From contig NZ_JACVXB010000004.1 in assembly GCF_014596945.1 (NCBI RefSeq), forward strand, positions 248,001 through 312,000: a stretch of 64,000 nt of DNA, read 5' to 3'. The DNA is from Aestuariibaculum sediminum. Lineage in GTDB: Bacteria > Bacteroidota > Bacteroidia > Flavobacteriales > Flavobacteriaceae. How positions within the stretch are numbered: position 1 is the first letter of the stretch; each line of letters opens with the position of its first letter. This document shows, one piece after another, positions 1 to 64,000 of the stretch. The notes below the pieces were generated by a model. That model did no database searches. It was not told the origin of the DNA and saw nothing but the letters and a program-made list of their open reading frames with translations. The position numbers and the translations under genes were made by a program.

Positions 1-9
1 ATTACAATT

Positions 10-678
10 ATGAGATTTTTACATTTTAGTTTACTCTTACTTTTTACTGCTTTCGTTTCAGCACAAAACATTAATCAGTTTGATTCTAACGGAAAACGTC
101 ACGGTATTTGGAAAAAGACATTCGATGATACCGACGTTTTACGCTACGAAGGTGAATTTAACCATGGTAAAGAAATAGGATTATTTAAATTTTACAAAAA
201 CATTAGACAAAGAGCGGTGCTAACGGCAACAAAACAGTTTAACCCACAAAATAATATTGCAGAAGTTACATTTTACGCTTCCACAGGAAAAATAATCAGT
301 GAAGGTAAAATGGATGGTAAACGTTATATAGGAGAGTGGAAATACTATCAAAAAACAAATAATAATTTATTAATCCTTGAGCATTATAATAATCTGGGTG
401 AGTTGGATGGCGAGCGTATCGTATATTATGAAAATGGTGTTATTGCTGAAAAGAATCATTATAAAGGCGGGAAGCTACATGGGGAAACCTTGTCATACTC
501 CGAAGCTAATACGTTAATTTATAGAGCAAATTATGTCAATGATAAAATGGACGGACCTTATGTAGCTTATGATGGTAATGGAGCTTTAGAAATAGAAGGA
601 CAATTTAAAAATGGTCAGAAAACAGGACTGTGGAAATATTATGAAAACGGAAACTTAACAGAGCAAACACAGTTTTAA
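10..678 (+). CDS. YwqK/MORN-like repeat protein, secreted
   Basis: 222 residues, starting at the first ATG after the window edge. Residues 1-18 form a hydrophobic signal peptide ending in SAQ, so the protein is exported. The rest is a run of about six degenerate MORN-type repeats of the pattern G-x-x-x-G-x-W/F-x-Y-Y-x-N-G (for example around residues 30-65, 95-115 and 195-220), as in the 'YwqK family antitoxin' proteins that are abundant in Bacteroidota. Despite that family name, no toxin partner lies beside it. Function is unknown; a structural or surface role is an inference. A strong terminator follows at 698-730. Confidence 0.8.
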   Translation: MRFLHFSLLLLFTAFVSAQNINQFDSNGKRHGIWKKTFDDTDVLRYEGEFNHGKEIGLFKFYKNIRQRAVLTATKQFNPQNNIAEVTFYASTGKIISEGKMDGKRYIGEWKYYQKTNNNLLILEHYNNLGELDGERIVYYENGVIAEKNHYKGGKLHGETLSYSEANTLIYRANYVNDKMDGPYVAYDGNGALEIEGQFKNGQKTGLWKYYENGNLTEQTQF

Positions 679-697
679 ATATATATATTATAAAAAT

Positions 698-730
698 AAA
701 ACTCCTTAATTATTTAAATTAAGGAGTTTT
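698..730 (+). terminator. Rho-independent terminator after the YwqK-like gene
   Basis: A perfect 13-bp stem (AAAACTCCTTAAT at 698-710, ATTAAGGAGTTTT at 718-730) with a 7-nt loop and a T-rich 3' side, 20 bp after the stop codon. It separates the first gene from the convergent fasciclin gene and could act in both directions. Confidence 0.85.
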
Positions 731-777
731 TTGTTAATGCTAAGCATTAAAAATGCTAATTAATCAACCCGTATATA

Positions 778-1752
778 TTAATTTAAAGGAGGTAAAATCA
801 CTCCATCTATAACATGTACTACACCGTTTGTTGCTTGTATATCAACTAGAGACGTAACGATATTACTAACTCTACCATTGGCATCTGTTAAAGTAAATGC
901 AGAAGCATCGGCTGTAATATCTCCACCTAAAGTTGAAACTGTACCGCTTGTTAATTGTGACGATTGTACATTGGCGTTTACAATGTGGTGTAATAAAACC
1001 GAATCCACAGTATCGGTTGAAATGTCAGTTAAGGCATTTACTCCTAAATAAGATAAAACAGATACAAAAGCATCATTCGTCGGAGCGAAAACCGTAAATG
1101 GTCCCGCTTCTGAATCTGATACAGTTTCAATGTAAGGAACCGTTGGCATACCAGTATCGGCATAAGCTAAAACATCAACCAAAGTAGATAATGCTGCGTT
1201 TGAAGTTGCAAAAGTAGCAATAGTTGGTAAATCAATGACAGCGTCAATTACATGAACAATTCCGTTTGACGCTACTACATCTGGAATAGTTACTGAAGCC
1301 ACACCATTAAACATAACACCAGAGGTTCCGTTGTAATACAAGCTAAGTTTTGTGCCGTTTGGCCCATCGGCTAAGGTGTTGGTGTAGCCCATGTTTCCTA
1401 TAAGATCGGCAGACATAATGTTTGCATCAGGAATTACATGATTTAAAAGAATTTGTGTAAGTACACCTGTAGGCACGTCATCTAATGAATTAAATCCATA
1501 ATTGGTGAGTAATTTTGCGAAAGCTCCGTTAGTTGGCGCTAAAACGGTTTTATTACCCGAGGCAGATAAGGCACCTACTAAATCGGCTTTTACCACTGCT
1601 TCTACTAAAATACTTAATTCAGGCGTAGCTTGAGCTATTTCAACAATGTTTAATGGTTGTTGTACTTTGTCGTCATCATCGTCGTTACAAGAAACAAGTG
1701 CTAACACTGTGAATAGTAACAAGAAACTTTTCAATAATTTTAAATTTTTCAT
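778..1752 (-). CDS. Fasciclin (FAS1) domain lipoprotein
   Basis: 324 residues from the ATG at 1752. An upstream in-frame ATG at 1803 would add 17 residues in front of a normal signal peptide and is unlikely. Residues 1-23 are a lipoprotein signal ending in lipobox LVSC. The Cys is followed by N and five Asp, an acidic stretch typical of surface-exposed Bacteroidota lipoproteins. Two FAS1 domains follow (about residues 35-175 and 180-324), each with the H1-type 'TVLAPTNGAF / FTVFAPTNDAF' motif and the H2-type 'NGIVHVID / NGVVHVID' motif. FAS1 proteins mediate adhesion; the ligand here is unknown. A -7 element lies at 1780-1787. Confidence 0.93.
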   Translation of the reverse strand: MKNLKLLKSFLLLFTVLALVSCNDDDDDKVQQPLNIVEIAQATPELSILVEAVVKADLVGALSASGNKTVLAPTNGAFAKLLTNYGFNSLDDVPTGVLTQILLNHVIPDANIMSADLIGNMGYTNTLADGPNGTKLSLYYNGTSGVMFNGVASVTIPDVVASNGIVHVIDAVIDLPTIATFATSNAALSTLVDVLAYADTGMPTVPYIETVSDSEAGPFTVFAPTNDAFVSVLSYLGVNALTDISTDTVDSVLLHHIVNANVQSSQLTSGTVSTLGGDITADASAFTLTDANGRVSNIVTSLVDIQATNGVVHVIDGVILPPLN

Positions 1753-1779
1753 TTTCGTTAGGATTTTTATGTTGTTTAA

Positions 1780-1787
1780 CAAAAGTA
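1780..1787 (-). promoter_or_regulatory. Probable -7 element of the FAS1 gene
   Basis: The minus strand reads TACTTTTG, matching the Bacteroidota -7 consensus TAnnTTTG, 27 bp before the chosen start at 1752. This also argues against the upstream start at 1803. No well-spaced TTG -33 element is seen. Confidence 0.5.
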
Positions 1788-1907
1788 ATGAATAGTTAAA
1801 CAAAAAATATTAATCTAGTTTAACATTTTATAAAAAATATTAAACAAAATTAAATTTAGCATAGAATTGCCTTAATCTAGTTTACTTATTTAAAGGATTA
1901 TTATGTG

Positions 1908-1915
1908 TATCTTTG
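1908..1915 (+). promoter_or_regulatory. Probable -7 element of mnmA
   Basis: TATCTTTG fits TAnnTTTG exactly and lies 78 bp before the mnmA ATG. The -33 match is poor (TTTAC at about 1881). It is the only consensus -7 seen in the 240-bp divergent gap on this strand. Confidence 0.5.
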
Positions 1916-1993
1916 TGGCCTCATTTCCAAAAACAAATAGTTAAATTGAAATGTTAGGAAGTGTAGGTTTTATTACAAAGGTTATTTATACAT

Positions 1994-3181
1994 ATGAAAC
2001 GAGTTATAATAGGACTTTCGGGAGGTGTTGATTCTAGCGTTGCTGCATATTTGTTAAAGGAACAAGGCTATGAGGTTATCGGGCTATTTATGAAAAACTG
2101 GCACGACGATTCTGTAACTATTTCAAATGAATGTCCATGGTTAGACGATAGTAACGATGCCATGTTAGTTGCCGAAAAATTAGGTATTCCATTTCAAACA
2201 GTAGATTTAAGTGAGCAGTACAAGGAACGTATCGTTGATTATATGTTTAAGGAATATGAAAAGGGGCGTACGCCTAATCCCGATGTACTTTGTAATAGAG
2301 AAATAAAATTCGATGTTTTCATGGACATTGCTATGAGTTTAGGTGCAGACTATGTTGCCACAGGACATTATTGCCGTAAAGGAAGCATAGAGAAAAACGG
2401 TGAAAATGTTTATCAACTTTTAGCAGGGGTAGACAATAATAAAGATCAATCTTATTTTTTATGTCAGTTATCTCAGGAGCAATTAGCGAAATCATTATTT
2501 CCTATAGGAGAGTTAACGAAACCACAAGTGCGTGAGATTGCCACGAAATTAGACTTAGTAACTGCCGAAAAGAAAGATTCACAAGGTTTGTGTTTTATAG
2601 GAAAAGTAAAGTTACCGGAGTTTCTTCAGCAACAATTAAAACCAAAGGAGGGGGTTATAGTTGAAGTATCAAAAGAACAAGATATTTTCAAAAATGAAGT
2701 TCCTGAATTTCAATCTGAAGAAGAAAAATTAGAATATCTGTCTCGTAAAATTGAGTACAGAGTAGATTTTGGAAAAATCGTAGGTAAGCATCAGGGAGCA
2801 CATTACTTTACTAAAGGTCAAAGAAAAGGACTTGGCGTTGGAGGAACTGTAGAACCTTTATTCGTTATAGATACTGATGTTGCGGAAAATGTGATTTACA
2901 CAGGGCAAGGAAAGGAACACCCTGGATTATTAAAAAAGGCGCTTTTTGTAAATGAGGAGGAAATACACTGGATACGACCAGATTTGGCTTTGAAAACAGA
3001 TGAAACCATGGAGGTTATGGCTAGAATTCGGTACAGGCAGCCTCTTCAAAAAGCAACCTTACATAAAGTAAGCAGCGGCATGTATGTAGCGTTCAAAGAA
3101 CTTCAGTCGGCCATTACAGAAGGTCAGTTTGTGGCGTGGTATTTAAATGAGGAATTGGTAGGTTCTGGGGTAATTTCGTAA
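1994..3181 (+). CDS. mnmA: tRNA-uridine 2-sulfurtransferase MnmA
   Basis: 395 residues. It thiolates the wobble uridine (U34) of tRNA Lys, Glu and Gln in the cytoplasm, using ATP and a persulfide relay. The PP-loop SGGVDSS is at residues 9-15. The two catalytic cysteines are C100 (NPDVLCN) and C200 (QGLCFIG), and the tRNA-binding C-terminal domain is present. A stretch at about 215-250, rich in Lys and Glu, makes it somewhat longer than the ~365-residue enterobacterial enzyme, as is usual in flavobacteria. It is read with the subtilase gene 25 bp downstream. Confidence 0.97.
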
Positions 3182-3206
3182 ATTGCAGTAACATAATACT
3201 GCTTCA

Positions 3207-4817
3207 ATGAAAAATGTCCTACTGTGTTGCATTCTAATAGGTATTAGATTATCGCTATTTGCTCAACAAGATGCTTGGGTATATTTTAAGGATAAGGGTA
3301 ATACATATAACATTAATACGCCCACAAATTTTTTATCCCAAAAGGCCATCGATAGAAAAGCGCAACATGGTGTTGCTATTGATGAACGCGATATTCCAGT
3401 AAATGAAAGTTACATATCAACTTTAAAAGGCGCTGTAGGGATAACCGTCATGGCAAAATCGAAATGGTTCAATGCGGTACATGTGAGAGGAAGTCAAACT
3501 GATATCACAAATTTAGTTGATGCTGTAAATTATCCTTTTGTAGATTATGTCGATTTTGCCGATAAAAACCTCAATTCTTCAAAGGTAACAGTTCAAAAAA
3601 CAAAGAAAAAGGAAGCATATTTAGCAACAACGTTTAATTACGGTTCGGCTGCAAACCAGGCAACTATGATTCATGCGAATGAACTGCACCTTGCCAATTT
3701 TACAGGAACAGGAATGACTGTAGCAGTTATGGATGCGGGGTTTCCTGGTGTTAATACTATTGGTGGTTTTCAACGTTTAAGAGATGCCAGCGGCATCATT
3801 GATACTTACGATTTTGTGGATCGAGAAATAGACGTTTATAACAATACAACTGACAAACACGGGACTTGGGTACTTAGTACCATGGCGGGTTATATTGAAA
3901 ATCAATTTGTAGGCACCGCTCCCGACGCATCGTATTACTTATTTATTACAGAAGACGGTTCAGGTGAAAACCCGGTAGAAGAGAGTTATTGGGTGGAAGC
4001 TGCAGAACGGGCGGATAGTCTTGGAGTGGATGTCATAAACACATCATTAGGTTATGGTGCGTTTTATACTAATTTAAATTACAGATACTCGGCAGCAGAA
4101 TACGACGGTCAAACCACTTATATTACAAAAGGAGCTAACATAGCCTTTGAAAAAGGATTATTATTAATAAATTCTGTAGGGAACGAAGGGGAGAATGGTG
4201 TAAATGCACCTGCCGATTCGCCATATGTATTATCAATCGGTGCGGTAGATGCCTCAGGAACTTATGCAAGTTTCAGCTCTGTGGGTAGCCCTGTTCAACC
4301 TTCTCGGAAGCCAGATGTTGTGGCACAGGGGCAGGCTAGCTATGTTATTGATGTTAGTAATGCTATTGGAACCATAAATGGAACCTCCTTTAGTTCTCCT
4401 ATTCTTGCAGGAGGAATAACTTGTTTATGGCAAGCTTTACCCAATAAAACGAATGCTGAAATTATGAAATTGGTAAGGGAATCGGCCTCACAATATAACA
4501 CACCCGATTATGAATTGGGGTATGGAATCCCAGATTTATATGCGTCATTAAACCAAGGTCTGTCTGTACAGAGCAACAGGTTAGATTTGATAAAAGTATT
4601 TCCAAATCCAACCAGAAATACATTGTATTTACAATTACCAAATGCTCAAATCTCTTATTTAGCAAGTATTTATGATGTCCTGGGCAAACAAGTAAATAAT
4701 ACAAAAATTTCTTCACATCAAAATAAAATTGAATTGGCTAGTTTAGCTAAAGGATTATATGTTTTAAGGTTAAAATCTCCCGAGAATACGGTGTCAATCA
4801 AATTAATCAAACAATAA
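3207..4817 (+). CDS. Secreted subtilisin-like serine peptidase (S8) with type IX sorting domain
   Basis: 536 residues. The signal peptide (1-20) is followed by a propeptide-like region and an S8 catalytic domain at about 165-455. The triad is D176 (MDAG), H218 (KHGT) and S394 (GTSFSSP), with oxyanion N326 (VGNEG). The C-terminal ~75 residues form a type A T9SS sorting domain, recognisable by KVFPNPTRNTLYL near its start and the closing GLYVLRLKS and LIKQ segments. The enzyme should therefore cross the inner membrane by Sec, the outer membrane by the type IX system, and be released or anchored at the cell surface. The substrate is unknown. Its stop overlaps the next start (TAATG). Confidence 0.95.
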   Translation: MKNVLLCCILIGIRLSLFAQQDAWVYFKDKGNTYNINTPTNFLSQKAIDRKAQHGVAIDERDIPVNESYISTLKGAVGITVMAKSKWFNAVHVRGSQTDITNLVDAVNYPFVDYVDFADKNLNSSKVTVQKTKKKEAYLATTFNYGSAANQATMIHANELHLANFTGTGMTVAVMDAGFPGVNTIGGFQRLRDASGIIDTYDFVDREIDVYNNTTDKHGTWVLSTMAGYIENQFVGTAPDASYYLFITEDGSGENPVEESYWVEAAERADSLGVDVINTSLGYGAFYTNLNYRYSAAEYDGQTTYITKGANIAFEKGLLLINSVGNEGENGVNAPADSPYVLSIGAVDASGTYASFSSVGSPVQPSRKPDVVAQGQASYVIDVSNAIGTINGTSFSSPILAGGITCLWQALPNKTNAEIMKLVRESASQYNTPDYELGYGIPDLYASLNQGLSVQSNRLDLIKVFPNPTRNTLYLQLPNAQISYLASIYDVLGKQVNNTKISSHQNKIELASLAKGLYVLRLKSPENTVSIKLIKQ

Positions 4818-5758
4818 TGTCTAATAAAATTACCGAGTTATTTCAAATTAAATATCCCATAATTCAAGCAGGAATGGTCTGGAATAGTGGTTGGAGATTG
4901 GCTTCTGCTTCTAGTAATGCTGGAATATTAGGATTAATAGGAGCTGGGTCTATGTACCCCGATGTGTTACGTGAGCATATCCAAAATTGTAAACAAGCAA
5001 CCCAGCAACCATTTGGTGTTAACGTACCAATGCTATACCCTAATATTCAGGAAATCATGGGTATTATCGTTGACGAAGGTGTTAAAATTGTCTTTACCTC
5101 GGCAGGAAACCCTAAAACATGGACAGCTTGGCTGCAGGAGCGAGGTATTTTAGTAGTGCACGTTGTCAGCAGTGTTAAATTTGCTTTGAAAGCCCAGGAA
5201 GCAGGTGTAAACGCTATTGTAGCTGAAGGTTTTGAAGCAGGTGGGCATAATGGAAGAGATGAGACAACAACGTTTACTTTAATCCCTATGGTTAAGGAAA
5301 AAATAAAGATTCCTTTAATTGCAGCTGGAGGTGTTGCCACAGGAAAATCAATGCTAGCAGCTATGATTTTAGGAGCCGATGGTGTTCAGGTTGGGAGTAG
5401 ATTCGTTGCTAGTGAAGAAAGTTCCGCCCACGAGGCGTTTAAACAAGTTGTAGTTGATGCCAAAGAAGGAGACACCCAACTAACTTTAAAGGAATTAGCC
5501 CCTGTACGATTAATTAAAAATAAGTTTTATAACGACATTCAGGAATTGTACCAATCATCACCAACTGTCGAAGAGCTAAAAGCTTTATTAGGTCGTAGCA
5601 GAGCTAAAAAAGGCATGTTTGAAGGAGACTTGGACGAAGGCGAGCTCGAGATCGGGCAGATTGCTGGTTTAATTCACGATATAAAACCTGTAGCGACCAT
5701 TGTTAAAGATATGGTTTCAGAATTTGAAGTAGCTAAACAAAATGTTATTTACATATAA
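4817..5758 (+). CDS. NAD(P)H-dependent flavin oxidoreductase / nitronate monooxygenase
   Basis: 313 residues, a TIM-barrel FMN enzyme of the nitronate monooxygenase/FabK superfamily. N-terminal YPIIQAGM, central GFEAGGHNG and phosphate-binding AAGGVATG are the family marks. Members oxidise alkyl nitronates, or act as FabK-type enoyl-ACP reductases; the sequence alone does not decide which. The start ATG overlaps the subtilase stop by one base, so the two are translationally coupled although their functions look unrelated. A terminator follows at 5814-5839. Confidence 0.9.
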   Translation: MSNKITELFQIKYPIIQAGMVWNSGWRLASASSNAGILGLIGAGSMYPDVLREHIQNCKQATQQPFGVNVPMLYPNIQEIMGIIVDEGVKIVFTSAGNPKTWTAWLQERGILVVHVVSSVKFALKAQEAGVNAIVAEGFEAGGHNGRDETTTFTLIPMVKEKIKIPLIAAGGVATGKSMLAAMILGADGVQVGSRFVASEESSAHEAFKQVVVDAKEGDTQLTLKELAPVRLIKNKFYNDIQELYQSSPTVEELKALLGRSRAKKGMFEGDLDEGELEIGQIAGLIHDIKPVATIVKDMVSEFEVAKQNVIYI

Positions 5759-5813
5759 TTAAGGTTTTATTGATCATTTTTATATTAAAATTTGTCATTG
5801 TGTAAATCCAAAA

Positions 5814-5839
5814 AAAGGGAAACTGAGAGGTTTCCCTTT
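5814..5839 (+). terminator. Rho-independent terminator
   Basis: A perfect 10-bp stem, AAAGGGAAAC / GTTTCCCTTT, with the 6-nt loop tgagag, about 55 bp after the nitronate monooxygenase stop. It ends the mnmA-subtilase-monooxygenase transcript. Confidence 0.85.
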
Positions 5840-6067
5840 AAACATTGAAACGTAGAGTGTTTAATCTTTTTAATCCCTTAAAAAATAAAAACTATATGTT
5901 TCAATATGCTATGATCTTTTTGTGAGATTTTTCGTTTCGGGGATTGTCTAAATTACAAAATATCAACGGGTTATAATAAAATTTTAATTGTAAGTTATTA
6001 ACAATCAATACTTTTAATAATATCAAAAAACAAATATTAAATTTTAGCCTATGCTAATTCTATGGAT

Positions 6068-6075
6068 TACTTTTG
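6068..6075 (+). promoter_or_regulatory. Probable -7 element of the MATE gene
   Basis: TACTTTTG, an exact TAnnTTTG match, 132 bp before the GTG start. It implies an untranslated leader of about 125 nt. The -33 side is weak. Confidence 0.45.
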
Positions 6076-6206
6076 CACAGCAAAAGGGTACTATTAAATG
6101 GTAAGTTTACGCCATAATATGTAAACTAATTACTGTATGAAACTTTTTAGAAATGAATATTTTAGTGCTTAGGATGAAAATTAAGATTAATCGTTAATTG
6201 ATTTAA

Positions 6207-7583
6207 GTGAAAATAACAGATTATACAAAAGAATTTAAATACAATTGGAATCTTGCTGCGCCAGTAATGATGGGTATGTTAGGGCATACCTTTGTAAGTT
6301 TTATAGATAATATAATGGTAGGACAACTAGGTACAGCGGAGTTGGCAGCTGTATCTCTAGGCAATAGTTTTATGTTTATTGCTATGTCACTAGGAATAGG
6401 TTTTTCTACGGCTCTTACGCCAATAATAGCAGAAGCCGATGCAGCTAAAAACTTCAATTATGGAAAATCTTCTTTTAAGCATGGTTTATTTTTATGTGCT
6501 GTTTTGGGGATTTTACTGTTTTTACTTTTGCTGTTAGCAAAACCATTAATGTATTCTATGAAACAGCCCATAGAAGTCGTTCAGCTTGCCATCCCTTATC
6601 TGGATTTAGTTGCATTTTCGTTAATCCCTTTAATTATATTTCAGGGGTTTAAGCAGTTTAGTGATGGGTTGTCAATGACAAGATATCCCATGTATGCTAC
6701 TATTTTAGCAAATATTTTGAATGTGATTCTTAATTACCTACTTATTTTCGGGAAATTAGGATGTCCTGAGCTTGGTATTGTAGGTGCTGCATATGGAACA
6801 CTTATTTCGCGATTTGTTATGGTTGCGCATATTTATATGCTGTTAAAACGAAATAAGAAATCGGTAGACTATGTTTCCCAAATTAAAATTTTCGTTTTAG
6901 AAAAATTAATGCTAAAAAAGCTATTGCATTTAGGAGCACCAAGTGCGATGCAAATGTTTTTTGAAGTAGCAATTTTCACTGCAGCTATCTGGCTAAGTGG
7001 TTTATTGGGTAAAAACCCTCAGGCAGCTAATCAAGTGGCATTAAATTTATCATCTATGACTTTTATGGTGGCAACCGGTTTAAGCGTTGCAGCAATGATA
7101 CGCGTAGGAAACCAGAAAGGTTTAAAGCATTATATTAATCTGCGCCGAATTGCATTTTCTATATTTTTATTAGGCTGTATACTAGCTTTAGGCTTTGCAT
7201 TAATGTTTTTAGTGTTACATAATCAACTGCCTAAACTTTATGTCGATTTTGATGATATGAAAAACCTAAGCGATAACACCGAAGTGGTTACAATAGCATC
7301 AAAATTATTGTTAGCCGCTGCCATTTTTCAAATTAGTGATAGTATTCAAGTTATTGTTTTAGGAGCTTTAAGAGGCTTGCAAGACGTTAAAATTCCAACC
7401 CTAATTACGTTTATATCCTATTGGCTCATAGGTTTTCCTGTAAGTTGGTTTTTGGGTAAAGAAGATGCTTATGGTAGTTTTGGTATTTGGCTTGGTTTAC
7501 TTGCAGGCTTAACAACTGCTGCAATATTATTGTATATTCGATTCAATTATTTAACGAAAAAGTTAATTTTGTCTCATAATTAA
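6207..7583 (+). CDS. MATE family multidrug/Na+ exporter (NorM-like)
   Basis: 458 residues starting with GTG. Twelve predicted transmembrane helices are arranged as two MATE half-repeats, beginning AAPVMMGMLGHTFVSFIDNIMVGQLG and, in the second half, LHLGAPSAMQMFFEVAIFTAAIWLSG-like segments. MATE proteins sit in the inner membrane and expel cationic drugs or metabolites in exchange for Na+ or H+. The substrate cannot be told from sequence. The small acidic ORF 6 bp downstream is probably co-transcribed. Confidence 0.93.
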   Translation: MKITDYTKEFKYNWNLAAPVMMGMLGHTFVSFIDNIMVGQLGTAELAAVSLGNSFMFIAMSLGIGFSTALTPIIAEADAAKNFNYGKSSFKHGLFLCAVLGILLFLLLLLAKPLMYSMKQPIEVVQLAIPYLDLVAFSLIPLIIFQGFKQFSDGLSMTRYPMYATILANILNVILNYLLIFGKLGCPELGIVGAAYGTLISRFVMVAHIYMLLKRNKKSVDYVSQIKIFVLEKLMLKKLLHLGAPSAMQMFFEVAIFTAAIWLSGLLGKNPQAANQVALNLSSMTFMVATGLSVAAMIRVGNQKGLKHYINLRRIAFSIFLLGCILALGFALMFLVLHNQLPKLYVDFDDMKNLSDNTEVVTIASKLLLAAAIFQISDSIQVIVLGALRGLQDVKIPTLITFISYWLIGFPVSWFLGKEDAYGSFGIWLGLLAGLTTAAILLYIRFNYLTKKLILSHN

Positions 7584-7589
7584 AAACAC

Positions 7590-7820
7590 ATGATGTCACT
7601 ACCAAAATTTATACTTGGCGATAATACCGAATACCCGAATGCCATTTTTGTAATTCATACCGAATTTCCGAGATTTATCATAAATTTAGAGAATGATGAA
7701 GTGGAGTGGTTTGAAGAATTTGATGCGGAGGATCAAAAGGAATTAGAAGCAGAAACAGAAAATGCTATTAAGTTAGCCACTGAGTTTTACGATAATGAAA
7801 TCGCTAAATACGAAGATTAA
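7590..7820 (+). CDS. Small acidic conserved-type protein, unknown function
   Basis: 76 residues and strongly acidic (a Glu/Asp-rich second half), with no signal peptide or membrane helix. The N-terminal part (residues 5-35) looks like two short beta strands around FILGDNTEYPNAIFVIHTEFPRF-type sequence; the rest looks helical. It starts 6 bp after the MATE stop, so it is likely in the same transcript. I do not recognise a characterised family. Coding is supported by flavobacterial-like codon use and tight spacing. Confidence 0.7.
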   Translation: MMSLPKFILGDNTEYPNAIFVIHTEFPRFIINLENDEVEWFEEFDAEDQKELEAETENAIKLATEFYDNEIAKYED

Positions 7821-7900
7821 CCATAATCTTACATTAAAAATGTAGCCGAAGTATTCTGTTTTATAAATACCTTACTTTGGTTGCGTACAAATAATTAAGA

Positions 7901-8476
7901 ATGATTGACAAATTATTAGAATTAGACACTGCACTTTTTTTATACTTAAATAATTTAGGATCGCCAACATGGGATGGGCTATGGTTAGCCATAACAGCCA
8001 AATTAACTTTTGTGCCTTTATATGCAATTTTGTTGTATTTACTTTACAGAAAATTTGGAGTAAAGGCTTTGCTATTATTTGTTGTTGTTATTGCACTCAT
8101 GATTACTTTTACCGATCAGGTAACCAATATATTTAAGCGTACTTTTGAGCGTCCTAGACCATGTCGTGCGTCAGATATTATGGAACAGGTACGATTTATA
8201 GCGGTGCGATGTGGTAAATATGGATTCTTTTCTGGGCATTCATCAAACTCTATGGCTGCAGCTGTATTTGCTGGATTAATGCTAAAATCGTATTATAAGA
8301 ATTTAATTTTCATTCTGTTATTTTGGAGCGCTATTGTTGCATACAGTAGAATATATGTGGGGGTACATTATCCTTTAGATATAATTTGTGGTATGGCGTT
8401 TGGCGCTTTGTCAGGATTTATGTTTTATAAATTGGCCGTATTTGCACTAAATAAATATAATGTTTCAAAACACTAG
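7901..8476 (+). CDS. PAP2-family membrane phosphatase
   Basis: 191 residues with about five transmembrane helices. All three PAP2 signatures are present: K-x6-RP (KRTFERPRP), SGHS, and SR-x5-H-x3-D (SRIYVGVHYPLD), with the catalytic His in the last. Such enzymes dephosphorylate lipid phosphates such as undecaprenyl pyrophosphate or phosphatidic acid at the outer face of the inner membrane. Which one cannot be decided here. The stop codon overlaps that of meaB on the other strand (CTAG, 8473-8476). Confidence 0.93.
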   Translation: MIDKLLELDTALFLYLNNLGSPTWDGLWLAITAKLTFVPLYAILLYLLYRKFGVKALLLFVVVIALMITFTDQVTNIFKRTFERPRPCRASDIMEQVRFIAVRCGKYGFFSGHSSNSMAAAVFAGLMLKSYYKNLIFILLFWSAIVAYSRIYVGVHYPLDIICGMAFGALSGFMFYKLAVFALNKYNVSKH

Positions 8477-9555
8477 AATTTAAGGTGTGCTTTTAAAATA
8501 TGTTCAGCAGCATTAAAAGGCGTAGTTTTATTTTCTTCAATAAGGTTTAATTGAATTTCTAAGTCATGTTTTACACGCTCATTTTTTAAAAATGAATCTG
8601 TGATCTCATTTTTAATTGTTTGTAAAAGCCAGTATTTATTTTGGTCTTTCCTATGTCTTTCAAAGTAATTATTCTTGGAGGTAAGTGATATATAATCTTT
8701 AATATACTTCCAAACAATGGTAACACCTTGATTTTCTATAGCACTGCAGGTACTAACTATAGGTGTCCAACCAGATGCTTTTTCTTTGTACAGGTGAATT
8801 ATTTTTTTTAGGTCACTTTCCGCAGCCTTGGCTTTCGGAATATTGTCACCATCTGCCTTATTGATAATTATAGCATCAGCCATTTCAATGATGCCACGTT
8901 TAATACCTTGAAGTTCGTCGCCGCTTCCAGTTATTTGAAGTAACAAAAAGAAATCAACCATGCTATGAACCGTTGTTTCACTTTGTCCTACGCCTACAGT
9001 TTCAATTAAAATTACATCAAAACCAGCAGCTTCACATAAAATTATGCTTTCTCTGGTTTTTCGTGCAACACCACCCAAATTTTCATTGGTTGCTGAGGGG
9101 CGAATAAAAGCGTTTTTATTTTTAGCTAAGTTTTCCATTCTAGTTTTATCCCCCAAAATACTGCCTTTTGAAATATGGCTACTAGGGTCTATAGCTAGAA
9201 CAGCTACTCGTTTTCCTATTGAGGTTAAATAAGTCCCGAAGACTTCAATAAAAGTGCTTTTTCCAGCTCCGGGAACACCTGTAATACCAATTCTTATAGA
9301 TTTATTGGCAAATGGCAAACATGCGTTTAGTAAAGCATTGGCATGCTCGCCATGTTTTTTGTTGGTACTTTCTAAAAGGGTTATACTTCGACTTAAAGCG
9401 GTAATATCTCCATTTAAAATGTCCGATTTTAAAGTTTCAACATCTGGTACTGGCTTTCTATTTTGTTTAGACAGATTCACGGCATTAGCGCTGGTTGTTT
9501 CCGAAGAAGAAACCCCTAAACGTTCTTGTGTGACCTTTGTTTTACGTTTAACCAA
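8473..9555 (-). CDS. meaB: Methylmalonyl-CoA mutase-associated GTPase MeaB
   Basis: 360 residues, a G3E P-loop GTPase. The Walker A GVPGAGKST is at residues 93-101, and the NKADGDN base-recognition motif lies near residue 232. MeaB protects and reloads adenosylcobalamin-dependent methylmalonyl-CoA mutase. The N-terminal ~35 residues before the conserved core are Ser/Thr-rich and weakly conserved, so the true start could be further in. The mutase is not in this window. Confidence 0.93.
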   Translation of the reverse strand: MVKRKTKVTQERLGVSSSETTSANAVNLSKQNRKPVPDVETLKSDILNGDITALSRSITLLESTNKKHGEHANALLNACLPFANKSIRIGITGVPGAGKSTFIEVFGTYLTSIGKRVAVLAIDPSSHISKGSILGDKTRMENLAKNKNAFIRPSATNENLGGVARKTRESIILCEAAGFDVILIETVGVGQSETTVHSMVDFFLLLQITGSGDELQGIKRGIIEMADAIIINKADGDNIPKAKAAESDLKKIIHLYKEKASGWTPIVSTCSAIENQGVTIVWKYIKDYISLTSKNNYFERHRKDQNKYWLLQTIKNEITDSFLKNERVKHDLEIQLNLIEENKTTPFNAAEHILKAHLKF

Positions 9556-9606
9556 AATTTAAAAATTAAGGTATAAGTTACGAAAAGCTGATAAATTTTA
9601 TGCGGT

Positions 9607-10176
9607 TTATTCTTCTAAAGGAACTTCAATTTTTACATCGTCCCAAGCCATTGTTAAAAATAAGTTGTCCGTAGAATTGTCAAAGGCGATGGTAAATTGT
9701 TCAACAACCGAATCTAGATTTTTAACAGGAACTTCAATATTGATAACATCATAATTAGGATCCCACATGGGTTTCATTTCAGAATTCACACCCCAAGAAT
9801 ATTGTTTAGAGTTAAAAATTACCGTCCAAACAGAATCTTTAGGAACAGTCCAAAGTGTATATTTACCTGCAGGCAAGGAAAAAGAGCCTTCATCATGTTT
9901 AACACGTAACTCTTTATTAGTTTCAAAAGTTGTGGCTTCATTCGCTCCTGTTCGCCAAACCTGATTGTAAGGCACCAGGGCACCAAAAATATCACGCCCT
10001 TTTTTATATGGACGGTTGTAAAACACTTCTAATTCTAAATCATTAAGTTTAAATTCTACTGTATCTTTAGGACTCAGTCGTTTAGCAAATATATTTTCGA
10101 CGAAAATGCAATAAAGTAGTAAACCTAGGGCAATTATTGATAAAAGAATTAAGACGCGCTTTAAAAAGATATTCAT
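9607..10176 (-). CDS. DUF2911 domain protein, membrane-anchored
   Basis: 189 residues. An N-terminal hydrophobic helix at about 7-28 makes it an anchored or exported protein. The remainder matches the DUF2911 pattern: YNRPYKKGRDIFGALVPY, then VWRTGANEAT, then LPAGKYTLWTVP, and W-x-V-I-F-N with SWG. DUF2911 is a beta-sandwich family that is common in Bacteroidota and has no known function. A -7 element is present at 10199-10206, so it is probably a single-gene transcript. Confidence 0.88.
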   Translation of the reverse strand: MNIFLKRVLILLSIIALGLLLYCIFVENIFAKRLSPKDTVEFKLNDLELEVFYNRPYKKGRDIFGALVPYNQVWRTGANEATTFETNKELRVKHDEGSFSLPAGKYTLWTVPKDSVWTVIFNSKQYSWGVNSEMKPMWDPNYDVINIEVPVKNLDSVVEQFTIAFDNSTDNLFLTMAWDDVKIEVPLEE

Positions 10177-10198
10177 GAATTATATTTTATTACGATAC

Positions 10199-10206
10199 CA
10201 AAGATA
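10199..10206 (-). promoter_or_regulatory. Probable -7 element of the DUF2911 gene
   Basis: The minus strand reads TATCTTTG (TAnnTTTG), 23 bp before the ATG at 10176. There is no good TTG at the usual spacing. Confidence 0.5.
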
Positions 10207-10289
10207 ATTTAAAAAGTAATAATTAATAAAATGCAAACGTACATTTCTTACTTTTTGTTTCATTCATCGAAAAATATTCTTCAATTTTT

Positions 10290-10317
10290 GCAACACTTTA
10301 ACTTTTATGTCGTCTTT
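10290..10317 (+). promoter_or_regulatory. Candidate ECF-type autoregulatory promoter
   Basis: GCAACA at 10290-10295 and CGTCTTT at 10311-10317, 15 bp apart, resemble the AAC/CGTC core of ECF sigma promoters rather than the housekeeping TTG/TAnnTTTG type. It lies just before an ECF sigma gene, where self-regulation is common. This is inference from pattern only. Confidence 0.4.
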
Positions 10318-10354
10318 ATAAATGAACTAACTTAAACCTAAAGTCAAAAAAAGC

Positions 10355-10906
10355 ATGTTTCAAGCTGATATCATTGAACAATGCAAACAAAATAATCGAA
10401 AGGCACAACTGCAGTTGTACAACCAGTACTGCGATGGTATGTATATTGTTGCCAAACGGTTTTTAAAGGATGCTGAAGACGCTGAGGATGCTGTTCAGGA
10501 GGCTTTTATAAAGGCCTTTTCTAAGTTGCATCAGTATAAAGCAGAAGTGACTTTTGGTGCTTGGTTAAAACGTATTGTCGTTAACAAATGTATTGACCTG
10601 TTAAAATCTAAAAAACAACAACTTGTTGATTTGGAGGAGGTACATCTAAAAGTGGTCGATACACCACAAGACGACAAATGGTTGGTAGACGATGCGATTA
10701 CCATTGGCGATGTAAAACAAGCCATAAGTAATTTGCCCGATAAATATCAGTATGTGGTTATGCTTTATTTGATAGAAGGTTACGACCATCAGGAAATTTC
10801 AGAAATATTAAATATATCTGAAGTAGCCTCCCGAACACAATTATCAAGAGGAAAAGTGAAATTGCAAGAACAGTTAATACTAAAACAAAATGGCACAAGA
10901 TCTTAG
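10355..10906 (+). CDS. ECF-type RNA polymerase sigma factor
   Basis: 183 residues. Region 2 (about residues 20-90) contains YIVAKRFLKDAEDAEDAVQEAF-type sequence and the KLHQYKAEVTFGAWLKRIVVNK segment. Region 4 (about 125-175) holds LPDKYQYVVMLYLIEGYDHQEISEIL and an HTH. It has no region 3 and directs core RNA polymerase to alternative promoters. The 3' end overlaps the next gene by 17 bp, so the two are coupled, as in sigma/anti-sigma pairs. Confidence 0.95.
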   Translation: MFQADIIEQCKQNNRKAQLQLYNQYCDGMYIVAKRFLKDAEDAEDAVQEAFIKAFSKLHQYKAEVTFGAWLKRIVVNKCIDLLKSKKQQLVDLEEVHLKVVDTPQDDKWLVDDAITIGDVKQAISNLPDKYQYVVMLYLIEGYDHQEISEILNISEVASRTQLSRGKVKLQEQLILKQNGTRS

Positions 10907-11471
10907 AGATTTATTTAATAACGAGGAGATTGTTAATGAAACGATGCCAAAAAATCATGAGGCTCGGTTTTTAAAAAAACTTAATGCAGCTCTGCCTAAT
11001 AATAAACCTAAAAATAACTGGTTTAGCATGGCAGCTAGTGTTATTGTGTTGTTGGGGTTTAGTTTTTTCGCATATAAGTTTTATAATGATAAAGGAACGC
11101 CTGTTGAAAGTACGCCACCAATTGTTTCCAATGTTACGCCTAATTCTGTTAAAACTTTAGGAGATGTTTCTCCAGGTTTAAAAAAGGTAGAAGAATATTA
11201 TTTGGCAAGTATTAACATGGAGTTGGCAAAAATTAAATTTACACCTGAAACCAAAGAATTATTTGATGGTTATGTGAAACAACTAGAGGAACTCGATAAT
11301 GAATACAATCGACTGTCGGAAGAATTAACTACAAATGGTATTAGTGAATTAACTGTTAATGCACTTATTGATAATCTAAAATTTCGTTTAAATTTACTAT
11401 ATCGTTTAAGAGCACAATTACAAGAATTAAATCCTTCAAAAACATTTGAAGACCAAAATCAATCCATCTAA
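10890..11471 (+). CDS. Putative membrane anti-sigma factor
   Basis: 193 residues. The N-terminal cytoplasmic part (1-45) carries ARFLKKLNAALP-type sequence often seen in flavobacterial anti-sigma partners. One transmembrane helix spans about 47-65. A periplasmic part (66-193) contains a helical coiled-coil stretch at about 115-185. It lacks a zinc-binding His/Cys motif, so it is not a classical ZAS anti-sigma factor. The role is inferred mainly from overlap with the sigma gene and the single-TM topology. Confidence 0.75.
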   Translation: MAQDLRDLFNNEEIVNETMPKNHEARFLKKLNAALPNNKPKNNWFSMAASVIVLLGFSFFAYKFYNDKGTPVESTPPIVSNVTPNSVKTLGDVSPGLKKVEEYYLASINMELAKIKFTPETKELFDGYVKQLEELDNEYNRLSEELTTNGISELTVNALIDNLKFRLNLLYRLRAQLQELNPSKTFEDQNQSI

Positions 11472-11481
11472 AAATCAAAAA

Positions 11482-12990
11482 ATGAACAAATCAATTATAA
11501 ATAAATTACAGATATTTCTCTGTTTTTTCATTGTGGGACACATGTTTTCACAAGAAAAATTAAGTAAACTATCCCAATCTATTAATGTCGATAAAGCGGT
11601 TAAAGTAAATTTAAATACCAGTTACACTAATATTATTATCGATACATGGAATAAAGATATTGTTGAGATAGAAGCTTATATTGAAAGTGAAAGATTAAGT
11701 CAGGCCGAATTAAAAGAGGCCTTGAAAGATTGGAATGTCGATGTTGACGCCACTACTAATGAGGTAACGATTTCAACAAAAGGTCATGCGCCACATGTGT
11801 GGGCATATAAATTAAGCACCAATGACGATGAAGCCTTGCACGCCGTGCTAGAAGAGCTAAAATTTGAATTAGCAGAAATTCCAAATTTTGTTGTTATCCC
11901 AGATATACCAGAAATTCCTGCGATTCCAAAGTTACCCGAATTACCGCCACTTCCCGAAGGTATAGGCAAAGTCCATTTTGATTACGAAGCTTATAAAAAA
12001 GACGGTGAAAATTATTTAAAAGAATATACTAAGCAATTCGAAAAGACTTTTGGTAAAGATTACGAAAAGAAAATGGAAGAATGGGGGGAAAAGTTTGAAA
12101 AAGAATGGGGAGAAAAATATGCTGAACAAATGGAAGCCTGGGGCGATCAGTTAGCCTTAAAAATCGAGCATGAGGTAAGTAAAAGTGATCTTAGTGAGGA
12201 ACGCCAAGCTATTATTGAAGAGCGTTTACAACATCGTATAGAAGAGCGAAATCGTAGACTTGAAAAGCAAATGAAAGAACGGGAAAAGCATATGCAGGAA
12301 CGTGAGAAACACATGCAAGAGCGCCAAAAAGAAATGGAGAAACGAGAGCATTTAGCCGAGGAAAGACGGGTTGTAATAGAAAAAATGATTAGTGATAAAA
12401 AGGTCTCTGATGTTAAAAAGACGATTATAATTAAGTTGCCTAAAAAAGCCAAGCTAAAAGTGAATGTAAGACATGGTGAAATTGAATTTGCGTCTACCAT
12501 AAACGATTTAAATGCAAATTTAGAGTACACCAAGTTTAAGGCAAATAGCATTAATGGAAATCATATTTCCATTAATGCTTCTTATTCGCCAGTTACGGTT
12601 TCTAATTGGGAATTAGGCGATTTAAATTTAAATTATGTAAAAAAGGCTACCATTGGTACAGTAAATCACCTAGTTGTAAATTCAAATTCCTCGAATGTTA
12701 TTATTGAAAACTTAGAAGGAAATGCCATCATAAATGGCTCAATTGGTGATTTGAAAATATTAAATATAGGAAATGAGTTTTCAAATTTAAATGTTGTTTT
12801 ACAAAACAGCGATGCCACTATTGTTTTGCCTAAAGTGGCATATAAACTACAATACACAGGTAATCATTCCCGTTTTAGTCACCCTGAAAAAGAAGATAAA
12901 AATAATGTTTCTACATTTTCAACTGGAAGTTTAAGTAGCGGTAAAAATATTATAGTAAATGCTAAATATAGCACTATAGATATGAAGTAG
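11482..12990 (+). CDS. Secreted DUF4097-like putative adhesin with charged coiled-coil insert
   Basis: 502 residues from ATG 11482; an earlier in-frame ATG at 11446 lies inside the previous gene. The signal peptide is residues 1-24. An N-terminal beta domain (about 25-115) precedes a proline ladder (about 138-160, I-P-x-I-P and L-P-x-L-P repeats). A long Glu/Lys/Arg-rich helical region (about 175-305) includes tandem ERxKHMQ units. The C-terminal part (about 313-502) is a beta-helix of short repeating strands like DUF4097. It is the last gene of the ECF module, hence a likely envelope-stress target. The function is unknown. Confidence 0.8.
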   Translation: MNKSIINKLQIFLCFFIVGHMFSQEKLSKLSQSINVDKAVKVNLNTSYTNIIIDTWNKDIVEIEAYIESERLSQAELKEALKDWNVDVDATTNEVTISTKGHAPHVWAYKLSTNDDEALHAVLEELKFELAEIPNFVVIPDIPEIPAIPKLPELPPLPEGIGKVHFDYEAYKKDGENYLKEYTKQFEKTFGKDYEKKMEEWGEKFEKEWGEKYAEQMEAWGDQLALKIEHEVSKSDLSEERQAIIEERLQHRIEERNRRLEKQMKEREKHMQEREKHMQERQKEMEKREHLAEERRVVIEKMISDKKVSDVKKTIIIKLPKKAKLKVNVRHGEIEFASTINDLNANLEYTKFKANSINGNHISINASYSPVTVSNWELGDLNLNYVKKATIGTVNHLVVNSNSSNVIIENLEGNAIINGSIGDLKILNIGNEFSNLNVVLQNSDATIVLPKVAYKLQYTGNHSRFSHPEKEDKNNVSTFSTGSLSSGKNIIVNAKYSTIDMK

Positions 12991-12998
12991 CCACCTAA

Positions 12999-13907
12999 TT
13001 AAGACGCCATAATTTCTTCACAAACTTTTATTATGTCCTTCACTGGTGTTTGGTAGTCGAACCAATTAGCATTTTCAGTCTTTTTAAACCAAGTAAGCTG
13101 TCGTTTTGCAAATCTTCTGCTATTTTTTTTAATTTCCGAAACAGCAAACTCCAGTTCCCATTCGCCGTTTAAATATTTAAAAATCTCTTTATATCCTACC
13201 GTATTAAGTGCATTTAGGTCTTTAAAGGGAAGCAATTGTTTAACCTCATCTAGCAAACCTGTATCCATCATAATATCAACCCTTTTATTAATGCGATTAT
13301 AAATGATTTCTCTATCGGCTGTTAAGCCTATAGTAATTGTTTTAAATGGTCGTATGTTTTTTGCTTTATTTAAAAATGAAGAGTAGGGCTTACCTGTTCC
13401 TTTACATATTTCAAGAGCACGAATAACACGGTGAGGATTGTCTATTGCTATCGCTTTAAATGCCTCAGGGTCTAAATTTTGAAGTTCCTGCTGCAGATGA
13501 GCGAGACCTTTGGTTTCTAAGTCTTTGTTTAAAGTTGTTCTAATTTCTGGATCGACATCAGGAAAGTCATCTAAACCTTTCGTAACAGCGTCTACATAGA
13601 GTCCTGAGCCACCTACCATAACCACTATGTTATGTGAGTTGTAAAGTTTATTCAAACGGGTTAAAGCATCTTTTTCAAAAGTTCCTACACTATAATTATC
13701 TTCAACTGATTTATGATGAATAAAATGATGCTTCGCTGCGCTTAATTCTTTTTTGGATGGAGCTGCCGTGCCAATTTGCATTTCTTTAAAAAATTGTCTA
13801 GAGTCGGCAGAAATAATTTCTGTATTAAAATGATTTGCCAATTTAATACTCAAAGCGGTTTTTCCAATGGCCGTTGGCCCTATGATAGAAATTAGAAATT
13901 TATTCAT
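12999..13907 (-). CDS. miaA: tRNA dimethylallyltransferase MiaA
   Basis: 302 residues. It prenylates the N6 of A37 in tRNAs reading codons that begin with U. The P-loop GPTAIGKTAL is at residues 10-19, and the substrate motif SADSRQFF (about 34-41) and GGSGLYVDA follow. The length is normal for the family. It overlaps the upstream ion-channel gene by 8 bp and faces the adhesin gene with an 8-bp gap. Confidence 0.97.
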   Translation of the reverse strand: MNKFLISIIGPTAIGKTALSIKLANHFNTEIISADSRQFFKEMQIGTAAPSKKELSAAKHHFIHHKSVEDNYSVGTFEKDALTRLNKLYNSHNIVVMVGGSGLYVDAVTKGLDDFPDVDPEIRTTLNKDLETKGLAHLQQELQNLDPEAFKAIAIDNPHRVIRALEICKGTGKPYSSFLNKAKNIRPFKTITIGLTADREIIYNRINKRVDIMMDTGLLDEVKQLLPFKDLNALNTVGYKEIFKYLNGEWELEFAVSEIKKNSRRFAKRQLTWFKKTENANWFDYQTPVKDIIKVCEEIMAS

Positions 13908-14760
13908 TGTTTAATTTATGCCCGCAATGATAACAAAAATCGGCGTCATCTCTATGTTTTTCAGTCGAACAGTTTACACAAACCTGAGTGTTTAAGTGAA
14001 CTGAAGGTTTTATAGTTTCTCCTTCTTTTTTATCTTTTTTGTTCTGGTTAGTATATTCCGCCGAAACTATTCCTGTTGGTACGGCAATAATGCCATAACC
14101 TAAAACCATTACTAAAGACGCTATAAATTGACCTAAAGGTGTCTGAGGAGCAATATCTCCAAAGCCAACGGTAGTAAGAGTTACAATACACCAGTACACA
14201 CTTTTAGGTATGTTTGTAAAACCGTTTTCTTCACCTTCTACTAAATACATAATGGTTCCCAAAATAATCGCCACAATAAGCACAGCAAATAAAAACACCG
14301 ATATTTTGGCTTTACTGGCCTTTAATGCGTTAACAAGATTATTGGAGGCTCCTAAATAGCGTGCAAGTTTTAAAATTCGGAACATGCGTAACAATCGTAA
14401 TGCTCTTAACGCCGCTAGTGCATGAACCCCACCAACGATTAAAGAAATATACTTTGGGATAGTCGATAAAAAATCGATAATACCATAAAAACTAAAAATG
14501 TATTTGAAAGGTTTTTTTACTGTTACTATTCGTGCTATATATTCAATACTGAACATTATTGTAATAATCCATTCTGAAATATTTAAAATATTATGGTACT
14601 TCTCGTCGAATGATTTTATGCTTTCCAGCATGACAAGTACAATACTGGCAAGTATAACAATAAGTAAAACCACATCGAACATTTTTCCTGCCGGGGTATC
14701 GGCCTCGTAAATAATTTCATGAAGTTTTGATCGCCAGTTTTTGTCTTGTGGTTTTTCCAT
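13900..14760 (-). CDS. Voltage-gated K+ channel-type ion transporter with C-terminal zinc ribbon
   Basis: 286 residues with six transmembrane helices. S4 (about 119-134) carries regularly spaced Arg residues (RALRLLRMFRILKLAR). The selectivity filter TTVGFGD at 196-202 predicts K+ selectivity. After S6 a short linker leads to a treble-clef/zinc-ribbon-like tail with C261-x2-C264 and C276-x2-C279, an unusual addition that might sense metal or redox state or mediate tetramer contacts. It overlaps miaA by 8 bp and follows the DUF3857 gene after 21 bp. Confidence 0.92.
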   Translation of the reverse strand: MEKPQDKNWRSKLHEIIYEADTPAGKMFDVVLLIVILASIVLVMLESIKSFDEKYHNILNISEWIITIMFSIEYIARIVTVKKPFKYIFSFYGIIDFLSTIPKYISLIVGGVHALAALRALRLLRMFRILKLARYLGASNNLVNALKASKAKISVFLFAVLIVAIILGTIMYLVEGEENGFTNIPKSVYWCIVTLTTVGFGDIAPQTPLGQFIASLVMVLGYGIIAVPTGIVSAEYTNQNKKDKKEGETIKPSVHLNTQVCVNCSTEKHRDDADFCYHCGHKLNNE

Positions 14761-14781
14761 ATTCTCAAAAATAAGAAAAGA

Positions 14782-16746
14782 TTAGCTATTGGGCTTTAAT
14801 ACAAAAATTGAGTTTTGTTGAATATCGACCAATTTCTTAAAAATTTCCTTTAAGTAAGGATAATATTCCGATGGGTAAATAGGTGAATTTAAACTGAATT
14901 TTAATAATAATTGTATCGAATTATCAGCATATACAGATGAAAATTTAAGCAGTCCTTCTCCATTTGGTAATGCAATATTTATATCCTCTGGTTTTTCTAA
15001 TAAACTGTAATTTTCTCCTAAATTTATTTTAAACTGGTATATGTAGTTTTGTTTAAAACCAAAATCAATAGGGTAGCTTCGTTCTTGTAATTTAAAAGGG
15101 TTTTCTTTCGTGAATTTATCTAAAAAAGGATTTAGATAAATAACCCCATTGATTTTATCAGTATGGTAATTAACATCGTAAGATTCCTGAAAAAATGTGG
15201 AATTTTTAGCTTTTGTTAATGCTTTATAATTAGTTAATTCAACTTGAGGAAGTGTACTTTCTAAAGTCTCAATATAATTACTTTCATTCGAAAAATAGTG
15301 TTCTTTTAAAGGGAGACCAAAATATCCTGTGGCCCTTTTTTTTATAGTTCCAGTTATTTGGTTATTCTCATTAATAATTAAATGTGTGTCAATCATAGAA
15401 AACGACTTACTCATAGGCTCTATGTTTATCCATGAACTTCCGTTTTCAAAATCTAAAAGCCGGCCTTTGTTATTTAAGCATCGATATGGAATTTGCCCAA
15501 ACGCAAGGTATTTTCCTGTAGCATCTAAAAAATAGGACTTCCCATTTATATTGGTTTGGATCATTAAATAATTAAACTCAGATATAACCGGAAAAATCTC
15601 AGTGATAAAGCCATTGTTTCTGGTCGATAAAATTACGGGTTTAACATCGATATTTGATGCTTTCATTAAATTGTGCAGTAATATATTTATAGAACTAACA
15701 TTACCCGTTTTTTCCTCTATTAAGTCTTTAACCGATAAATCGTCGTTGTAAATACTGTATTTGCCGTTCCAAGTGTAATTATTTTGAACGAAAGCATAAA
15801 TGCCTTTTGCTTTTTTTAATTGTTGTGTTTCATTTATTATAGAATCGGGTAGAAATTCATGAACGTCTAAAGATTTTGTTAATTGCCTCCCAATACTTTT
15901 TTCCTTTTTCAATTCAGTATCAACGGTTTCCCATGTTTTAGCGTAATTATTTTTCATTCCGTTAAAATCCTGAAAGGTTTTTAATTCATATTCTATACGC
16001 GCCAAATAGTTGCTTTTGGTGGTCATGTATTCTTCCTCTGTAAATGCCGGGATATCTTTCATAACGTACTTAGCGATTAAGCAGTCGGCTGCACCTCCAT
16101 TGTATGTTGTAAGACAATTGTCAATTTTTTTAGATTCATTAACACTCAATTTCTTGCCACCAATTAGTTTAATATGATAATGCCAGTTCGCAGGGATACT
16201 TGTATTGTATTCACTATAAAGTTTAGGAATGTCACTCTGAAAATCCCAGGGTTGATAGTTAAACATAAAAGGAAGTGATAGCTCATATGAATAAGTAATT
16301 ACAGAACCTTCTTTAATGTTAGGCAAAGCGAATTTCACGAGCTTGTAGTGTTCGTTATAATCCTCTTCATGAATATCTTTTCTGCTTAATTTGGATACGA
16401 CCATCTTACCATTTTCGAGATTATATGTTTTGGCTTCTATTTTATTAACAGATTCACTGTTTTTATCATTATGGTATAAAGGGATTTCAATGGTTGCCTG
16501 GTTAAAAGCTTCACGATTTAAAATTTTAAGTTTGCATATTACTTCACTTTTTAGTTTAAAATCTTCAGGATCTACGTAACTGTTTCCTTTTTCATATATC
16601 ACAAAGGCATTGGCTACTGAGTCTTTGGAGAATGTGTTCGATGTTATCTCTTCAGGTTTTACATCAAAGGTGTAAGAATGGTATTTTTCTTGAGAGTAAA
16701 CTGTTAGGTTTAAAAGAAAAATAAAGGCCGTAAAAAATCTTGTCAT
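14782..16746 (-). CDS. DUF3857 / transglutaminase-like secreted protein
   Basis: 654 residues from ATG 16746, where a normal signal peptide (MTRFFTAFIF...YSQ) begins; the longer reading from 16827 would bury it. An N-terminal DUF3857 beta domain (about 30-240) is followed by a transglutaminase-like core (about 290-400) and a C-terminal beta region. In the core, the position usually holding the catalytic Cys reads GNVSSINILLHNLM, with no Cys, so the thiol enzyme activity is probably lost. This is common in Bacteroidota members. About 295 bp upstream hold no recognisable gene. Confidence 0.82.
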   Translation of the reverse strand: MTRFFTAFIFLLNLTVYSQEKYHSYTFDVKPEEITSNTFSKDSVANAFVIYEKGNSYVDPEDFKLKSEVICKLKILNREAFNQATIEIPLYHNDKNSESVNKIEAKTYNLENGKMVVSKLSRKDIHEEDYNEHYKLVKFALPNIKEGSVITYSYELSLPFMFNYQPWDFQSDIPKLYSEYNTSIPANWHYHIKLIGGKKLSVNESKKIDNCLTTYNGGAADCLIAKYVMKDIPAFTEEEYMTTKSNYLARIEYELKTFQDFNGMKNNYAKTWETVDTELKKEKSIGRQLTKSLDVHEFLPDSIINETQQLKKAKGIYAFVQNNYTWNGKYSIYNDDLSVKDLIEEKTGNVSSINILLHNLMKASNIDVKPVILSTRNNGFITEIFPVISEFNYLMIQTNINGKSYFLDATGKYLAFGQIPYRCLNNKGRLLDFENGSSWINIEPMSKSFSMIDTHLIINENNQITGTIKKRATGYFGLPLKEHYFSNESNYIETLESTLPQVELTNYKALTKAKNSTFFQESYDVNYHTDKINGVIYLNPFLDKFTKENPFKLQERSYPIDFGFKQNYIYQFKINLGENYSLLEKPEDINIALPNGEGLLKFSSVYADNSIQLLLKFSLNSPIYPSEYYPYLKEIFKKLVDIQQNSIFVLKPNS

Positions 16747-17041
16747 TAGTTTATAAAAGGAAATGTTCGTTCGAAGTAAAAGTAAGAAATCATAACTGTT
16801 TTTTTTAACAATGTTCGAATTTTCCACAAGGTCTATTACTTTATGATGAAATTCTTTAATTGATGAATAGTCCTGTGGCTAATAACTACTTTTGTTAAAG
16901 TTGATTTAAAAAAAAATGGTTACCGTATTATAATAGTCTTGTCTAACAAAGTGAGAGTTTTTTATTTGCTGAAGGGGTAATTAAGCAATTATTTTTTCAG
17001 GAGTACTTTTAATTATACACGAACCGCTTAAATTAATTGTA

Positions 17042-18403
17042 TTAAAACAAAATTGTTTTTGTCTTTTTGTTTTTGCGAAGGTAACTTTGGATAATATGTT
17101 GTGTATCTCTATTATTTTGCATTGGTGTAATAATAGATTGTAGAATTTCGATATTATTAATTTGATAATTTAAATTGAAAAAACCTATACCTTTAAAAAT
17201 GCCATTTTCAATTAAAATAGCACTACGTTCATCGATATCTCGCCCGCGATCGATGATGACCATATTTTGGTTTGAAAAACTGTTTTTGGTAATCAGGGCA
17301 GAAACTCTTTGGTTATAGTCTTCGGGTGATTCTTCCCCTATACAAGCACCATGACAGAGTTTTATATCGTAATTAAAGCAGCTGGTTTTGGTTTGGTACA
17401 ATCCCGTTAACTTTTGGCAAAGATTGTATTCTTCAATAGCACGCGAGATAAAACTTTTACCACTATCGCGATTACTAAAGGTGGTAATAGGTTTTTTACG
17501 ACCATCGGCTATATCAATTTTTAAATTTAGATAACCATTCTTGTCTTTAAAACTGTACAGAGCGTGTGTGAAACGCGTGCGACGAAGCGCTCTGTTAAAT
17601 TTAGGTTTGATGGTTTTAATGGCTTCGCTTTCTTTTAATAAAGCTACAAGCTCACTTCCTGTTGTTTCGTAAGTAACAGAATCGACAAGATTTTGTATTT
17701 GTTTGGATTTTCTGTTTGTATTTGTAAAATGCTGATTAATACGTTTTTTTATATTGTTACTCTTCCCTATGTAAATAATTTCTCCATCCGCTTTATGGAT
17801 ATAGTATACACCGGTTTTGGATGGTAAATCGGCTAATATATCTATGTGGCGAGGTTCTAGCTGGTGTTTTGGGTTGAGTTTAATAGATTCCTGAATAATA
17901 CGTTTGGAGCTGTCTTTATCTAACAGGAGTTTAAATAATTTTAAGGTAGCCAAAGCGTCTCCAGAGGCTCTATGCCGATCACTTACAGGAATTCCTAAAG
18001 AACGCACCAATTTCCCTAAACTGTATGAGGGCTGATCAGGAATAAGGTTTTTAGATAGTTCAACGGTGCACAATGAGGGACGAATATAATCGAAACCAAG
18101 TCGCCTAAATTCGGTACAAAGTATTCGGTAATCAAATTGAGCGTTATGAGCCACAAGAATACAATCTTCGGTTATTTCGACGATACGCTTGGCAACTTCG
18201 TAAAATTTGGGTGCATGGCGCAACATGTTACTGTTAATACCAGTAAGGTTAACTACAAAAGGTTGAATTTCTCGTTCGGGATTAACAAGGCTAATAAACT
18301 GATCAACCAATTCGTGTCCATCATATTTGTAAATAGCAATTTCGGTAATACCTTCTTCATTGTATTTACCTCCAGTAGTTTCTATGTCTAAAATTGCGTA
18401 CAA
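17042..18403 (-). CDS. DnaQ-type 3'-5' exonuclease fused to GIY-YIG nuclease
   Basis: 453 residues. The DEDDh exonuclease domain (1-165) has DIETTG (D6, E8), VAHNAQFD and HRASGDA. The GIY-YIG domain (about 197-275) has GVYYIHKADGEIIYIGKS and an Arg in NIKKRINQHF. A C-terminal part carries a UvrC-like Cys region, CFNYDIKLCHGACIG. The arrangement is that of the DNA polymerase III epsilon-like/UvrC N-terminal fusions (Cho-like) and suggests a repair role. No polymerase domain is present. Confidence 0.92.
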   Translation of the reverse strand: MYAILDIETTGGKYNEEGITEIAIYKYDGHELVDQFISLVNPEREIQPFVVNLTGINSNMLRHAPKFYEVAKRIVEITEDCILVAHNAQFDYRILCTEFRRLGFDYIRPSLCTVELSKNLIPDQPSYSLGKLVRSLGIPVSDRHRASGDALATLKLFKLLLDKDSSKRIIQESIKLNPKHQLEPRHIDILADLPSKTGVYYIHKADGEIIYIGKSNNIKKRINQHFTNTNRKSKQIQNLVDSVTYETTGSELVALLKESEAIKTIKPKFNRALRRTRFTHALYSFKDKNGYLNLKIDIADGRKKPITTFSNRDSGKSFISRAIEEYNLCQKLTGLYQTKTSCFNYDIKLCHGACIGEESPEDYNQRVSALITKNSFSNQNMVIIDRGRDIDERSAILIENGIFKGIGFFNLNYQINNIEILQSIITPMQNNRDTQHIIQSYLRKNKKTKTILF

Positions 18404-18464
18404 ACAGTCTTGTTAATGCGTTTAAAAGTTTATTTGTTTAGGCTACTAATGGTTTAAGTGTATA

Positions 18465-19133
18465 TTAAACATAATTTCGCTCCCCAAATATACTACTTCC
18501 AACGCGAATCATGGTACTTCCACAATCAATTGCCAATTTATAATCGCCGCTCATGCCCATACTAATAGTTTCCAATTTACAATTTAAAGTTTCTATTGTC
18601 TTTAAATTCTCAAAAGTGTCTTTTAATTGATTAAATTCCTGTTTTATTTGATTTTCATTATCAGTAAAAGTGGCCATACCCATAAGGCCTACAATTTTGA
18701 TGTTTTTCAATTCAGAAAATGCTTCAGATTTTAAAATATCTGTGGCTTCGTTTGCAGTCATTCCAAATTTACTGTCTTCAGCAGCAATTTTTATTTGAAG
18801 CAAACAATTGATAACACGTCGGTAACGCAACGCATGTTTATTAATTTCTTTTAAAAGTTTAAAATTATCTACGCCATGTATTAGACTTACGAAAGCGGCC
18901 ATATATTTTACTTTATTTCGTTGTACATGTCCAATCATATGCCACTCTATGTCTTTTGGCATGCTCTCGTATTTTTCAGCCATTTCCTGTATCTTATTTT
19001 CACCAAAAACACGATGTCCAGCTTGGTATGCTTCCATGATGTCGGTAGTAGGTTTCGTTTTAGAGACGGCAACTAATGTGACATGTTCGGGCAACTGTGA
19101 TTTTATTTCTAAAAGATTATTTTGAATAGACAT
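18465..19133 (-). CDS. YggS/PLPBP family pyridoxal-phosphate homeostasis protein
   Basis: 222 residues, a single-domain PLP-binding TIM barrel. The PLP lysine lies in LVAVSKTKP (about residue 25). FGENKIQEM, WHMIGHVQRNK and the phosphate-binding SMGMSGD complete the signature. It keeps the PLP pool balanced and has no catalytic activity of its own. It follows the hydroxybutyryl-CoA dehydrogenase gene on the same strand. Confidence 0.96.
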   Translation of the reverse strand: MSIQNNLLEIKSQLPEHVTLVAVSKTKPTTDIMEAYQAGHRVFGENKIQEMAEKYESMPKDIEWHMIGHVQRNKVKYMAAFVSLIHGVDNFKLLKEINKHALRYRRVINCLLQIKIAAEDSKFGMTANEATDILKSEAFSELKNIKIVGLMGMATFTDNENQIKQEFNQLKDTFENLKTIETLNCKLETISMGMSGDYKLAIDCGSTMIRVGSSIFGERNYV

Positions 19134-19174
19134 GTTATATATTAAACTTTTAATCTGTTAAGTTTATTTTTTAT

Positions 19175-20068
19175 TTATGAAATTGAAAATTGTGCTGCAA
19201 TTTTCTCAGCTTTTCGACTTTCGGAATAATCGTAAAAGCCTTCACCGGATTTTACACCAAGTTTTCCCGCACGAACCATATTAACCAATAAAGGGCATGG
19301 TGCATATTTTGGGTTTTTAAAACCGTCGTACATCACATTTAGAATGGATAAGCATACATCTAAGCCAATAAAATCGGCTAATTGTAATGGTCCCATAGGG
19401 TGTGCCATACCCAGTTTCATAACGGTATCAATTTCATAAACCCCAGCAACACCGTTATATAATGTTTCGATAGATTCATTAAGCATTGGCATTAAAATGC
19501 GATTGGCCACAAACCCAGGGTAATCGTTAACTTCAACAGGAGTTTTGCCTATAGTTTCAGAAAGACTCATTATGGTTTGGCTTACTGCATCACTGGTGTT
19601 GTATCCACGAATAACTTCAACAAGCTTCATAATGGGTACAGGGTTCATAAAATGCATTCCTATAACTTTATCAGCTCTTTGAGTTTCTGCAGCAATTTCC
19701 GTTATTGAAATTGAAGATGTATTTGTTGCTAAAATTGTATGTTCGGCACAAGTTTCGTCTAACTGCTTGAAAATTTTAAGTTTTAAATCAATATTTTCAG
19801 TAGCAGCTTCAACAACCAAATCGATATTTTTAACACCCTCAGATAATTCTACATAAGTGTTTATATTTTCTAATGTTGCAGACTTATCCGACTCAGTAAT
19901 CACTTCTTTAGTAATCATTCGGTCAAGATTCTTTGTAATGGTAGCCAAACCATTCTGCAACGAATGCTCGTTAATGTCAATGAGGTTTACATGAAACCCT
20001 TTTTGAGCAAAAGTATGAGCGATGCCATTACCCATTGTACCGGCACCTATGACTGCAATATTTTTCAT
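19175..20068 (-). CDS. 3-hydroxybutyryl-CoA dehydrogenase
   Basis: 297 residues from ATG 20068; the upstream ATG at 20122 adds 18 residues before the Rossmann fold and is less likely. NAD-binding GAGTMGNGIAHTFA starts at residue 7. The catalytic His lies in GMHFMNPVPIMKLVEV, followed by NDYPGFVANRI. It oxidises 3-hydroxyacyl-CoA in beta-oxidation or reduces acetoacetyl-CoA in short-chain synthesis. No partner thiolase or crotonase is nearby. Confidence 0.94.
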   Translation of the reverse strand: MKNIAVIGAGTMGNGIAHTFAQKGFHVNLIDINEHSLQNGLATITKNLDRMITKEVITESDKSATLENINTYVELSEGVKNIDLVVEAATENIDLKLKIFKQLDETCAEHTILATNTSSISITEIAAETQRADKVIGMHFMNPVPIMKLVEVIRGYNTSDAVSQTIMSLSETIGKTPVEVNDYPGFVANRILMPMLNESIETLYNGVAGVYEIDTVMKLGMAHPMGPLQLADFIGLDVCLSILNVMYDGFKNPKYAPCPLLVNMVRAGKLGVKSGEGFYDYSESRKAEKIAAQFSIS

Positions 20069-20162
20069 TTTAAAACTTGTTTTATTTTTTAAAAAGCAAA
20101 TAGTTTGATGGTTTAGTATCAAACTATTTGTATTCTATGGTTTTAAAGGTGTTTTTAGAATA

Positions 20163-21122
20163 TTAAAAACAATTGATAATTTGCGTAGCTACGCGCAGCG
20201 CTTCGGTGCCGTCATGTAATGTAACAACCGGAGCTTGATTATTATTTATGGCATATGCAAAAGCATTTAGTTCGTCTAATATAGAATTGTTACTTTCTAC
20301 TGGTGGATTATCGAAATATATTTGCTTTTTTTCTCCTTCAGCATTTTGAAGAATCATGTCGAAATCACCTGGCTGCTCGGGTGCATTTTTCATTTTAACA
20401 ACTTCACATTTCTTTTCGAGAAAATCGACCGAAATGTAAGCGTCTTTTTGAAAAAAACGTGCTTTACGCATTTTTTTTAAGGAAATACGGCTAGCGGTTA
20501 AATTAGCTACACAACCATTTTCGAACTCGATTCTTGCATTGGCGATATCCGGAGAATTACTAATTACAGCAACGCCACTTGCACTTATATGTTTTACTTT
20601 AGATTTTACAACGCTTAAAATGATGTCAATATCATGAATCATTAAATCTAATACCACAGGTACATCAGTCCCTCTAGGATTAAATTCTGCTAGGCGATGC
20701 GATTCGATAAACATAGGGGCTTTTATGTCGTCTTTTACAGCTAAAAAAGCTGGGTTAAAACGCTCTACATGACCAACCTGCCCGCGCAGTTTATGTTCGG
20801 CTAAAAGTTGTCTGATATGCTCCGCTTCTTCAACAGTATTAGTTATCGGTTTTTCAATAAAAATATGTTTTCCTTTAGCAATGGCTTGTTTAGCGCAATC
20901 GTAATGCGAAAGTGTAGGGGTTACAATATCCACCATATCTACAGCATCGATTAGCGACTCTACCGAATTGAAAAATTTATACCCAAATTCGGCTTCCACT
21001 TTTTTACCATTTTCCTCATTGGCATCATAAAATCCAACGAGTTCATATTTATCTGATTGATTTAGAAGTTTTAAATGTATTTTTCCGAGGTGGCCTGCAC
21101 CAAGTACACCAGCTTTTAGCAT
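20163..21122 (-). CDS. Gfo/Idh/MocA family NAD(P)-dependent oxidoreductase
   Basis: 319 residues. The N-terminal Rossmann fold has GAGHLGKIH, the family motif EKP lies in HIFIEKPITN, and a C-terminal alpha/beta domain contains the MIHDIDII helix. Members oxidise or reduce sugar or cyclitol hydroxyls; the substrate is not predictable here. A TAnnTTTG element precedes it at 21142-21149. The pcm gene is divergent. Confidence 0.93.
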   Translation of the reverse strand: MLKAGVLGAGHLGKIHLKLLNQSDKYELVGFYDANEENGKKVEAEFGYKFFNSVESLIDAVDMVDIVTPTLSHYDCAKQAIAKGKHIFIEKPITNTVEEAEHIRQLLAEHKLRGQVGHVERFNPAFLAVKDDIKAPMFIESHRLAEFNPRGTDVPVVLDLMIHDIDIILSVVKSKVKHISASGVAVISNSPDIANARIEFENGCVANLTASRISLKKMRKARFFQKDAYISVDFLEKKCEVVKMKNAPEQPGDFDMILQNAEGEKKQIYFDNPPVESNNSILDELNAFAYAINNNQAPVVTLHDGTEALRVATQIINCF

Positions 21123-21141
21123 AATTATTATAGGTTTTGAA

Positions 21142-21149
21142 CAAAAATA
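21142..21149 (-). promoter_or_regulatory. Probable -7 element of the Gfo/Idh gene
   Basis: The minus strand reads TATTTTTG (TAnnTTTG), 20 bp before the ATG. On the plus strand a weaker TAATTTTA at 21252-21259, with TTG 22 bp before it, could serve pcm. Confidence 0.45.
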
Positions 21150-21282
21150 AGATATTTAAAGTATGATTGTCATTATTCCTTACGAATTTTTTTGAGGGCA
21201 TAGATGTGCTATAAAATGTTAAAAAATTGTTTCCAGTTTTAAATGTTTAACTAATTTTAGCCTTTACTAACACCAACTAATA

Positions 21283-21924
21283 TTGAAAGATACTTTTAAA
21301 CATAAGGGATTACGCCAGCAACTGGTTAACGTGTTAATAGAGAAAGGCATAAAAAGTGAGCCAGTATTAAAAGCTATTGGGAAAATTCCAAGACACCTTT
21401 TTATGGATTCGGGCTTTTTGGATCATGCCTATCAAGATAAGGCGTTTCCTATTGCAGCCGATCAAACCATTTCACAACCTTATACCGTTGCTTTTCAAAC
21501 AGAATTGCTCGATGTTTATCCAGAGGATAAAGTTTTGGAAATAGGAACGGGGAGTGGTTATCAAACTGCGGTATTGTTAGAGTTAGGCGCGCGAGTTTAC
21601 TCGATAGAGCGTCAGCAGGAATTATTTAAAAAAACCAGTAAGTTTTTACCACAACTGGGGTATCGAGCTAAAAGTTTTATTTTTGGTGATGGCTATAAAG
21701 GTTTGCCGCAAGAAGCTCCTTTTGATAGTATTATTGTTACCGCTGGAGCGCCTTATGTGCCCAAAGCACTTTTAAGTCAGTTAAAAGTGGGAGGTAGGTT
21801 GGTTATCCCTGTTGGAGATCAAGTTCAAATTATGAATTTATTTATTAGAAAAGGGCCTAAGGAATTTGAACAGCATGAGTTTGGAGAATTTCGATTCGTT
21901 CCTTTGCTAGAAGATAAAAATTAA
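21283..21924 (+). CDS. pcm: Protein-L-isoaspartate O-methyltransferase
   Basis: 213 residues starting at TTG; the following KDTFKHKGLRQQLV matches the usual N-terminus. It methylates isoaspartyl residues in damaged proteins using S-adenosylmethionine. The SAM motif VLEIGTGSGYQTAVL is near residue 83, and the substrate motif SQPYTVA precedes it. Its stop overlaps that of the DUF4440 gene by 4 bp (TTAA). Confidence 0.96.
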   Translation: MKDTFKHKGLRQQLVNVLIEKGIKSEPVLKAIGKIPRHLFMDSGFLDHAYQDKAFPIAADQTISQPYTVAFQTELLDVYPEDKVLEIGTGSGYQTAVLLELGARVYSIERQQELFKKTSKFLPQLGYRAKSFIFGDGYKGLPQEAPFDSIIVTAGAPYVPKALLSQLKVGGRLVIPVGDQVQIMNLFIRKGPKEFEQHEFGEFRFVPLLEDKN

Positions 21925-22364
21925 TCCCAAACAAATTTCCAGTTCCCGTCTTTTTGGCGTTTCCAAACGGTATGAAAAATTCCTTTGGTAATAGTATCAT
22001 TACCAAAGGAATTTTTATAGGTAAATGTATATGTTCCGTACGTATAACCCATGTCTCCTGATGAAGCAACATCTACAAAATCGGGCTTCCATTTAAGACC
22101 TTTAGAATTAGAGTTTTTCATATATTCCCTAATTTCATCCTTGCCCTTTATGAGATTATTACTGCGTAAAAGCACACCATCATCAGCAACAAAATGTAAG
22201 AAGGCTACCTTCATACCATCCTTTTGAGCCATTTCAGAGAATTGTTTTTCACTCTGAGTAATTTCGCTTTTCCAAAGTTCAATTTGCTCTGCTGAAGACG
22301 CTGCTTTTTGATTACAAGCTGAAAAACTTAAAGTGAAAATAAGTATGGCTATTAATGGTTTCAT
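21921..22364 (-). CDS. DUF4440/SnoaL-like (NTF2 fold) lipoprotein
   Basis: 147 residues. A lipoprotein signal ends at lipobox FSAC (C17). The mature part shows the DUF4440 pattern: a helix ending in FLHFVADDGVLLR, then IKGKDEIREYM, then a strand GYTYGTYTFTYKN and WKRQKDGNWKFVWD. NTF2-like domains bind small ligands or are catalytic; the role here is unknown. It lies 11 bp after the S15 peptidase, as the last gene of a three-gene run. Confidence 0.87.
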   Translation of the reverse strand: MKPLIAILIFTLSFSACNQKAASSAEQIELWKSEITQSEKQFSEMAQKDGMKVAFLHFVADDGVLLRSNNLIKGKDEIREYMKNSNSKGLKWKPDFVDVASSGDMGYTYGTYTFTYKNSFGNDTITKGIFHTVWKRQKDGNWKFVWD

Positions 22365-22375
22365 AATGTTAATTA

Positions 22376-24220
22376 TTAATGACTCATCACCTTTTTTAAT
22401 TTCTTATGTCCTCCAACTATGGGCAACGTAAGTTGAGTATTATCTAAGTCAATAGTAAGTTCAGTACCAGGTTTAGGATGTAGGGTAAATTCTTTATCGC
22501 TGCAAAAAATCATCAAGCCAATGTGTTGCCCAGCTTTTATTATTTGGTCGTCTGGCATTAAATCGAATGACACAGTATAATATTTTCCTGGTTCTAATGG
22601 AGTACTCTCACTTATCGATTTATGGTTTTGCGGGTCGGCCCAGCCTCGAGTAATAATATTATCGGTAATGTTTACTTTGCCTTCATCCCAAGGAAGTGAT
22701 ACTAGCCAAACAGATAAATTTGCAGCTGGCTTATTGCTTGCTAAGGTAACTGTAATGTTAGGAACTCCAGATATATGTAAATCTTCGTTAAGTTTAGGGG
22801 TAACATATAAAAGGCGATGCTTTGAATTTACCGAAGTAACTAACGACTTTCCGTCGAAATTCACATTATCTATTAAGGTTTCTTTACCTTGTTTTTTCAT
22901 TGATTTAGCGGATAATTCTCCATTGTCTGGATTACCGTTGCCCAAATAAAATGTCACGGGTTTGGCATCTGGATTTGGAAAATCGGCATAAGGTGTCGGG
23001 TTACTTGGATTATCATTTTCACGCACAATCCAAGCTTTGTTTGTTTCTTTTTCAACACCGTTATCAATTCCAAACAAATAATGTGTAAACCATTTATTCA
23101 TCATATCAAGTGGGGGAGGACCTCCATGTCCGAATTGATGATAATAAATTTGTGTGTTTAAGCCCATGTCTTTAGCTTTTTTATAAATTCTATAACTGTG
23201 TTCCGGCATAACGTTCCAGTCATTAAAGCCATGCGACATAAGGAGCGCCGCATGCATAGAGTCCATATCATTCAGATAATCTCTGCTTGCCCAGAATGCA
23301 TTGTAATCACCAGTAATTCTATCTTGATTTTTTCTTAGGATTGAATCTCTAACAAATTGATTGTTATATGAGCGTTTTGATTCGTCACCACTATGAATAA
23401 ATTCATATAAAACATCAATATCTTCTCCTAAATATCCACCAGGAGACCTTACTAGTCCATTGGAACGGTAATAATGATAGTACGATGTATTTGGCGCTAC
23501 TGGTATAATTACCTCTAAACCTTCAACACCTGTGGTGGCGGCGGCAAGAGGAATAGTTCCGTTATATGATGTGCCTGTCATGCCAACTTTGCCGGTGGTC
23601 CAATATGCTTCAACCGTTTCCGATCCGTAAGGTTCAGTATATCCTTTGGCTCGACCATTAAGCCAGTCGATAACCGCTTTTGGAGCTAAAGATTCATTAT
23701 CACCTCCTACAGTTGGCGCCCCTTGCGAAAAGCCTGTTCCAGGAGACGAAGAATGTACTACAATATAACCTCTTGGAACCCATTTTTTAACTTGGGAGTT
23801 TGATATTATTGGACGTTGGCCAATTCTAGTTACTTCAGGATGCACATGATCTTTAGGGGTCTCACCTAATTCATGGTTTACATCCCAAAAAACACCTTTA
23901 ATGTTAGGAGCAACTCCTGCATAATAAGGGCTAGATTCATAGATCACAGGAAGTTTCAGTCCGTCGGTTTCTGTTTGATAAGGACGAGTAACATCCACGT
24001 GCATTCGGTCTAATTTGCCGTCACCATCGGTGTCAAAATTGGTTTCAACCCATAAATCATGACGAATCCATTTTTCAGGATCGTTAAAAGCTTCGACAAT
24101 TTGTGCTTGTCCATATTTAAAAACAGGTTTTCCATTTTGACTTGTAGCTAAAAATGTAGAAAAAAAAATGCTCATTAATATTATTACAGAGCATCTTTTA
24201 AAAGCGTTTAATAAAAACAT
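22376..24220 (-). CDS. Secreted CocE/NonD X-Pro dipeptidyl-peptidase-type hydrolase (S15)
   Basis: 614 residues. The signal peptide is about 1-28. The alpha/beta-hydrolase core has nucleophile S218 in GTSYNG, with D334 (FNDW) and H365 (FGHGG) as the rest of the triad. The C-terminal jelly-roll is typical of the family (WADPQNH... PLEPGKYYTVSFDL). Members cleave Xaa-Pro dipeptides or ester/beta-lactam side chains. A secreted proline-specific peptidase is the likeliest role. The NTF2-like gene ends 3 bp before it, so they are coupled. Confidence 0.93.
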   Translation of the reverse strand: MFLLNAFKRCSVIILMSIFFSTFLATSQNGKPVFKYGQAQIVEAFNDPEKWIRHDLWVETNFDTDGDGKLDRMHVDVTRPYQTETDGLKLPVIYESSPYYAGVAPNIKGVFWDVNHELGETPKDHVHPEVTRIGQRPIISNSQVKKWVPRGYIVVHSSSPGTGFSQGAPTVGGDNESLAPKAVIDWLNGRAKGYTEPYGSETVEAYWTTGKVGMTGTSYNGTIPLAAATTGVEGLEVIIPVAPNTSYYHYYRSNGLVRSPGGYLGEDIDVLYEFIHSGDESKRSYNNQFVRDSILRKNQDRITGDYNAFWASRDYLNDMDSMHAALLMSHGFNDWNVMPEHSYRIYKKAKDMGLNTQIYYHQFGHGGPPPLDMMNKWFTHYLFGIDNGVEKETNKAWIVRENDNPSNPTPYADFPNPDAKPVTFYLGNGNPDNGELSAKSMKKQGKETLIDNVNFDGKSLVTSVNSKHRLLYVTPKLNEDLHISGVPNITVTLASNKPAANLSVWLVSLPWDEGKVNITDNIITRGWADPQNHKSISESTPLEPGKYYTVSFDLMPDDQIIKAGQHIGLMIFCSDKEFTLHPKPGTELTIDLDNTQLTLPIVGGHKKLKKVMSH

Positions 24221-24223
24221 AAA

Positions 24224-24778
24224 TTAAGATTTTTGTTTAGGTAAGTATGTTCTTGGTATTGGTGTTCGACGGGTTTCGTTTGCCCAGTAAATATTAATTA
24301 TCCACCAACGTTTACCATCATTGTATAATTGTATACTGTTTATGCCTCTCATAAAAGGCTCCTCATCGTCTTTATTTTTGTAGGAAGCATAGGTACTAAA
24401 AACCTGTGACATATTTCCAAAAGTATTTGATGTGCGATGAATTTCACGCTCATGGAATCCATTTTCAACCATCCACTTACCTGCATTTTTTATGTAATCG
24501 CCTGGACTCATATAGTTTACTTGGGCTTGGCGTTCTATATTTTTACCAGAAGCAATTAATTTTGCATTAGGATAGAAAAGAAACTTAAATAATTTCCAGT
24601 CACGTTCTTCGTCTTTATCACCAGAAACAACATCGTATAAGGTTCGAACAATGTTGTCTATGGTTTGTACGTTTTGCGTGTAGTCAGGCTCTTGTTTTTC
24701 TTCTTCATTAACGCCATCTTGGGCAAAGACTGTAAAAGTTAAAGTGTTTAAAAAGGCAATAAAAAGCAGTTTTTTCAT
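24224..24778 (-). CDS. Secreted NTF2/SnoaL-like protein
   Basis: 184 residues. The signal peptide (1-19) ends at VFAQ. The mature protein has a long first helix (VQTIDNIVRTLYDVVSG), the NTF2-like strand LFKFLFYPNAKLIA, and a C-terminal pair of strands INSIQLYNDGKRWWIINIYW. The fold is inferred from this order. It is the first gene of the run with the S15 peptidase. The function is unknown. Confidence 0.82.
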   Translation of the reverse strand: MKKLLFIAFLNTLTFTVFAQDGVNEEEKQEPDYTQNVQTIDNIVRTLYDVVSGDKDEERDWKLFKFLFYPNAKLIASGKNIERQAQVNYMSPGDYIKNAGKWMVENGFHEREIHRTSNTFGNMSQVFSTYASYKNKDDEEPFMRGINSIQLYNDGKRWWIINIYWANETRRTPIPRTYLPKQKS

Positions 24779-24878
24779 TTTATAATTCTTGTGAAATTTA
24801 AAGTTAAATATAGTAGATTAGAATTAAAATGGATGTTAAACGCCTCATAAATAATAAGGATAAGGCATTTTATAATTT

Positions 24879-25337
24879 TTACTTGTAAGCTTTTTTTATT
24901 CTATCTAAGTTGCGCTTATTATCCCTATCCTTGATAGTTTCTCTTTTGTCGAATAGCTTTTTTCCTCGGGCTAACGCAATGTCCATTTTAGCAAAACCTC
25001 TATCATTAATAAAGAGACGAAGAGGAACAATGGTAAGTCCGGTGCTTTGAACTTCTTTTTGAAGTTTTTTTAATTCCCGTTTGTTTAAAAGCAGCTTTCT
25101 TTCAGCCTTAGGTCTATGATTGTAGTAATTACCAAATGCATACTCTTCAATAGTCATATTAATCACAAAAAGCTCCCCACGATCGTTAAATTCGCAAAAA
25201 CTTTCTGCAATGGAAGCTTTACTACTTCTTATAGATTTAATCTCGGTCCCTGTAAGCACAATTCCAGCAGTATATTTGTCTAAAATTTCGTAAAGGAATC
25301 GGGCTTTCTTGTTCTGTATGTTAATTTTATTCTGCAT
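24879..25337 (-). CDS. smpB: SsrA-binding protein SmpB
   Basis: 152 residues from ATG 25337 (MQNKINIQNKK). An upstream ATG at 25346 adds only three residues. It binds tmRNA and delivers it to stalled ribosomes. TGTEIKSIRSSKASI, FVINMTIEEYAFGNYYNH and the basic tail DNKRNLDRIKKAYK are diagnostic. A TAGTTTTG element at 25344-25351 on the minus strand lies only 7 bp before the ATG, which would give an almost leaderless mRNA. The ssrA gene itself is not in this window. Confidence 0.97.
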   Translation of the reverse strand: MQNKINIQNKKARFLYEILDKYTAGIVLTGTEIKSIRSSKASIAESFCEFNDRGELFVINMTIEEYAFGNYYNHRPKAERKLLLNKRELKKLQKEVQSTGLTIVPLRLFINDRGFAKMDIALARGKKLFDKRETIKDRDNKRNLDRIKKAYK

Positions 25338-25530
25338 GACGCACAAAACTACATAAATTTATGTTGCGACGTTTTAATTTTTTTACACAAATTTGCAAAG
25401 TAAAGTACTCAAACAAAAATGTATTTTGAAGACTAAAAAACTTAAAAAATACTTGATTTAAACAAAAGACTATCTGGTAATTTTACATTGTAAATCACTA
25501 GCATGATTGGAAAATTGTTTACTAAAAGCC

Positions 25531-25740
25531 TTAGGCATTCATTGTAAAACCAACTTTTAACGTGACTTGCCAAATGGCTACTTGGCCGTCTTCAATATTA
25601 CCTCGAGTTTCTACAACCTCAAACCATCTCAAATTATGAATCGATTTTGAAGCTTTCTCTAAAGCATTTTGTATCGCATCATCGCTCGATTGATTAGATG
25701 TGCCTACAATTTCTATAATTTTATAAATATGTGCATCCAT
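25531..25740 (-). CDS. Dodecin family flavin-binding protein
   Basis: 69 residues from ATG 25740, the usual dodecin length; the ATG at 25767 would add nine residues not seen in the family. The beta-alpha-beta-beta pattern is present: YKIIEIVGTS, helix SSDDAIQNALEKASKSI, then RWFEVVETRG and QVAIWQVTLKVGF. The Trp in RWFEV is at the flavin-stacking position. Dodecins form 12-subunit shells that store riboflavin or FMN. A 14-bp palindrome lies at 25806-25819. Confidence 0.93.
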   Translation of the reverse strand: MDAHIYKIIEIVGTSNQSSDDAIQNALEKASKSIHNLRWFEVVETRGNIEDGQVAIWQVTLKVGFTMNA

Positions 25741-25805
25741 GGGAATAAATATGTTATGTTTATTCATTTAAGATACGAAAAATGCACGATTTAATTAAAT
25801 TAGAT

Positions 25806-25819
25806 AAGTATTAATACTT
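25806..25819. promoter_or_regulatory. 14-bp palindrome AAGTATTAATACTT between dodecin and lpd
   Basis: A perfect inverted repeat of the form AAGTA-N4-TACTT, the same pattern found at the narK and nasA promoters. Here it is not placed against a clear TAnnTTTG on either strand. It lies 65 bp before dodecin and 111 bp before the lpd -33, so it may be a chance AT-rich palindrome. Confidence 0.3.
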
Positions 25820-25929
25820 AATTTCATTTAAAATTACTTAATAAAAACTGATAAAAACTATTATTTTTTATAAATGAAATTAATATGTTATATATATTAT
25901 AAAATCAACTTATAATGAATTGTTTTTTA

Positions 25930-25959
25930 TTGTCTTCCAATAAAACATTTGTACTTTTG
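25930..25959 (+). promoter_or_regulatory. lpd promoter (TTG-N19-TACTTTTG)
   Basis: TTG at 25930-25932 and TACTTTTG at 25952-25959, separated by 19 bp, is a textbook Bacteroidota sigma-A promoter. The start codon is 39 bp after the -7 element. Confidence 0.75.
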
Positions 25960-25998
25960 TTTTTAGACTTTTAAATAAACGAATATCAAAATAATTTT

Positions 25999-27399
25999 AT
26001 GAATTCATACGATGTAGCCGTTATAGGCTCGGGTCCTGGAGGATATGTTGCAGCCATCCGTTGCGCACAGTTAGGCATGAAAACTGCCCTTATAGAAAAG
26101 TACAGTACATTAGGAGGAACTTGTTTAAACGTTGGTTGTATTCCAAGTAAAGCCTTGCTAGATTCGTCGCACCACTACGAAGACGCCGTGAAGCATTTTG
26201 AAGAACATGGCATTGAGGTTCCGGGCGAGGTTAAGGTGAATTTAGAAAAAATGATTTCTCGAAAGCAAGCTGTTGTAGATCAAACTACAGGTGGTATTGA
26301 TTTTTTAATGAAGAAGAACAATATTGATGTATACCAAGGCATAGGTAGTTTTAAAGATGCAACACACATTACAATTTCAGGAGAAGAAAGTACTGAGATT
26401 GAAGCAAAACATTCAATTATAGCTACAGGAAGCAAACCATCAAGTTTACCATTTATTAATATAGACAAAGAACGCATCATTACATCAACAGAAGCTTTAA
26501 AGCTCAAAGAAATTCCAAAGCATTTAATTGTTATCGGTGGAGGTGTTATTGGCTTAGAGTTAGGACAGGTTTACAAGCGATTAGGAGCAGAAGTATCGGT
26601 TGTAGAGTTTATGGATCGAATTATCCCAACGATGGATGGCGGTTTGTCTAAAGAACTAAATAAAGTTTTAAAGAAACAAAAATTTAAAATAAATACGTCC
26701 CATAAAGTTAAATCGGTAGAGCGAGTGGGTGATGAAGTAATCGTTAAAGCTGATAATAAAAAGGGAGAAGAAGTTGAATTTAGAGGCGATTACTGTTTGG
26801 TTTCTGTTGGTCGTCGTCCTTACACTGATGGCTTAAATGCCGAAGCAGCAGGAGTGAAATTAACAGACAGAGGTCAAGTAGAAGTTAATGATCATTTACA
26901 AACTAGTGCTTCAAATATTTATGCTATTGGCGATGTTGTTAAAGGGGCTATGTTGGCACATAAAGCAGAAGAGGAAGGTGTGTTTGTAGCAGAGACTATT
27001 GCAGGACAAAAACCACACATAGACTATAATTTAATCCCAGGAGTTGTTTACACTTGGCCAGAAGTGGCGGCTGTAGGTAAAACCGAAGAACAGTTAAAAG
27101 AAGCAGGTGTAGCGTACAAGGCTGGATCTTTTCCTATGCGTGCATTAGGACGATCAAGAGCTAGTATGGACCTTGATGGTTTTGTAAAAGTATTAGCGGA
27201 TAAAAATACCGATGAAATATTAGGTGTGCATATGGTTGGTGCCCGTGCTGCCGATATGATTGCCGAAGCTGTTGTGGCTATGGAATTTAGAGCTTCAGCA
27301 GAAGATGTGTCACGTATGTCTCATGCGCATCCAACATTTACTGAAGCTATTAAAGAAGCTGCATTAGCAGCAACTGAAGATCGAGCTTTACATATTTAA
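25999..27399 (+). CDS. lpd: Dihydrolipoamide dehydrogenase (E3)
   Basis: 466 residues, an FAD disulfide oxidoreductase that reoxidises lipoamide in 2-oxo acid dehydrogenase and glycine-cleavage complexes. FAD motif GSGPGG is at 11-15, redox cysteines are C42 and C47 (GGTCLNVGC), and the NAD motif is VIGGGVIGLELG. The C-terminal catalytic pair is H444 and E449 (HAHPTFTE). It is a stand-alone gene with its own promoter and terminator, so it is probably shared by several complexes. Confidence 0.96.
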   Translation: MNSYDVAVIGSGPGGYVAAIRCAQLGMKTALIEKYSTLGGTCLNVGCIPSKALLDSSHHYEDAVKHFEEHGIEVPGEVKVNLEKMISRKQAVVDQTTGGIDFLMKKNNIDVYQGIGSFKDATHITISGEESTEIEAKHSIIATGSKPSSLPFINIDKERIITSTEALKLKEIPKHLIVIGGGVIGLELGQVYKRLGAEVSVVEFMDRIIPTMDGGLSKELNKVLKKQKFKINTSHKVKSVERVGDEVIVKADNKKGEEVEFRGDYCLVSVGRRPYTDGLNAEAAGVKLTDRGQVEVNDHLQTSASNIYAIGDVVKGAMLAHKAEEEGVFVAETIAGQKPHIDYNLIPGVVYTWPEVAAVGKTEEQLKEAGVAYKAGSFPMRALGRSRASMDLDGFVKVLADKNTDEILGVHMVGARAADMIAEAVVAMEFRASAEDVSRMSHAHPTFTEAIKEAALAATEDRALHI

Positions 27400-27420
27400 C
27401 TAAAAAAAAATAAAAATTTC

Positions 27421-27458
27421 ACCCCCTTTTACCAACAGTAGAAGGGGGTTTTGTTTTT
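27421..27458 (+). terminator. Rho-independent terminator of lpd
   Basis: Stem ACCCCCTTTT / AGAAGGGGGT (one G-T pair and strong G-C core) with a 10-nt loop, followed by TTTTGTTTTT, 21 bp after the lpd stop. Confidence 0.88.
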
Positions 27459-27681
27459 AGAGCAATCGCTAATAATATATGCAGTGTTCGATACTTGATT
27501 AGTTACTTATGATTAAAATATAAAAATCGTCTTGATAAATATCATATAATAATGAAAAGCACATTATAACTTAAATTACGGGTATCTTTTTTTTGTACTT
27601 TTTTTTCGAAATACATGTGACTTATATAAAAGTTGTGTGTCAAAATTAAAAACAGAGTAACAAAATAGCAGCAAGCGTACC

Positions 27682-28251
27682 TTGAAAAGTAAAAAAACGA
27701 GTTCAGAATTATCCGATGAGGATCTTGTTCGCAGTATTGTAAAAAATAATGATACGTTATTATTTGAATTACTTTACGATAGATACGCTAAGCTAGTTTA
27801 TAACAAATGTTTTAGTTTTTCAAAAGATGATGATGAAGCGAAGGATTTAACGCAGGATGTTTTTTTAAAGTTATTCGTAAAATTATCGAGCTTTAAAGGA
27901 ACCTCAAAATTTTCAACATGGTTGTATGCGTTTACGTATAACCATTGTGTAAATTATGTGACTAGAAATACGGCAAAAAAAATAGAAAAAAAAGCGGTTA
28001 ATGATTATGATATAGAAAATATATCTGAAGATATACCGGATGAAAGTCTAAACCAGCTGAAAGTTGCTAATTTGAAAAGTGCGTTAGACCTGATTTCTCC
28101 TGATGAGAAAATGATATTACTCTTAAAATATCAAGATTTCTTAACGATTAAAGAAATTGAAAGTGTTTTGGGAATTGGTGAAAGTGCAGTTAAAATGAGG
28201 ATTAAGCGAGCCAAGGAAAAGCTTTTAACAGTGTACAGTAATAACTTTTGA
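27682..28251 (+). CDS. ECF-type RNA polymerase sigma factor
   Basis: 189 residues; TTG start. Region 2 (about 30-95) has LLYDRYAKLVYNKCFSF and the DEAKDLTQDVFLKLF segment, followed by FKGTSKFSTWLYAFTYNHCVNYV. Region 4 (about 130-180) has LISPDEKMILLLKYQDFLTIKEI. It differs from the sigma factor at 10355. A 57-codon ORF starts 2 bp after its stop and may encode a small partner. Confidence 0.93.
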   Translation: MKSKKTSSELSDEDLVRSIVKNNDTLLFELLYDRYAKLVYNKCFSFSKDDDEAKDLTQDVFLKLFVKLSSFKGTSKFSTWLYAFTYNHCVNYVTRNTAKKIEKKAVNDYDIENISEDIPDESLNQLKVANLKSALDLISPDEKMILLLKYQDFLTIKEIESVLGIGESAVKMRIKRAKEKLLTVYSNNF

Positions 28252-28253
28252 TA

Positions 28254-28427
28254 ATGGAGAATCCGTTTCAGTATATTAATAAACCTTTAAAAGAAGTTCC
28301 TGAAGACCTTAAGGCAAAGGTGATGAATGATGTTGCTGTTGCAAAGCTTTTTATGGAATTAGCAAGTTTGTTTTCTTTTGATTTGGCTAAGGTTATAGAA
28401 TATACCGTGAAACAACGAAAAAAATAG
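28254..28427 (+). CDS. Small 57-residue protein after the sigma gene
   Basis: The ATG at 28254 is 2 bp after the sigma stop. The predicted peptide begins MENPFQYINKPLKEVPEDLK and ends in a basic QRKK. The middle is a hydrophobic/amphipathic helix (VAKLFMELASLFSFDLAKVI), too polar for a clear membrane helix. It has no Cys. Spacing and the fact that it fills the gap between two genes support translation. A regulatory role toward the sigma factor is inference only. Confidence 0.6.
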   Translation: MENPFQYINKPLKEVPEDLKAKVMNDVAVAKLFMELASLFSFDLAKVIEYTVKQRKK

Positions 28428-28470
28428 AACATTAGAAAAAACCAAATATAAACCTAACGAATAATAAGAC

Positions 28471-29298
28471 ATGGATAAATTAATGGAATGGAATGATAAT
28501 GTAATGCATTCATTATCTACTATGACAAATGAGGTTGCTCAGGTAATACCCAACTTACTTGGTGCTTTGGCGGTTCTTATTATCGGATGGTTTTTAGTGA
28601 AAATTATTGTAGCAGTTGTTCGAAAAGCTTTAAAATTGGCAAAAGCGGATAAACTAGATGAAAAATTGAATGAAATTCAGTTTTTAGGTGGAGATAACTT
28701 AAAAATCAATAGTGTTGATGTAATTACAAAGTTCGTTAAATGGGCTATGTATTTAATCATTATCATTGTAGTAACCGATATTTTAAACTTAACTATAGTT
28801 TCAGAAGAAATTAGAAACTTCTTAAGATACTTACCGCAATTATTTTCAGCTATCATCATTTTTACAATAGGTTTATTACTGGCAAATTTTGTTAAAAAAG
28901 CGATACAGTCTTTTTTTGATTCGGTGGATTTGTCTGGTGCAAAATTTATAAGTCAAATCGTGTTTTTGCTTTTGTTGGTATTTATCTCAATTACGGCTTT
29001 AAATCAGGCAGGTGTTGATACCGATATCATAACAAGCAACATCACGTTGGTTCTTGGAGCTTTTCTATTGGCATTTGCTATAGCATTTGGTTTAGGAGCT
29101 CAAAAAATAGTAAACGATTTATTAAGGGCTTTTTATGCTCGGAAAACCTATGAGGTTGGACAGAATATTGAATTTAATGATATAATAGGAGAAGTAGAAC
29201 GAATAGATAATACAACAATAACAATAAAAACTACCGATGGTAAGCTTGTAGTACCCATCAATGATTTAGTAGAGAGTCAAGTAAGAATACAGGAATAA
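28471..29298 (+). CDS. MscS-type mechanosensitive ion channel
   Basis: 275 residues. Four or five transmembrane helices occupy about 20-210. The pore-lining helix (about 193-225) is Ala/Gly-rich (LVLGAFLLAFAIAFGLGAQKIVNDLL), and a soluble beta domain (about 228-275, VGQNIEFNDIIGEVERIDNTTITIKT) follows. Such channels open under hypo-osmotic stress to release solutes. It is probably read with the sigma gene and the small ORF. A terminator follows. Confidence 0.93.
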   Translation: MDKLMEWNDNVMHSLSTMTNEVAQVIPNLLGALAVLIIGWFLVKIIVAVVRKALKLAKADKLDEKLNEIQFLGGDNLKINSVDVITKFVKWAMYLIIIIVVTDILNLTIVSEEIRNFLRYLPQLFSAIIIFTIGLLLANFVKKAIQSFFDSVDLSGAKFISQIVFLLLLVFISITALNQAGVDTDIITSNITLVLGAFLLAFAIAFGLGAQKIVNDLLRAFYARKTYEVGQNIEFNDIIGEVERIDNTTITIKTTDGKLVVPINDLVESQVRIQE

Positions 29299-29365
29299 CT
29301 TTAAGTTAGGGTTAAAATTTGGTTGGTTACTTTTCTGTAATCCGAAAAGCTCTCTATGACACAAG

Positions 29366-29397
29366 TCCCTTTTCAATTTTTGAAAGGGGATTTTTTT
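29366..29397 (+). terminator. Rho-independent terminator after the MscS gene
   Basis: Stem TCCCTTTTCAA / TTGAAAGGGGA (one non-canonical pair) with a 3-nt loop, followed by seven T, about 67 bp after the stop. Confidence 0.85.
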
Positions 29398-29446
29398 GTT
29401 TTTATATTTCTATTTACACTATATTACCTACAATAATTAATATGGT

Positions 29447-30352
29447 ATGAATAGATCTTACTTAGAATTACATGTTGCTATTTTGTTGGCAGGATTTACT
29501 GGTTTATTCGGTAAATTGGTAACATTAAATGAGATATACTTAGTTTTTTACCGAGTATTATTTTCATCCGTAGTTTTATTAGTACTTTTAGCAGGGTATA
29601 GATGGAAAATTAAAGTAATATCTTCAAAAAAGTCTACAGTTAAAATATTACTTAACGGTGTGCTGTTGGCGTTGCATTGGGTGTTTTTCTTTGGTAGTAT
29701 AAAAGCTTCTACGGTTTCATTAGGTATATTATGTTTTTGTTTAACCAGTTTTTTTACAGCATTGCTTGCACCTGTTATTAATAAAACACTTTTCTCAGTT
29801 AAAGACCTGTTTTACAGTAGTTTAGGTTTTCTTGGCATTTTAGTCATTTTTGGGTTTGATACGTCTTATAGGTTGGGTGTTGTTTTAGGCATTATTTCTT
29901 CGATTTTTATTTCATTATTTACCATTTTTAATGAGAAATTAATACGAGAAAGCAGTACGCTATATTTAACAACATTTCAAATGATAGGAGGTTTAATTGG
30001 ATTAGGAATCATTATTTTGACTTCTGTGTTAGGCTTAAATCTTTCGTTTCAATTACCAAATCAATCCGATATGATTTATCTTTTGATATTATCCCTATTG
30101 TGCACTGTGGTATTGTGTTTGTTGATAAATAGCGCATTAAAGCATTTAAGTTCTTTTACTGTTAATTTAAGCTTTAATTTAGAGCCGATTTATACCATTG
30201 TATTGTCGGCAATTATATTTAAAGAAGCTAACAATTTTAGTTTAATATTTTGGTTGGGATTTGCTCTTATTCTTTTATCAATTATTCTTCAAACAATAAC
30301 TAAAAAATCTACACAAAAACGACTAAAGACAAAGTCTTTACTTAATAAGTAA
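29447..30352 (+). CDS. EamA/DMT family transporter
   Basis: 301 residues and ten predicted transmembrane helices in two EamA half-repeats. The first ends near residue 135; the second begins with YRLGVVLGIISSIFISLFTIFNEKLI and ends in NLEPIYTIVLSAIIFKE. The family includes exporters of amino acids, nucleosides and other metabolites; the substrate is unknown. The C-terminus is basic (cytoplasmic), which fits the positive-inside rule. Confidence 0.9.
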   Translation: MNRSYLELHVAILLAGFTGLFGKLVTLNEIYLVFYRVLFSSVVLLVLLAGYRWKIKVISSKKSTVKILLNGVLLALHWVFFFGSIKASTVSLGILCFCLTSFFTALLAPVINKTLFSVKDLFYSSLGFLGILVIFGFDTSYRLGVVLGIISSIFISLFTIFNEKLIRESSTLYLTTFQMIGGLIGLGIIILTSVLGLNLSFQLPNQSDMIYLLILSLLCTVVLCLLINSALKHLSSFTVNLSFNLEPIYTIVLSAIIFKEANNFSLIFWLGFALILLSIILQTITKKSTQKRLKTKSLLNK

Positions 30353-30482
30353 TTAAAATAGTTATTAATTAGGACATGTTTAGGATTTTGTTTTAACGGG
30401 AAAATGATTAATGTTCTAACCTAATTTTTATGGGTTTTGACAGTTTTTAATATGATTAAAATCAAAATAAAATTTAAAAAAC

Positions 30483-30513
30483 TTGTTACTAAGTAATTAT
30501 ACTTATATATTTG
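30483..30513 (+). promoter_or_regulatory. narK promoter with AAGTA-N4-TACTT box
   Basis: TTG at 30483-30485, 20-bp spacer, then -7 TATATTTG at 30506-30513. The spacer holds the inverted repeat AAGTAATTATACTT (30491-30504) ending one base before the -7 element. The same box abuts the -7 of the nirB and nasA promoters, suggesting one regulator that blocks or positions RNA polymerase. Confidence 0.65.
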
Positions 30514-30518
30514 TTACT

Positions 30519-30548
30519 AAATACGTATTTATTACGTAGTTTTAATTA
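30519..30548 (+). promoter_or_regulatory. TACGTA elements in the narK leader
   Basis: A perfect 12-bp palindrome AAATACGTATTT (30519-30530) is followed by ATTACGTAGTTTTAATTA (30531-30548). The latter is identical at 17 of 18 positions to 51401-51418 in front of nirB. AAATACGTATTT also begins at 57721 before nasA (first ten bases followed by TT). A second regulator site or an alternative promoter overlapping TAGTTTTA is possible. Confidence 0.5.
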
Positions 30549-30568
30549 AGTATTAATTGACATTAATT

Positions 30569-32059
30569 ATGGAAGTAACAAAAGGAGCAAATAAAATTTT
30601 ATTCATCAATACATTAGCTTTTACATTCTGTTTCGCCGCATGGTTATTAAATGGAATATTAGTAACTTTTTTAGCCGATAATCAGGTTTTTAACTGGAAT
30701 GCAGTTCAAATTGGTTGGTTAATTGGTATTCCCGTTTTAACAGGCGCTATTTTTAGACTACCAGCGGGTATTTTAACTGATAAATTCGGCGGAAAACCTG
30801 TTTTTGCAGGCCTGTTGCTGCTGAGCGCTATTCCAATGTATTTATTATCGTATGCTAATGGATTTTGGTCGTTTGCATTTTGTAGTTTAGGGTTTGGAAT
30901 AACAGGAGCAAGCTTTGCGGTAGGTATTGCTTTTTCATCAATATGGTTTCCAAAAGAAAGACAAGGTGTTGCACTGGGTATTTTTGGAGCAGGTAATGCG
31001 GGAGCTGCTATTACAACTTTCATTGGACCCAAATTATTAAATTATTTAACAGAAGGAAAAACGCAGTTAGAAGGTTGGAGAACTATGCCTAAAATGTATG
31101 CTGCATTTTTGGTCATCATGGCGATAATTTTCTTTTTAACCACTACCAATAAAAAACCAATATCGAGTACAAAAAGTTTGAATGGTATGTTACAACCACT
31201 AAAAAGTGTTCGTGTATGGCGCTTTGGGCTTTATTACTTTCTTGTATTTGGTTGTTTTGTTGCTTTTGCAGGTTGGTTAGTTCCTTATTATACTAATGTA
31301 TATGCTTTGGATTTAGCAACAGCTGGTCTTTTGGCATCATGTTTTAGTTTACCATCTGGAGTTATCCGTGCTTTTGGAGGCTGGTTGTCGGATAAATTTG
31401 GAGCAAGGAAAGTTATGTATGGGGTGTTAGGTACATCCATGCTGCTAAGTGCCGTATTAGTGATACCTAAAATGGATATATATGCTGCTGGTCGCGGTAT
31501 TATGGCCAAAAACTCAGGAGTAGTTGAAGAAGTCTCATCAGAATTTATACAAGTTAATAATTATACATATCAATTAAAACAACATGATGATAAATTAGCA
31601 TATATCGACGATACATTCCAATTCTTTCCTGTAAAAGAAAGCTGGCAGGAAGTTCGAGTTAAGAAAGGTGATGTGGTAAATAAAAAGGAATTATTAGCTG
31701 AAGGAAGAACTCATATATATTTTCAGGCTAATGTTTGGGTTTTTGCAATAATTGCAATAATAATTGGCTCTGTATGGGGTATTGGAAAAGCAGCTGTATA
31801 TAAGCATATACCAGACTATTTCCCTGATGAAGTAGGCGTAGTAGGAGGTATGGTAGGTGTGCTTGGAGGACTAGGCGGTTTCTTTTGTCCTATATTATTT
31901 GGGTATTTGTTGGAAGGAACAGGGCTTTGGTCGAGTTGCTGGATATTAATGTTTTTATTGTCAGCAATTTGTTTAATCTGGATGCATAGAGTTGTACAAA
32001 AAATGACAAATAAAGCAACACCATTATTGGTTAATAAATTTGAGAATAATGTAAGTTAA
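30569..32059 (+). CDS. narK: Nitrate/nitrite transporter (MFS, NarK family) with periplasmic insert
   Basis: 496 residues from ATG 30569; an in-frame TTG at 30557 is an alternative. Twelve MFS helices. Nitrate signature 1 (GIFGAGNAGAAITTFIGP) and signature 2 (GVVGGMVGVLGGLGGFFCP) are present, as are the substrate Arg residues in helices 2 and 8 (IFRLPAG, VIRAFGG). Between helices 9 and 10 an extra ~85-residue hydrophilic segment (nt about 31475-31726) faces the periplasm. It has alternating strands ending in VKKGDVVNKKELLAEG, similar to a biotinyl/lipoyl-type hairpin. It should import nitrate for the reductases at 51-61 kb. Confidence 0.94.
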   Translation: MEVTKGANKILFINTLAFTFCFAAWLLNGILVTFLADNQVFNWNAVQIGWLIGIPVLTGAIFRLPAGILTDKFGGKPVFAGLLLLSAIPMYLLSYANGFWSFAFCSLGFGITGASFAVGIAFSSIWFPKERQGVALGIFGAGNAGAAITTFIGPKLLNYLTEGKTQLEGWRTMPKMYAAFLVIMAIIFFLTTTNKKPISSTKSLNGMLQPLKSVRVWRFGLYYFLVFGCFVAFAGWLVPYYTNVYALDLATAGLLASCFSLPSGVIRAFGGWLSDKFGARKVMYGVLGTSMLLSAVLVIPKMDIYAAGRGIMAKNSGVVEEVSSEFIQVNNYTYQLKQHDDKLAYIDDTFQFFPVKESWQEVRVKKGDVVNKKELLAEGRTHIYFQANVWVFAIIAIIIGSVWGIGKAAVYKHIPDYFPDEVGVVGGMVGVLGGLGGFFCPILFGYLLEGTGLWSSCWILMFLLSAICLIWMHRVVQKMTNKATPLLVNKFENNVS

Positions 32060-32086
32060 AGTTATTTGTGGTGTTGTATTAAGAAG

Positions 32087-32124
32087 AAGTCATCTTGATG
32101 GAGTTAGTCCAAGATGGCTTTTTC
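32087..32124 (+). terminator. Rho-independent terminator of narK
   Basis: Stem AAGTCATCTTGA / TCCAAGATGGCTT (one G-T pair) with a short loop, followed by TTTCTATTTT, about 28 bp after the narK stop. Confidence 0.8.
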
Positions 32125-32136
32125 TATTTTATAGCT

Positions 32137-32280
32137 ATGCGCAAATTATCTGTTAAAAAGGATAAACGAACTGATTACGCATTAAGGATTTTTTATAAAC
32201 TTGCCTAGGGATATGATAGTTTTCATTTATAGTTAGGAGAAATAGCTGTAGTAATAAATAATCAAATATATCAAATCCTA
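32137..32280 (+). pseudogene. Remnant of an Rrf2-family (NsrR/IscR-type) regulator
   Basis: Reading from ATG 32137 gives MRKLSVKKDKRTDYALRIFY and KLA, then stop TAG at 32206. The same frame continues GYDSFHL, a second stop at 32230, then LGEIAVVINNQIYQIL. The pieces line up in order with the N-terminal winged helix of Rrf2 proteins (TDYALRaLlYLA ... IaEIAerygIsrnhLmkil). The rest of the domain and the Fe-S cysteines are missing; the frame runs into the 3' end of the oppositely oriented CLC gene. I call it a decayed gene with two nonsense codons and a lost 3' end. Confidence 0.65.
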
Positions 32281-33591
32281 TTTAGGTTTATTTTGCTCAC
32301 GACGAGCTTCTATATCAGAAAGATGTAAACCTTTTTCTCGCAAAAAATAATTGTTTTTTGGGCTTCCGATAATTTGTGAAGAATAAACACCAGAATGCCC
32401 TGAAAATAAATAAGCGGTGCCACATGCTAATGCAATAAATACACCTGGCTCTATTCCGAAAAGTTCAATCCCCATTATGGTGCATGCAATGGGGGTGTTA
32501 GTTGCTCCCGCGAATACGGCAACAAACCCCATACCTGCTAGTAAACCCATTGGTAATGGTATAAACCAGATTAATGCATTACCTAGTGTAGCACCAATAA
32601 AAAAAAGAGGGGTAACTTCACCTCCTTTAAATCCGGCTCCCAAAGTGAACGAGGTAAATAAAACTTTTAATAAAAAATCATATGAATTCAAATCAACATT
32701 AAAAGCATCAACTATTGTTGGGATTCCCAGACCTATAAATTTTGTCGTGCCCATCAAATAAACAGCAACCGCTAATATAGTACCTCCGATGACAGGTCGT
32801 AATGGGGGGTAATTAATATATTTTTTAAATAAATCACTCCAGAAATGAGTAGATTTTGAAAACAACATAGCAACAAGCCCGAAAATGATACCAGCGAGCA
32901 AAGCCCAAAGCATGTTAATTGGAGTCATTTCAGCCACTAAATCTATATGGTAATGAGTATGCGGAACACCCCATATTCTGCAAAAGTAATCGGCAATAAC
33001 TGCAGCCATAAAACTCGGAATAATGGCATCTAAACGCAATCTTCCTAATATTAATACTTCTAGAGCAAAAATACCACCAGCTAGTGGCGTACCAAATACA
33101 GAGGCAAATCCTGCGCTAATACCTGCAATTAGAATGATTTTTCTATCACGCTTAGTGAGTTTTAAAATTTTCGTGAACTGATCGGCAATTGCGCCTCCAA
33201 TTTGAACTGCTGTACCCTCACGACCTGCTGAGCCCCCAAATAAATGGGTTACAATAGTGCCAAATAAAACAAGAGGAGCCATTTTAAAGGGAATAATTTT
33301 TTTGGGCGTGTGAAACTCTTCTAACAATAAATTATTGCCTTTTACAACACTACTTCCAAAGAAATGATAGGAAAGGCCTATTATAAATCCCCCAATAGGC
33401 AACAACCAAATAATCCAAAGATGCGATTCTCGATAGTTTGTCGCCCATTCTAAACTAGTTAGAAAAAAAGCAGAAACACTTCCCGCGAGAGTGCCTAAAA
33501 CCAAACAAATAAAGAGCCATTTTAACAGATATAATAGCGTAGGTATTTGTTCAATAGAAAATATAAGCTGCTTTATTTTTTTTACCGTCAT
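32278..33591 (-). CDS. CLC-F-type fluoride/H+ antiporter (EriC-F-like)
   Basis: 437 residues, CLC fold, no CBS domains. The ion-pathway motifs are those of the fluoride branch rather than of chloride CLCs: GNN at 85-87 in place of GSGIP, GREGT at 123-127 in place of GREGP, and GGEVTP at 323-328. Fluoride CLCs expel F- and confer fluoride resistance. No fluoride riboswitch was recognised upstream. A -7 element is at 33608-33615. The assignment over ordinary chloride CLC rests on these three motifs. Confidence 0.85.
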   Translation of the reverse strand: MTVKKIKQLIFSIEQIPTLLYLLKWLFICLVLGTLAGSVSAFFLTSLEWATNYRESHLWIIWLLPIGGFIIGLSYHFFGSSVVKGNNLLLEEFHTPKKIIPFKMAPLVLFGTIVTHLFGGSAGREGTAVQIGGAIADQFTKILKLTKRDRKIILIAGISAGFASVFGTPLAGGIFALEVLILGRLRLDAIIPSFMAAVIADYFCRIWGVPHTHYHIDLVAEMTPINMLWALLAGIIFGLVAMLFSKSTHFWSDLFKKYINYPPLRPVIGGTILAVAVYLMGTTKFIGLGIPTIVDAFNVDLNSYDFLLKVLFTSFTLGAGFKGGEVTPLFFIGATLGNALIWFIPLPMGLLAGMGFVAVFAGATNTPIACTIMGIELFGIEPGVFIALACGTAYLFSGHSGVYSSQIIGSPKNNYFLREKGLHLSDIEARREQNKPK

Positions 33592-33607
33592 AAAATGGAA
33601 TAAGACA

Positions 33608-33615
33608 CAAATATA
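33608..33615 (-). promoter_or_regulatory. Probable -7 element of the CLC-F gene
   Basis: The minus strand reads TATATTTG (TAnnTTTG), 16 bp before the ATG at 33591, giving a very short leader that leaves no room for a riboswitch. Confidence 0.5.
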
Positions 33616-33752
33616 AATGAATTATTGAACTAAATATCTGAATTTGTTAATGTCTTATATGGTTTTTTAAAGCATATTTAATAAAATTATTTGATAGAAT
33701 TTTAATTCTTCGATAGTATATTAGAGCAAGAAACTAAAAGATTAAGTATAAA

Positions 33753-34511
33753 ATGGAAAGAAAAATTGCTTTAGTAACCGGTGGTAGTCGAGGGTTAGGA
33801 AGAGATATAGCTATTAATCTGGCAAAAAAAGGGTTGGATGTTATTATTACATATAATTCTAATAACAAAGCAGCAGAGGAAGTCATTCTTGAAATTATAA
33901 AATTAGGGCAAAAATGTAAAGCCTTTCAGTTAGATACTACCTGTGTTAGTACCTTTGATGCTTTTTTTGAAAATGTAACATCATATCTAAAGAATAACTA
34001 CGGAAATCCAAATTTCGATTATTTAATCAATAATGCGGGAACTGGGCTTTATGTGCCGTTCATGGAGACCACCGAAAAACAGTTTGATGAGATGTGTAAC
34101 ATTCATTTAAAAGGGGTCTATTTTTTAACCCAACGTGCCGTGCCATTTATGAATAATGAAGGAGGAATAATAAATATATCTTCTGGACTGGCTCGATTTA
34201 CTCTACCTAAGTCATCTGCTTATGCGGCTATGAAAGGTGGTATTGATGTTTTTACCCGGTATGTGGCGAAAGAACTGGCTCATAAAAAAATTAGAGCGAA
34301 TTCTGTTGCTCCTGGGGCTATAGCAACCGATTTTGGCGGGGGCGAAAACAAAACAAACGAACAAAAAAGGCAACTCATTTCTGCGGCAACAGCTTTAGGA
34401 CGTGTTGGTGAGCCTGAAGATATAGGAGCAATTGTAGCTTTTTTATGTACCGATGATGCTAAGTGGATTAACGGACAACGTATTGAGGCCTCTGGAGGTG
34501 TGTTTTTGTAA
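33753..34511 (+). CDS. SDR family NAD(P)-dependent oxidoreductase
   Basis: 252 residues, classical short-chain dehydrogenase. The cofactor motif TGGSRGLG is at about 9-16, NNAG near 92-95, and catalytic Ser followed by Y-x3-K (SAYAAMK). The C-terminal end RIEASGGVFL is FabG-like. The substrate is unknown; it may be a 3-oxoacyl reductase or a sugar/steroid-type dehydrogenase. The cyclophilin reading frame begins 9 bp after its stop. Confidence 0.94.
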   Translation: MERKIALVTGGSRGLGRDIAINLAKKGLDVIITYNSNNKAAEEVILEIIKLGQKCKAFQLDTTCVSTFDAFFENVTSYLKNNYGNPNFDYLINNAGTGLYVPFMETTEKQFDEMCNIHLKGVYFLTQRAVPFMNNEGGIINISSGLARFTLPKSSAYAAMKGGIDVFTRYVAKELAHKKIRANSVAPGAIATDFGGGENKTNEQKRQLISAATALGRVGEPEDIGAIVAFLCTDDAKWINGQRIEASGGVFL

Positions 34512-34550
34512 ATAATTTAAATGATGAGATTGAGCTAAATTTTAAGTCTA

Positions 34551-35111
34551 TTGGTTTTTATATGTGTTTCATGTAAAAAGGAAACTTATGCTGAAATAAA
34601 AACACCTAAAGGCAATATAATTGTTAAATTGTATACCGAAAGAGCCCCTATCACGTGTGCTAATTTTTTAAAATTAATTGAAAATAAAATGTTACAAAAC
34701 GGGCAATTCTATCGAGTAGTTCGGATGGATAACCAACCAGATAACGACATTAAAATTGAAGTTATTCAAGGAGGAATAGATAATGATGATTTAGATTATC
34801 CTCCAATTATGCATGAAAGTACTAATGATACAGGTGTTTTGCATAAAGACGGTACCATTTCGATGGCTCGGTTAGAACCAGGCTCTGCTACAACCGAATT
34901 TTTTATTTGTATAGGAGATCAACCGGAGTTAGATTTTGGAGGCATGCGAAACCCCGACGGACAAGGCTTTGCAGCTTTTGGTAAAGTAATAAAGGGGATG
35001 GAAATTGTAAGGGAAATTCAAAAAATGAAGCAACAAAATCAAATGTTAATTAATCCTGTTCCGTTTTCTATTAAAGCAGAGGTTAAAAAGGTTTTTGCGA
35101 AATTTAATTAG
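34551..35111 (+). CDS. Cyclophilin-type peptidyl-prolyl isomerase lipoprotein with broken signal peptide
   Basis: 186 residues from TTG 34551. The cyclophilin domain has TPKGNIIVKLYTERAPITCANF, YRVVRM, GTISMARLEPGSATTEFFI and FAAFGKVIKGMEIV. The N-terminus VFICVSC is a lipobox cut short. In the same frame ATG 34521 (9 bp after the SDR stop) reads MMRLS, then TAA at 34536-34538, then ILSLLVFICVSC: a normal lipoprotein signal interrupted by one stop. A Lys codon mutated to TAA, a sequencing error, or initiation at ATT 34539 or TTG 34551 are all possible. Confidence 0.85.
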   Translation: MVFICVSCKKETYAEIKTPKGNIIVKLYTERAPITCANFLKLIENKMLQNGQFYRVVRMDNQPDNDIKIEVIQGGIDNDDLDYPPIMHESTNDTGVLHKDGTISMARLEPGSATTEFFICIGDQPELDFGGMRNPDGQGFAAFGKVIKGMEIVREIQKMKQQNQMLINPVPFSIKAEVKKVFAKFN

Positions 35112-36142
35112 AATCTTAAAACCCAATGTTTAATGTTTTTTCTATTGTAGGTATAGGTTATATGAATCAAACCTTTTGAATCCATGAATAATGTGGGGTA
35201 ACTAAATTCACCTTCCTCGTGGTCTTCTAATATTAACAAATCTGTCCAATCCAAACCATCGTAAGAATACGCCAAACGCAGCTTACTTCGGCCTTCCCAC
35301 CATTCTTTTCCTGGTAGGTCAGGGTTATAAGCAATAATGAAAAAATTATCAATAGCAATAGCATCTGTTCCTGAGTTTGGATTAGCCAGATTTGTTGGTT
35401 CTAAGGAAGTCCAGTTTTTTCCACTATTTTTCGACCAGGCAGTAGCTACTACACCTTCTTTACTTCTGCAAAGCACTTGTAATGTTCCATTTTTATGCTT
35501 TAAAATACTTGGTTGAATGACATTGTATTTAGATTCGTAATCAATGGGGTAAGATTTCCAGGTTTCTTGTTGGTCTTCGCTAATTTCAACATGCGCTTTC
35601 CAGGTGTTTTCATTAATTTCAATACTAGATGGGGATATTATAGTGCCATTGGATAATTCTATAGGTTTATTTTTTATTGGACCTAATATGCCTTTAGCTA
35701 GATTTTCAGGCTTACTCCAGGTATTACCATTGTCTTTACTAGACTTTACCATTCCCCACCATTCCCGTGGATTTGGCCCCACCTTATAATATAGATATAT
35801 AGTCTTTTCCTTTTTTGCTCTAAATAAAACAGGATTCCAGCATGGGAATTGCAATGTGTCCTTTATTCCATCTGCCCAAATTTTAGGTGTAGTCCAGCTT
35901 TTGCCTTTTGATTGTATTCCCCAAATAACCACATCTTTACTTCCTTCATGCGTGCCGCCAAACCAACTAATTAATAAGTTTCCGTTTTTTGCTTCCTCAA
36001 TGGTCGATGCATGACATTGTTTAAAATAAGTGTTTTCGGTAAAAAGAAATTCTTCCTTTAGTACTTTAAAAGTAGGGGTTTGTCCCCAGCAAATTCCGCT
36101 TAAATAAATACATGAAAATAAAATAATTATATTCTTATTCAT
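35108..36142 (-). CDS. Secreted sialidase-like (BNR repeat) protein
   Basis: 344 residues. The signal peptide is 1-20. The six-bladed propeller is shown by four Asp boxes (S-x-D-x-G-x-x-W type): SKDNGNTWS, SEDQQETWK, SKNSGKNWT and SYDGLDW. The N-terminal CHASTIEEAKNGNLLISWFGGTHEG region places it in the BNR_2 family, which is often annotated as exo-alpha-sialidase. Whether it cleaves sialic acid or another glycoside is not known, and no sialic-acid catabolic genes are near. Confidence 0.88.
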   Translation of the reverse strand: MNKNIIILFSCIYLSGICWGQTPTFKVLKEEFLFTENTYFKQCHASTIEEAKNGNLLISWFGGTHEGSKDVVIWGIQSKGKSWTTPKIWADGIKDTLQFPCWNPVLFRAKKEKTIYLYYKVGPNPREWWGMVKSSKDNGNTWSKPENLAKGILGPIKNKPIELSNGTIISPSSIEINENTWKAHVEISEDQQETWKSYPIDYESKYNVIQPSILKHKNGTLQVLCRSKEGVVATAWSKNSGKNWTSLEPTNLANPNSGTDAIAIDNFFIIAYNPDLPGKEWWEGRSKLRLAYSYDGLDWTDLLILEDHEEGEFSYPTLFMDSKGLIHITYTYNRKNIKHWVLRF

Positions 36143-36169
36143 TGATTTAAATGCTAAAAAGGTAATATA

Positions 36170-37522
36170 CTATTTTCTTTTATTGCGCTTATTGTAATTT
36201 TTATCACCGCGGGTTTTTGGCTTTTTGTATTTTTTAGCAATCTCTCTACGATACGATCCACCTAGATTTTCCTTTTTGTTTTTAGCTTTTTTCTCATGAA
36301 AGGCTGGTCCTGGGGCATCTTCATCTCGTCGTTTTGTAGGATTGTTTCGCTCTTTTACTTTAGTCCGCTCTTCTTCTAAAAGTTGATCCGAAATTTCAAC
36401 GGTATCAGGAAAGTCCATTACAGGAATTTCCATATTCATAAGACGCTCTATGTTTTCTCTGGCTTCTTGCTCTTTTTCAGTAGAAAGTAAAATAGCTTCT
36501 CCTTTACGTTCGGCACGACCGGTTCTACCAATGCGATGCATGTAATTTTCAGGATAATCTGGCGTATCCAAATTGATAACATGACTTACATTGTCAATAT
36601 CTAAACCCCGAGCCATAACATCGGTAGCTACCAAAATACGGTTATCCCCATTTTTAAACTGCTCGATACTGCGCAAACGATAGTTTTGGGTTTTATTTGA
36701 GTGTATGACGCAAAGCTCTTCTTTAAAATGTATGTCTAATTCCTCAAAAAGTTTGTCCGCTATTTTTTTATTTGAAACAAACACAATAACCCTGTTAAAA
36801 GTCTCAGTATTTTGTAATAAATGAATTAATAAATTCACTTTCGTGAAAAAGTTAGGAACGTTATATCTGGTTTGTTCAATGTTTTCAAGAGGTGTTCCTG
36901 AAACGGCTATCGATACGCGCTCAGGAATAGTGAAAAAATCATTTAATAGGTCATCTACATCTTCGGTCATGGTTGCCGAAAACATAATATTTTGACGTTT
37001 CTCAGGAAGGATGTCAAAAATATTAATAAGTTGATGTCTGAAGCCTAAATCAAGCATCACATCAACTTCATCAATAACCAATTTTTGAATAGATTTTAAT
37101 TGTAAAACACGACTTAAAGCCAAGTCATATAGGCGTCCTGGAGTTGCCACCAGTATATCTAAACCTTCGGCAACAGCCATTTTTTGGGTATTAATATTGG
37201 TGCCCCCATATACACCAAGAACACGAGTGTTTATGTATTTGGTTAGTTTTTCAATTTCTTCTACTACCTGAACAACGAGTTCACGAGTTGGCACTAAAAT
37301 GAGTACACGTGGATTTTCCTGTTTTGAAAACTTTAGGTGTTTTAATATAGGCAACATATAGGCAAAGGTTTTACCTGTACCAGTTTGAGCAATACCAACA
37401 ATATCTTTACCTGAGCTTACAATATTAAAGGCCTCAGCCTGAATAGGCGTAGGTGTAGTAAAACCTAAATCGTCTAAGGCGTTGTATAGTGGTGTATTTA
37501 AATTTAAATCTTTAAAAGTCAA
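36170..37522 (-). CDS. DEAD-box ATP-dependent RNA helicase (RhlE-like)
   Basis: 450 residues. Q motif (TPTPIQAEAF), motif I AQTGTGKT, motif II DEVD (the third residue differs from canonical DEAD), motif III SAT and motif VI HRIGRTGR. A basic Lys/Arg-rich tail from about 385 is typical of RNA-binding helicase tails in Bacteroidota. It probably acts in ribosome assembly or mRNA turnover. A promoter element lies at 37543-37550. Confidence 0.95.
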   Translation of the reverse strand: MTFKDLNLNTPLYNALDDLGFTTPTPIQAEAFNIVSSGKDIVGIAQTGTGKTFAYMLPILKHLKFSKQENPRVLILVPTRELVVQVVEEIEKLTKYINTRVLGVYGGTNINTQKMAVAEGLDILVATPGRLYDLALSRVLQLKSIQKLVIDEVDVMLDLGFRHQLINIFDILPEKRQNIMFSATMTEDVDDLLNDFFTIPERVSIAVSGTPLENIEQTRYNVPNFFTKVNLLIHLLQNTETFNRVIVFVSNKKIADKLFEELDIHFKEELCVIHSNKTQNYRLRSIEQFKNGDNRILVATDVMARGLDIDNVSHVINLDTPDYPENYMHRIGRTGRAERKGEAILLSTEKEQEARENIERLMNMEIPVMDFPDTVEISDQLLEEERTKVKERNNPTKRRDEDAPGPAFHEKKAKNKKENLGGSYRREIAKKYKKPKTRGDKNYNKRNKRK

Positions 37523-37542
37523 AACGTAATATTTATAGCTGG

Positions 37543-37550
37543 CAAAGTTA
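37543..37550 (-). promoter_or_regulatory. Probable -7 element of the helicase gene
   Basis: The minus strand reads TAACTTTG (TAnnTTTG) in the 43-bp gap between the aldose epimerase and the helicase, 20 bp before the ATG. Confidence 0.5.
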
Positions 37551-37565
37551 CGCTTATTATTCTAG

Positions 37566-38456
37566 TTACACTAAATGCGTGTTATGTATTTCAATTTGGT
37601 AGCTTGCCACGAAGTCCTTGCCTGATTCTAATTTTAAAATGCCCTCTTTAGTTTTAAAATCTTGATTGGTGTTTTCGCTATCCGCTATCCCAAGCCATGG
37701 TTCAATACAAACATAATTTCCAGTTGGTTTAGCCCAGATCCCCAAGTAGGGAAAATCGTTAAAAGTTACCGACAATATATCTCCCGAATGCAGACTATTT
37801 AAAGTTACTTTTTTTGATTTTAAAGCCTTAAATATTAAAGCGTCTTTATTAAATAAATCGTGCTTCAATTGAATGCTTTTGTTATTGTTAAATACAGGAG
37901 CTGTTTTGTTCGATATTAAACCATTGTCCATATTTATAAGGTGTGTAACGTCGTTTTCTTTTTCTTCAAAAACCAGACTATAATCGGTATAGGTTTCATT
38001 AGTATAAACAGGGCATTTAAAGGCAGGGTGTCCACCCAGCGAAAAATACATGGTATTATTATCGAGGTTTTTAATCGTATGACTTACATCAAGCTTATTA
38101 CCATTTAGGGTATAAGAAATGTAAAATTCAAATTTAAAAGGATAAACCTTTAAAGAGTCTTCATCATAAATTAGTTTAAACGTTAAATTTTCAGGGGTTT
38201 GTTCGATCAGTTGTATGTTTTGGTTGTGCCTTACAAAGCCGTGTTTAGGTAATTTATACGACTGGTTATCTATAAAATAGGTATTGTCTTTTAAAGCCCC
38301 TATAACAGGAAATAAATTAGGTGCAAAACTGCCCCAAATTTCGGGGTTTGCATCCCACATAAATTGGGTGTTATGTTTTACCGAGCTGATTTCACACAAT
38401 TCGGCACCAATTTTTTTTACTGCAATTTTTAAAATATCATTTTTTAATGTGTACAT
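37566..38456 (-). CDS. Aldose 1-epimerase family protein
   Basis: 296 residues, galactose-mutarotase-like beta-sandwich. GAELCEISSVKHNTQFMWDAN opens the fold, the conserved His is in LPKHGFVRH, and the second conserved His in FSLGGHPAFKCP; the conserved Glu is in CIEPWLG. It belongs to the YihR/LacX-like branch that interconverts alpha and beta anomers of hexoses or hexose phosphates. It is divergent from pabB. Confidence 0.93.
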   Translation of the reverse strand: MYTLKNDILKIAVKKIGAELCEISSVKHNTQFMWDANPEIWGSFAPNLFPVIGALKDNTYFIDNQSYKLPKHGFVRHNQNIQLIEQTPENLTFKLIYDEDSLKVYPFKFEFYISYTLNGNKLDVSHTIKNLDNNTMYFSLGGHPAFKCPVYTNETYTDYSLVFEEKENDVTHLINMDNGLISNKTAPVFNNNKSIQLKHDLFNKDALIFKALKSKKVTLNSLHSGDILSVTFNDFPYLGIWAKPTGNYVCIEPWLGIADSENTNQDFKTKEGILKLESGKDFVASYQIEIHNTHLV

Positions 38457-38487
38457 CTCTTAATGTATTTTTTCTATACTACAAAAC

Positions 38488-38519
38488 TTGTGAATTTTTC
38501 AGGATTCTACCTAACTTTG
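38488..38519 (+). promoter_or_regulatory. pabB promoter (TTG-N21-TAACTTTG)
   Basis: TTG at 38488-38490 and TAACTTTG at 38512-38519. The TTG start codon follows 17 bp later, so the leader would be about 10 nt. Confidence 0.6.
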
Positions 38520-38536
38520 TCGCATAAATTTTTCCA

Positions 38537-39829
38537 TTGAGAGCAGAACAAAATTGTCATATAAAAGATATTCAGCAGTTTAAAGAAAAATTGCTCGTTT
38601 GGAGTCAGCAGTTTGAAGATGTAGTTTGGTTAGATTCAAATAACTACAGTCAGCAGTATTCCCAATATGATGCAGTTTTAGCTGTTGATGCGTTTACCAG
38701 CTTAAAAACCGATTACATTAATGCATTTAAAGAATTAAAAGATTACCAAACACAAAGCAAAGATTGGATTTTTGGTTATTTAACATATGATTTGAAAAAC
38801 GCAGTCGAGCCTCTTGATTCTAATAATTTCGATGGTTTAGGGTTTTCAGATTTGTATTTTTTTCAACCAAAACGATTGTTTTTTTTAAAAGGAAACACTC
38901 TAGAGATGAAGTATCTAAATATGGTTGATGATGAAATTCAAACCGATTTAGAGGACATAAATAATATAAATTTAGCTCAAAACCGCTCCAAGAGTGATCC
39001 GATAAAAATTAAACTTCGCATTCACAAAGATGCCTATCAGGAAAAGGTTAATACCATGCTTTCGCACATCCATAGGGGCGATATATATGAAGCTAATTTT
39101 TGTCAGGAGTTTTATGCTGAAGATACCGAAATTCAACCCTTAGAAATTTACAATAAACTCAACAGCATTTCGAATCCACCATTTGCCACCTTTTTAAAAT
39201 GCAACGATAAATATGTGCTGTCGGCTTCACCGGAACGCTATTTAAAAAAGGATGGTGATGTTGTTATTTCGCAACCCATTAAGGGTACAGCTAAGCGTGC
39301 AGTTAACCCAGAAGAAGATGAACTATTAAAGAAAGAATTACTGGAGAACGAAAAGGAGCGTAGTGAAAATATTATGATTGTCGATTTGGTGCGTAACGAT
39401 TTATCCAAAACGGCGATTAAAGGAAGTGTCGAGGTTGAAGAGTTGTGTAAAATTTATACCTTCGATCAGGTGCATCAAATGATATCAACGGTAAAATCTC
39501 ATGTAAAACCAGAAACACATCCTGTAGATATTATTGAAACCACATTTCCTATGGGAAGCATGACAGGAGCGCCTAAGTTTTCGGCTATGAAAATTATTGA
39601 AAGTTTAGAGGAATCTAAACGCGGTTTGTACTCAGGAACGGTTGGATACTTTTCACCTACCGGCAATTTTGATTTTAATGTGGTTATTAGAAGTATTTTA
39701 TACAATGCCACAGAAAAATATGTGTCGTATTCAGTAGGTGGGGCAATAACAGCAAAAAGCGACCCGCATAAGGAATACGAAGAATGCTTGGTAAAAGCGA
39801 AAGCTATGCGTCAAGTTCTAGAAGACTAA
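38537..39829 (+). CDS. pabB: Aminodeoxychorismate synthase component I
   Basis: 430 residues, TTG start. Chorismate-binding domain (about 160-430) with PIKGTAKR, whose Lys is the PabB-specific nucleophile (anthranilate synthases have Ala there), then IMIVDLVRNDLSK and GSMTGAPK. It converts chorismate and ammonia to 4-amino-4-deoxychorismate for folate. The glutamine amidotransferase partner is not next to it. The stop overlaps that of the gene on the other strand (CTAA). Confidence 0.93.
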   Translation: MRAEQNCHIKDIQQFKEKLLVWSQQFEDVVWLDSNNYSQQYSQYDAVLAVDAFTSLKTDYINAFKELKDYQTQSKDWIFGYLTYDLKNAVEPLDSNNFDGLGFSDLYFFQPKRLFFLKGNTLEMKYLNMVDDEIQTDLEDINNINLAQNRSKSDPIKIKLRIHKDAYQEKVNTMLSHIHRGDIYEANFCQEFYAEDTEIQPLEIYNKLNSISNPPFATFLKCNDKYVLSASPERYLKKDGDVVISQPIKGTAKRAVNPEEDELLKKELLENEKERSENIMIVDLVRNDLSKTAIKGSVEVEELCKIYTFDQVHQMISTVKSHVKPETHPVDIIETTFPMGSMTGAPKFSAMKIIESLEESKRGLYSGTVGYFSPTGNFDFNVVIRSILYNATEKYVSYSVGGAITAKSDPHKEYEECLVKAKAMRQVLED

Positions 39830-40527
39830 GCTAAAACCGTGTCGAACGTTTTTTGAACCCAGTTTATTATGCGCTCAATTCGTTTGGTTTCTATTTGTTT
39901 TACTTTAGCAATATCTTCAATCGAAAGCTTTCCGAATACATGTAAATCTATAATATTTGAGACATTTATAGGTAAACGACTGTAAATATTACCAATAACT
40001 TGTTTCGAATTATTGCGTTTAGAGGCTTTTGTGTTAAAAGCATTTAATATGGAATGATTATTATCGTCGTACAGGAATATTTTGTCGTCCCGACCATTTT
40101 GTTGATAAGAAATGTCATTTAAATCCTCCTTCATTATATAATCAAAACCGTCATCAATTGTATAATGCTCTTCTAGAGCTTCAAGTTCTTCTTCTAAAAA
40201 TTTCCGAGTACTTATTGTGTTTTTATGAAAGGATTCCTTTTTGTAAATAGCATCTAATTCGGCATTAACCAGTTTAAATAGTTTTAATTTTAAAGTTTTT
40301 TTGTCAATATCAATATCATATCCTTTTTCGTAAAGATGAACAAGGCAGTCGTCTATTACCCCATTTGAAGAATACATTTTTTTAGGAATAATACCTGTTG
40401 ATTCGGCTATATACAATCTATGTTTTACGTAAGGGTGCAACCATTGCGTTGTTGAAAGTATTTTTTTGTTAAAAGTAACCTGTGCTGCTTTATCGTTAAT
40501 TTTTTCAATTGTTCCCATAATCCTCAC
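39826..40527 (-). CDS. Divergent sigma-factor-like protein, unknown role
   Basis: 233 residues, charged, no signal or membrane helix. The N-terminal two thirds are helical and match nothing I recognise. The last ~45 residues (LPINVSNIIDLHVFGKLSIEDIAKVKQIETKRIERIINW, in two parts) read like sigma-70 region 4, with LP...DLHVFGKLS-EDIA and an HTH. It could be a degenerate ECF sigma factor or a DNA-binding regulator. It stands alone between pabB and tilS. Confidence 0.65.
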   Translation of the reverse strand: MRIMGTIEKINDKAAQVTFNKKILSTTQWLHPYVKHRLYIAESTGIIPKKMYSSNGVIDDCLVHLYEKGYDIDIDKKTLKLKLFKLVNAELDAIYKKESFHKNTISTRKFLEEELEALEEHYTIDDGFDYIMKEDLNDISYQQNGRDDKIFLYDDNNHSILNAFNTKASKRNNSKQVIGNIYSRLPINVSNIIDLHVFGKLSIEDIAKVKQIETKRIERIINWVQKTFDTVLA

Positions 40528-40641
40528 GTATTAAATTACTGTTATAAGATACTAAATTCTGTGATTTTAAACTAGCATTTTAACTCATTTAAAATAAATG
40601 TAGGACTCTATTTTCAAAAGCCATTGTTGTATATTTGAAGC

Positions 40642-41967
40642 ATGTTAAAAGAATTTCAGCAACATATAAATTCACATTTACCGCTTTTGAAAGACGCAAA
40701 GCTTTTAATAGCTGTTTCGGGAGGAATAGACAGTGTAGTATTAACACATTTATGCATTAAAAGTGGTTTAAATATTGCTTTGGCACATTGCAATTTTAAT
40801 TTGAGAGGCGATGAAAGTGATGCCGATGAAGATTTTGTAGTAAAACTTGCAGAAATGTTAGATTTAGAAATCTTCGTTGAAGGTTTTGATACGAAAATGT
40901 ATGCAGAAACAAATAAACGTTCCATTCAAATGGCAGCCAGAGAACTTCGCTACAATTGGTTCTCCGATTTGGCTCGGCAATTACATTTTTCTTATGTTTT
41001 AACAGCGCATCATGCCGATGATAATTTAGAAACGTTTTTAATCAATTTTACGCGTGGAACAGGTATTGAAGGTTTAACAGGAATTCCTGAAATAAACGAT
41101 ACGTTTGTGCGCCCGTTATTACCATTTTCTAATCAGCAAATTTTAGATTATGCTAGCGAAAAAGATATCCTATGGAGAAACGATAGCAGTAACCGTTCTA
41201 CCAAGTATTTACGCAATAAGTTGCGTCATGATGTTATTCCAATCTTGAAAGAAATCAACCCGAGTTTGTTGCAAAGTTTTCAAAAGACATTACAAAATTT
41301 AAGTGATAGTCAACAAATTATCAATGATGCGATGGGCATGTTTTTAGACCAGGCCATCGTGCATAAAACCCAAAAGGAAACAACTTATAAAGTTGAAGCA
41401 TTTAAAAAAACATCGAATCCTAAGGCTTATTTATATGAAACCTTCAAAAATTTTGGATTTACCCAATGGGATGATATTTTAAACTTACTTACCGCACAAC
41501 CTGGCAAATACGTAATTTCTGGAACACATAGATTAATAAAGGATCGTGAGAATTTGATTCTTACTGAAAATGATTTTAATAGGCCAGTGACCGATTTTAT
41601 TGAGGTTCTAGATATGAGTGCAACTTTAAAAATTCCAGTGGGCAATTTAGCATTTTCTGAAGTAGAAACAATTGATGCCGAATCTAAGGATAAATGTATT
41701 TATGTAGACAAGGGCTTATTGCGCAGTCCTCTTACTATTCGCCAGAAAAAACAGGGCGATGTGTTTGCTCCGATAGGCATGAAAGGCAAAAAGAAAAAAC
41801 TTAGTAAGTATTATAAGGATGAGAAATTTTCGTTGGTAGATAAAGAAAACACGTGGTTGTTTTGTAGTGGCGACCAAATTGTGTGGGTCATTGGAAAACG
41901 TGCCGACGAACGCTTTAAAATTACCGATAAGACCAAACACATTTTAAAAATAGAATTTATTCAATAA
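40642..41967 (+). CDS. tilS: tRNA(Ile)-lysidine synthetase
   Basis: 441 residues. It adds lysine to C34 of the AUA-reading tRNA-Ile. The PP-loop is SGGIDSVVL (about 26-34). [22 protein letters not shown] and [19 protein letters not shown] are family marks, and the C-terminal TilS domain (about 365-435) is complete. TATATTTG at 40630-40637 ends only 4 bp before the ATG, so the mRNA may be almost leaderless. The stop overlaps the ade start (TAATGA). Confidence 0.96.
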
Positions 41968-43589
41968 TGAAGGTGTTACAAGGACAAATAGTCGATATTT
42001 TCAATAAGCGTATTTTTAAAGGAGAAATAACCTTTAAGGCAGGAAAAATAATTGCTATTGAAGAAAAATGCCATAACGTTAATCAATTTGTTCTTCCCGG
42101 ATTTGTCGATGCGCATATTCATATTGAAAGTTCTATGCTTGTACCAAGCGAGTTTGCGAAAATAGCTGTCACACATGGTACGGTTGCAACAGTTTCCGAT
42201 CCGCATGAAATTGCTAATGTTTTAGGTGTAAAAGGTGTCGAGTTTATGATTGAAAACGGTAAACAAGTGCCTTTTAAGTTTAATTTTGGTGCACCATCCT
42301 GTGTCCCAGCAACTGAGTTTGAGTCTGCAGGGGCAATAATAGATTCCGAAGCTATTAAAACCTTGCTTCAAAAAGAATCTATAAAATACCTTGCCGAAAT
42401 GATGAATTACCCAGGCGTTCTTTTTGATGATGAAGAGGTCATGAAGAAAATAGCTTGGTCTAAACATTTTAATAAACCTGTTGATGGTCATGCGCCAGGT
42501 TTACGAGGTGATGATCTAACTAAATACATTGATGCCGGAATCAGTACAGATCATGAGTGTTTTAGTTACGATGAAGCATTAGAAAAGCTACAAAAGGGAA
42601 TGAGAATTTTAATTCGTGAAGGTAGCGCGGCTAAAAATTTTGATGCTTTAATCGATTTGGCGAATGATCATTTTGAGCAGATGATGTTCTGTAGCGACGA
42701 TAAACATCCGGACGATTTGTTAATCGATCACATAAACAAACTTTGTGCCCGAGCCGTGGCGCAAGGTGTCGATGTATTTAAAGTCTTGCAAATGGCTTGT
42801 GTTAATCCTGTTAAACATTATAATTTAGACGTTGGTTTGCTGCAAGTTGGTGATGCTGCCGATTTTATTATAGTTGAAGATTTAAAAGATTTTAAAACGC
42901 TTCAAACCTATATAGACGGAGAACTCGTATTCAATAATGGTGACTCTCTAATTTCATCGGTTCATTTTGAGAATCTTAATCATTTCCAATGCGAGAAAAA
43001 GACGACTTTAGATTTTAAAATTGAATCTTCAGCAAAGCAAATTCGCGTTATTGAAGCCATGGAAGGTCAGTTGGTTACAAATGAAATAATAACTGAGGCT
43101 ACTATAAAAGATGGAAATTTAGTTTCGAATATTGAAAATGATATTTTAAAAATAACTGTAGTTAATCGTTATAAAAATCAAAAACCAGCTTTAGCATTCA
43201 TTAAAAATTTTGGACTAAAAGAGGGAGCGATAGCCTCATCGGTAGGTCATGATTCCCATAATATTATTGCCGTTGGTGTTTCAGATGAAGCTATTTGTAA
43301 AGCTGTAAATTTACTCATTGAAAATAATGGTGGAATTTGTGCCATTTCGCATGACGGTGATCAGGTTTTGCCCTTGCCTGTAGCAGGAATTATAAGCGAC
43401 AAAGATGCTAAAATGGTTGGTGAGGCCTATGCTAAACTCGACAAAATGGCTAAGAAAATGGGCAGTAATTTGAATGCTCCATATATGACGTTGTCGTTTA
43501 TGGCGCTATTAGTCATTCCAGCGTTAAAACTAAGCGATCAAGGTCTCTTCAACGGAAAAAGCTTTAAATTTACGACATTAGAATATTAA
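41967..43589 (+). CDS. ade: Adenine deaminase
   Basis: 540 residues, amidohydrolase. Metal ligands lie in [13 protein letters not shown], and H and D ligands in [10 protein letters not shown] and [11 protein letters not shown]. The C-terminal domain has [14 protein letters not shown]. It converts adenine to hypoxanthine for purine salvage. The start overlaps the tilS stop by one base, and the YheT gene follows after 6 bp, so tilS-ade-yheT form an operon. Confidence 0.95.
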
Positions 43590-43595
43590 TTAATT

Positions 43596-44552
43596 ATGCC
43601 AATTATACAAAGTACCTACAAACCTTCATTCATTTTTAATAGCGGATTTATTGCTACCGTATACTCTGGACTTGTCCGAAGCGTAAAACTTAATCAAAAA
43701 CGTGAGCGCATAACACTTCGTGATGGGGATTTTTTAGATTTAGATTGGAGTTATTCCGATAAAGCTTCCGACAAGGTCATATTGTGTTTTCATGGATTGG
43801 AAGGTCATGGACAACGCCCTTATATTACAGGAACCGCTAAACTATTTAATGAGAACAATTGTGATGCTATTTGTGTTAATTTTAGGGGATGTAGTGGTGA
43901 AGATAATCTATTGTTTAGGAGTTACCATTCTGGAGCAACAGAGGATTTGGAAGATATTATGAAACATATTTTAGGTTTAAAAAAATATAATGAGATTTAT
44001 TTATACGGCATTAGTTTGGGAGCAAATTTAATTTTAAAATATTTGGGAGAACGCGACAACGTGCCAGGCGAAATTAAAGCCGCTGTAGCTGTTTCGGTAC
44101 CAGCAGACTTGGCTGGATCTTGTGAGGAACTTATGAGACCTAAAAATAGACCATATGCCAATCGTTTTTTAAATCATTTAAAAAAGAAACTCTTAAATAA
44201 AGCAGTAAAGTTTCCTGATGAATTATCGTTTGAGGAATTTTGTACCATTAACACGTTAAGGGATTTCGACGATGTATACACGGCAAAAGCTCATGGATTT
44301 AAAGATGCGACAGATTATTATGAACAAAGTAGCTGTTTACAATTTCTATCCAAAATAAAAATACGCACGCTCATCATTAATGCGCTTAATGATTCTTTTT
44401 TATCACCAGAGTGTTATCCCGTAAAAGAGGCCAAAGAAAATTCCAATTTATTTTTAGAGATGCCTAAAAAAGGAGGGCATGTAGGTTTTATAGATAAGCG
44501 TAATGTGTATTATAACGAGAAAAGAGCTCTCGAATTCATATTAAACTCTTAA
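43596..44552 (+). CDS. YheT-family alpha/beta hydrolase
   Basis: 318 residues. CFHGLEGHGQRPYITG is the oxyanion region. The nucleophile elbow is GISLGAN (Ser near 148). The Asp is in NALNDSFL and the His in KKGGHVGFI. The YheT/ABHD1-3 family includes putative carboxylesterases; the substrate is unknown. It is the last gene of the tilS-ade-yheT operon. Confidence 0.92.
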   Translation: MPIIQSTYKPSFIFNSGFIATVYSGLVRSVKLNQKRERITLRDGDFLDLDWSYSDKASDKVILCFHGLEGHGQRPYITGTAKLFNENNCDAICVNFRGCSGEDNLLFRSYHSGATEDLEDIMKHILGLKKYNEIYLYGISLGANLILKYLGERDNVPGEIKAAVAVSVPADLAGSCEELMRPKNRPYANRFLNHLKKKLLNKAVKFPDELSFEEFCTINTLRDFDDVYTAKAHGFKDATDYYEQSSCLQFLSKIKIRTLIINALNDSFLSPECYPVKEAKENSNLFLEMPKKGGHVGFIDKRNVYYNEKRALEFILNS

Positions 44553-44588
44553 AAAAAGTTAATCCATCTTGAACAAGCGTACTTTTTT
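44552..44588 (+). terminator. Possible AT-rich terminator after the YheT gene
   Basis: Arms AAAAAAGT (44552-44559) and ACTTTTTT (44581-44588) enclose a nested CTTG-AA-CAAG hairpin. The stem is low in G-C, so termination is only plausible. Confidence 0.3.
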
Positions 44589-44647
44589 GTATTTTTAAAA
44601 GAATTCATTTAAACAAACTATCTTTTAATTAAAAAATACAACTGAAT

Positions 44648-45103
44648 ATGCCTGAATATAAATTAAAAATTAATGGTAAGTCTCATACCGTTAACGTTGA
44701 TGAAGACACACCGCTCTTGTGGGTGTTGCGTGATGAATTAAACCTTCTTGGTACTAAATTTGGGTGTGGTATTGGACAATGTGGTGCTTGTACCGTGCAT
44801 TTCGAAGGTGCTGCAGTAAGAAGTTGCTTGCTGCAGGTTTCAACGATTAAAGATTCAAAAATTACTACGATTGAAGGCTTATCGGAAGATGGAGATCATC
44901 CATTGCAGAAAGCCTGGTTAGAGCATGATGTTCCACAATGCGGATATTGCCAAAGTGGACAAATTATGAATGCCGCTGCACTTTTAAAAGAAAAACCAAA
45001 ACCCACTGACGCAGATATTGATAGTGCTATGAATGGAAATATTTGTCGTTGCGGCACATATATTCGTATAAAACAAGCGATTAAAACAGCGTCTAATCAA
45101 TAA
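44648..45103 (+). CDS. [2Fe-2S] subunit of a xanthine-oxidase-family Mo enzyme (IorA-like)
   Basis: 151 residues. Plant-type [2Fe-2S] ligands C40, C45, C48 and C60 in the N-terminal half; second cluster ligands C98, C101, C133 and C135 in the C-terminal helical domain. It passes electrons from the molybdenum site of the large subunit encoded 11 bp downstream. The two-subunit form without an FAD subunit fits the isoquinoline/aldehyde oxidoreductase branch. It has no export signal and may be carried out with the Tat partner. Confidence 0.95.
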
Positions 45104-45114
45104 ATTCAAAAATC

Positions 45115-47313
45115 ATGACTAAAATAAAAACACAATATAATCGTCGTTCATTTTTGAAGGTTTCGGCAGCAGCAGGCGGAGGTATGCTCATAGGCTTTAG
45201 TTGGTTAACAGGATGTGTTACCAGTAATAAAAAAGACGATGTTATTGCCATCCCAAATGAATGGTTCGAAATTAATGGATACATCAAAATTGGGGATACT
45301 GGTTTGGTAACAATTTATTCACCAAACCCTGAGATTGGACAAAACGTAAAAACTTCAATGCCCATGATTGTGGCAGAGGAGTTAGATGTTGATTGGAATC
45401 ATGTAATCGTAGAGCAAGGGGCTTTAAATGAAGATGCCTTCAAAAACCCCCAATTTGCAGGTGGTAGTTTGTCCATAAAGCGAGGTTGGCATCCTTTAAG
45501 AATGGCAGGTGCAACAGGTAGGCGTATGCTTATGGAAGCAGCGGCTAAAGAATGGAATGTTGATGTTGAAGGCTTAACCGTTACGAAAGGGATTATTAAA
45601 GAGATAGATGGCGAAAGAAGTATTAGTTACGGAGAAATTGCAAGCAAAGCGGTTGGTATAGAAATTCCAGAAGAAGTGGAATTGAAGGATGTTAAAAATT
45701 TTCAATTAATTGGTACAAGTCAGAAAAATGTAGAAGGTAAAAATATTGTAACCGGCAAACCGTTGTTTGGTATCGATTTTAAAAGGGAAGGGATGAAATT
45801 AGCTATGATAGAGCATCCTCCTGCCTTTGGAATGAAGGTTAAAGCATTTAATGAAGATGAAATAAAAGCTATGCCAGGAATTTATGATGCTTTTATTGTA
45901 GATACAGCAATACCAGGACCAGGGTGGTCTGACGAAAAAGGATTTTTACAGTTGGTTGCCATTGTGGGAGATTCAACTTGGAAACTGATGAAAGCGAAAA
46001 AAGCACTTAAAACCAATTGGGAGGTCGTTGGTGAATTGGAAAATTCTGAAATGCATTCAAAAAGAATGGAGGAAGCTCTAGCTTCAAGTGAATTAAGAGA
46101 AAGTAGAAAGGACGGCGACCCAGAAAGTGCTTTCAAAAAGGCTTCAAAAGTTATTGAACGAACATATAGTTCTCCATTTTTACCCCATAATACGATGGAA
46201 CCGATGAATTTCTTTGCCCATGTTACCGATACATCAGCGGAGTTAGTAGGCCCTACCCAAACGCCGAAGGCTTTAGAAGATTCAGTGTCTAAATTACTCA
46301 ATTTACCCATTGAAGCAATTACCGTAGATATGACGCGAATTGGAGGGGGTTTTGGAAGACGGTTGTACGTTCATTTTGGAGTAGAAGCAGCTGCCATATC
46401 TAAAAAAATAGGTGCTCCTGTAAAACTTATTTACACGCGCGAAGACGATATGACTCAAGGAACATATCGTCCAGCTTATTTAGCAACATACAAAGCTGGA
46501 TTAGATGAGAATAATAGCCTAATAGCGTTTTCAATTAAAGGCACAGGATTACCAGAAAACCCTGTTTTCGAAAACCGTTTTCCTGCAGGAACAGTCGATA
46601 ATTATCTGGCTGAAAAAATAAGTACTAAAACAAATATCACAACAGGAGCATGGCGTGCACCGAGATCTCATTTTACAGCAGCTGCCGAACAATCGTTTTT
46701 AGATGAAGTCGCCGAATTGGCAGGTAAAGACCCTATTGAATTTAGATTAGAATTATTTGACAAAGCCGAAAATAATCCAGTTGGAGAAAATAACGATTAC
46801 GATCCTAAGCGTTATGCCGGCGTGCTTAAACTGGTAAAGGAGAAGTGCAATTGGGGCGTGGAGACTCCTGGAATATACAGAGGTGTAGCTGCCTATTATT
46901 GTCATTCCAGTTATGTGGCTGAGGTTATAGATATCGCTATGGAGAGTAATAAACCTAAGGTGAAAAAAGTATGGTGTGCTGTAGATTGTGGAATTGTAAT
47001 TAATCGGGATGCTGCCAAAAATATGGTTGAAGGCGGGGTGGTTGATGGAATTGGGCATGCAATGTATAGCCAGTTAACATTTAATGATGGTGCTCCAGAA
47101 CAAAATAATTTTAACACCTATCGATTAATGCGACATTCACAGGCGCCAGAGGCAATTGAGGTATTTTTTGTTGAGAATGATATCGATCCAACGGGATTAG
47201 GAGAGCCTGGTTTGCCACCTGCCATTGGCGCCTTGGCAAACGCATTGTATAAGGCAACAGGAGAACGTTTGTATCATCAGCCGTTTGTTTCTTATAAATC
47301 GGTAATCGGTTAA
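45115..47313 (+). CDS. Molybdopterin-binding subunit of a xanthine-oxidase-family enzyme (IorB-like)
   Basis: 732 residues. The N-terminus has a Tat signal (RRSFLK, then a hydrophobic stretch) and a lipobox-like LTGC near residue 32, suggesting a periplasmic, perhaps lipid-anchored enzyme. Moco-binding loops include GGGFGRR and GAWRAPRSHF; the base-catalyst Glu is in GLGEPGLPP near the C-terminus. Members hydroxylate N-heterocycles or oxidise aldehydes. The true substrate is unknown. It is followed after 10 bp by xdhC. Confidence 0.94.
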   Translation: MTKIKTQYNRRSFLKVSAAAGGGMLIGFSWLTGCVTSNKKDDVIAIPNEWFEINGYIKIGDTGLVTIYSPNPEIGQNVKTSMPMIVAEELDVDWNHVIVEQGALNEDAFKNPQFAGGSLSIKRGWHPLRMAGATGRRMLMEAAAKEWNVDVEGLTVTKGIIKEIDGERSISYGEIASKAVGIEIPEEVELKDVKNFQLIGTSQKNVEGKNIVTGKPLFGIDFKREGMKLAMIEHPPAFGMKVKAFNEDEIKAMPGIYDAFIVDTAIPGPGWSDEKGFLQLVAIVGDSTWKLMKAKKALKTNWEVVGELENSEMHSKRMEEALASSELRESRKDGDPESAFKKASKVIERTYSSPFLPHNTMEPMNFFAHVTDTSAELVGPTQTPKALEDSVSKLLNLPIEAITVDMTRIGGGFGRRLYVHFGVEAAAISKKIGAPVKLIYTREDDMTQGTYRPAYLATYKAGLDENNSLIAFSIKGTGLPENPVFENRFPAGTVDNYLAEKISTKTNITTGAWRAPRSHFTAAAEQSFLDEVAELAGKDPIEFRLELFDKAENNPVGENNDYDPKRYAGVLKLVKEKCNWGVETPGIYRGVAAYYCHSSYVAEVIDIAMESNKPKVKKVWCAVDCGIVINRDAAKNMVEGGVVDGIGHAMYSQLTFNDGAPEQNNFNTYRLMRHSQAPEAIEVFFVENDIDPTGLGEPGLPPAIGALANALYKATGERLYHQPFVSYKSVIG

Positions 47314-47323
47314 TCGTTATCCT

Positions 47324-48358
47324 ATGACTCACGAATTAAAAACACTTTTAGAAACTGCAATAAATTGGGAAACGGAGGGTTTAATTTCTGTCTTGGCCAC
47401 GGTTGTAGACTTAGATGGTTCGTCTTATAGGCGACCAGGTGTAAGAATGTTATTGAATAACAAGGGACAGTGGATTGGTGCGGTTAGCGGAGGCTGTGTA
47501 GAAAAAGAAGTGTATCGGCAAGCAAAAAGTGTGTTTCAAACTGGAGCGGCTAAAATGATGACTTACGATGGAAGGTATCGTTTAGGTTGCGAAGGTGTGT
47601 TATATATTTTATTAGAGCCAGTTTCATTATCTGAAGCATTTAAATCGGCATTTTTTTATTGCATAAAAGAAAGAATCATATTTTCCATTTCTTCATATTA
47701 TAAGAAACAAGAAGGTGTATGGGATGGTTTGGGGTCGGTTTTTAAATTCGAAGGAAAAACATTTTCTATTCAAGATACTAAAGAACAGGGTTTTGTGCAA
47801 CGTCCTAAAGAAGGACTTGAATTTAAACAAATACTACAACCATGTTTCAAGTTGGTAATAATAGGAACAGAGCATGATGCGGTTAAACTATCTGAATACG
47901 CATCCCTCACAGGGTGGGAGGTTACTATAGTCTCTAAAGGGACAGAGGCAAAATCGGCTGAGTTTTTCCCAAAAGCAAAAGTATTTAAAGCCTTAGCTCC
48001 AGAACATATTCAAAGTCTATCTATAGATAATCAAACGGCTATTGTTCTAATGACTCATAATTTTGCCATGGATTTAAGGTATTTGGTTGCTCTTAACGGC
48101 GAAAAACCTAATTATATAGGACTGCTTGGGTCTACAAGACGCCGAGACGATTTGCTATCTCAGTTTATTGAATACTGTCCAGATGTGTCTGATGAATTTT
48201 TAGATATTATTTATGGTCCGGCAGGCGTAGATATTGGTTCGGAAACACCCGAAGAAATAGCTATTTCTATAGTGTCTGAAATTCTTGCGGTAACACGAGA
48301 CAGGGAAACTTATTCATTACGGAAAAAGTCAGGTAAAATTCATGCCAGATTAAAGTAA
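47324..48358 (+). CDS. xdhC: XdhC-family Mo cofactor maturation factor
   Basis: 344 residues. The N-terminal XdhC/CoxI domain has SYRRPGVRMLLNNKGQWIGAVSGGCVE and RLGCEGVLYILLEP; the C-terminal Rossmann domain has GLLGSTRRRD and YGPAGVDIGSETPEEIA. XdhC binds Mo cofactor, helps its sulfuration and inserts it into xanthine-oxidase-type enzymes, here most likely the product of the gene just upstream. Confidence 0.94.
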   Translation: MTHELKTLLETAINWETEGLISVLATVVDLDGSSYRRPGVRMLLNNKGQWIGAVSGGCVEKEVYRQAKSVFQTGAAKMMTYDGRYRLGCEGVLYILLEPVSLSEAFKSAFFYCIKERIIFSISSYYKKQEGVWDGLGSVFKFEGKTFSIQDTKEQGFVQRPKEGLEFKQILQPCFKLVIIGTEHDAVKLSEYASLTGWEVTIVSKGTEAKSAEFFPKAKVFKALAPEHIQSLSIDNQTAIVLMTHNFAMDLRYLVALNGEKPNYIGLLGSTRRRDDLLSQFIEYCPDVSDEFLDIIYGPAGVDIGSETPEEIAISIVSEILAVTRDRETYSLRKKSGKIHARLK

Positions 48359-48364
48359 ATCATA

Positions 48365-48979
48365 ATGAAAGTTAAAACAAAAACAGCTATTGTTGTTTTA
48401 GCGGCAGGTGAAGCTTCACGCATGGGAAAACCTAAACAATTGTTGCCTTGGGGAGAGACTACTTTACTCGAGCATACTATTAAAACCGCTTTAGAAGTTA
48501 ATACAGATGAAATTTTGGTGGTTTTGGGTGCGCATTACAATGAAATTAAATCGCTGATTGATAAGTATCCAATACAAATAGTGTTTAATCCTGATTGGAA
48601 ATCTGGATTGGGAACATCGATTTCTAAGGCTATTTATGAGATTCAAAATGGCCGGCAGGAAATACATGCCGTATTAATTATGTTGGCCGATCAGCCATTT
48701 ATTTCTTCTAATGATTTGAATTTAATGATTAAACATTTCAGAAAAAGTGAAAATCAAATAATAGCAACAATCTATGAGGGAGGTGTGAAAGGTGTTCCCG
48801 TATTGTTTGACGCGACTTATTTTGATGACTTACTAGCTTTGAATGACGATTATGGAGCAAAAGAGATTATAAAACGTTATAAGGCCTTCGTGGATTTTTA
48901 TAATAATAATTCTAATATAGCAGATTTAGATACTCCCGATGAGTATCAATCGGCATATCAAAATACATTTAATATTTAA
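48365..48979 (+). CDS. MocA-like molybdenum cofactor nucleotidyltransferase
   Basis: 204 residues, GT-A-type nucleotidyltransferase. LAAGEASRMGKPKQLLPWG is the nucleotide-binding signature, followed by MLADQPF, which carries the metal-binding Asp. MocA converts Mo-molybdopterin to the cytosine dinucleotide form (MCD) used by xanthine-oxidase-family enzymes. Position between xdhC and a Mo oxidoreductase supports this rather than MobA. It is 6 bp after xdhC and 1 bp before the YdeP gene. Confidence 0.92.
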   Translation: MKVKTKTAIVVLAAGEASRMGKPKQLLPWGETTLLEHTIKTALEVNTDEILVVLGAHYNEIKSLIDKYPIQIVFNPDWKSGLGTSISKAIYEIQNGRQEIHAVLIMLADQPFISSNDLNLMIKHFRKSENQIIATIYEGGVKGVPVLFDATYFDDLLALNDDYGAKEIIKRYKAFVDFYNNNSNIADLDTPDEYQSAYQNTFNI

Positions 48980-48980
48980 G

Positions 48981-51275
48981 ATGAGTTCTTCAGCACAAGA
49001 TAAAGCCAAAACACCAGAAACATTTTCAGATTTTGAAGTCAAAGATGCGGCTAAAAACAGTGCGGGGTTTCCAGCACTGACGTCGGTTGTTTCTCAGGTA
49101 TCAAAATACATGAATCCAGCTGATGCTTTTAAAATAGCATTAAAATTAAATCAGAAAGGAGGTTTTGATTGTCCGGGTTGTGCCTGGCCGGATCCGGATG
49201 ACGAACGCTCGATTTTAGGTGAATATTGCGAGAATGGCATGAAAGCGATGGCAGAAGAAATGCAGAATAAGACCATTGGCGAAGCTTTTTTTTCCCGATA
49301 TTCAATTGAAGATTTAGCAAATTGGAGTGACTTTGAAATAGGTAAATCAGGTCGGTTAGCAGAACCCATGTATTTAGCTAAAGGAGCAGCTCATTACACA
49401 CCAGTTTCTTGGGAAAGGGCTTTTGAAATTGTGGCTTCACATCTCAATAGTCTGGATTCACCCGATGAAGCTGTATTTTATACATCGGGAAGAACTACTA
49501 ATGAAGCCGCTTTTTTATATCAACTATTTGTTCGTGAGTTTGGTACAGCAAACTTACCAGACTGTTCAAATATGTGTCATGAAGCCAGTGGCAAAGCTTT
49601 ATCGCAAACTTTAGGAATAGGTAAGGGGTCGGTAACCCTGGATGATTTATATAAAGCTGAGGTGGTAATTGTAGTTGGGCAGAATCCTGGCACCAATCAT
49701 CCTAGAATGCTTTCTGCATTAGAAAAGTGTAAAAAGAATGGAGGAAAAATAGTAAGTATAAATCCATTGGCTGAAGCAGGATTAGTACGGTTTACCAATC
49801 CTCAAAATCCTTTAAAAATGATTACAGGAGGAACGAAGCTAACCGATATCCATGTGCCCATTACAATCAATGGAGATGTCGCTTTTTTCAAGGCTTTATT
49901 GCTTAAATTGTTAGAAAGAGAAGAGCTTCGTGGTGATGGTTTTGATAAAAATTTTATAAAGACTTATACACATGGAATTGAAGCATTTATAACCGATTTA
50001 AAACGATATGATTTTGAAGAATGCTTGCAGCGTTCCGGTGTTTCTATAGATGTTTTTAACGCAGTTTTTGATCTTATTCTTAAACATAACAAAATTATAG
50101 TGTGTTGGGCTATGGGGTTAACGCAGCATGAAAATGCTGTAGACAATATTCGTGAGTTGGTAAATTTATTGCTTTTAAAGGGAAGTATAGGTAAGGAGGG
50201 GGCAGGAACTTGTCCTGTGAGAGGACATTCCAATGTGCAAGGGGACAGAACCGTTGGTATATGGGAGTCTGCGCCTCAATCATTTTTGGATAAAATTGAA
50301 GCTAAATACGGATTCAAACCTACTACAAAACATGGTTATTCAGTTATTGAAGCGATACGAGCTATGTATAATAAGAAAGCCAAAGTATTTTTTGGTTTAG
50401 GAGGAAATTTTATTTCGGCAGTACCCGATACGAATTATTCAGCTCAAGCTTTAGCAAATTGCTACTTAACAGTACATGTAAGTACTAAGTTAAATCGTTC
50501 ACACTTGGTTACAGGTAAAGAGGCGTTAATATTACCTTGTTTGGGAAGAGCAGAAAAAGACTATCAAAAAACAGGGGTTCAAGTACAAAGTGTTGAAAAT
50601 TCAATGGGAATTGTTTCTTCTACAAGAGGCATTTTAGAGCCATGTTCCAATAAATTATTAAGTGAAGTAGCTGTAGTCTGTGGTATTGCACATAAGACAT
50701 TAGGTAAATCTTCTAAAATTAATTGGTTGCAGTATCGAGAGGATTATAATTTGGTTCGAAATGACATAGAAGAAGTTGTAGATGGTTTTTCGCATTACAA
50801 TAAACGATTAAAAGAACCGTCGGGTTTTTATTTGCCTAATGGGGCTCGTGAGCGGCAATTTAATACGGCGACCAGTAAGGCTCAATTTTCAATTAATCAA
50901 TTACCAACTTGGGAGTTGAAGGATCAAGAGCTGATAATGATGACCATTAGAAGTCATGACCAGTTTAATACAACAATTTATGGCTTAAATGATAGATACC
51001 GGGGTGTATATAACGAAAGGCGTATTGTGTTTATGAATAAGGATGATATTAAATTAAGAGGGCTAAGAGCAAAACAAGTAATTAATTTAAAGTCTCATTA
51101 TAAGGGTGTTATTCGCCAAGCAAATCACTTCAAGGTCGTTCCATATGACATTCCTAAAGGATGTTGTGCAACATATTTCCCAGAAACAAATGTGTTAGTT
51201 CCTTTAGATAGTTTTGCACATACCGCTAAAACTCCAGCATCAAAAAGTGTTATTGTTACTGTTCATGCTATTTAG
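48981..51275 (+). CDS. FdhF/YdeP-family molybdopterin oxidoreductase
   Basis: 764 residues from ATG 48981; a longer frame from 48939 overlaps the previous gene. N-terminal Fe-S ligands are C64, C67 and C83 (FDCPGCAWPDP ... YCENG). The Mo-binding domain has LPDCSNMCHEA, VIVVGQNPGTNHPRM and CPVRGHSNVQGDRT. The C-terminal domain binds the second pterin (IRSHDQFNTTIYG). The YdeP group resembles formate dehydrogenase H; its substrate is unknown, and acid resistance has been linked to the E. coli member. It ends the Mo operon 168 bp before nirB. Confidence 0.93.
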   Translation: MSSSAQDKAKTPETFSDFEVKDAAKNSAGFPALTSVVSQVSKYMNPADAFKIALKLNQKGGFDCPGCAWPDPDDERSILGEYCENGMKAMAEEMQNKTIGEAFFSRYSIEDLANWSDFEIGKSGRLAEPMYLAKGAAHYTPVSWERAFEIVASHLNSLDSPDEAVFYTSGRTTNEAAFLYQLFVREFGTANLPDCSNMCHEASGKALSQTLGIGKGSVTLDDLYKAEVVIVVGQNPGTNHPRMLSALEKCKKNGGKIVSINPLAEAGLVRFTNPQNPLKMITGGTKLTDIHVPITINGDVAFFKALLLKLLEREELRGDGFDKNFIKTYTHGIEAFITDLKRYDFEECLQRSGVSIDVFNAVFDLILKHNKIIVCWAMGLTQHENAVDNIRELVNLLLLKGSIGKEGAGTCPVRGHSNVQGDRTVGIWESAPQSFLDKIEAKYGFKPTTKHGYSVIEAIRAMYNKKAKVFFGLGGNFISAVPDTNYSAQALANCYLTVHVSTKLNRSHLVTGKEALILPCLGRAEKDYQKTGVQVQSVENSMGIVSSTRGILEPCSNKLLSEVAVVCGIAHKTLGKSSKINWLQYREDYNLVRNDIEEVVDGFSHYNKRLKEPSGFYLPNGARERQFNTATSKAQFSINQLPTWELKDQELIMMTIRSHDQFNTTIYGLNDRYRGVYNERRIVFMNKDDIKLRGLRAKQVINLKSHYKGVIRQANHFKVVPYDIPKGCCATYFPETNVLVPLDSFAHTAKTPASKSVIVTVHAI

Positions 51276-51387
51276 GAATCTTCATTCTTTTATATTTTCC
51301 ATCATTATATTTTAATTTATACGTATAAATACGTGTTTTATTTTATGAATTTATGAATTTTTCGTTTAATACTAAATTTTAGATTTT

Positions 51388-51418
51388 AAAATTAAGTATA
51401 ATTACGTAGTTTTGATTA
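51388..51418 (+). promoter_or_regulatory. nirB promoter with AAGTA-N4-TACGT box
   Basis: The half-palindrome AAAATTAAGTAT (51388-51399) also occurs at nasA. The box AAGTATAATTACGT (51394-51407) differs in one base from AAGTA-N4-TACTT, and its last T is the first base of the -7 TAGTTTTG (51407-51414), exactly as at nasA. ATTACGTAGTTTTGATTA (51401-51418) repeats the narK element 30531-30548. No TTG -33 is well placed, so an activator is likely. Another TACGTA palindrome is at 51321-51326, and AAATACGTAG at 51432-51441. Confidence 0.65.
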
Positions 51419-51443
51419 TGTTTGTAATGTAAAATACGTAGTT

Positions 51444-53954
51444 ATGAAAAAAATAATTGTTATTGGTAACGGGATGGTCGGGTACAAATTTTGTGAAAAA
51501 TTTGTAGCTCAAGCACAAAGTAGAAATTATAAAATAACAGTTTTTGGAGAAGAACCAAGACCTGCTTACGACAGAGTTCATTTAAGTGAATATTTTGAAA
51601 ATCAAGATGCTAAAGCTTTAGAAATGGCACCTAGGTCTTGGTATGAAGAGCATGGAATTGAATTAATTACAGGGGAACGCGTTGCTGACATCCATCGAAC
51701 AGCTAAAACCATAACTACAGCTAAAGAACGTGAATTTCAATATGATTACTTAGTCTTAGCTACGGGTTCTTCACCTTTTGTGCCGCCTATAAAAGGTGTG
51801 GAGAAAAATGGTGTTTTTGTATATCGAACGATTGAAGATTTGGAAGGCATGCTTGATTATGCAGCCGACTTAAAAATTAAAAATCCAAATGCTAAAGCTG
51901 CTGTTTTGGGTGGTGGTTTACTTGGTTTGGAGGCAGGTAAGGCCGTGTTAGATATGGGGTTGGAGCCTCATATTGTTGAATTTGCTCCTAAATTAATGCC
52001 GAGACAATTGGATACAAGAAGTAGTCAAGTGTTAAAATTAAAGTTAGAATCTATTGGGTTAAATATTCATTTGAGTAAAGCAACAAATCAAATATTAGGT
52101 GATGAAGCTATTACAGGAATGGAGTTTGGCGAAGATGATGTTTTAGAGGTTGATATGCTTATTATTTCGGCAGGTATACGACCTAGAGATGAGTTAGGAA
52201 AAACCTGTGATTTAAAAATGGGAGTTCGTGGAGGTATTGTGGTTGATAATAAGATGCAAACTTCAGATCCTAATATTTTTGCCATTGGAGAAGTGGCTCT
52301 ATATAATCAAATGATATATGGTTTAGTGGCTCCGGGTTATGACATGGCAGAAGTAGCTGTGCACCAAATAATAGGACAAACCGATAAAGTTATGCCTGCC
52401 GACATCGATATGTCAACTAAGTTAAAATTGATTGGTGTGGATGTGGCAAGTTTTGGAGAACCATTTATGCCTGCCAGCAAGGGGCATTCGATAATTTTCG
52501 AAAATAAAACACAGCATTTATATAAACGAATTAATGTGAGTTTAGACGGTAAATCACTGCTAGGCGGTATTCTAGTTGGTGATGCAGCCGATTATAATAT
52601 GTTGCATCAAATTTACTTGAATGGTATGAAAATCCCTGAAGATCCGTCACAGTTAATTTTGCCAGCTAGCGAAGGAGGTTCGACTTTTGGCAGTGTTATG
52701 GATTTGCCTGATACGGCTCAGGTTTGTTCATGCGAAAGTGTTAGTAAAGGTGATATTTGTTGTTCTATTACTGAAAATGGAAGTAATAATTTAGGAGATG
52801 TAGTAACCGAAACAAAGGCCACAACTGGCTGTGGAGGTTGTAAGCCTATGGTGGTCGATTTAGTAAACGAAACTCTAAAATCTTTAGGTAAAGAAGTTAA
52901 AGAAGTTATTTGTGAGCACTTTAGTTTTAACCGTCAGGAATTATACGATTTAGTAAAAGTAAATCAGGTTAAAGATTATGATGAAGCTCTGAATTTATTT
53001 GGAGACGGTGATGGTTGTGAGGTGTGTAAGCCCGCTTTAGCTTCAATATTCGCGACCATTACAATGGAAACTCCTAACAAGCAATTTGCAATTCAGGATA
53101 CTAATGATCGCTTTTTGGCTAATATTCAACGTAACGGAACCTATTCTGTGGTGCCGCGAGTAGCAGGTGGCGAAATTACACCAGATAAATTAATAGTACT
53201 CGGAGAAGTGGCTAAGAAATACGATTTATATACAAAAATAACAGGTGGTCAACGTATCGATTTGTTCGGTGCGCAAATTCATCAATTGCCTTTAATTTGG
53301 AAAGAATTAATAGATGCTGGGTTTGAAAGTGGCCATGCGTATGGAAAATCATTACGAACAGTAAAAAGTTGTGTGGGCTCTACTTGGTGTCGCTATGGTA
53401 TGCATGAAAGCGTAACGTTCGCTATAGACATAGAAAATAGATACCGAGGGCTGCGGTCACCACATAAGCTTAAAGGAGGTGTGTCGGGATGTATTCGAGA
53501 ATGTGCAGAAGCTCGTGGCAAGGACTTTGGTTTAATTGCTGTTGATGGCGGTTGGAACTTATATGTATGTGGAAATGGAGGAGCAACACCTAAGCACGCA
53601 ATATTGTTTGCTGAACAATTGGATGATGAAACTGCTATTAAATATTTAGACCGTTTCCTGATGTTCTATATCAAAACAGCTGGTCCATTAGTACGTACCG
53701 CACCGTGGTTAGAAAAACTCGATGGAGGGATAGAGTATTTAAAGCAAGTTGTCATTGAAGATTCACTCGGTATTGCAGCGGATTTAGAAAAAGAAATGCA
53801 AGGTTTAATTAATAAGTACGAATGTGAGTGGAAACAAGCAATTGAGAATCCTAACATCGCAAAGCGCTTTAAACATTTCGTTAATTCTGATGATACAGAT
53901 GATAATTTAGTATTTGTACCTATGCGCGAACAAAAAATGCCAAAAGCTTGGTAG
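51444..53954 (+). CDS. nirB: Assimilatory NAD(P)H nitrite reductase, large subunit
   Basis: 836 residues. FAD/NAD-binding domain about 1-300 (VIGNGMVGYK, ATGSSPFVPP, VLGGGLLGLEAG). BFD-like [2Fe-2S] ligands C428, C430, C463 and C466. A second small Cys region has C490, C525 and C528. The siroheme/[4Fe-4S] domain has the ligands C643, C649, C683 and C687 (CVGSTWC, CIREC). It reduces nitrite to ammonium with six electrons in the cytoplasm. It is complete for the family and followed by nirD after 59 bp. Confidence 0.97.
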   Translation: MKKIIVIGNGMVGYKFCEKFVAQAQSRNYKITVFGEEPRPAYDRVHLSEYFENQDAKALEMAPRSWYEEHGIELITGERVADIHRTAKTITTAKEREFQYDYLVLATGSSPFVPPIKGVEKNGVFVYRTIEDLEGMLDYAADLKIKNPNAKAAVLGGGLLGLEAGKAVLDMGLEPHIVEFAPKLMPRQLDTRSSQVLKLKLESIGLNIHLSKATNQILGDEAITGMEFGEDDVLEVDMLIISAGIRPRDELGKTCDLKMGVRGGIVVDNKMQTSDPNIFAIGEVALYNQMIYGLVAPGYDMAEVAVHQIIGQTDKVMPADIDMSTKLKLIGVDVASFGEPFMPASKGHSIIFENKTQHLYKRINVSLDGKSLLGGILVGDAADYNMLHQIYLNGMKIPEDPSQLILPASEGGSTFGSVMDLPDTAQVCSCESVSKGDICCSITENGSNNLGDVVTETKATTGCGGCKPMVVDLVNETLKSLGKEVKEVICEHFSFNRQELYDLVKVNQVKDYDEALNLFGDGDGCEVCKPALASIFATITMETPNKQFAIQDTNDRFLANIQRNGTYSVVPRVAGGEITPDKLIVLGEVAKKYDLYTKITGGQRIDLFGAQIHQLPLIWKELIDAGFESGHAYGKSLRTVKSCVGSTWCRYGMHESVTFAIDIENRYRGLRSPHKLKGGVSGCIRECAEARGKDFGLIAVDGGWNLYVCGNGGATPKHAILFAEQLDDETAIKYLDRFLMFYIKTAGPLVRTAPWLEKLDGGIEYLKQVVIEDSLGIAADLEKEMQGLINKYECEWKQAIENPNIAKRFKHFVNSDDTDDNLVFVPMREQKMPKAW

Positions 53955-54013
53955 AAATATATAAATAGAAAATAACGTAAGGTCATTAAATATAGAGGTT
54001 AAAAAAAATAATT

Positions 54014-54391
54014 ATGCAAGACATACTCAATCAATATAGTTCGGTTACAGAAGCCGATGTAACAACATGGTTTAATGTAGGGTTGGTTAGCGATTTTCCA
54101 GAAAATAGTGGGGCGTGCATAAAGTATAAAACCAAACAGATAGCCGTTTATAATTTTGTTAGGAAAAAAAAATGGTATGCAGCACAAAATCTTTGTCCGC
54201 ATAAAATGGAAATGGTCTTGTCGCTTGGAATGATAGGTGATAAGGATGGAGTTGCCAAAGTAGCATGCCCGATGCATAAAAAGAATTTTTCGCTTGAAGA
54301 TGGTTCAAATTTAAATGGCGATGATTTAAAAATTGCCACCTATCCTGTTAAAATAAAAGACGGAAATGTGTATATTGGCTTTTCAGACTAA
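54014..54391 (+). CDS. nirD: Nitrite reductase small subunit, Rieske-type
   Basis: 125 residues, Rieske fold. The CPH...CPMH motif is complete (C61, H63, C85, H88), so a [2Fe-2S] cluster may be bound; many NirD proteins have lost these residues. It partners NirB. The DUF4202 gene starts 12 bp after it. Confidence 0.94.
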   Translation: MQDILNQYSSVTEADVTTWFNVGLVSDFPENSGACIKYKTKQIAVYNFVRKKKWYAAQNLCPHKMEMVLSLGMIGDKDGVAKVACPMHKKNFSLEDGSNLNGDDLKIATYPVKIKDGNVYIGFSD

Positions 54392-54403
54392 TTTAACAAA
54401 CCA

Positions 54404-54988
54404 ATGAAACCAACACGATTTGAAACTGCAATAGCATTAATTGATAAAAAAAATTCTGAAGACCCTAATGTGTATCATAGTCATGGGTTAGATTTTCCTA
54501 AAGAATTGTTGTATTCTCAGCGTATGTCTCAAAAGTTATTGCAGTTTAAACCAAACGCATCAAGAGCATTGCAAATAGCAGCTAGAGCCCAACATATTTG
54601 CCGTTGGAAAATAGGTAGAGACGAATATCCTATGGACCGTGTGGGATATTTAAAGTGGCGCGAAACCTTAAAAAAAATGCATGCTGAAATAACATCCGAA
54701 ATTTTAGAGGATGTTGGTTATGAATCTGAGTTTATCGATCGCGTGTCATTTTTAATAAATAAAAAACTCATTAAAAAGAATGAAGAAAGCCAAACCATTG
54801 AGGATGTCATTTGTTTAGTGTTTTTAGATTATTACTTTGAAGAGTTTGCAGCTAAGCACGACGATGAAAAAATAATTGATATACTTAAAAAAACATGGGT
54901 TAAAATGTCTGAAGAAGGCCATAAAGAAGCCTTGAAAATTAAATTTTCAGATAAGAGTTTAACTCTCGTAAAAAAAGCGATTTCTTAA
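54404..54988 (+). CDS. DUF4202 protein in the nitrite reductase operon
   Basis: 194 residues, soluble, mostly helical. YHSHGLDFPKELLYSQRMS, ARAQHICRW (H64), MHAEI (H93) and DVICLVFLDYYFEEF (D142) are spaced like the metal ligands of an HD-type hydrolase, though the exact HD pair is absent. DUF4202 has no established function to my knowledge. Tight spacing (12 bp after nirD, 13 bp before the kinase) ties it to nitrite reduction or nitrate sensing. Confidence 0.87.
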   Translation: MKPTRFETAIALIDKKNSEDPNVYHSHGLDFPKELLYSQRMSQKLLQFKPNASRALQIAARAQHICRWKIGRDEYPMDRVGYLKWRETLKKMHAEITSEILEDVGYESEFIDRVSFLINKKLIKKNEESQTIEDVICLVFLDYYFEEFAAKHDDEKIIDILKKTWVKMSEEGHKEALKIKFSDKSLTLVKKAIS

Positions 54989-55001
54989 ACTAATTATTAA
55001 C

Positions 55002-56819
55002 ATGACAAAAAACGGTAACTCATTAGATCAGCGTACGTTTGATAAATTAAGCCGTTTGTATATCATTGCCTTAAGTACTATTGCGGTATCGGTAATTGTT
55101 AGTCAGATTTTAATTCGAAAACATCTTAATGCTCAGTTAAGTGATTCAACTGTAATCAATGTGGCGGGTAGACAACGCATGCTTAGCCAGAAACTTACCA
55201 AGGATATAATAGCCTTATCTACAGAGCAAAAAACCAATGAACGTATTTCGCTAAAGGATGATATTAAAGCAACGTTAAACCTTTGGGAAACATCACATCA
55301 TGCTTTACAAAATGGAAACGATAGCTTAGGGTTACCTGGAAAAAATAGTACAGATATTAACGCAAAATTTGCCAAGCTTAATCCGGTTTTTAACACGATT
55401 AGTAAATCGGTAAAAACCATTATTGAGGCAGTTGAAAACGTCCCTCCATTACCAACCTCAGTTTTTGAAAATCATATTGAAAATGTTAGACAGAATGAAG
55501 GTGTTTTCTTAGCGATGATGGATAAAATTGTTAATCAGTATGACTTTGAAGCAAATCAAAAGGTAAGTTGGTTACGACGTTTAGAGACTTTATTAACAAT
55601 TCTTACCTTAGTGATTTTATTAGCTGAATTCTTATTCATATTCTGGCCAACAGCCAAATCGGTGAGAGCTACTTTAGGAGAATTATTGCTTGCTGAACAG
55701 CGCGCTAAAAAAATGGCAATTGATGCCGACGAACTTAGTCTGGCAAAAGAGAAGTCCATGAAAGAGCTCAGAGCTTTAAATCACGCAATGGATGAAACGC
55801 TTTTGTTTGCCAGAATCACTCAAAATGGCAATGTGGTGCATATTGGTAAACGCTTTTCACGATTATTTAAATTTTCAGGATTTAATATGACGACTAGTTT
55901 TGCTGAAATTATTTCGATCCAGGAAAGCGAGCAAGTTGTTATGGAAAATATAATAACCAAAAGCAAAAAAACGGGATGGCAGGGAGAAGTTAAGGCTACA
56001 ACGAAGGATTATAAGGATATTTGGTTAGAAATGGCGATTATTCCTTTTAGTTTTAGTGATGACCGTTCGGAGTTACTCATTATAGCTTCTGATATTACTT
56101 CGCGAAAAGCAGCGCAATTAGAGATTGAGCGCCTTACTAAAGAGAGTTTCGAGGAAAAAATGAATCAGCAAAAAATTATCTCCAGTAAGATTATTGAAAA
56201 CCAGGAAAAAGAGCAAAATAGAATAGCTAAAGATGTGCATGATGGAATAGGACAAATGCTTACAGGATTAAAGTATAACTTAGAAAGTATAGATATTTCA
56301 GATATCGAAAAAACAGCATTTAAAATTGAACATCTTAAGGAGTTAACCGGTAATATAATAAAAGGTGTTCGTACAGCAACGTTCAATTTAACACCCCCCG
56401 AATTATCCGACCATGGTATCGTACCAGCCATAAATAAATTAACACATGAATTGTCAAAATTAACAGGTAAACAAATTGTTCTTTTTAATAAAACTGAGTT
56501 TAATCAGCGATTAGATTCACTGGTAGAAATTAATATATACCGAATTGTACAGGAGGCTATTAACAATGCCATAAAATATGCTAATTCTACACACATTTTG
56601 GTGTCGCTATCTCACAGTGAAAATATTTTAAGTGTTGTAATAGATGATAATGGCCAAGGTTTTAATCCGAAAAAGGTAAAGAAGGTAAAAGAAGGCGATG
56701 GCGGTATGGGAATGACTTTTATGAAAGAACGTATAAAATATATAGAAGGCCGCATATTTATTCATTCCGAGAAAGATAAAGGAACACGTGTAACCTTAAA
56801 TATTCCAATAGATAAATAA
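55002..56819 (+). CDS. NarX-like sensor histidine kinase (PilJ-type sensor domain)
   Basis: 605 residues. TM1 about 19-38; periplasmic helical domain about 40-195 beginning with VINVAGRQRMLSQKL (51-65), which resembles the nitrate-binding P-box of NarX and the PilJ N-terminal domain; TM2 about 197-217; PAS-like domain about 262-370; HisKA_3 with phosphorylated H413 (KDVHDGIGQ); HATPase with NNAIKYA (521-527), DDNGQGF (548-554) and GGMGM (567-571). It should sense nitrate/nitrite outside and phosphorylate the response regulator that follows. Confidence 0.92.
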   Translation: MTKNGNSLDQRTFDKLSRLYIIALSTIAVSVIVSQILIRKHLNAQLSDSTVINVAGRQRMLSQKLTKDIIALSTEQKTNERISLKDDIKATLNLWETSHHALQNGNDSLGLPGKNSTDINAKFAKLNPVFNTISKSVKTIIEAVENVPPLPTSVFENHIENVRQNEGVFLAMMDKIVNQYDFEANQKVSWLRRLETLLTILTLVILLAEFLFIFWPTAKSVRATLGELLLAEQRAKKMAIDADELSLAKEKSMKELRALNHAMDETLLFARITQNGNVVHIGKRFSRLFKFSGFNMTTSFAEIISIQESEQVVMENIITKSKKTGWQGEVKATTKDYKDIWLEMAIIPFSFSDDRSELLIIASDITSRKAAQLEIERLTKESFEEKMNQQKIISSKIIENQEKEQNRIAKDVHDGIGQMLTGLKYNLESIDISDIEKTAFKIEHLKELTGNIIKGVRTATFNLTPPELSDHGIVPAINKLTHELSKLTGKQIVLFNKTEFNQRLDSLVEINIYRIVQEAINNAIKYANSTHILVSLSHSENILSVVIDDNGQGFNPKKVKKVKEGDGGMGMTFMKERIKYIEGRIFIHSEKDKGTRVTLNIPIDK

Positions 56820-56839
56820 GTATTTTCACGTAAATTTTA

Positions 56840-56847
56840 TACTTTTG
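56840..56847 (+). promoter_or_regulatory. Probable -7 element of the narL-like gene
   Basis: TACTTTTG, exact TAnnTTTG, 87 bp before the ATG. A degenerate AAGTATTTTCACGT (56818-56831) lies just upstream and resembles the nitrate box in its left half only. The regulator may thus be made independently of the kinase. Confidence 0.45.
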
Positions 56848-56934
56848 CTAAGTATGAAATGTTTAGATGAATTTTATTTTAGCTTTATTGAAAAAATATT
56901 TTAAACTAAATAATAGACTAAAAAAACGAGTGTT

Positions 56935-57609
56935 ATGAGTGTAATAAATGTTGTTTTGGCCGATGACCATGTTTTAGTGAGAGATGGAATAAAGGCACTT
57001 TTAGAGGATCAAAAAGGTATTCAGGTTGTGGATGAAGCATCGAACGGCGTGGAGGCAATTGATGTTATAAAAGCGCAAAAACCACATTTATTAATAGTTG
57101 ATATTCGTATGCCTGAAATGAACGGTATAGAGGTGGTTCAGAAAATAAAAAGCGAACAAATAGACGTTAAAACTTTGGTATTGTCTATGCATGATTCCGA
57201 AGAATACGTCGTTAAAGCTATTCAAGCCGGAGCAGATGGATATTTATTAAAAGGAGCGAGCAAGGAAGAGTTTTTAAAAGCTTTGACGAGTATTGCTGCT
57301 GGAGGAAAATATTTTACCGGAGATGTATCGGCTATCATAATGAATAATTTTGTTCAAGGTTCGAATGGTGTGACAATTAGTGATAGCTCTAAAATTAAGA
57401 AAAAGGTAAAAGATCCTTTTAATTTAACTAAACGTGAACGCCAGATATTAGAATTAGTCCTTCAATTAAAAAATAATAAAGATATTGCTGAAGAATTAGA
57501 AATAAGCAAACGAACTGCTGAAGTACATCGTTTTAACTTAATGAAAAAAATGGAAGTGAAAAACCTCATGGAGTTAAGTAATAAAGCTAAAGAATTTCAA
57601 TTGGTTTAG
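56935..57609 (+). CDS. NarL/NreC-family response regulator
   Basis: 224 residues. Receiver domain 1-120 with acidic pair D10-D11, phosphorylated D56 (LLIVDIRMP) and conserved Lys in YLLKGAS; LuxR-type HTH about 157-215 (LTKRERQILELVLQLKNNKDIAEEL). It is the partner of the kinase 115 bp upstream and a likely activator of nirB, nasA and narK. Confidence 0.93.
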   Translation: MSVINVVLADDHVLVRDGIKALLEDQKGIQVVDEASNGVEAIDVIKAQKPHLLIVDIRMPEMNGIEVVQKIKSEQIDVKTLVLSMHDSEEYVVKAIQAGADGYLLKGASKEEFLKALTSIAAGGKYFTGDVSAIIMNNFVQGSNGVTISDSSKIKKKVKDPFNLTKRERQILELVLQLKNNKDIAEELEISKRTAEVHRFNLMKKMEVKNLMELSNKAKEFQLV

Positions 57610-58074
57610 ACACAATTTTAAAAAGCGTATAGATTTGATTTTTATTTAGTGCTTTTATCTCATTTTTTTATCAAAATCTTAAATACCATTCTACTTTTTA
57701 ATAAATCTACATTTTTCAACAAATACGTATTTTTGTTTTTAAAATTAAGTATTTATACTTAATTTTGTTAATATAACTTATGTTTTATAAATCAGTTTGT
57801 GCAGTCTTTAGTTAAGCCTGGCATATAGCAATAAACAATCGGGAGAAGTTAATTTTTTAATAGCTACTTGTTTGTTTTTATAAATTATGAATTTAATGGT
57901 TGGTTTTTTACTGTTTTATTAATAATTCTTGATTTAGAAACAACGTGTTATTGAAAAGGTTAAATTAGTTTAACTGCCTCTAATATAGTGGATGGAATTC
58001 ATATAATTTCTGATGCACATAGGGGTAACCTTAAAAAGTTTTAATATCGAATTTCGATTAAAATGTAATGGTTT
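57610..58074. other. 465-bp control region and long leader of the nitrate reductase gene
   Basis: The first ~110 bp are AT-rich with no gene. The promoter region is at 57721-57767. From the -7 element to the ATG there are about 300 nt of untranslated leader. It contains a 6-bp stem GTTAAA-TTAG-TTTAAC near 57960-57975 and the 13-bp palindrome ATCGAATTTCGAT at 58046-58058, 17 bp before the start codon. No short ORF or known riboswitch was recognised. Such a long leader suggests post-initiation control. Confidence 0.55.
57721..57767 (+). promoter_or_regulatory. nasA promoter region with 26-bp palindrome
   Basis: AAATACGTAT at 57721 overlaps a first -7 candidate TATTTTTG (57728-57735). A perfect inverted repeat with 12-bp arms (AAAATTAAGTAT at 57741-57752, ATACTTAATTTT at 57755-57766) contains AAGTATTTATACTT (57747-57760). 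The last T of that box is the first base of a second -7, TAATTTTG (57760-57767). This is the same geometry as at nirB. Confidence 0.65.
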
Positions 58075-61000
58075 ATGTTAAAAAATGAAGTAAAAACAAC
58101 GTGTTCGTATTGCGGCGTAGGGTGCGGTATTATAGTTAAAAGAGATAACAATAATAAAATCCTTGTTGAAGGCGATAAAAATCACCCTGTAAATAAGGGG
58201 ATGTTGTGTTCAAAAGGCATGAATTTACATTATGTTGCGAACGATGTATCCGATCGTATTTTATATCCAGAAATGCGCTGGAGTCGTTCACATCCTCGCG
58301 AACGCGTTAGTTGGGATGATGGTTTAGATCGTGCAGCTAGTGTTTTTAAATCTTTAATCAAAAAGCATGGTCCTGATAGTGTTGCATTTTATGTGTCGGG
58401 ACAGAGTTTAACAGAAGAATATTATATAGCTAATAAATTAACTAAAGGGTTTTTAGGGACTAATAATATCGATACCAATTCGAGATTATGTATGAGTTCG
58501 GCTGTAGTTGGTTATAAAAAAACTTTTGGAGAGGACAGTGTTCCTATTTCATATGCCGATATTGAATTGGCTGATTGTTTCTTAATTACTGGGGCTAATC
58601 CTGCCTGGTGTCATCCTATATTATTTAGACGCCTTGAGAAACATAAAGAAGAAAATCCCGATGTAAAAATTATTGTTGTTGATCCTAGAAAAACGGATAC
58701 CGCAAATTTTGCAGATATTCATTTGCAGCTAATTCCTGGTACCGATATTATTTTATACAATGCTATCGCAAGAAGTATATTTGAAAGGGGGCTTATTAAC
58801 GAGGAATTTATAAATAATTATACAGAAGGTTTCGAAAAATACAAAGAACAGTTAGGAGAAACATCAGTTAAGGAAGCTGCGAAGTTATGCGGAGTATCTG
58901 AAAAGGATATTAGAAAAGTTGCCGATGTTATAGGACTTTCAAAAGGTTTTATAAGTATGTGGGCGATGGGGTTAAATCAAAGCGTGGTTGGAACGGATAA
59001 AAATTTTGCATTACTTAATTTATCCTTAATTACAGGACAGGTTGGAAAACCAGGCTCAGGTCCTTTCTCATTAACGGGGCAACCCAACGCTATGGGAGGA
59101 CGAGAAGTAGGTGGTATGGCAAATTTACTGGCTGTTCATAAAGATTTAATGAATGAAGAGCATCGTCGTGAAGTGGCTCATTTTTGGGGTGTTGAACGTA
59201 TAAATCCTAAACCAGGTCTAACGGCAACACAAATGTTTGAAGCTTTGGAATCCGGAAAATTAAAGGCGATTTGGATTGCTTGTACAAATCCTTTGGTAAG
59301 TTTACCTAATTCGCACCGTATAGAAAAAGCTTTAAAGAATGCGAAGTTTGTTGTCGTACAGGATATATCTTATAAATCGGATACAGTCGAATACGCCGAC
59401 TTAGTACTCCCTGCAGCTGCTTGGTTAGAGAAGGAAGGAACGATGACCAATTCCGAGCGTCGCATTTCGTATTTACCAAAAGAAATTAATGCTCCCGGAG
59501 AAGCTAGACCAGACGTAGAAATATTTTGTGATTTTGCCAAAAGAATGGGCTTTAGGGGGTTCAATTACAATAGTGCAGAAGAAATATACGACGAATACGC
59601 ATCTATGACAAAAGGAACCAATATAGATGTATCCTTTTTAAGTTATGACCGATTAAAGAATGAAGGCACTTTTCAGTGGCCTGTACCCGAGTATAGGCAT
59701 ACTGGAACGCCTAGACTTTTTCAAGATAAGCAGTTTTTTACACCATCAAAAAAGGCCATATTTAATGTGCCCGCAGGAATAAAAAACACATCTCTTCAAC
59801 CCAACGAGACTTACCCATTAATTTTAACAACTGGTCGGGTTCGAGATCAATGGCATACTATGACAAAAACAGGAAAGGTATCCCGTTTAAAAACGCATTA
59901 CCCAAAACCAGTTTTAGAAATTAATCCGGTAGATGCTTATTTATTTAAGATTAAAGATGGCGATATAACCGAAATCAAAAGTGAAAATGGAACGGTTCGT
60001 GTTCGTGCTCAGGTAACTGAAAATATAAGTAAAGGCGTGGTATTTCTGCCGATGCATTGGGGTAAAATATTGCAAACAGATTTAAATAGAGCCAATAATT
60101 TAACGAATACACATATAGATCCGCAGTCGAAAGAACCAGACTTCAAATTTACACGGGTTTCGGTTGCAAAATTTAAAAAGCCAGTAGAGAAAATAATTAT
60201 AGCCGGTGCTGGTGCTGCTGCATTCAGGTTTATTCAAAATTATCGAGAAAATAATCAGGAAGATGAAATTCTGGTGTTTTCAAAAGAACCTAATCTATTC
60301 TATAATCGCGTATTATTGCCTGAATATGTTATCGAAGAGTTAAGTTGGGAGCAATTATTAAAAATTAAGAAAAATGAATTAAATAAATTAAACATTAAAG
60401 TTTATCCTGAAACTTTGATAGAAAAAATAGATACGAAGCAAAAGGTGGTAACCGATAGTCACGGAGAAACACACAGTTTTGATAAGTTAATACTTGCAAC
60501 AGGAAGTCGTGCTTTTATACCCAAAGACGTTCAAATTAACTTACCAGGTAGATTTACCATGCGTAATAAAGGAGATGCCGATAATTTTAAAGCTTATTTA
60601 GATGCTACAGGTTTACCACCAGAAGAACAACATATTGTTATTGTTGGTGGGGGGTTACTTGGTTTAGAGCTTGCTGCGGCGATGAAACATAAAAATGTAA
60701 AAGTCACTATTATTCAACGAGCTTCACGATTAATGGAAAGACAACTGGATGCAATTTCAAGTAAACTATTGGCTTTAGATGTTCAGGAACGTGGGATCCA
60801 GATTTATTTTGACAATGAAGTGAGCACCGTTTTTGATGATGAGGATTCAAATGAATTAAATATAACCTTAAAGAGTGGAAAATTTATTGCTGCTCACGCC
60901 ATTGTTTACGCCATTGGAACTATACCAAATGTTGAAATTGCTCGTGAAAACGGCATTGTTTGTGGGCGAGGTGTAAAAGTTAATCAGCATTTACAGTCGT

Positions 61001-61596
61001 CGCACCCAGATATCTTTGCTATTGGCGAAATTGCCGAGTTCAATAATCAGCTTTTCGGTATTACATCGGCTGCCGAGGAACAGGCTAATATTTTGTCCAA
61101 TTATTTAGCGGGAGATGTGAGTTGTGCCTATAATGGCTCTGTGTTAATGAATATTCTCAAGTTTAATGACCTGAATTTGTGTAGTATTGGAGAAATAAAA
61201 GTGCCTGAAAACGACGATTCATATGAAGAAGTAATTTTTACCGATATATCTAAACGCTACTATAAAAAATGTATTGTTAAAGATGATTTATTGATAGGGG
61301 CGGTTTTAATGGGAGATAAAAATGAATTCGCAGAATTTAAAACCATGATTGAGAGTAAAATAGAAATGGCTGATAAGCGAGATAAATTGCTAAGAGGGGC
61401 TTCTAATGATGTACCTGTTATCGGTAAGTTGGTGTGTTCTTGTAGTCAGGTTGGAGAAGGAAATATCGAAGAGACCATTAAGTCAGGTTGTGTCGATTTC
61501 ACCGAGTTATGTAATAAAACAGGCGCAGGTTTGGGGTGTGGAAGTTGCAAAACAGAAGTCAGGGAAATTTTAAGCAATAATAAAGTTTTAGCCTAG
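58075..61596 (+). CDS. nasA: Assimilatory nitrate reductase fused to FAD/NAD reductase and [2Fe-2S] domain
   Basis: 1173 residues. Residues 1-700 are a NasA/NapA-type molybdenum subunit with [4Fe-4S] ligands C10, C13, C17 and C45, Mo-ligand C139 (SRLCMSSA), and C-terminal pterin domain (TTGRVRDQWHTMTKTG). Residues about 705-1085 are a NirB/NasC-like FAD/NAD reductase (IIIAGAGAAA, ATGSRAFIP, IVGGGLLGLELA). Residues 1120-1160 form a BFD-type [2Fe-2S] domain (C1121, C1123, C1155, C1158). One chain should thus carry electrons from NAD(P)H to nitrate in the cytoplasm. The rubredoxin-like gene starts 10 bp later. Confidence 0.94.
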   Translation: MLKNEVKTTCSYCGVGCGIIVKRDNNNKILVEGDKNHPVNKGMLCSKGMNLHYVANDVSDRILYPEMRWSRSHPRERVSWDDGLDRAASVFKSLIKKHGPDSVAFYVSGQSLTEEYYIANKLTKGFLGTNNIDTNSRLCMSSAVVGYKKTFGEDSVPISYADIELADCFLITGANPAWCHPILFRRLEKHKEENPDVKIIVVDPRKTDTANFADIHLQLIPGTDIILYNAIARSIFERGLINEEFINNYTEGFEKYKEQLGETSVKEAAKLCGVSEKDIRKVADVIGLSKGFISMWAMGLNQSVVGTDKNFALLNLSLITGQVGKPGSGPFSLTGQPNAMGGREVGGMANLLAVHKDLMNEEHRREVAHFWGVERINPKPGLTATQMFEALESGKLKAIWIACTNPLVSLPNSHRIEKALKNAKFVVVQDISYKSDTVEYADLVLPAAAWLEKEGTMTNSERRISYLPKEINAPGEARPDVEIFCDFAKRMGFRGFNYNSAEEIYDEYASMTKGTNIDVSFLSYDRLKNEGTFQWPVPEYRHTGTPRLFQDKQFFTPSKKAIFNVPAGIKNTSLQPNETYPLILTTGRVRDQWHTMTKTGKVSRLKTHYPKPVLEINPVDAYLFKIKDGDITEIKSENGTVRVRAQVTENISKGVVFLPMHWGKILQTDLNRANNLTNTHIDPQSKEPDFKFTRVSVAKFKKPVEKIIIAGAGAAAFRFIQNYRENNQEDEILVFSKEPNLFYNRVLLPEYVIEELSWEQLLKIKKNELNKLNIKVYPETLIEKIDTKQKVVTDSHGETHSFDKLILATGSRAFIPKDVQINLPGRFTMRNKGDADNFKAYLDATGLPPEEQHIVIVGGGLLGLELAAAMKHKNVKVTIIQRASRLMERQLDAISSKLLALDVQERGIQIYFDNEVSTVFDDEDSNELNITLKSGKFIAAHAIVYAIGTIPNVEIARENGIVCGRGVKVNQHLQSSHPDIFAIGEIAEFNNQLFGITSAAEEQANILSNYLAGDVSCAYNGSVLMNILKFNDLNLCSIGEIKVPENDDSYEEVIFTDISKRYYKKCIVKDDLLIGAVLMGDKNEFAEFKTMIESKIEMADKRDKLLRGASNDVPVIGKLVCSCSQVGEGNIEETIKSGCVDFTELCNKTGAGLGCGSCKTEVREILSNNKVLA

Positions 61597-61606
61597 TATT
61601 AACCAA

Positions 61607-63040
61607 ATGCATATGAAAGAGTCATATAGATTAAGAATAAACGGAGGTGTACTTTCACCTGGAGAGTTAAAATATATTTGTGAAGCAGCAGAAGGTCTGG
61701 GTTTGGATGCAATTTCATTTGGTTCACGACAGGATATTATTTTTCCTGAAGAAATTGATGAAAGTAAGTTTCATCAGTTTGATAAAATTAAGTTCATCAA
61801 ACCAAAGCGAGATGGTATGGAAAACATTGTTTCTTCCTATGTTTCTGCCGATATATTACCGAATACTTCATGGCTTACCAGTGATCGTTATTTGTATGTT
61901 TTGGAGCAATTTAAGCATAAACTAAAACTTCGGGTCAATATTACCGATCCTAAACAGCGTTTAGTACCTTTATTTACGGGAAATATAAATTTTATAGCCT
62001 CCGAACACGAAGATTACTGGTATTTGTACATAAGACTCCGAGGCTGGAATAAAACGGAAATGTATCCGGCGCTTATTTATAGCTGGGATATGGATAAAAT
62101 AGAATTAGCTATTGAGAATGTATTGATTGAAGAGCCAGAAAATGTAGAAACTCTTTTCGAATTGGTGAGCGATGCTGTCGATACCAACAACCGAACGGTA
62201 GACAAACCTCTTGAAGTGCCTTTTTATCCCTTTCCTTATTATGAAGGCATGAATCGCTTTGGAGACAAATACTGGTTAGGATTGTATTGGAGAAATAATC
62301 GTTACGACATTGCCTTTTTAAAAGCGATGTGTGATTTATGTTCAGAAAATAAGATAGGAAAAATATCTATAACACCTTGGAAATCTTTTATCGTGAAAGG
62401 TATTCCTGTGAAATTTAAATTGCAGTGGGAAAAGTTTTTAGGTAGCTATGGTATTAATGTAAGGCATTCTATGCTTGAGTTAAACTGGCATTTACCTGTT
62501 TTCGATTCGCATGCCTTAAACCTAAAAAAATATCTGGTAACTAATTTCGACCAAAACGATATAAGTACTTATGGACTTACATTTGGAATTGCAAATTACG
62601 AGAGCAAATCCTATCATTTTACATCTATAGTAATAGAAAAAAATAAGAGTCCAGAAAACTTAGGTGATTTTGTAATTCGAGATACTTATAACTTGTTGTA
62701 CGCCAAAAATTTCGACCCGAATACCCGAGAATATATCATGCATGTTCAAGATGTAGATATGGTTGAACTGCCAGGATTACTTATGGAATTAAGTAAACTA
62801 TATTTTGAACAACTAGGCATGGAACGTGCACAGAACGTAGTGGTGAATGAGAAAATTGAAACCCATAAGACGGAGGTTTATCAATGCAAAGAGTGTGCAA
62901 CGATTTATGAAAATAAATATGGCGATGTAACTCAAAATGTTAGTCCGAACACACCATTTGAAAGTTTACCAGAAACATATGAGTGTTCATTATGCGAGTC
63001 ACCTAAGAGCAGTTTCGAAAAAAAGATTTTAGTGTCTTAA
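61607..63040 (+). CDS. Siroheme-reductase-like protein with C-terminal rubredoxin
   Basis: 477 residues (ATG 61607; a second ATG at 61613). The N-terminus YRLRINGGVLSPGELKYICE and then DAISFGSRQDIIF resembles the ferredoxin-like half-domain of sulfite/nitrite reductases (RLRIPGG...TTRQ). The siroheme/[4Fe-4S] cysteines (C-x5-C ... C-x3-C) are absent. The last 55 residues are a complete rubredoxin with Fe ligands C427, C430, C460 and C463 and the TPFESLP motif. Directly behind nasA, it is probably an electron carrier or assembly partner of nitrate or nitrite reduction. The catalytic role is unknown. Confidence 0.82.
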   Translation: MHMKESYRLRINGGVLSPGELKYICEAAEGLGLDAISFGSRQDIIFPEEIDESKFHQFDKIKFIKPKRDGMENIVSSYVSADILPNTSWLTSDRYLYVLEQFKHKLKLRVNITDPKQRLVPLFTGNINFIASEHEDYWYLYIRLRGWNKTEMYPALIYSWDMDKIELAIENVLIEEPENVETLFELVSDAVDTNNRTVDKPLEVPFYPFPYYEGMNRFGDKYWLGLYWRNNRYDIAFLKAMCDLCSENKIGKISITPWKSFIVKGIPVKFKLQWEKFLGSYGINVRHSMLELNWHLPVFDSHALNLKKYLVTNFDQNDISTYGLTFGIANYESKSYHFTSIVIEKNKSPENLGDFVIRDTYNLLYAKNFDPNTREYIMHVQDVDMVELPGLLMELSKLYFEQLGMERAQNVVVNEKIETHKTEVYQCKECATIYENKYGDVTQNVSPNTPFESLPETYECSLCESPKSSFEKKILVS

Positions 63041-63043
63041 ATC

Positions 63044-63090
63044 TTATCTATAGATAATGGTATTTTCAACTATATCTACACGCTGTGTAG
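63044..63090 (+). other. Two small inverted repeats after the nitrogen operon
   Basis: A perfect 14-bp palindrome TTATCTATAGATAA (63044-63057) begins 3 bp after the rubredoxin gene stop. A 6-bp hairpin CTACAC-GCT-GTGTAG (63076-63090) follows. Neither has a T-tract, so a terminator is only possible; the first could be a regulator site for the next gene. Confidence 0.3.
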
Positions 63091-63155
63091 CGAAAACATT
63101 TGTGATTCATTTTCGAAAATAATATTTTTAAATAGCACTTTCTTAAAATTTTTCC

Positions 63156-63569
63156 ATGAATAAGGCTCTGAAAATATTGTTTATTGACGATGACGTAATT
63201 GAAGCAATGAAATTTAATCGTGTGGTATCATCGTTAAAATTAAATCATGAAGTCATAGAGGCTAAAAATGGGGAAGAAGCATTGCAGATTCTTAATGATA
63301 AAGAAAACCTTCCAGATATTATATTATTAGATTTAAATATGCCTAAGCTTAACGGTATAGATTTTTTAAAAATTCTTAAAAGCGACGACATTTTAAATTA
63401 CGTTCCTACCATAGTATTAACTACCTCTAATAATCCCAACGATTTAAAAGCTTGTTATAAAATAGGCGTTGCAGGTTATGTAAAAAAACCACTAAAATAT
63501 GAAGATTACGTATTAAAAATTCAAAATTTAATTAGCTATTGGAGCATGAACGAATTAGTAGAGTTATAG
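63156..63569 (+). CDS. Single-domain response regulator (CheY/Rcp1-like)
   Basis: 137 residues, receiver domain only. Acidic residues D11-D13, phosphorylated D59 (IILLDLNMP), conserved Thr in VLTTSNN and Lys in YVKKPL. The loop NNPNDLKACYKIG and the total length fit the Rcp1 group that often works in multi-step relays. The downstream Hpt gene is its likely partner. Confidence 0.93.
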   Translation: MNKALKILFIDDDVIEAMKFNRVVSSLKLNHEVIEAKNGEEALQILNDKENLPDIILLDLNMPKLNGIDFLKILKSDDILNYVPTIVLTTSNNPNDLKACYKIGVAGYVKKPLKYEDYVLKIQNLISYWSMNELVEL

Positions 63570-63714
63570 GGAGCTAATTGTTAAATGTATTTTAGTAAAT
63601 AATTTAAAGTGTAACGAATTTAATTTTAGTAAATACATTAATTTTTATTAATTGTTTATTTTGGTCATTGAGACTATTTTAGCTTTATTGTAAAAAAGTG
63701 AAATTTTAATTTTC

Positions 63715-64000
63715 ATGGGTGAACCAAATTTGGATTATATAAGAAAAATAGCAAATGGCGACCAAGAATTTTTCAATAAGTTAATAAAAATTGTTAAATT
63801 CGAATTACCTAACGAAGTAGATTCATACAACGATTATATGCAAAGGGGTTGTTTTATGCAGGCAGCCAACATAGTGCATAAAATTAAACACAAAGCTATT
63901 ATTTTAAGTTGGGAAGATGCTTACCAAATAGCAGCAACTCATGAAGAAAACTTAAAAGCAGGCAGCAATGTGGATCAAGCATCTTTTGATAATTATTTAA
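63715..64000 (+). CDS. Hpt-domain phosphotransfer protein, 3' end cut by the window
   Basis: 95 codons are visible from ATG 63715; the frame is open to the window edge. Helical, with ANIVHKIKHK near residues 51-60, where H55 sits in the H-K-I-K position of the Hpt motif (HxLKG), lacking the usual Gly. It lies 145 bp after a receiver-only regulator, suggesting a phosphorelay. The motif is imperfect, so confidence is moderate. Confidence 0.65.
   Translation, partial: MGEPNLDYIRKIANGDQEFFNKLIKIVKFELPNEVDSYNDYMQRGCFMQAANIVHKIKHKAIILSWEDAYQIAATHEENLKAGSNVDQASFDNYL

Follow-up and report, generated by a model that had tools for sequence, protein, structure and literature searches.

Our analysis showed that a mirrored box stands at the starts of nitrate and nitrite genes in Aestuariibaculum sediminum. 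In full it spans 16 bp, as TAMGTA-N4-TACKTA, a form that fits all four sites in the window, the 64,000-nucleotide stretch of DNA that we analysed (Table 1). We infer that the box probably serves as operator for a two-component system that lies in this gene cluster and responds to nitrate, with both the binding and the nitrate signal predicted. The initial annotation had placed 14-bp boxes at 30491-30504, 51394-51407 and 57747-57760, one base from the −7 element at narK and sharing a base with it at nirB and nasA; these positions and gaps were confirmed. The fourth box of the window, at 25806, was absent from that annotation.

Table 1. Boxes, half-sites, −7 elements and genes in the window.
Feature	Position	Strand	Remarks
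Dodecin, flavin-binding	25531..25767	-	Pfam PF07311
Dodecin-side box TAAGTATTAATACTTA, 16 bp	25805..25820	-	Closer to dodecin than to lpd
narK box TAAGTAATTATACTTA, 16 bp	30490..30505	+	Gap to −7 element: one base, measured from the 14-bp core
narK −7 element TATATTTG, predicted promoter	30506..30513	+	Matches TAnnTTTG consensus
Two more TACGTA half-sites, downstream of narK −7 element	30522..30538	+	
narK-type nitrate/nitrite MFS transporter	30557..32059	+	Pfam MFS_1; ATG likely 30569; top NCBIfam match TIGR00886, under its cut-off
TACGTA half-site upstream of nirB box	51320..51325	+	
nirB box TAAGTATAATTACGTA, 16 bp	51393..51408	+	
nirB −7 element TAGTTTTG	51407..51414	+	TA common to box and element
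TACGTA half-site directly preceding nirB start codon	51435..51440	+	
nirB, nitrite reductase large subunit	51444..53954	+	NCBIfam NF011565 and TIGR02374, above cut-off
Histidine kinase, nitrate/nitrite-sensing type	55002..56819	+	Pfam PilJ-type sensor, PAS, HisKA_3, HATPase
Response regulator, receiver and LuxR/GerE domains, proposed box binder	56935..57609	+	PF00072 2.5e-30, PF00196 6e-18
TACGTA half-site ~20 bp upstream of nasA box	57724..57729	+	Similar element in many relatives
nasA box TAAGTATTTATACTTA, 16 bp	57746..57761	+	
nasA −7 element TAATTTTG	57760..57767	+	TA common to box and element
nasA-type molybdopterin nitrate reductase fused to NirB-like FAD/BFD part	58075..61596	+	Pfam domains; NCBIfam matches below cut-off

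The 16-bp form was found seven times in the genome (4.04 Mb), against two matches for the reversed control, and six of the seven copies lie inside 48 kb, at narK, nirB, nasA, an fnr-like gene, an nrtA-like gene and the dodecin gene. A site at C15:495778, within an open frame of 456 codons, was attributed to chance. The exact 14-bp form AAGTA-N4-TACTT, for which the initial annotation had suggested a scan, occurs three times in the window (narK, nasA and 25806; the nirB copy has one mismatch) against 0.13 expected from shuffles, but its 12 places in the whole genome are fewer than those of the reversed control (24). If a single mismatch is tolerated, the window holds the pattern about as often as expected by chance (7 vs 5.4). 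The 14-bp form by itself is therefore a weak signal. When half-site spacings of 0 to 15 were scanned, N4 gave 225 matches and the other spacings 1 to 16 each, and the actual half-site ranked first among 180 permuted half-sites. The 225 matches are diverging, as are 99 of the 102 N4 matches in direct orientation. AAATACGTATTT has two exact copies, at narK and nasA; as a separate motif it was rejected, being at chance frequency in the window (two mismatches), and it was read as overlapping half-sites.

The box is conserved among relatives. In a sample of 199 Flavobacteriaceae genomes, NirB was found in 56; in each of these the box precedes nirB, as an exact copy in 55 and with a single mismatch in the other. 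The response regulator (E up to 1e-60) was found in the identical 56 genomes, the presence of either protein being counted only beyond set E-values. The box plus −7 element was found in 50 of the 56 NirB genomes and in 7 of the 143 others; the latter seven hold eight such sites with neither NirB nor the regulator, which counts against the association. Because the regulator and nirB are linked, part of their association with the box reflects shared descent.

Among the best 80 of 234 loci, the 14-bp core lies within 350 bp upstream of nirB in 76/78 cases and of the regulator gene in 52/62, and it was found upstream of 5/5 narK orthologues (at least 60% identity). The same 350-bp scan found no box at the control genes of these loci, namely nirD (0/69), DUF4202 (0/71), the histidine kinase (0/68), the rubredoxin/NIR_SIR gene (0/31) and the FdhF-like gene (0/5). 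Upstream counts used the best tblastn piece of at least 60% identity, starting no more than 6 residues from the protein start, with 200 bases upstream; similar limits were applied to the offset counts below. In the same best 80 loci, the interval between the regulator gene and nasA contained the core in 53/54 and the 16-bp form in 52/54, and the core was immediately upstream of nasA in 15/55, a NarK-like gene often intervening elsewhere. In the loci searched, then, the box is not equally common at unrelated genes, and orthologous promoters do retain it. The single operator for a nitrogen-oxide regulon that the initial annotation had proposed is thus supported by conservation at nirB, nasA and narK and absence from control genes.

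Outside the family, the contrast in the class sample rests on few families: the box or TACGTA was found in 0/10 NirB genomes lacking the regulator (300 bp before nirB), whereas the three regulator-positive genomes have 2 to 6 TACGTA before nirB, one with the exact box (G410), one with a one-mismatch box and four TACGTA (G367), and one, at 54% G+C, with a two-mismatch box and six TACGTA (G482). G329, which lacks the regulator, has a one-mismatch site at −236, and this counts against the contrast.

The consensus of the −7 element is TAnnTTTG, at −12 to −5 (PMC9723704). By the sigma-A map of one flavobacterium, the box would span about −26 to −11. Its position against TAnnTTTG is fixed at nirB, nasA and fnr, with an offset of 0 in 67/78 nirB promoters and in 46/54 regulator-to-nasA intervals (best 80 of 234 loci). 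In the regulator promoters of relatives it lies 8-12 bp further upstream, about one helical turn (48/62; same loci). The A. sediminum regulator promoter has half-sites only and no full box, and no box was found in the regulator promoters of loci L001 and L002; both observations count against the reading of the box as the regulator's operator. A missing −33 TTG proved uninformative as proof of activation, since this TTG is present in 3/133 box promoters and 5/100 controls.

At the site near 25805, dodecin replaced lpd as the gene concerned, being divergent and nearer. The box upstream of dodecin was also found in the four congeners examined, and dodecin is likely a member of the regulon. The Crp/Fnr-family gene (L093:9989-10756, beyond the window) adjoins the nrtA-like gene. 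In the NirB genomes of the family sample, 23 sites lie outside nirB, fnr and the regulator-to-nasA interval, and 20 of these were retrieved. Their genes, assigned by eye from the first open frames, comprise six MFS carriers of one type, two nasA-type genes, one nrtA-like gene, three BBP2 porins, two porin-like genes and one thioesterase-like gene (probably chance), while five sites had no clear gene; of the 120-residue pieces searched with Pfam, three matched and one, from a porin-like gene, did not.

The response regulator is most likely the box-binding protein. It is of the FixJ/NarL type (LuxR/GerE) by its pair of domains and its neighbouring HisKA_3-type kinase. Several scores count against this reading: it falls under the NCBIfam cut-offs for FixJ (NF006900, 96 of 255 bits) and NarL (NF007935, 151 of 250 bits), and its best whole-length PDB match is NarL, not FixJ. 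With the DNA-binding domain alone, EsrB was the best match and FixJ the second. The recognition helix RT-x-E-x-HRF is FixJ-like and nearly invariant. Regulators with ETHR have mainly TACGTA at their sites (30 C to 9 A in 39 scorable nirB half-sites from 20 genomes), and those with EVHR have a mixture of TAAGTA and TACGTA.

The initial annotation had held the box to be unlike the known operator forms. The Fnr site is TTGAT-N4-ATCAA and the NtcA site GTA-N8-TAC; the box resembles the former in its 5-N4-5 spacing and differs in its half-site. The NarL site is a converging 7-2-7, TACYYMT-NN-AKRRGTA. Unlike it, the TAC halves of the box face outward (GTA-N4-TAC), and the converging TAC...GTA heptamer arrangement did not prevail (30 converging matches at N4, 26 of them also diverging, vs 225 diverging). 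TACTTAT at narK does fit the heptamer TACYYMT. FixL is a haem sensor, unlike the kinase here with its PilJ-type sensor and PAS. The claim of unlikeness is not supported in view of FixJ of Sinorhizobium meliloti, whose fixK site TAAGTAATTTCCCTTA and SELEX consensus GTAMGTAG (PMC4999443) share with the box the half-site TAAGTA, the M degeneracy, the 16-bp span and N4. The recognition helices are RTVEVHRANVM in FixJ and RTAEVHRFNLM here; the right half is a symmetric TACKTA in the box and CCCTTA in the fixK site, and the targets here are nitrate genes, unlike those of FixJ.

A PilJ-type sensor kinase with HisKA_3 and nitrate/nitrite gene targets are shared with Escherichia coli NarXL and NarQP, but the pair scores under the NCBIfam cut-offs of NarL, NarX and NarQ. 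In contrast to NarX and NarQ, the kinase gave no HAMP or GAF match with Pfam; with its PilJ/NarX-like sensor and PAS it fits the class of HAMP-less, PAS-bearing sensors catalogued in Bacteroidetes (PMC8199190). Its architecture is identical to that of the Bacteroidetes narHK/narRR pair, for which the available portion of PMC8199190 gives no binding site; the operator and target set are proposed here.

In the mechanism that we propose, the HAMP-less, PAS-bearing NarX-like kinase would respond to nitrate or nitrite by phosphorylating the FixJ/NarL-type regulator, a dimer of which would bind TAMGTA-N4-TACKTA, aided at many promoters by extra TACGTA half-sites. Its targets would be nirB, nasA, narK and related carriers, the nrtA-like gene, the fnr-like regulator and, in A. 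sediminum, dodecin; for most relatives the list would also include the gene of the regulator itself. Activation appears somewhat more plausible than repression. It is unlikely that the regulator represses by obstructing RNA polymerase in the −33 to −7 region, with nitrate or the regulator's phosphorylation state lifting the block: in most nirB promoters and regulator-to-nasA intervals the box and the −7 element do have their TA in common, a place usual for repressors, but the regulator promoters of relatives, with the box one turn further upstream, make polymerase contact easier, and FixJ and NarL are largely activators.

The local Crp/Fnr-family protein, binding as an Fnr-like dimer, is a far less probable agent. 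The 5-N4-5 geometry is that of an Fnr site, the box is present in the promoter of its own gene beside the nrtA-like gene, and that gene was found only in regulator-positive genomes (41/56 in the 199 Flavobacteriaceae). However, the nirB box is kept in 15/15 regulator-positive genomes without an orthologue (E up to 1e-50; 10 in one scan and 5 in another), so this protein is dispensable for the box and is rejected as sole binder; variably arranged TACGTA clusters also fit a LuxR-type regulator better. Of the binders first suggested, the response regulator thus stands as the predicted likeliest and the local Crp-family protein recedes, though another Crp-type protein may bind. That the box belongs to a promoter for an alternative sigma factor, and is no operator, seems highly improbable; its constant placement against TAnnTTTG at nirB, nasA and fnr would suit this, but the dyad symmetry, the fixed N4, the shifted register at regulator promoters and the boxes at dodecin and the nrtA-like gene, which are not against a TAnnTTTG element, would not. 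Chance palindromes in A+T-rich intergenic DNA would agree with the poor showing of the 14-bp form, but are refuted by the conservation of the box, its clustering in the genome and its N4 preference, and we give them almost no credence.

For the two-component operator, a joint reading is offered tentatively, in which the regulator may activate from inside the spacer, act on its own gene in most relatives from one turn upstream (a two-register grammar), and have a half-site preference that tracks its recognition helix. No earlier description of the box as an operator was found in a literature search of titles and abstract openings, in which subscription journals were thinly covered. PMC8199190 asks what role such sensors have in each organism and how signals are transduced by GAF-less Bacteroidetes sensors. 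An operator conserved in the 56 sampled NirB genomes would permit direct tests of the set of responding genes, the identity of the binding protein and its mode of action, and may offer a clear case of how a two-component regulator acts at Bacteroidota promoters with their different −7 element.

Re-reading confirmed the positions that the initial annotation had given to the inverted repeats and their -7 elements (TAnnTTTG) at narK, nirB and nasA. Its strict 14-bp pattern, AAGTA-N4-TACTT, held up only in part. Shuffling predicts 0.13 copies for the window, and three are present, but these are narK, nasA and an extra site at 25806, and not nirB, which differs by one mismatch; with one mismatch allowed, the window count was at chance (7 versus 5.4 expected). 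Across the source genome (4,043,315 bases, 21 contigs) the strict pattern matched 12 places versus 24 for the reversed control, although 5 of the 12 fell within 48 kb. Widening it by one base per side and allowing A/C and G/T gave a 16-bp box, TAMGTA-N4-TACKTA, which matches narK, nirB, nasA and the fourth window site. It has seven genomic sites (reversed control, 2), six of them within 48 kb of one contig, C16: dodecin (25805), narK, nirB and nasA inside the window, and the moeA/fnr-like divergent region and the region upstream of an nrtA-like gene outside it. The seventh is on contig C15, within a 456-codon open frame. The nrtA-like gene is presumed to be such from a gene order typical of nitrate-type ABC transporters and from the match of a relative's copy to NMT1_2; the source gene's own NCBIfam matches are weak.

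The proposal of a single operator for a nitrogen-oxide regulon was borne out by conservation across relatives. Within the best 80 of 234 loci around NirB relatives, the 14-bp core AMGTA-N4-TACKT was found no more than 350 bp upstream of nirB in 76/78, of the response regulator gene (at 56935 in the window) in 52/62, of narK (at least 60% identity) in 5/5, and directly upstream of nasA in 15/55. The interval from the regulator gene to nasA, where a NarK-like gene often comes first, contained it in 53/54. In the same 80 loci it was absent upstream of the control genes nirD (0/69), DUF4202 (0/71), histidine kinase (0/68), rubredoxin/NIR_SIR (0/31) and FdhF-like (0/5). In 1.74 Mb of loci plus the window, TAMGTA/TACKTA gave 225 matches at N4 and 1 to 16 at the other spacings from 0 to 15. 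No permuted half-site beat TAMGTA, and the runners-up (96 and 95) were overlapping forms of the same letters. Converging (30, of which 26 also diverging) and direct (102, of which 99 also diverging) matches at N4 were almost all TACGTA sites counted as diverging too. We judge the box to be a real, conserved operator of a nitrate regulon. TACKTA direct repeats also climb at 14–15-bp spacing in these 80 loci (35 and 52 matches), perhaps a second half-site arrangement.

With TAnnTTTG taken as -12 to -5, as in PMC9723704, the box lies at about -26 to -11. Its offset from the -7 element was 0 in 67/78 nirB, 46/54 regulator-to-nasA, 21/30 fnr and 3/5 narK promoters, and 11 in five nirB promoters. 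The regulator promoters had an offset of 8 to 12 bp in 48/62 and of 0 in 3, and 10 were without a box. Because the missing -33 TTG is uninformative (3/133 box promoters versus 5/100 controls), whether the regulator activates or represses is judged from its relatives.

Among 199 Flavobacteriaceae genomes (completeness at least 95%), the set encoding NirB (E up to 1e-150) is identical to the set encoding the regulator (E up to 1e-60): 56 genomes, of which 41 also encode the Fnr-like protein (E up to 1e-50). A box with abutting -7 element was present in 50/56 NirB genomes versus 7/143 others (Fisher p 1.9e-32, kinship ignored). Of the 120 such sites, nirB accounted for 43, the position after the regulator gene for 25 and fnr for 21; a further 23 lay at other places in NirB genomes, and 8 came from genomes lacking NirB. 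By our tally from the results table, the reversed control gave 5 across all 199 genomes. The NirB genomes missed at nirB by this strict pattern were inspected individually: eight combined an exact 16-bp box and a -7 element of variant sequence, four had an exact box, and G179 one mismatch, so that the box is found at nirB in 56/56, including 43 by the strict pattern. The 15 of these genomes that lack the Fnr-like protein all keep it.

In a class sample of 296 genomes, 18 encode NirB, four of them Flavobacteriaceae. In three non-family genomes, the regulator gene and nirB are some 3 kb apart. Before nirB, the box is exact in G410; G367 has a site with one mismatch plus four TACGTA, and G482 a site with two mismatches plus six TACGTA, even though this stretch is 54% G+C. 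Ten non-family NirB genomes without the regulator (E up to 1e-45) had no box within 300 bp before nirB, their best sites having 3–4 mismatches except in G329 (one mismatch at -236). TACGTA in these 300 bp was likewise absent from the ten, versus 2 to 6 in six regulator-positive genomes; G392, whose regulator is 37% identical, had a two-mismatch site and no TACGTA. In this comparison, drawn from few lineages, the box thus tracks the regulator and not nirB.

The fourth window site is closer to the dodecin gene than to lpd. In the four examined congeners (G488, G489, G490 and G091), all encoding the regulator, the box lies 80 bp upstream of the ATG taken here as the dodecin start. In G493, which encodes dodecin and no regulator at E up to 1e-40, the 3-kb stretch had no box.

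The adjoining kinase (gene at 55002) has PilJ-type sensor, PAS, HisKA_3 and HATPase domains, with no match to HAMP or GAF; this architecture matches a Bacteroidetes kinase class described in PMC8199190. Against the PDB, the regulator's DNA-binding domain matched EsrB first and FixJ (1x3u) second, and its recognition helix is FixJ-like and nearly invariant across orthologues. The FixJ site TAAGTAATTTCCCTTA, cited along with the SELEX consensuses GTAMGTAG and GTAGTTTCCC in PMC4999443, agrees with the box in left half and spacing. EVHR regulators go with mixed TAAGTA/TACGTA and ETHR regulators with mainly TACGTA, a correspondence confounded by descent.

Features neighbouring the boxes
Feature	Coordinates	Strand	Remark
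Dodecin gene	25531-25767	minus	box conserved within genus
Xanthine dehydrogenase-like cluster: 2Fe-2S subunit, molybdopterin subunit, XdhC-like, MobA-like	44648-48979		by eye
DUF4202 protein	54404-54988		between nirD and kinase
Nitrate reductase fused to NirB-like FAD/BFD-[2Fe-2S] part	58075-61596		1173 aa
NIR_SIR half domain + C-terminal rubredoxin protein	61607-63040		downstream of nasA
Molybdenum-cofactor genes and Fnr-like regulator	L093 (DNA beyond the window):3080-10756		cofactor genes by eye; back to back with the regulator

A DUF4202 match of at least 52% identity was present in all of the best 80 of 234 loci, and this protein is likely tied to nitrite reduction. The source NirB is 94–95% identical to that of two Aestuariibaculum species. 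The NarK model covers only residues 13-302 of the roughly 500-aa narK product (30557-32059), after which some 80 extra residues seem to follow. The xanthine dehydrogenase-like cluster adjoins an FdhF/YdeP oxidoreductase.

The Fnr-like regulator has an N-terminal cysteine cluster. The box stands in its promoter, which makes a regulator cascade likely. The local FixJ/NarL-type regulator is predicted from sequence as the most likely protein to bind the box. Operators of this kind are already known; this operator, its target set and its promoter register appear to be new as far as the literature was searched.
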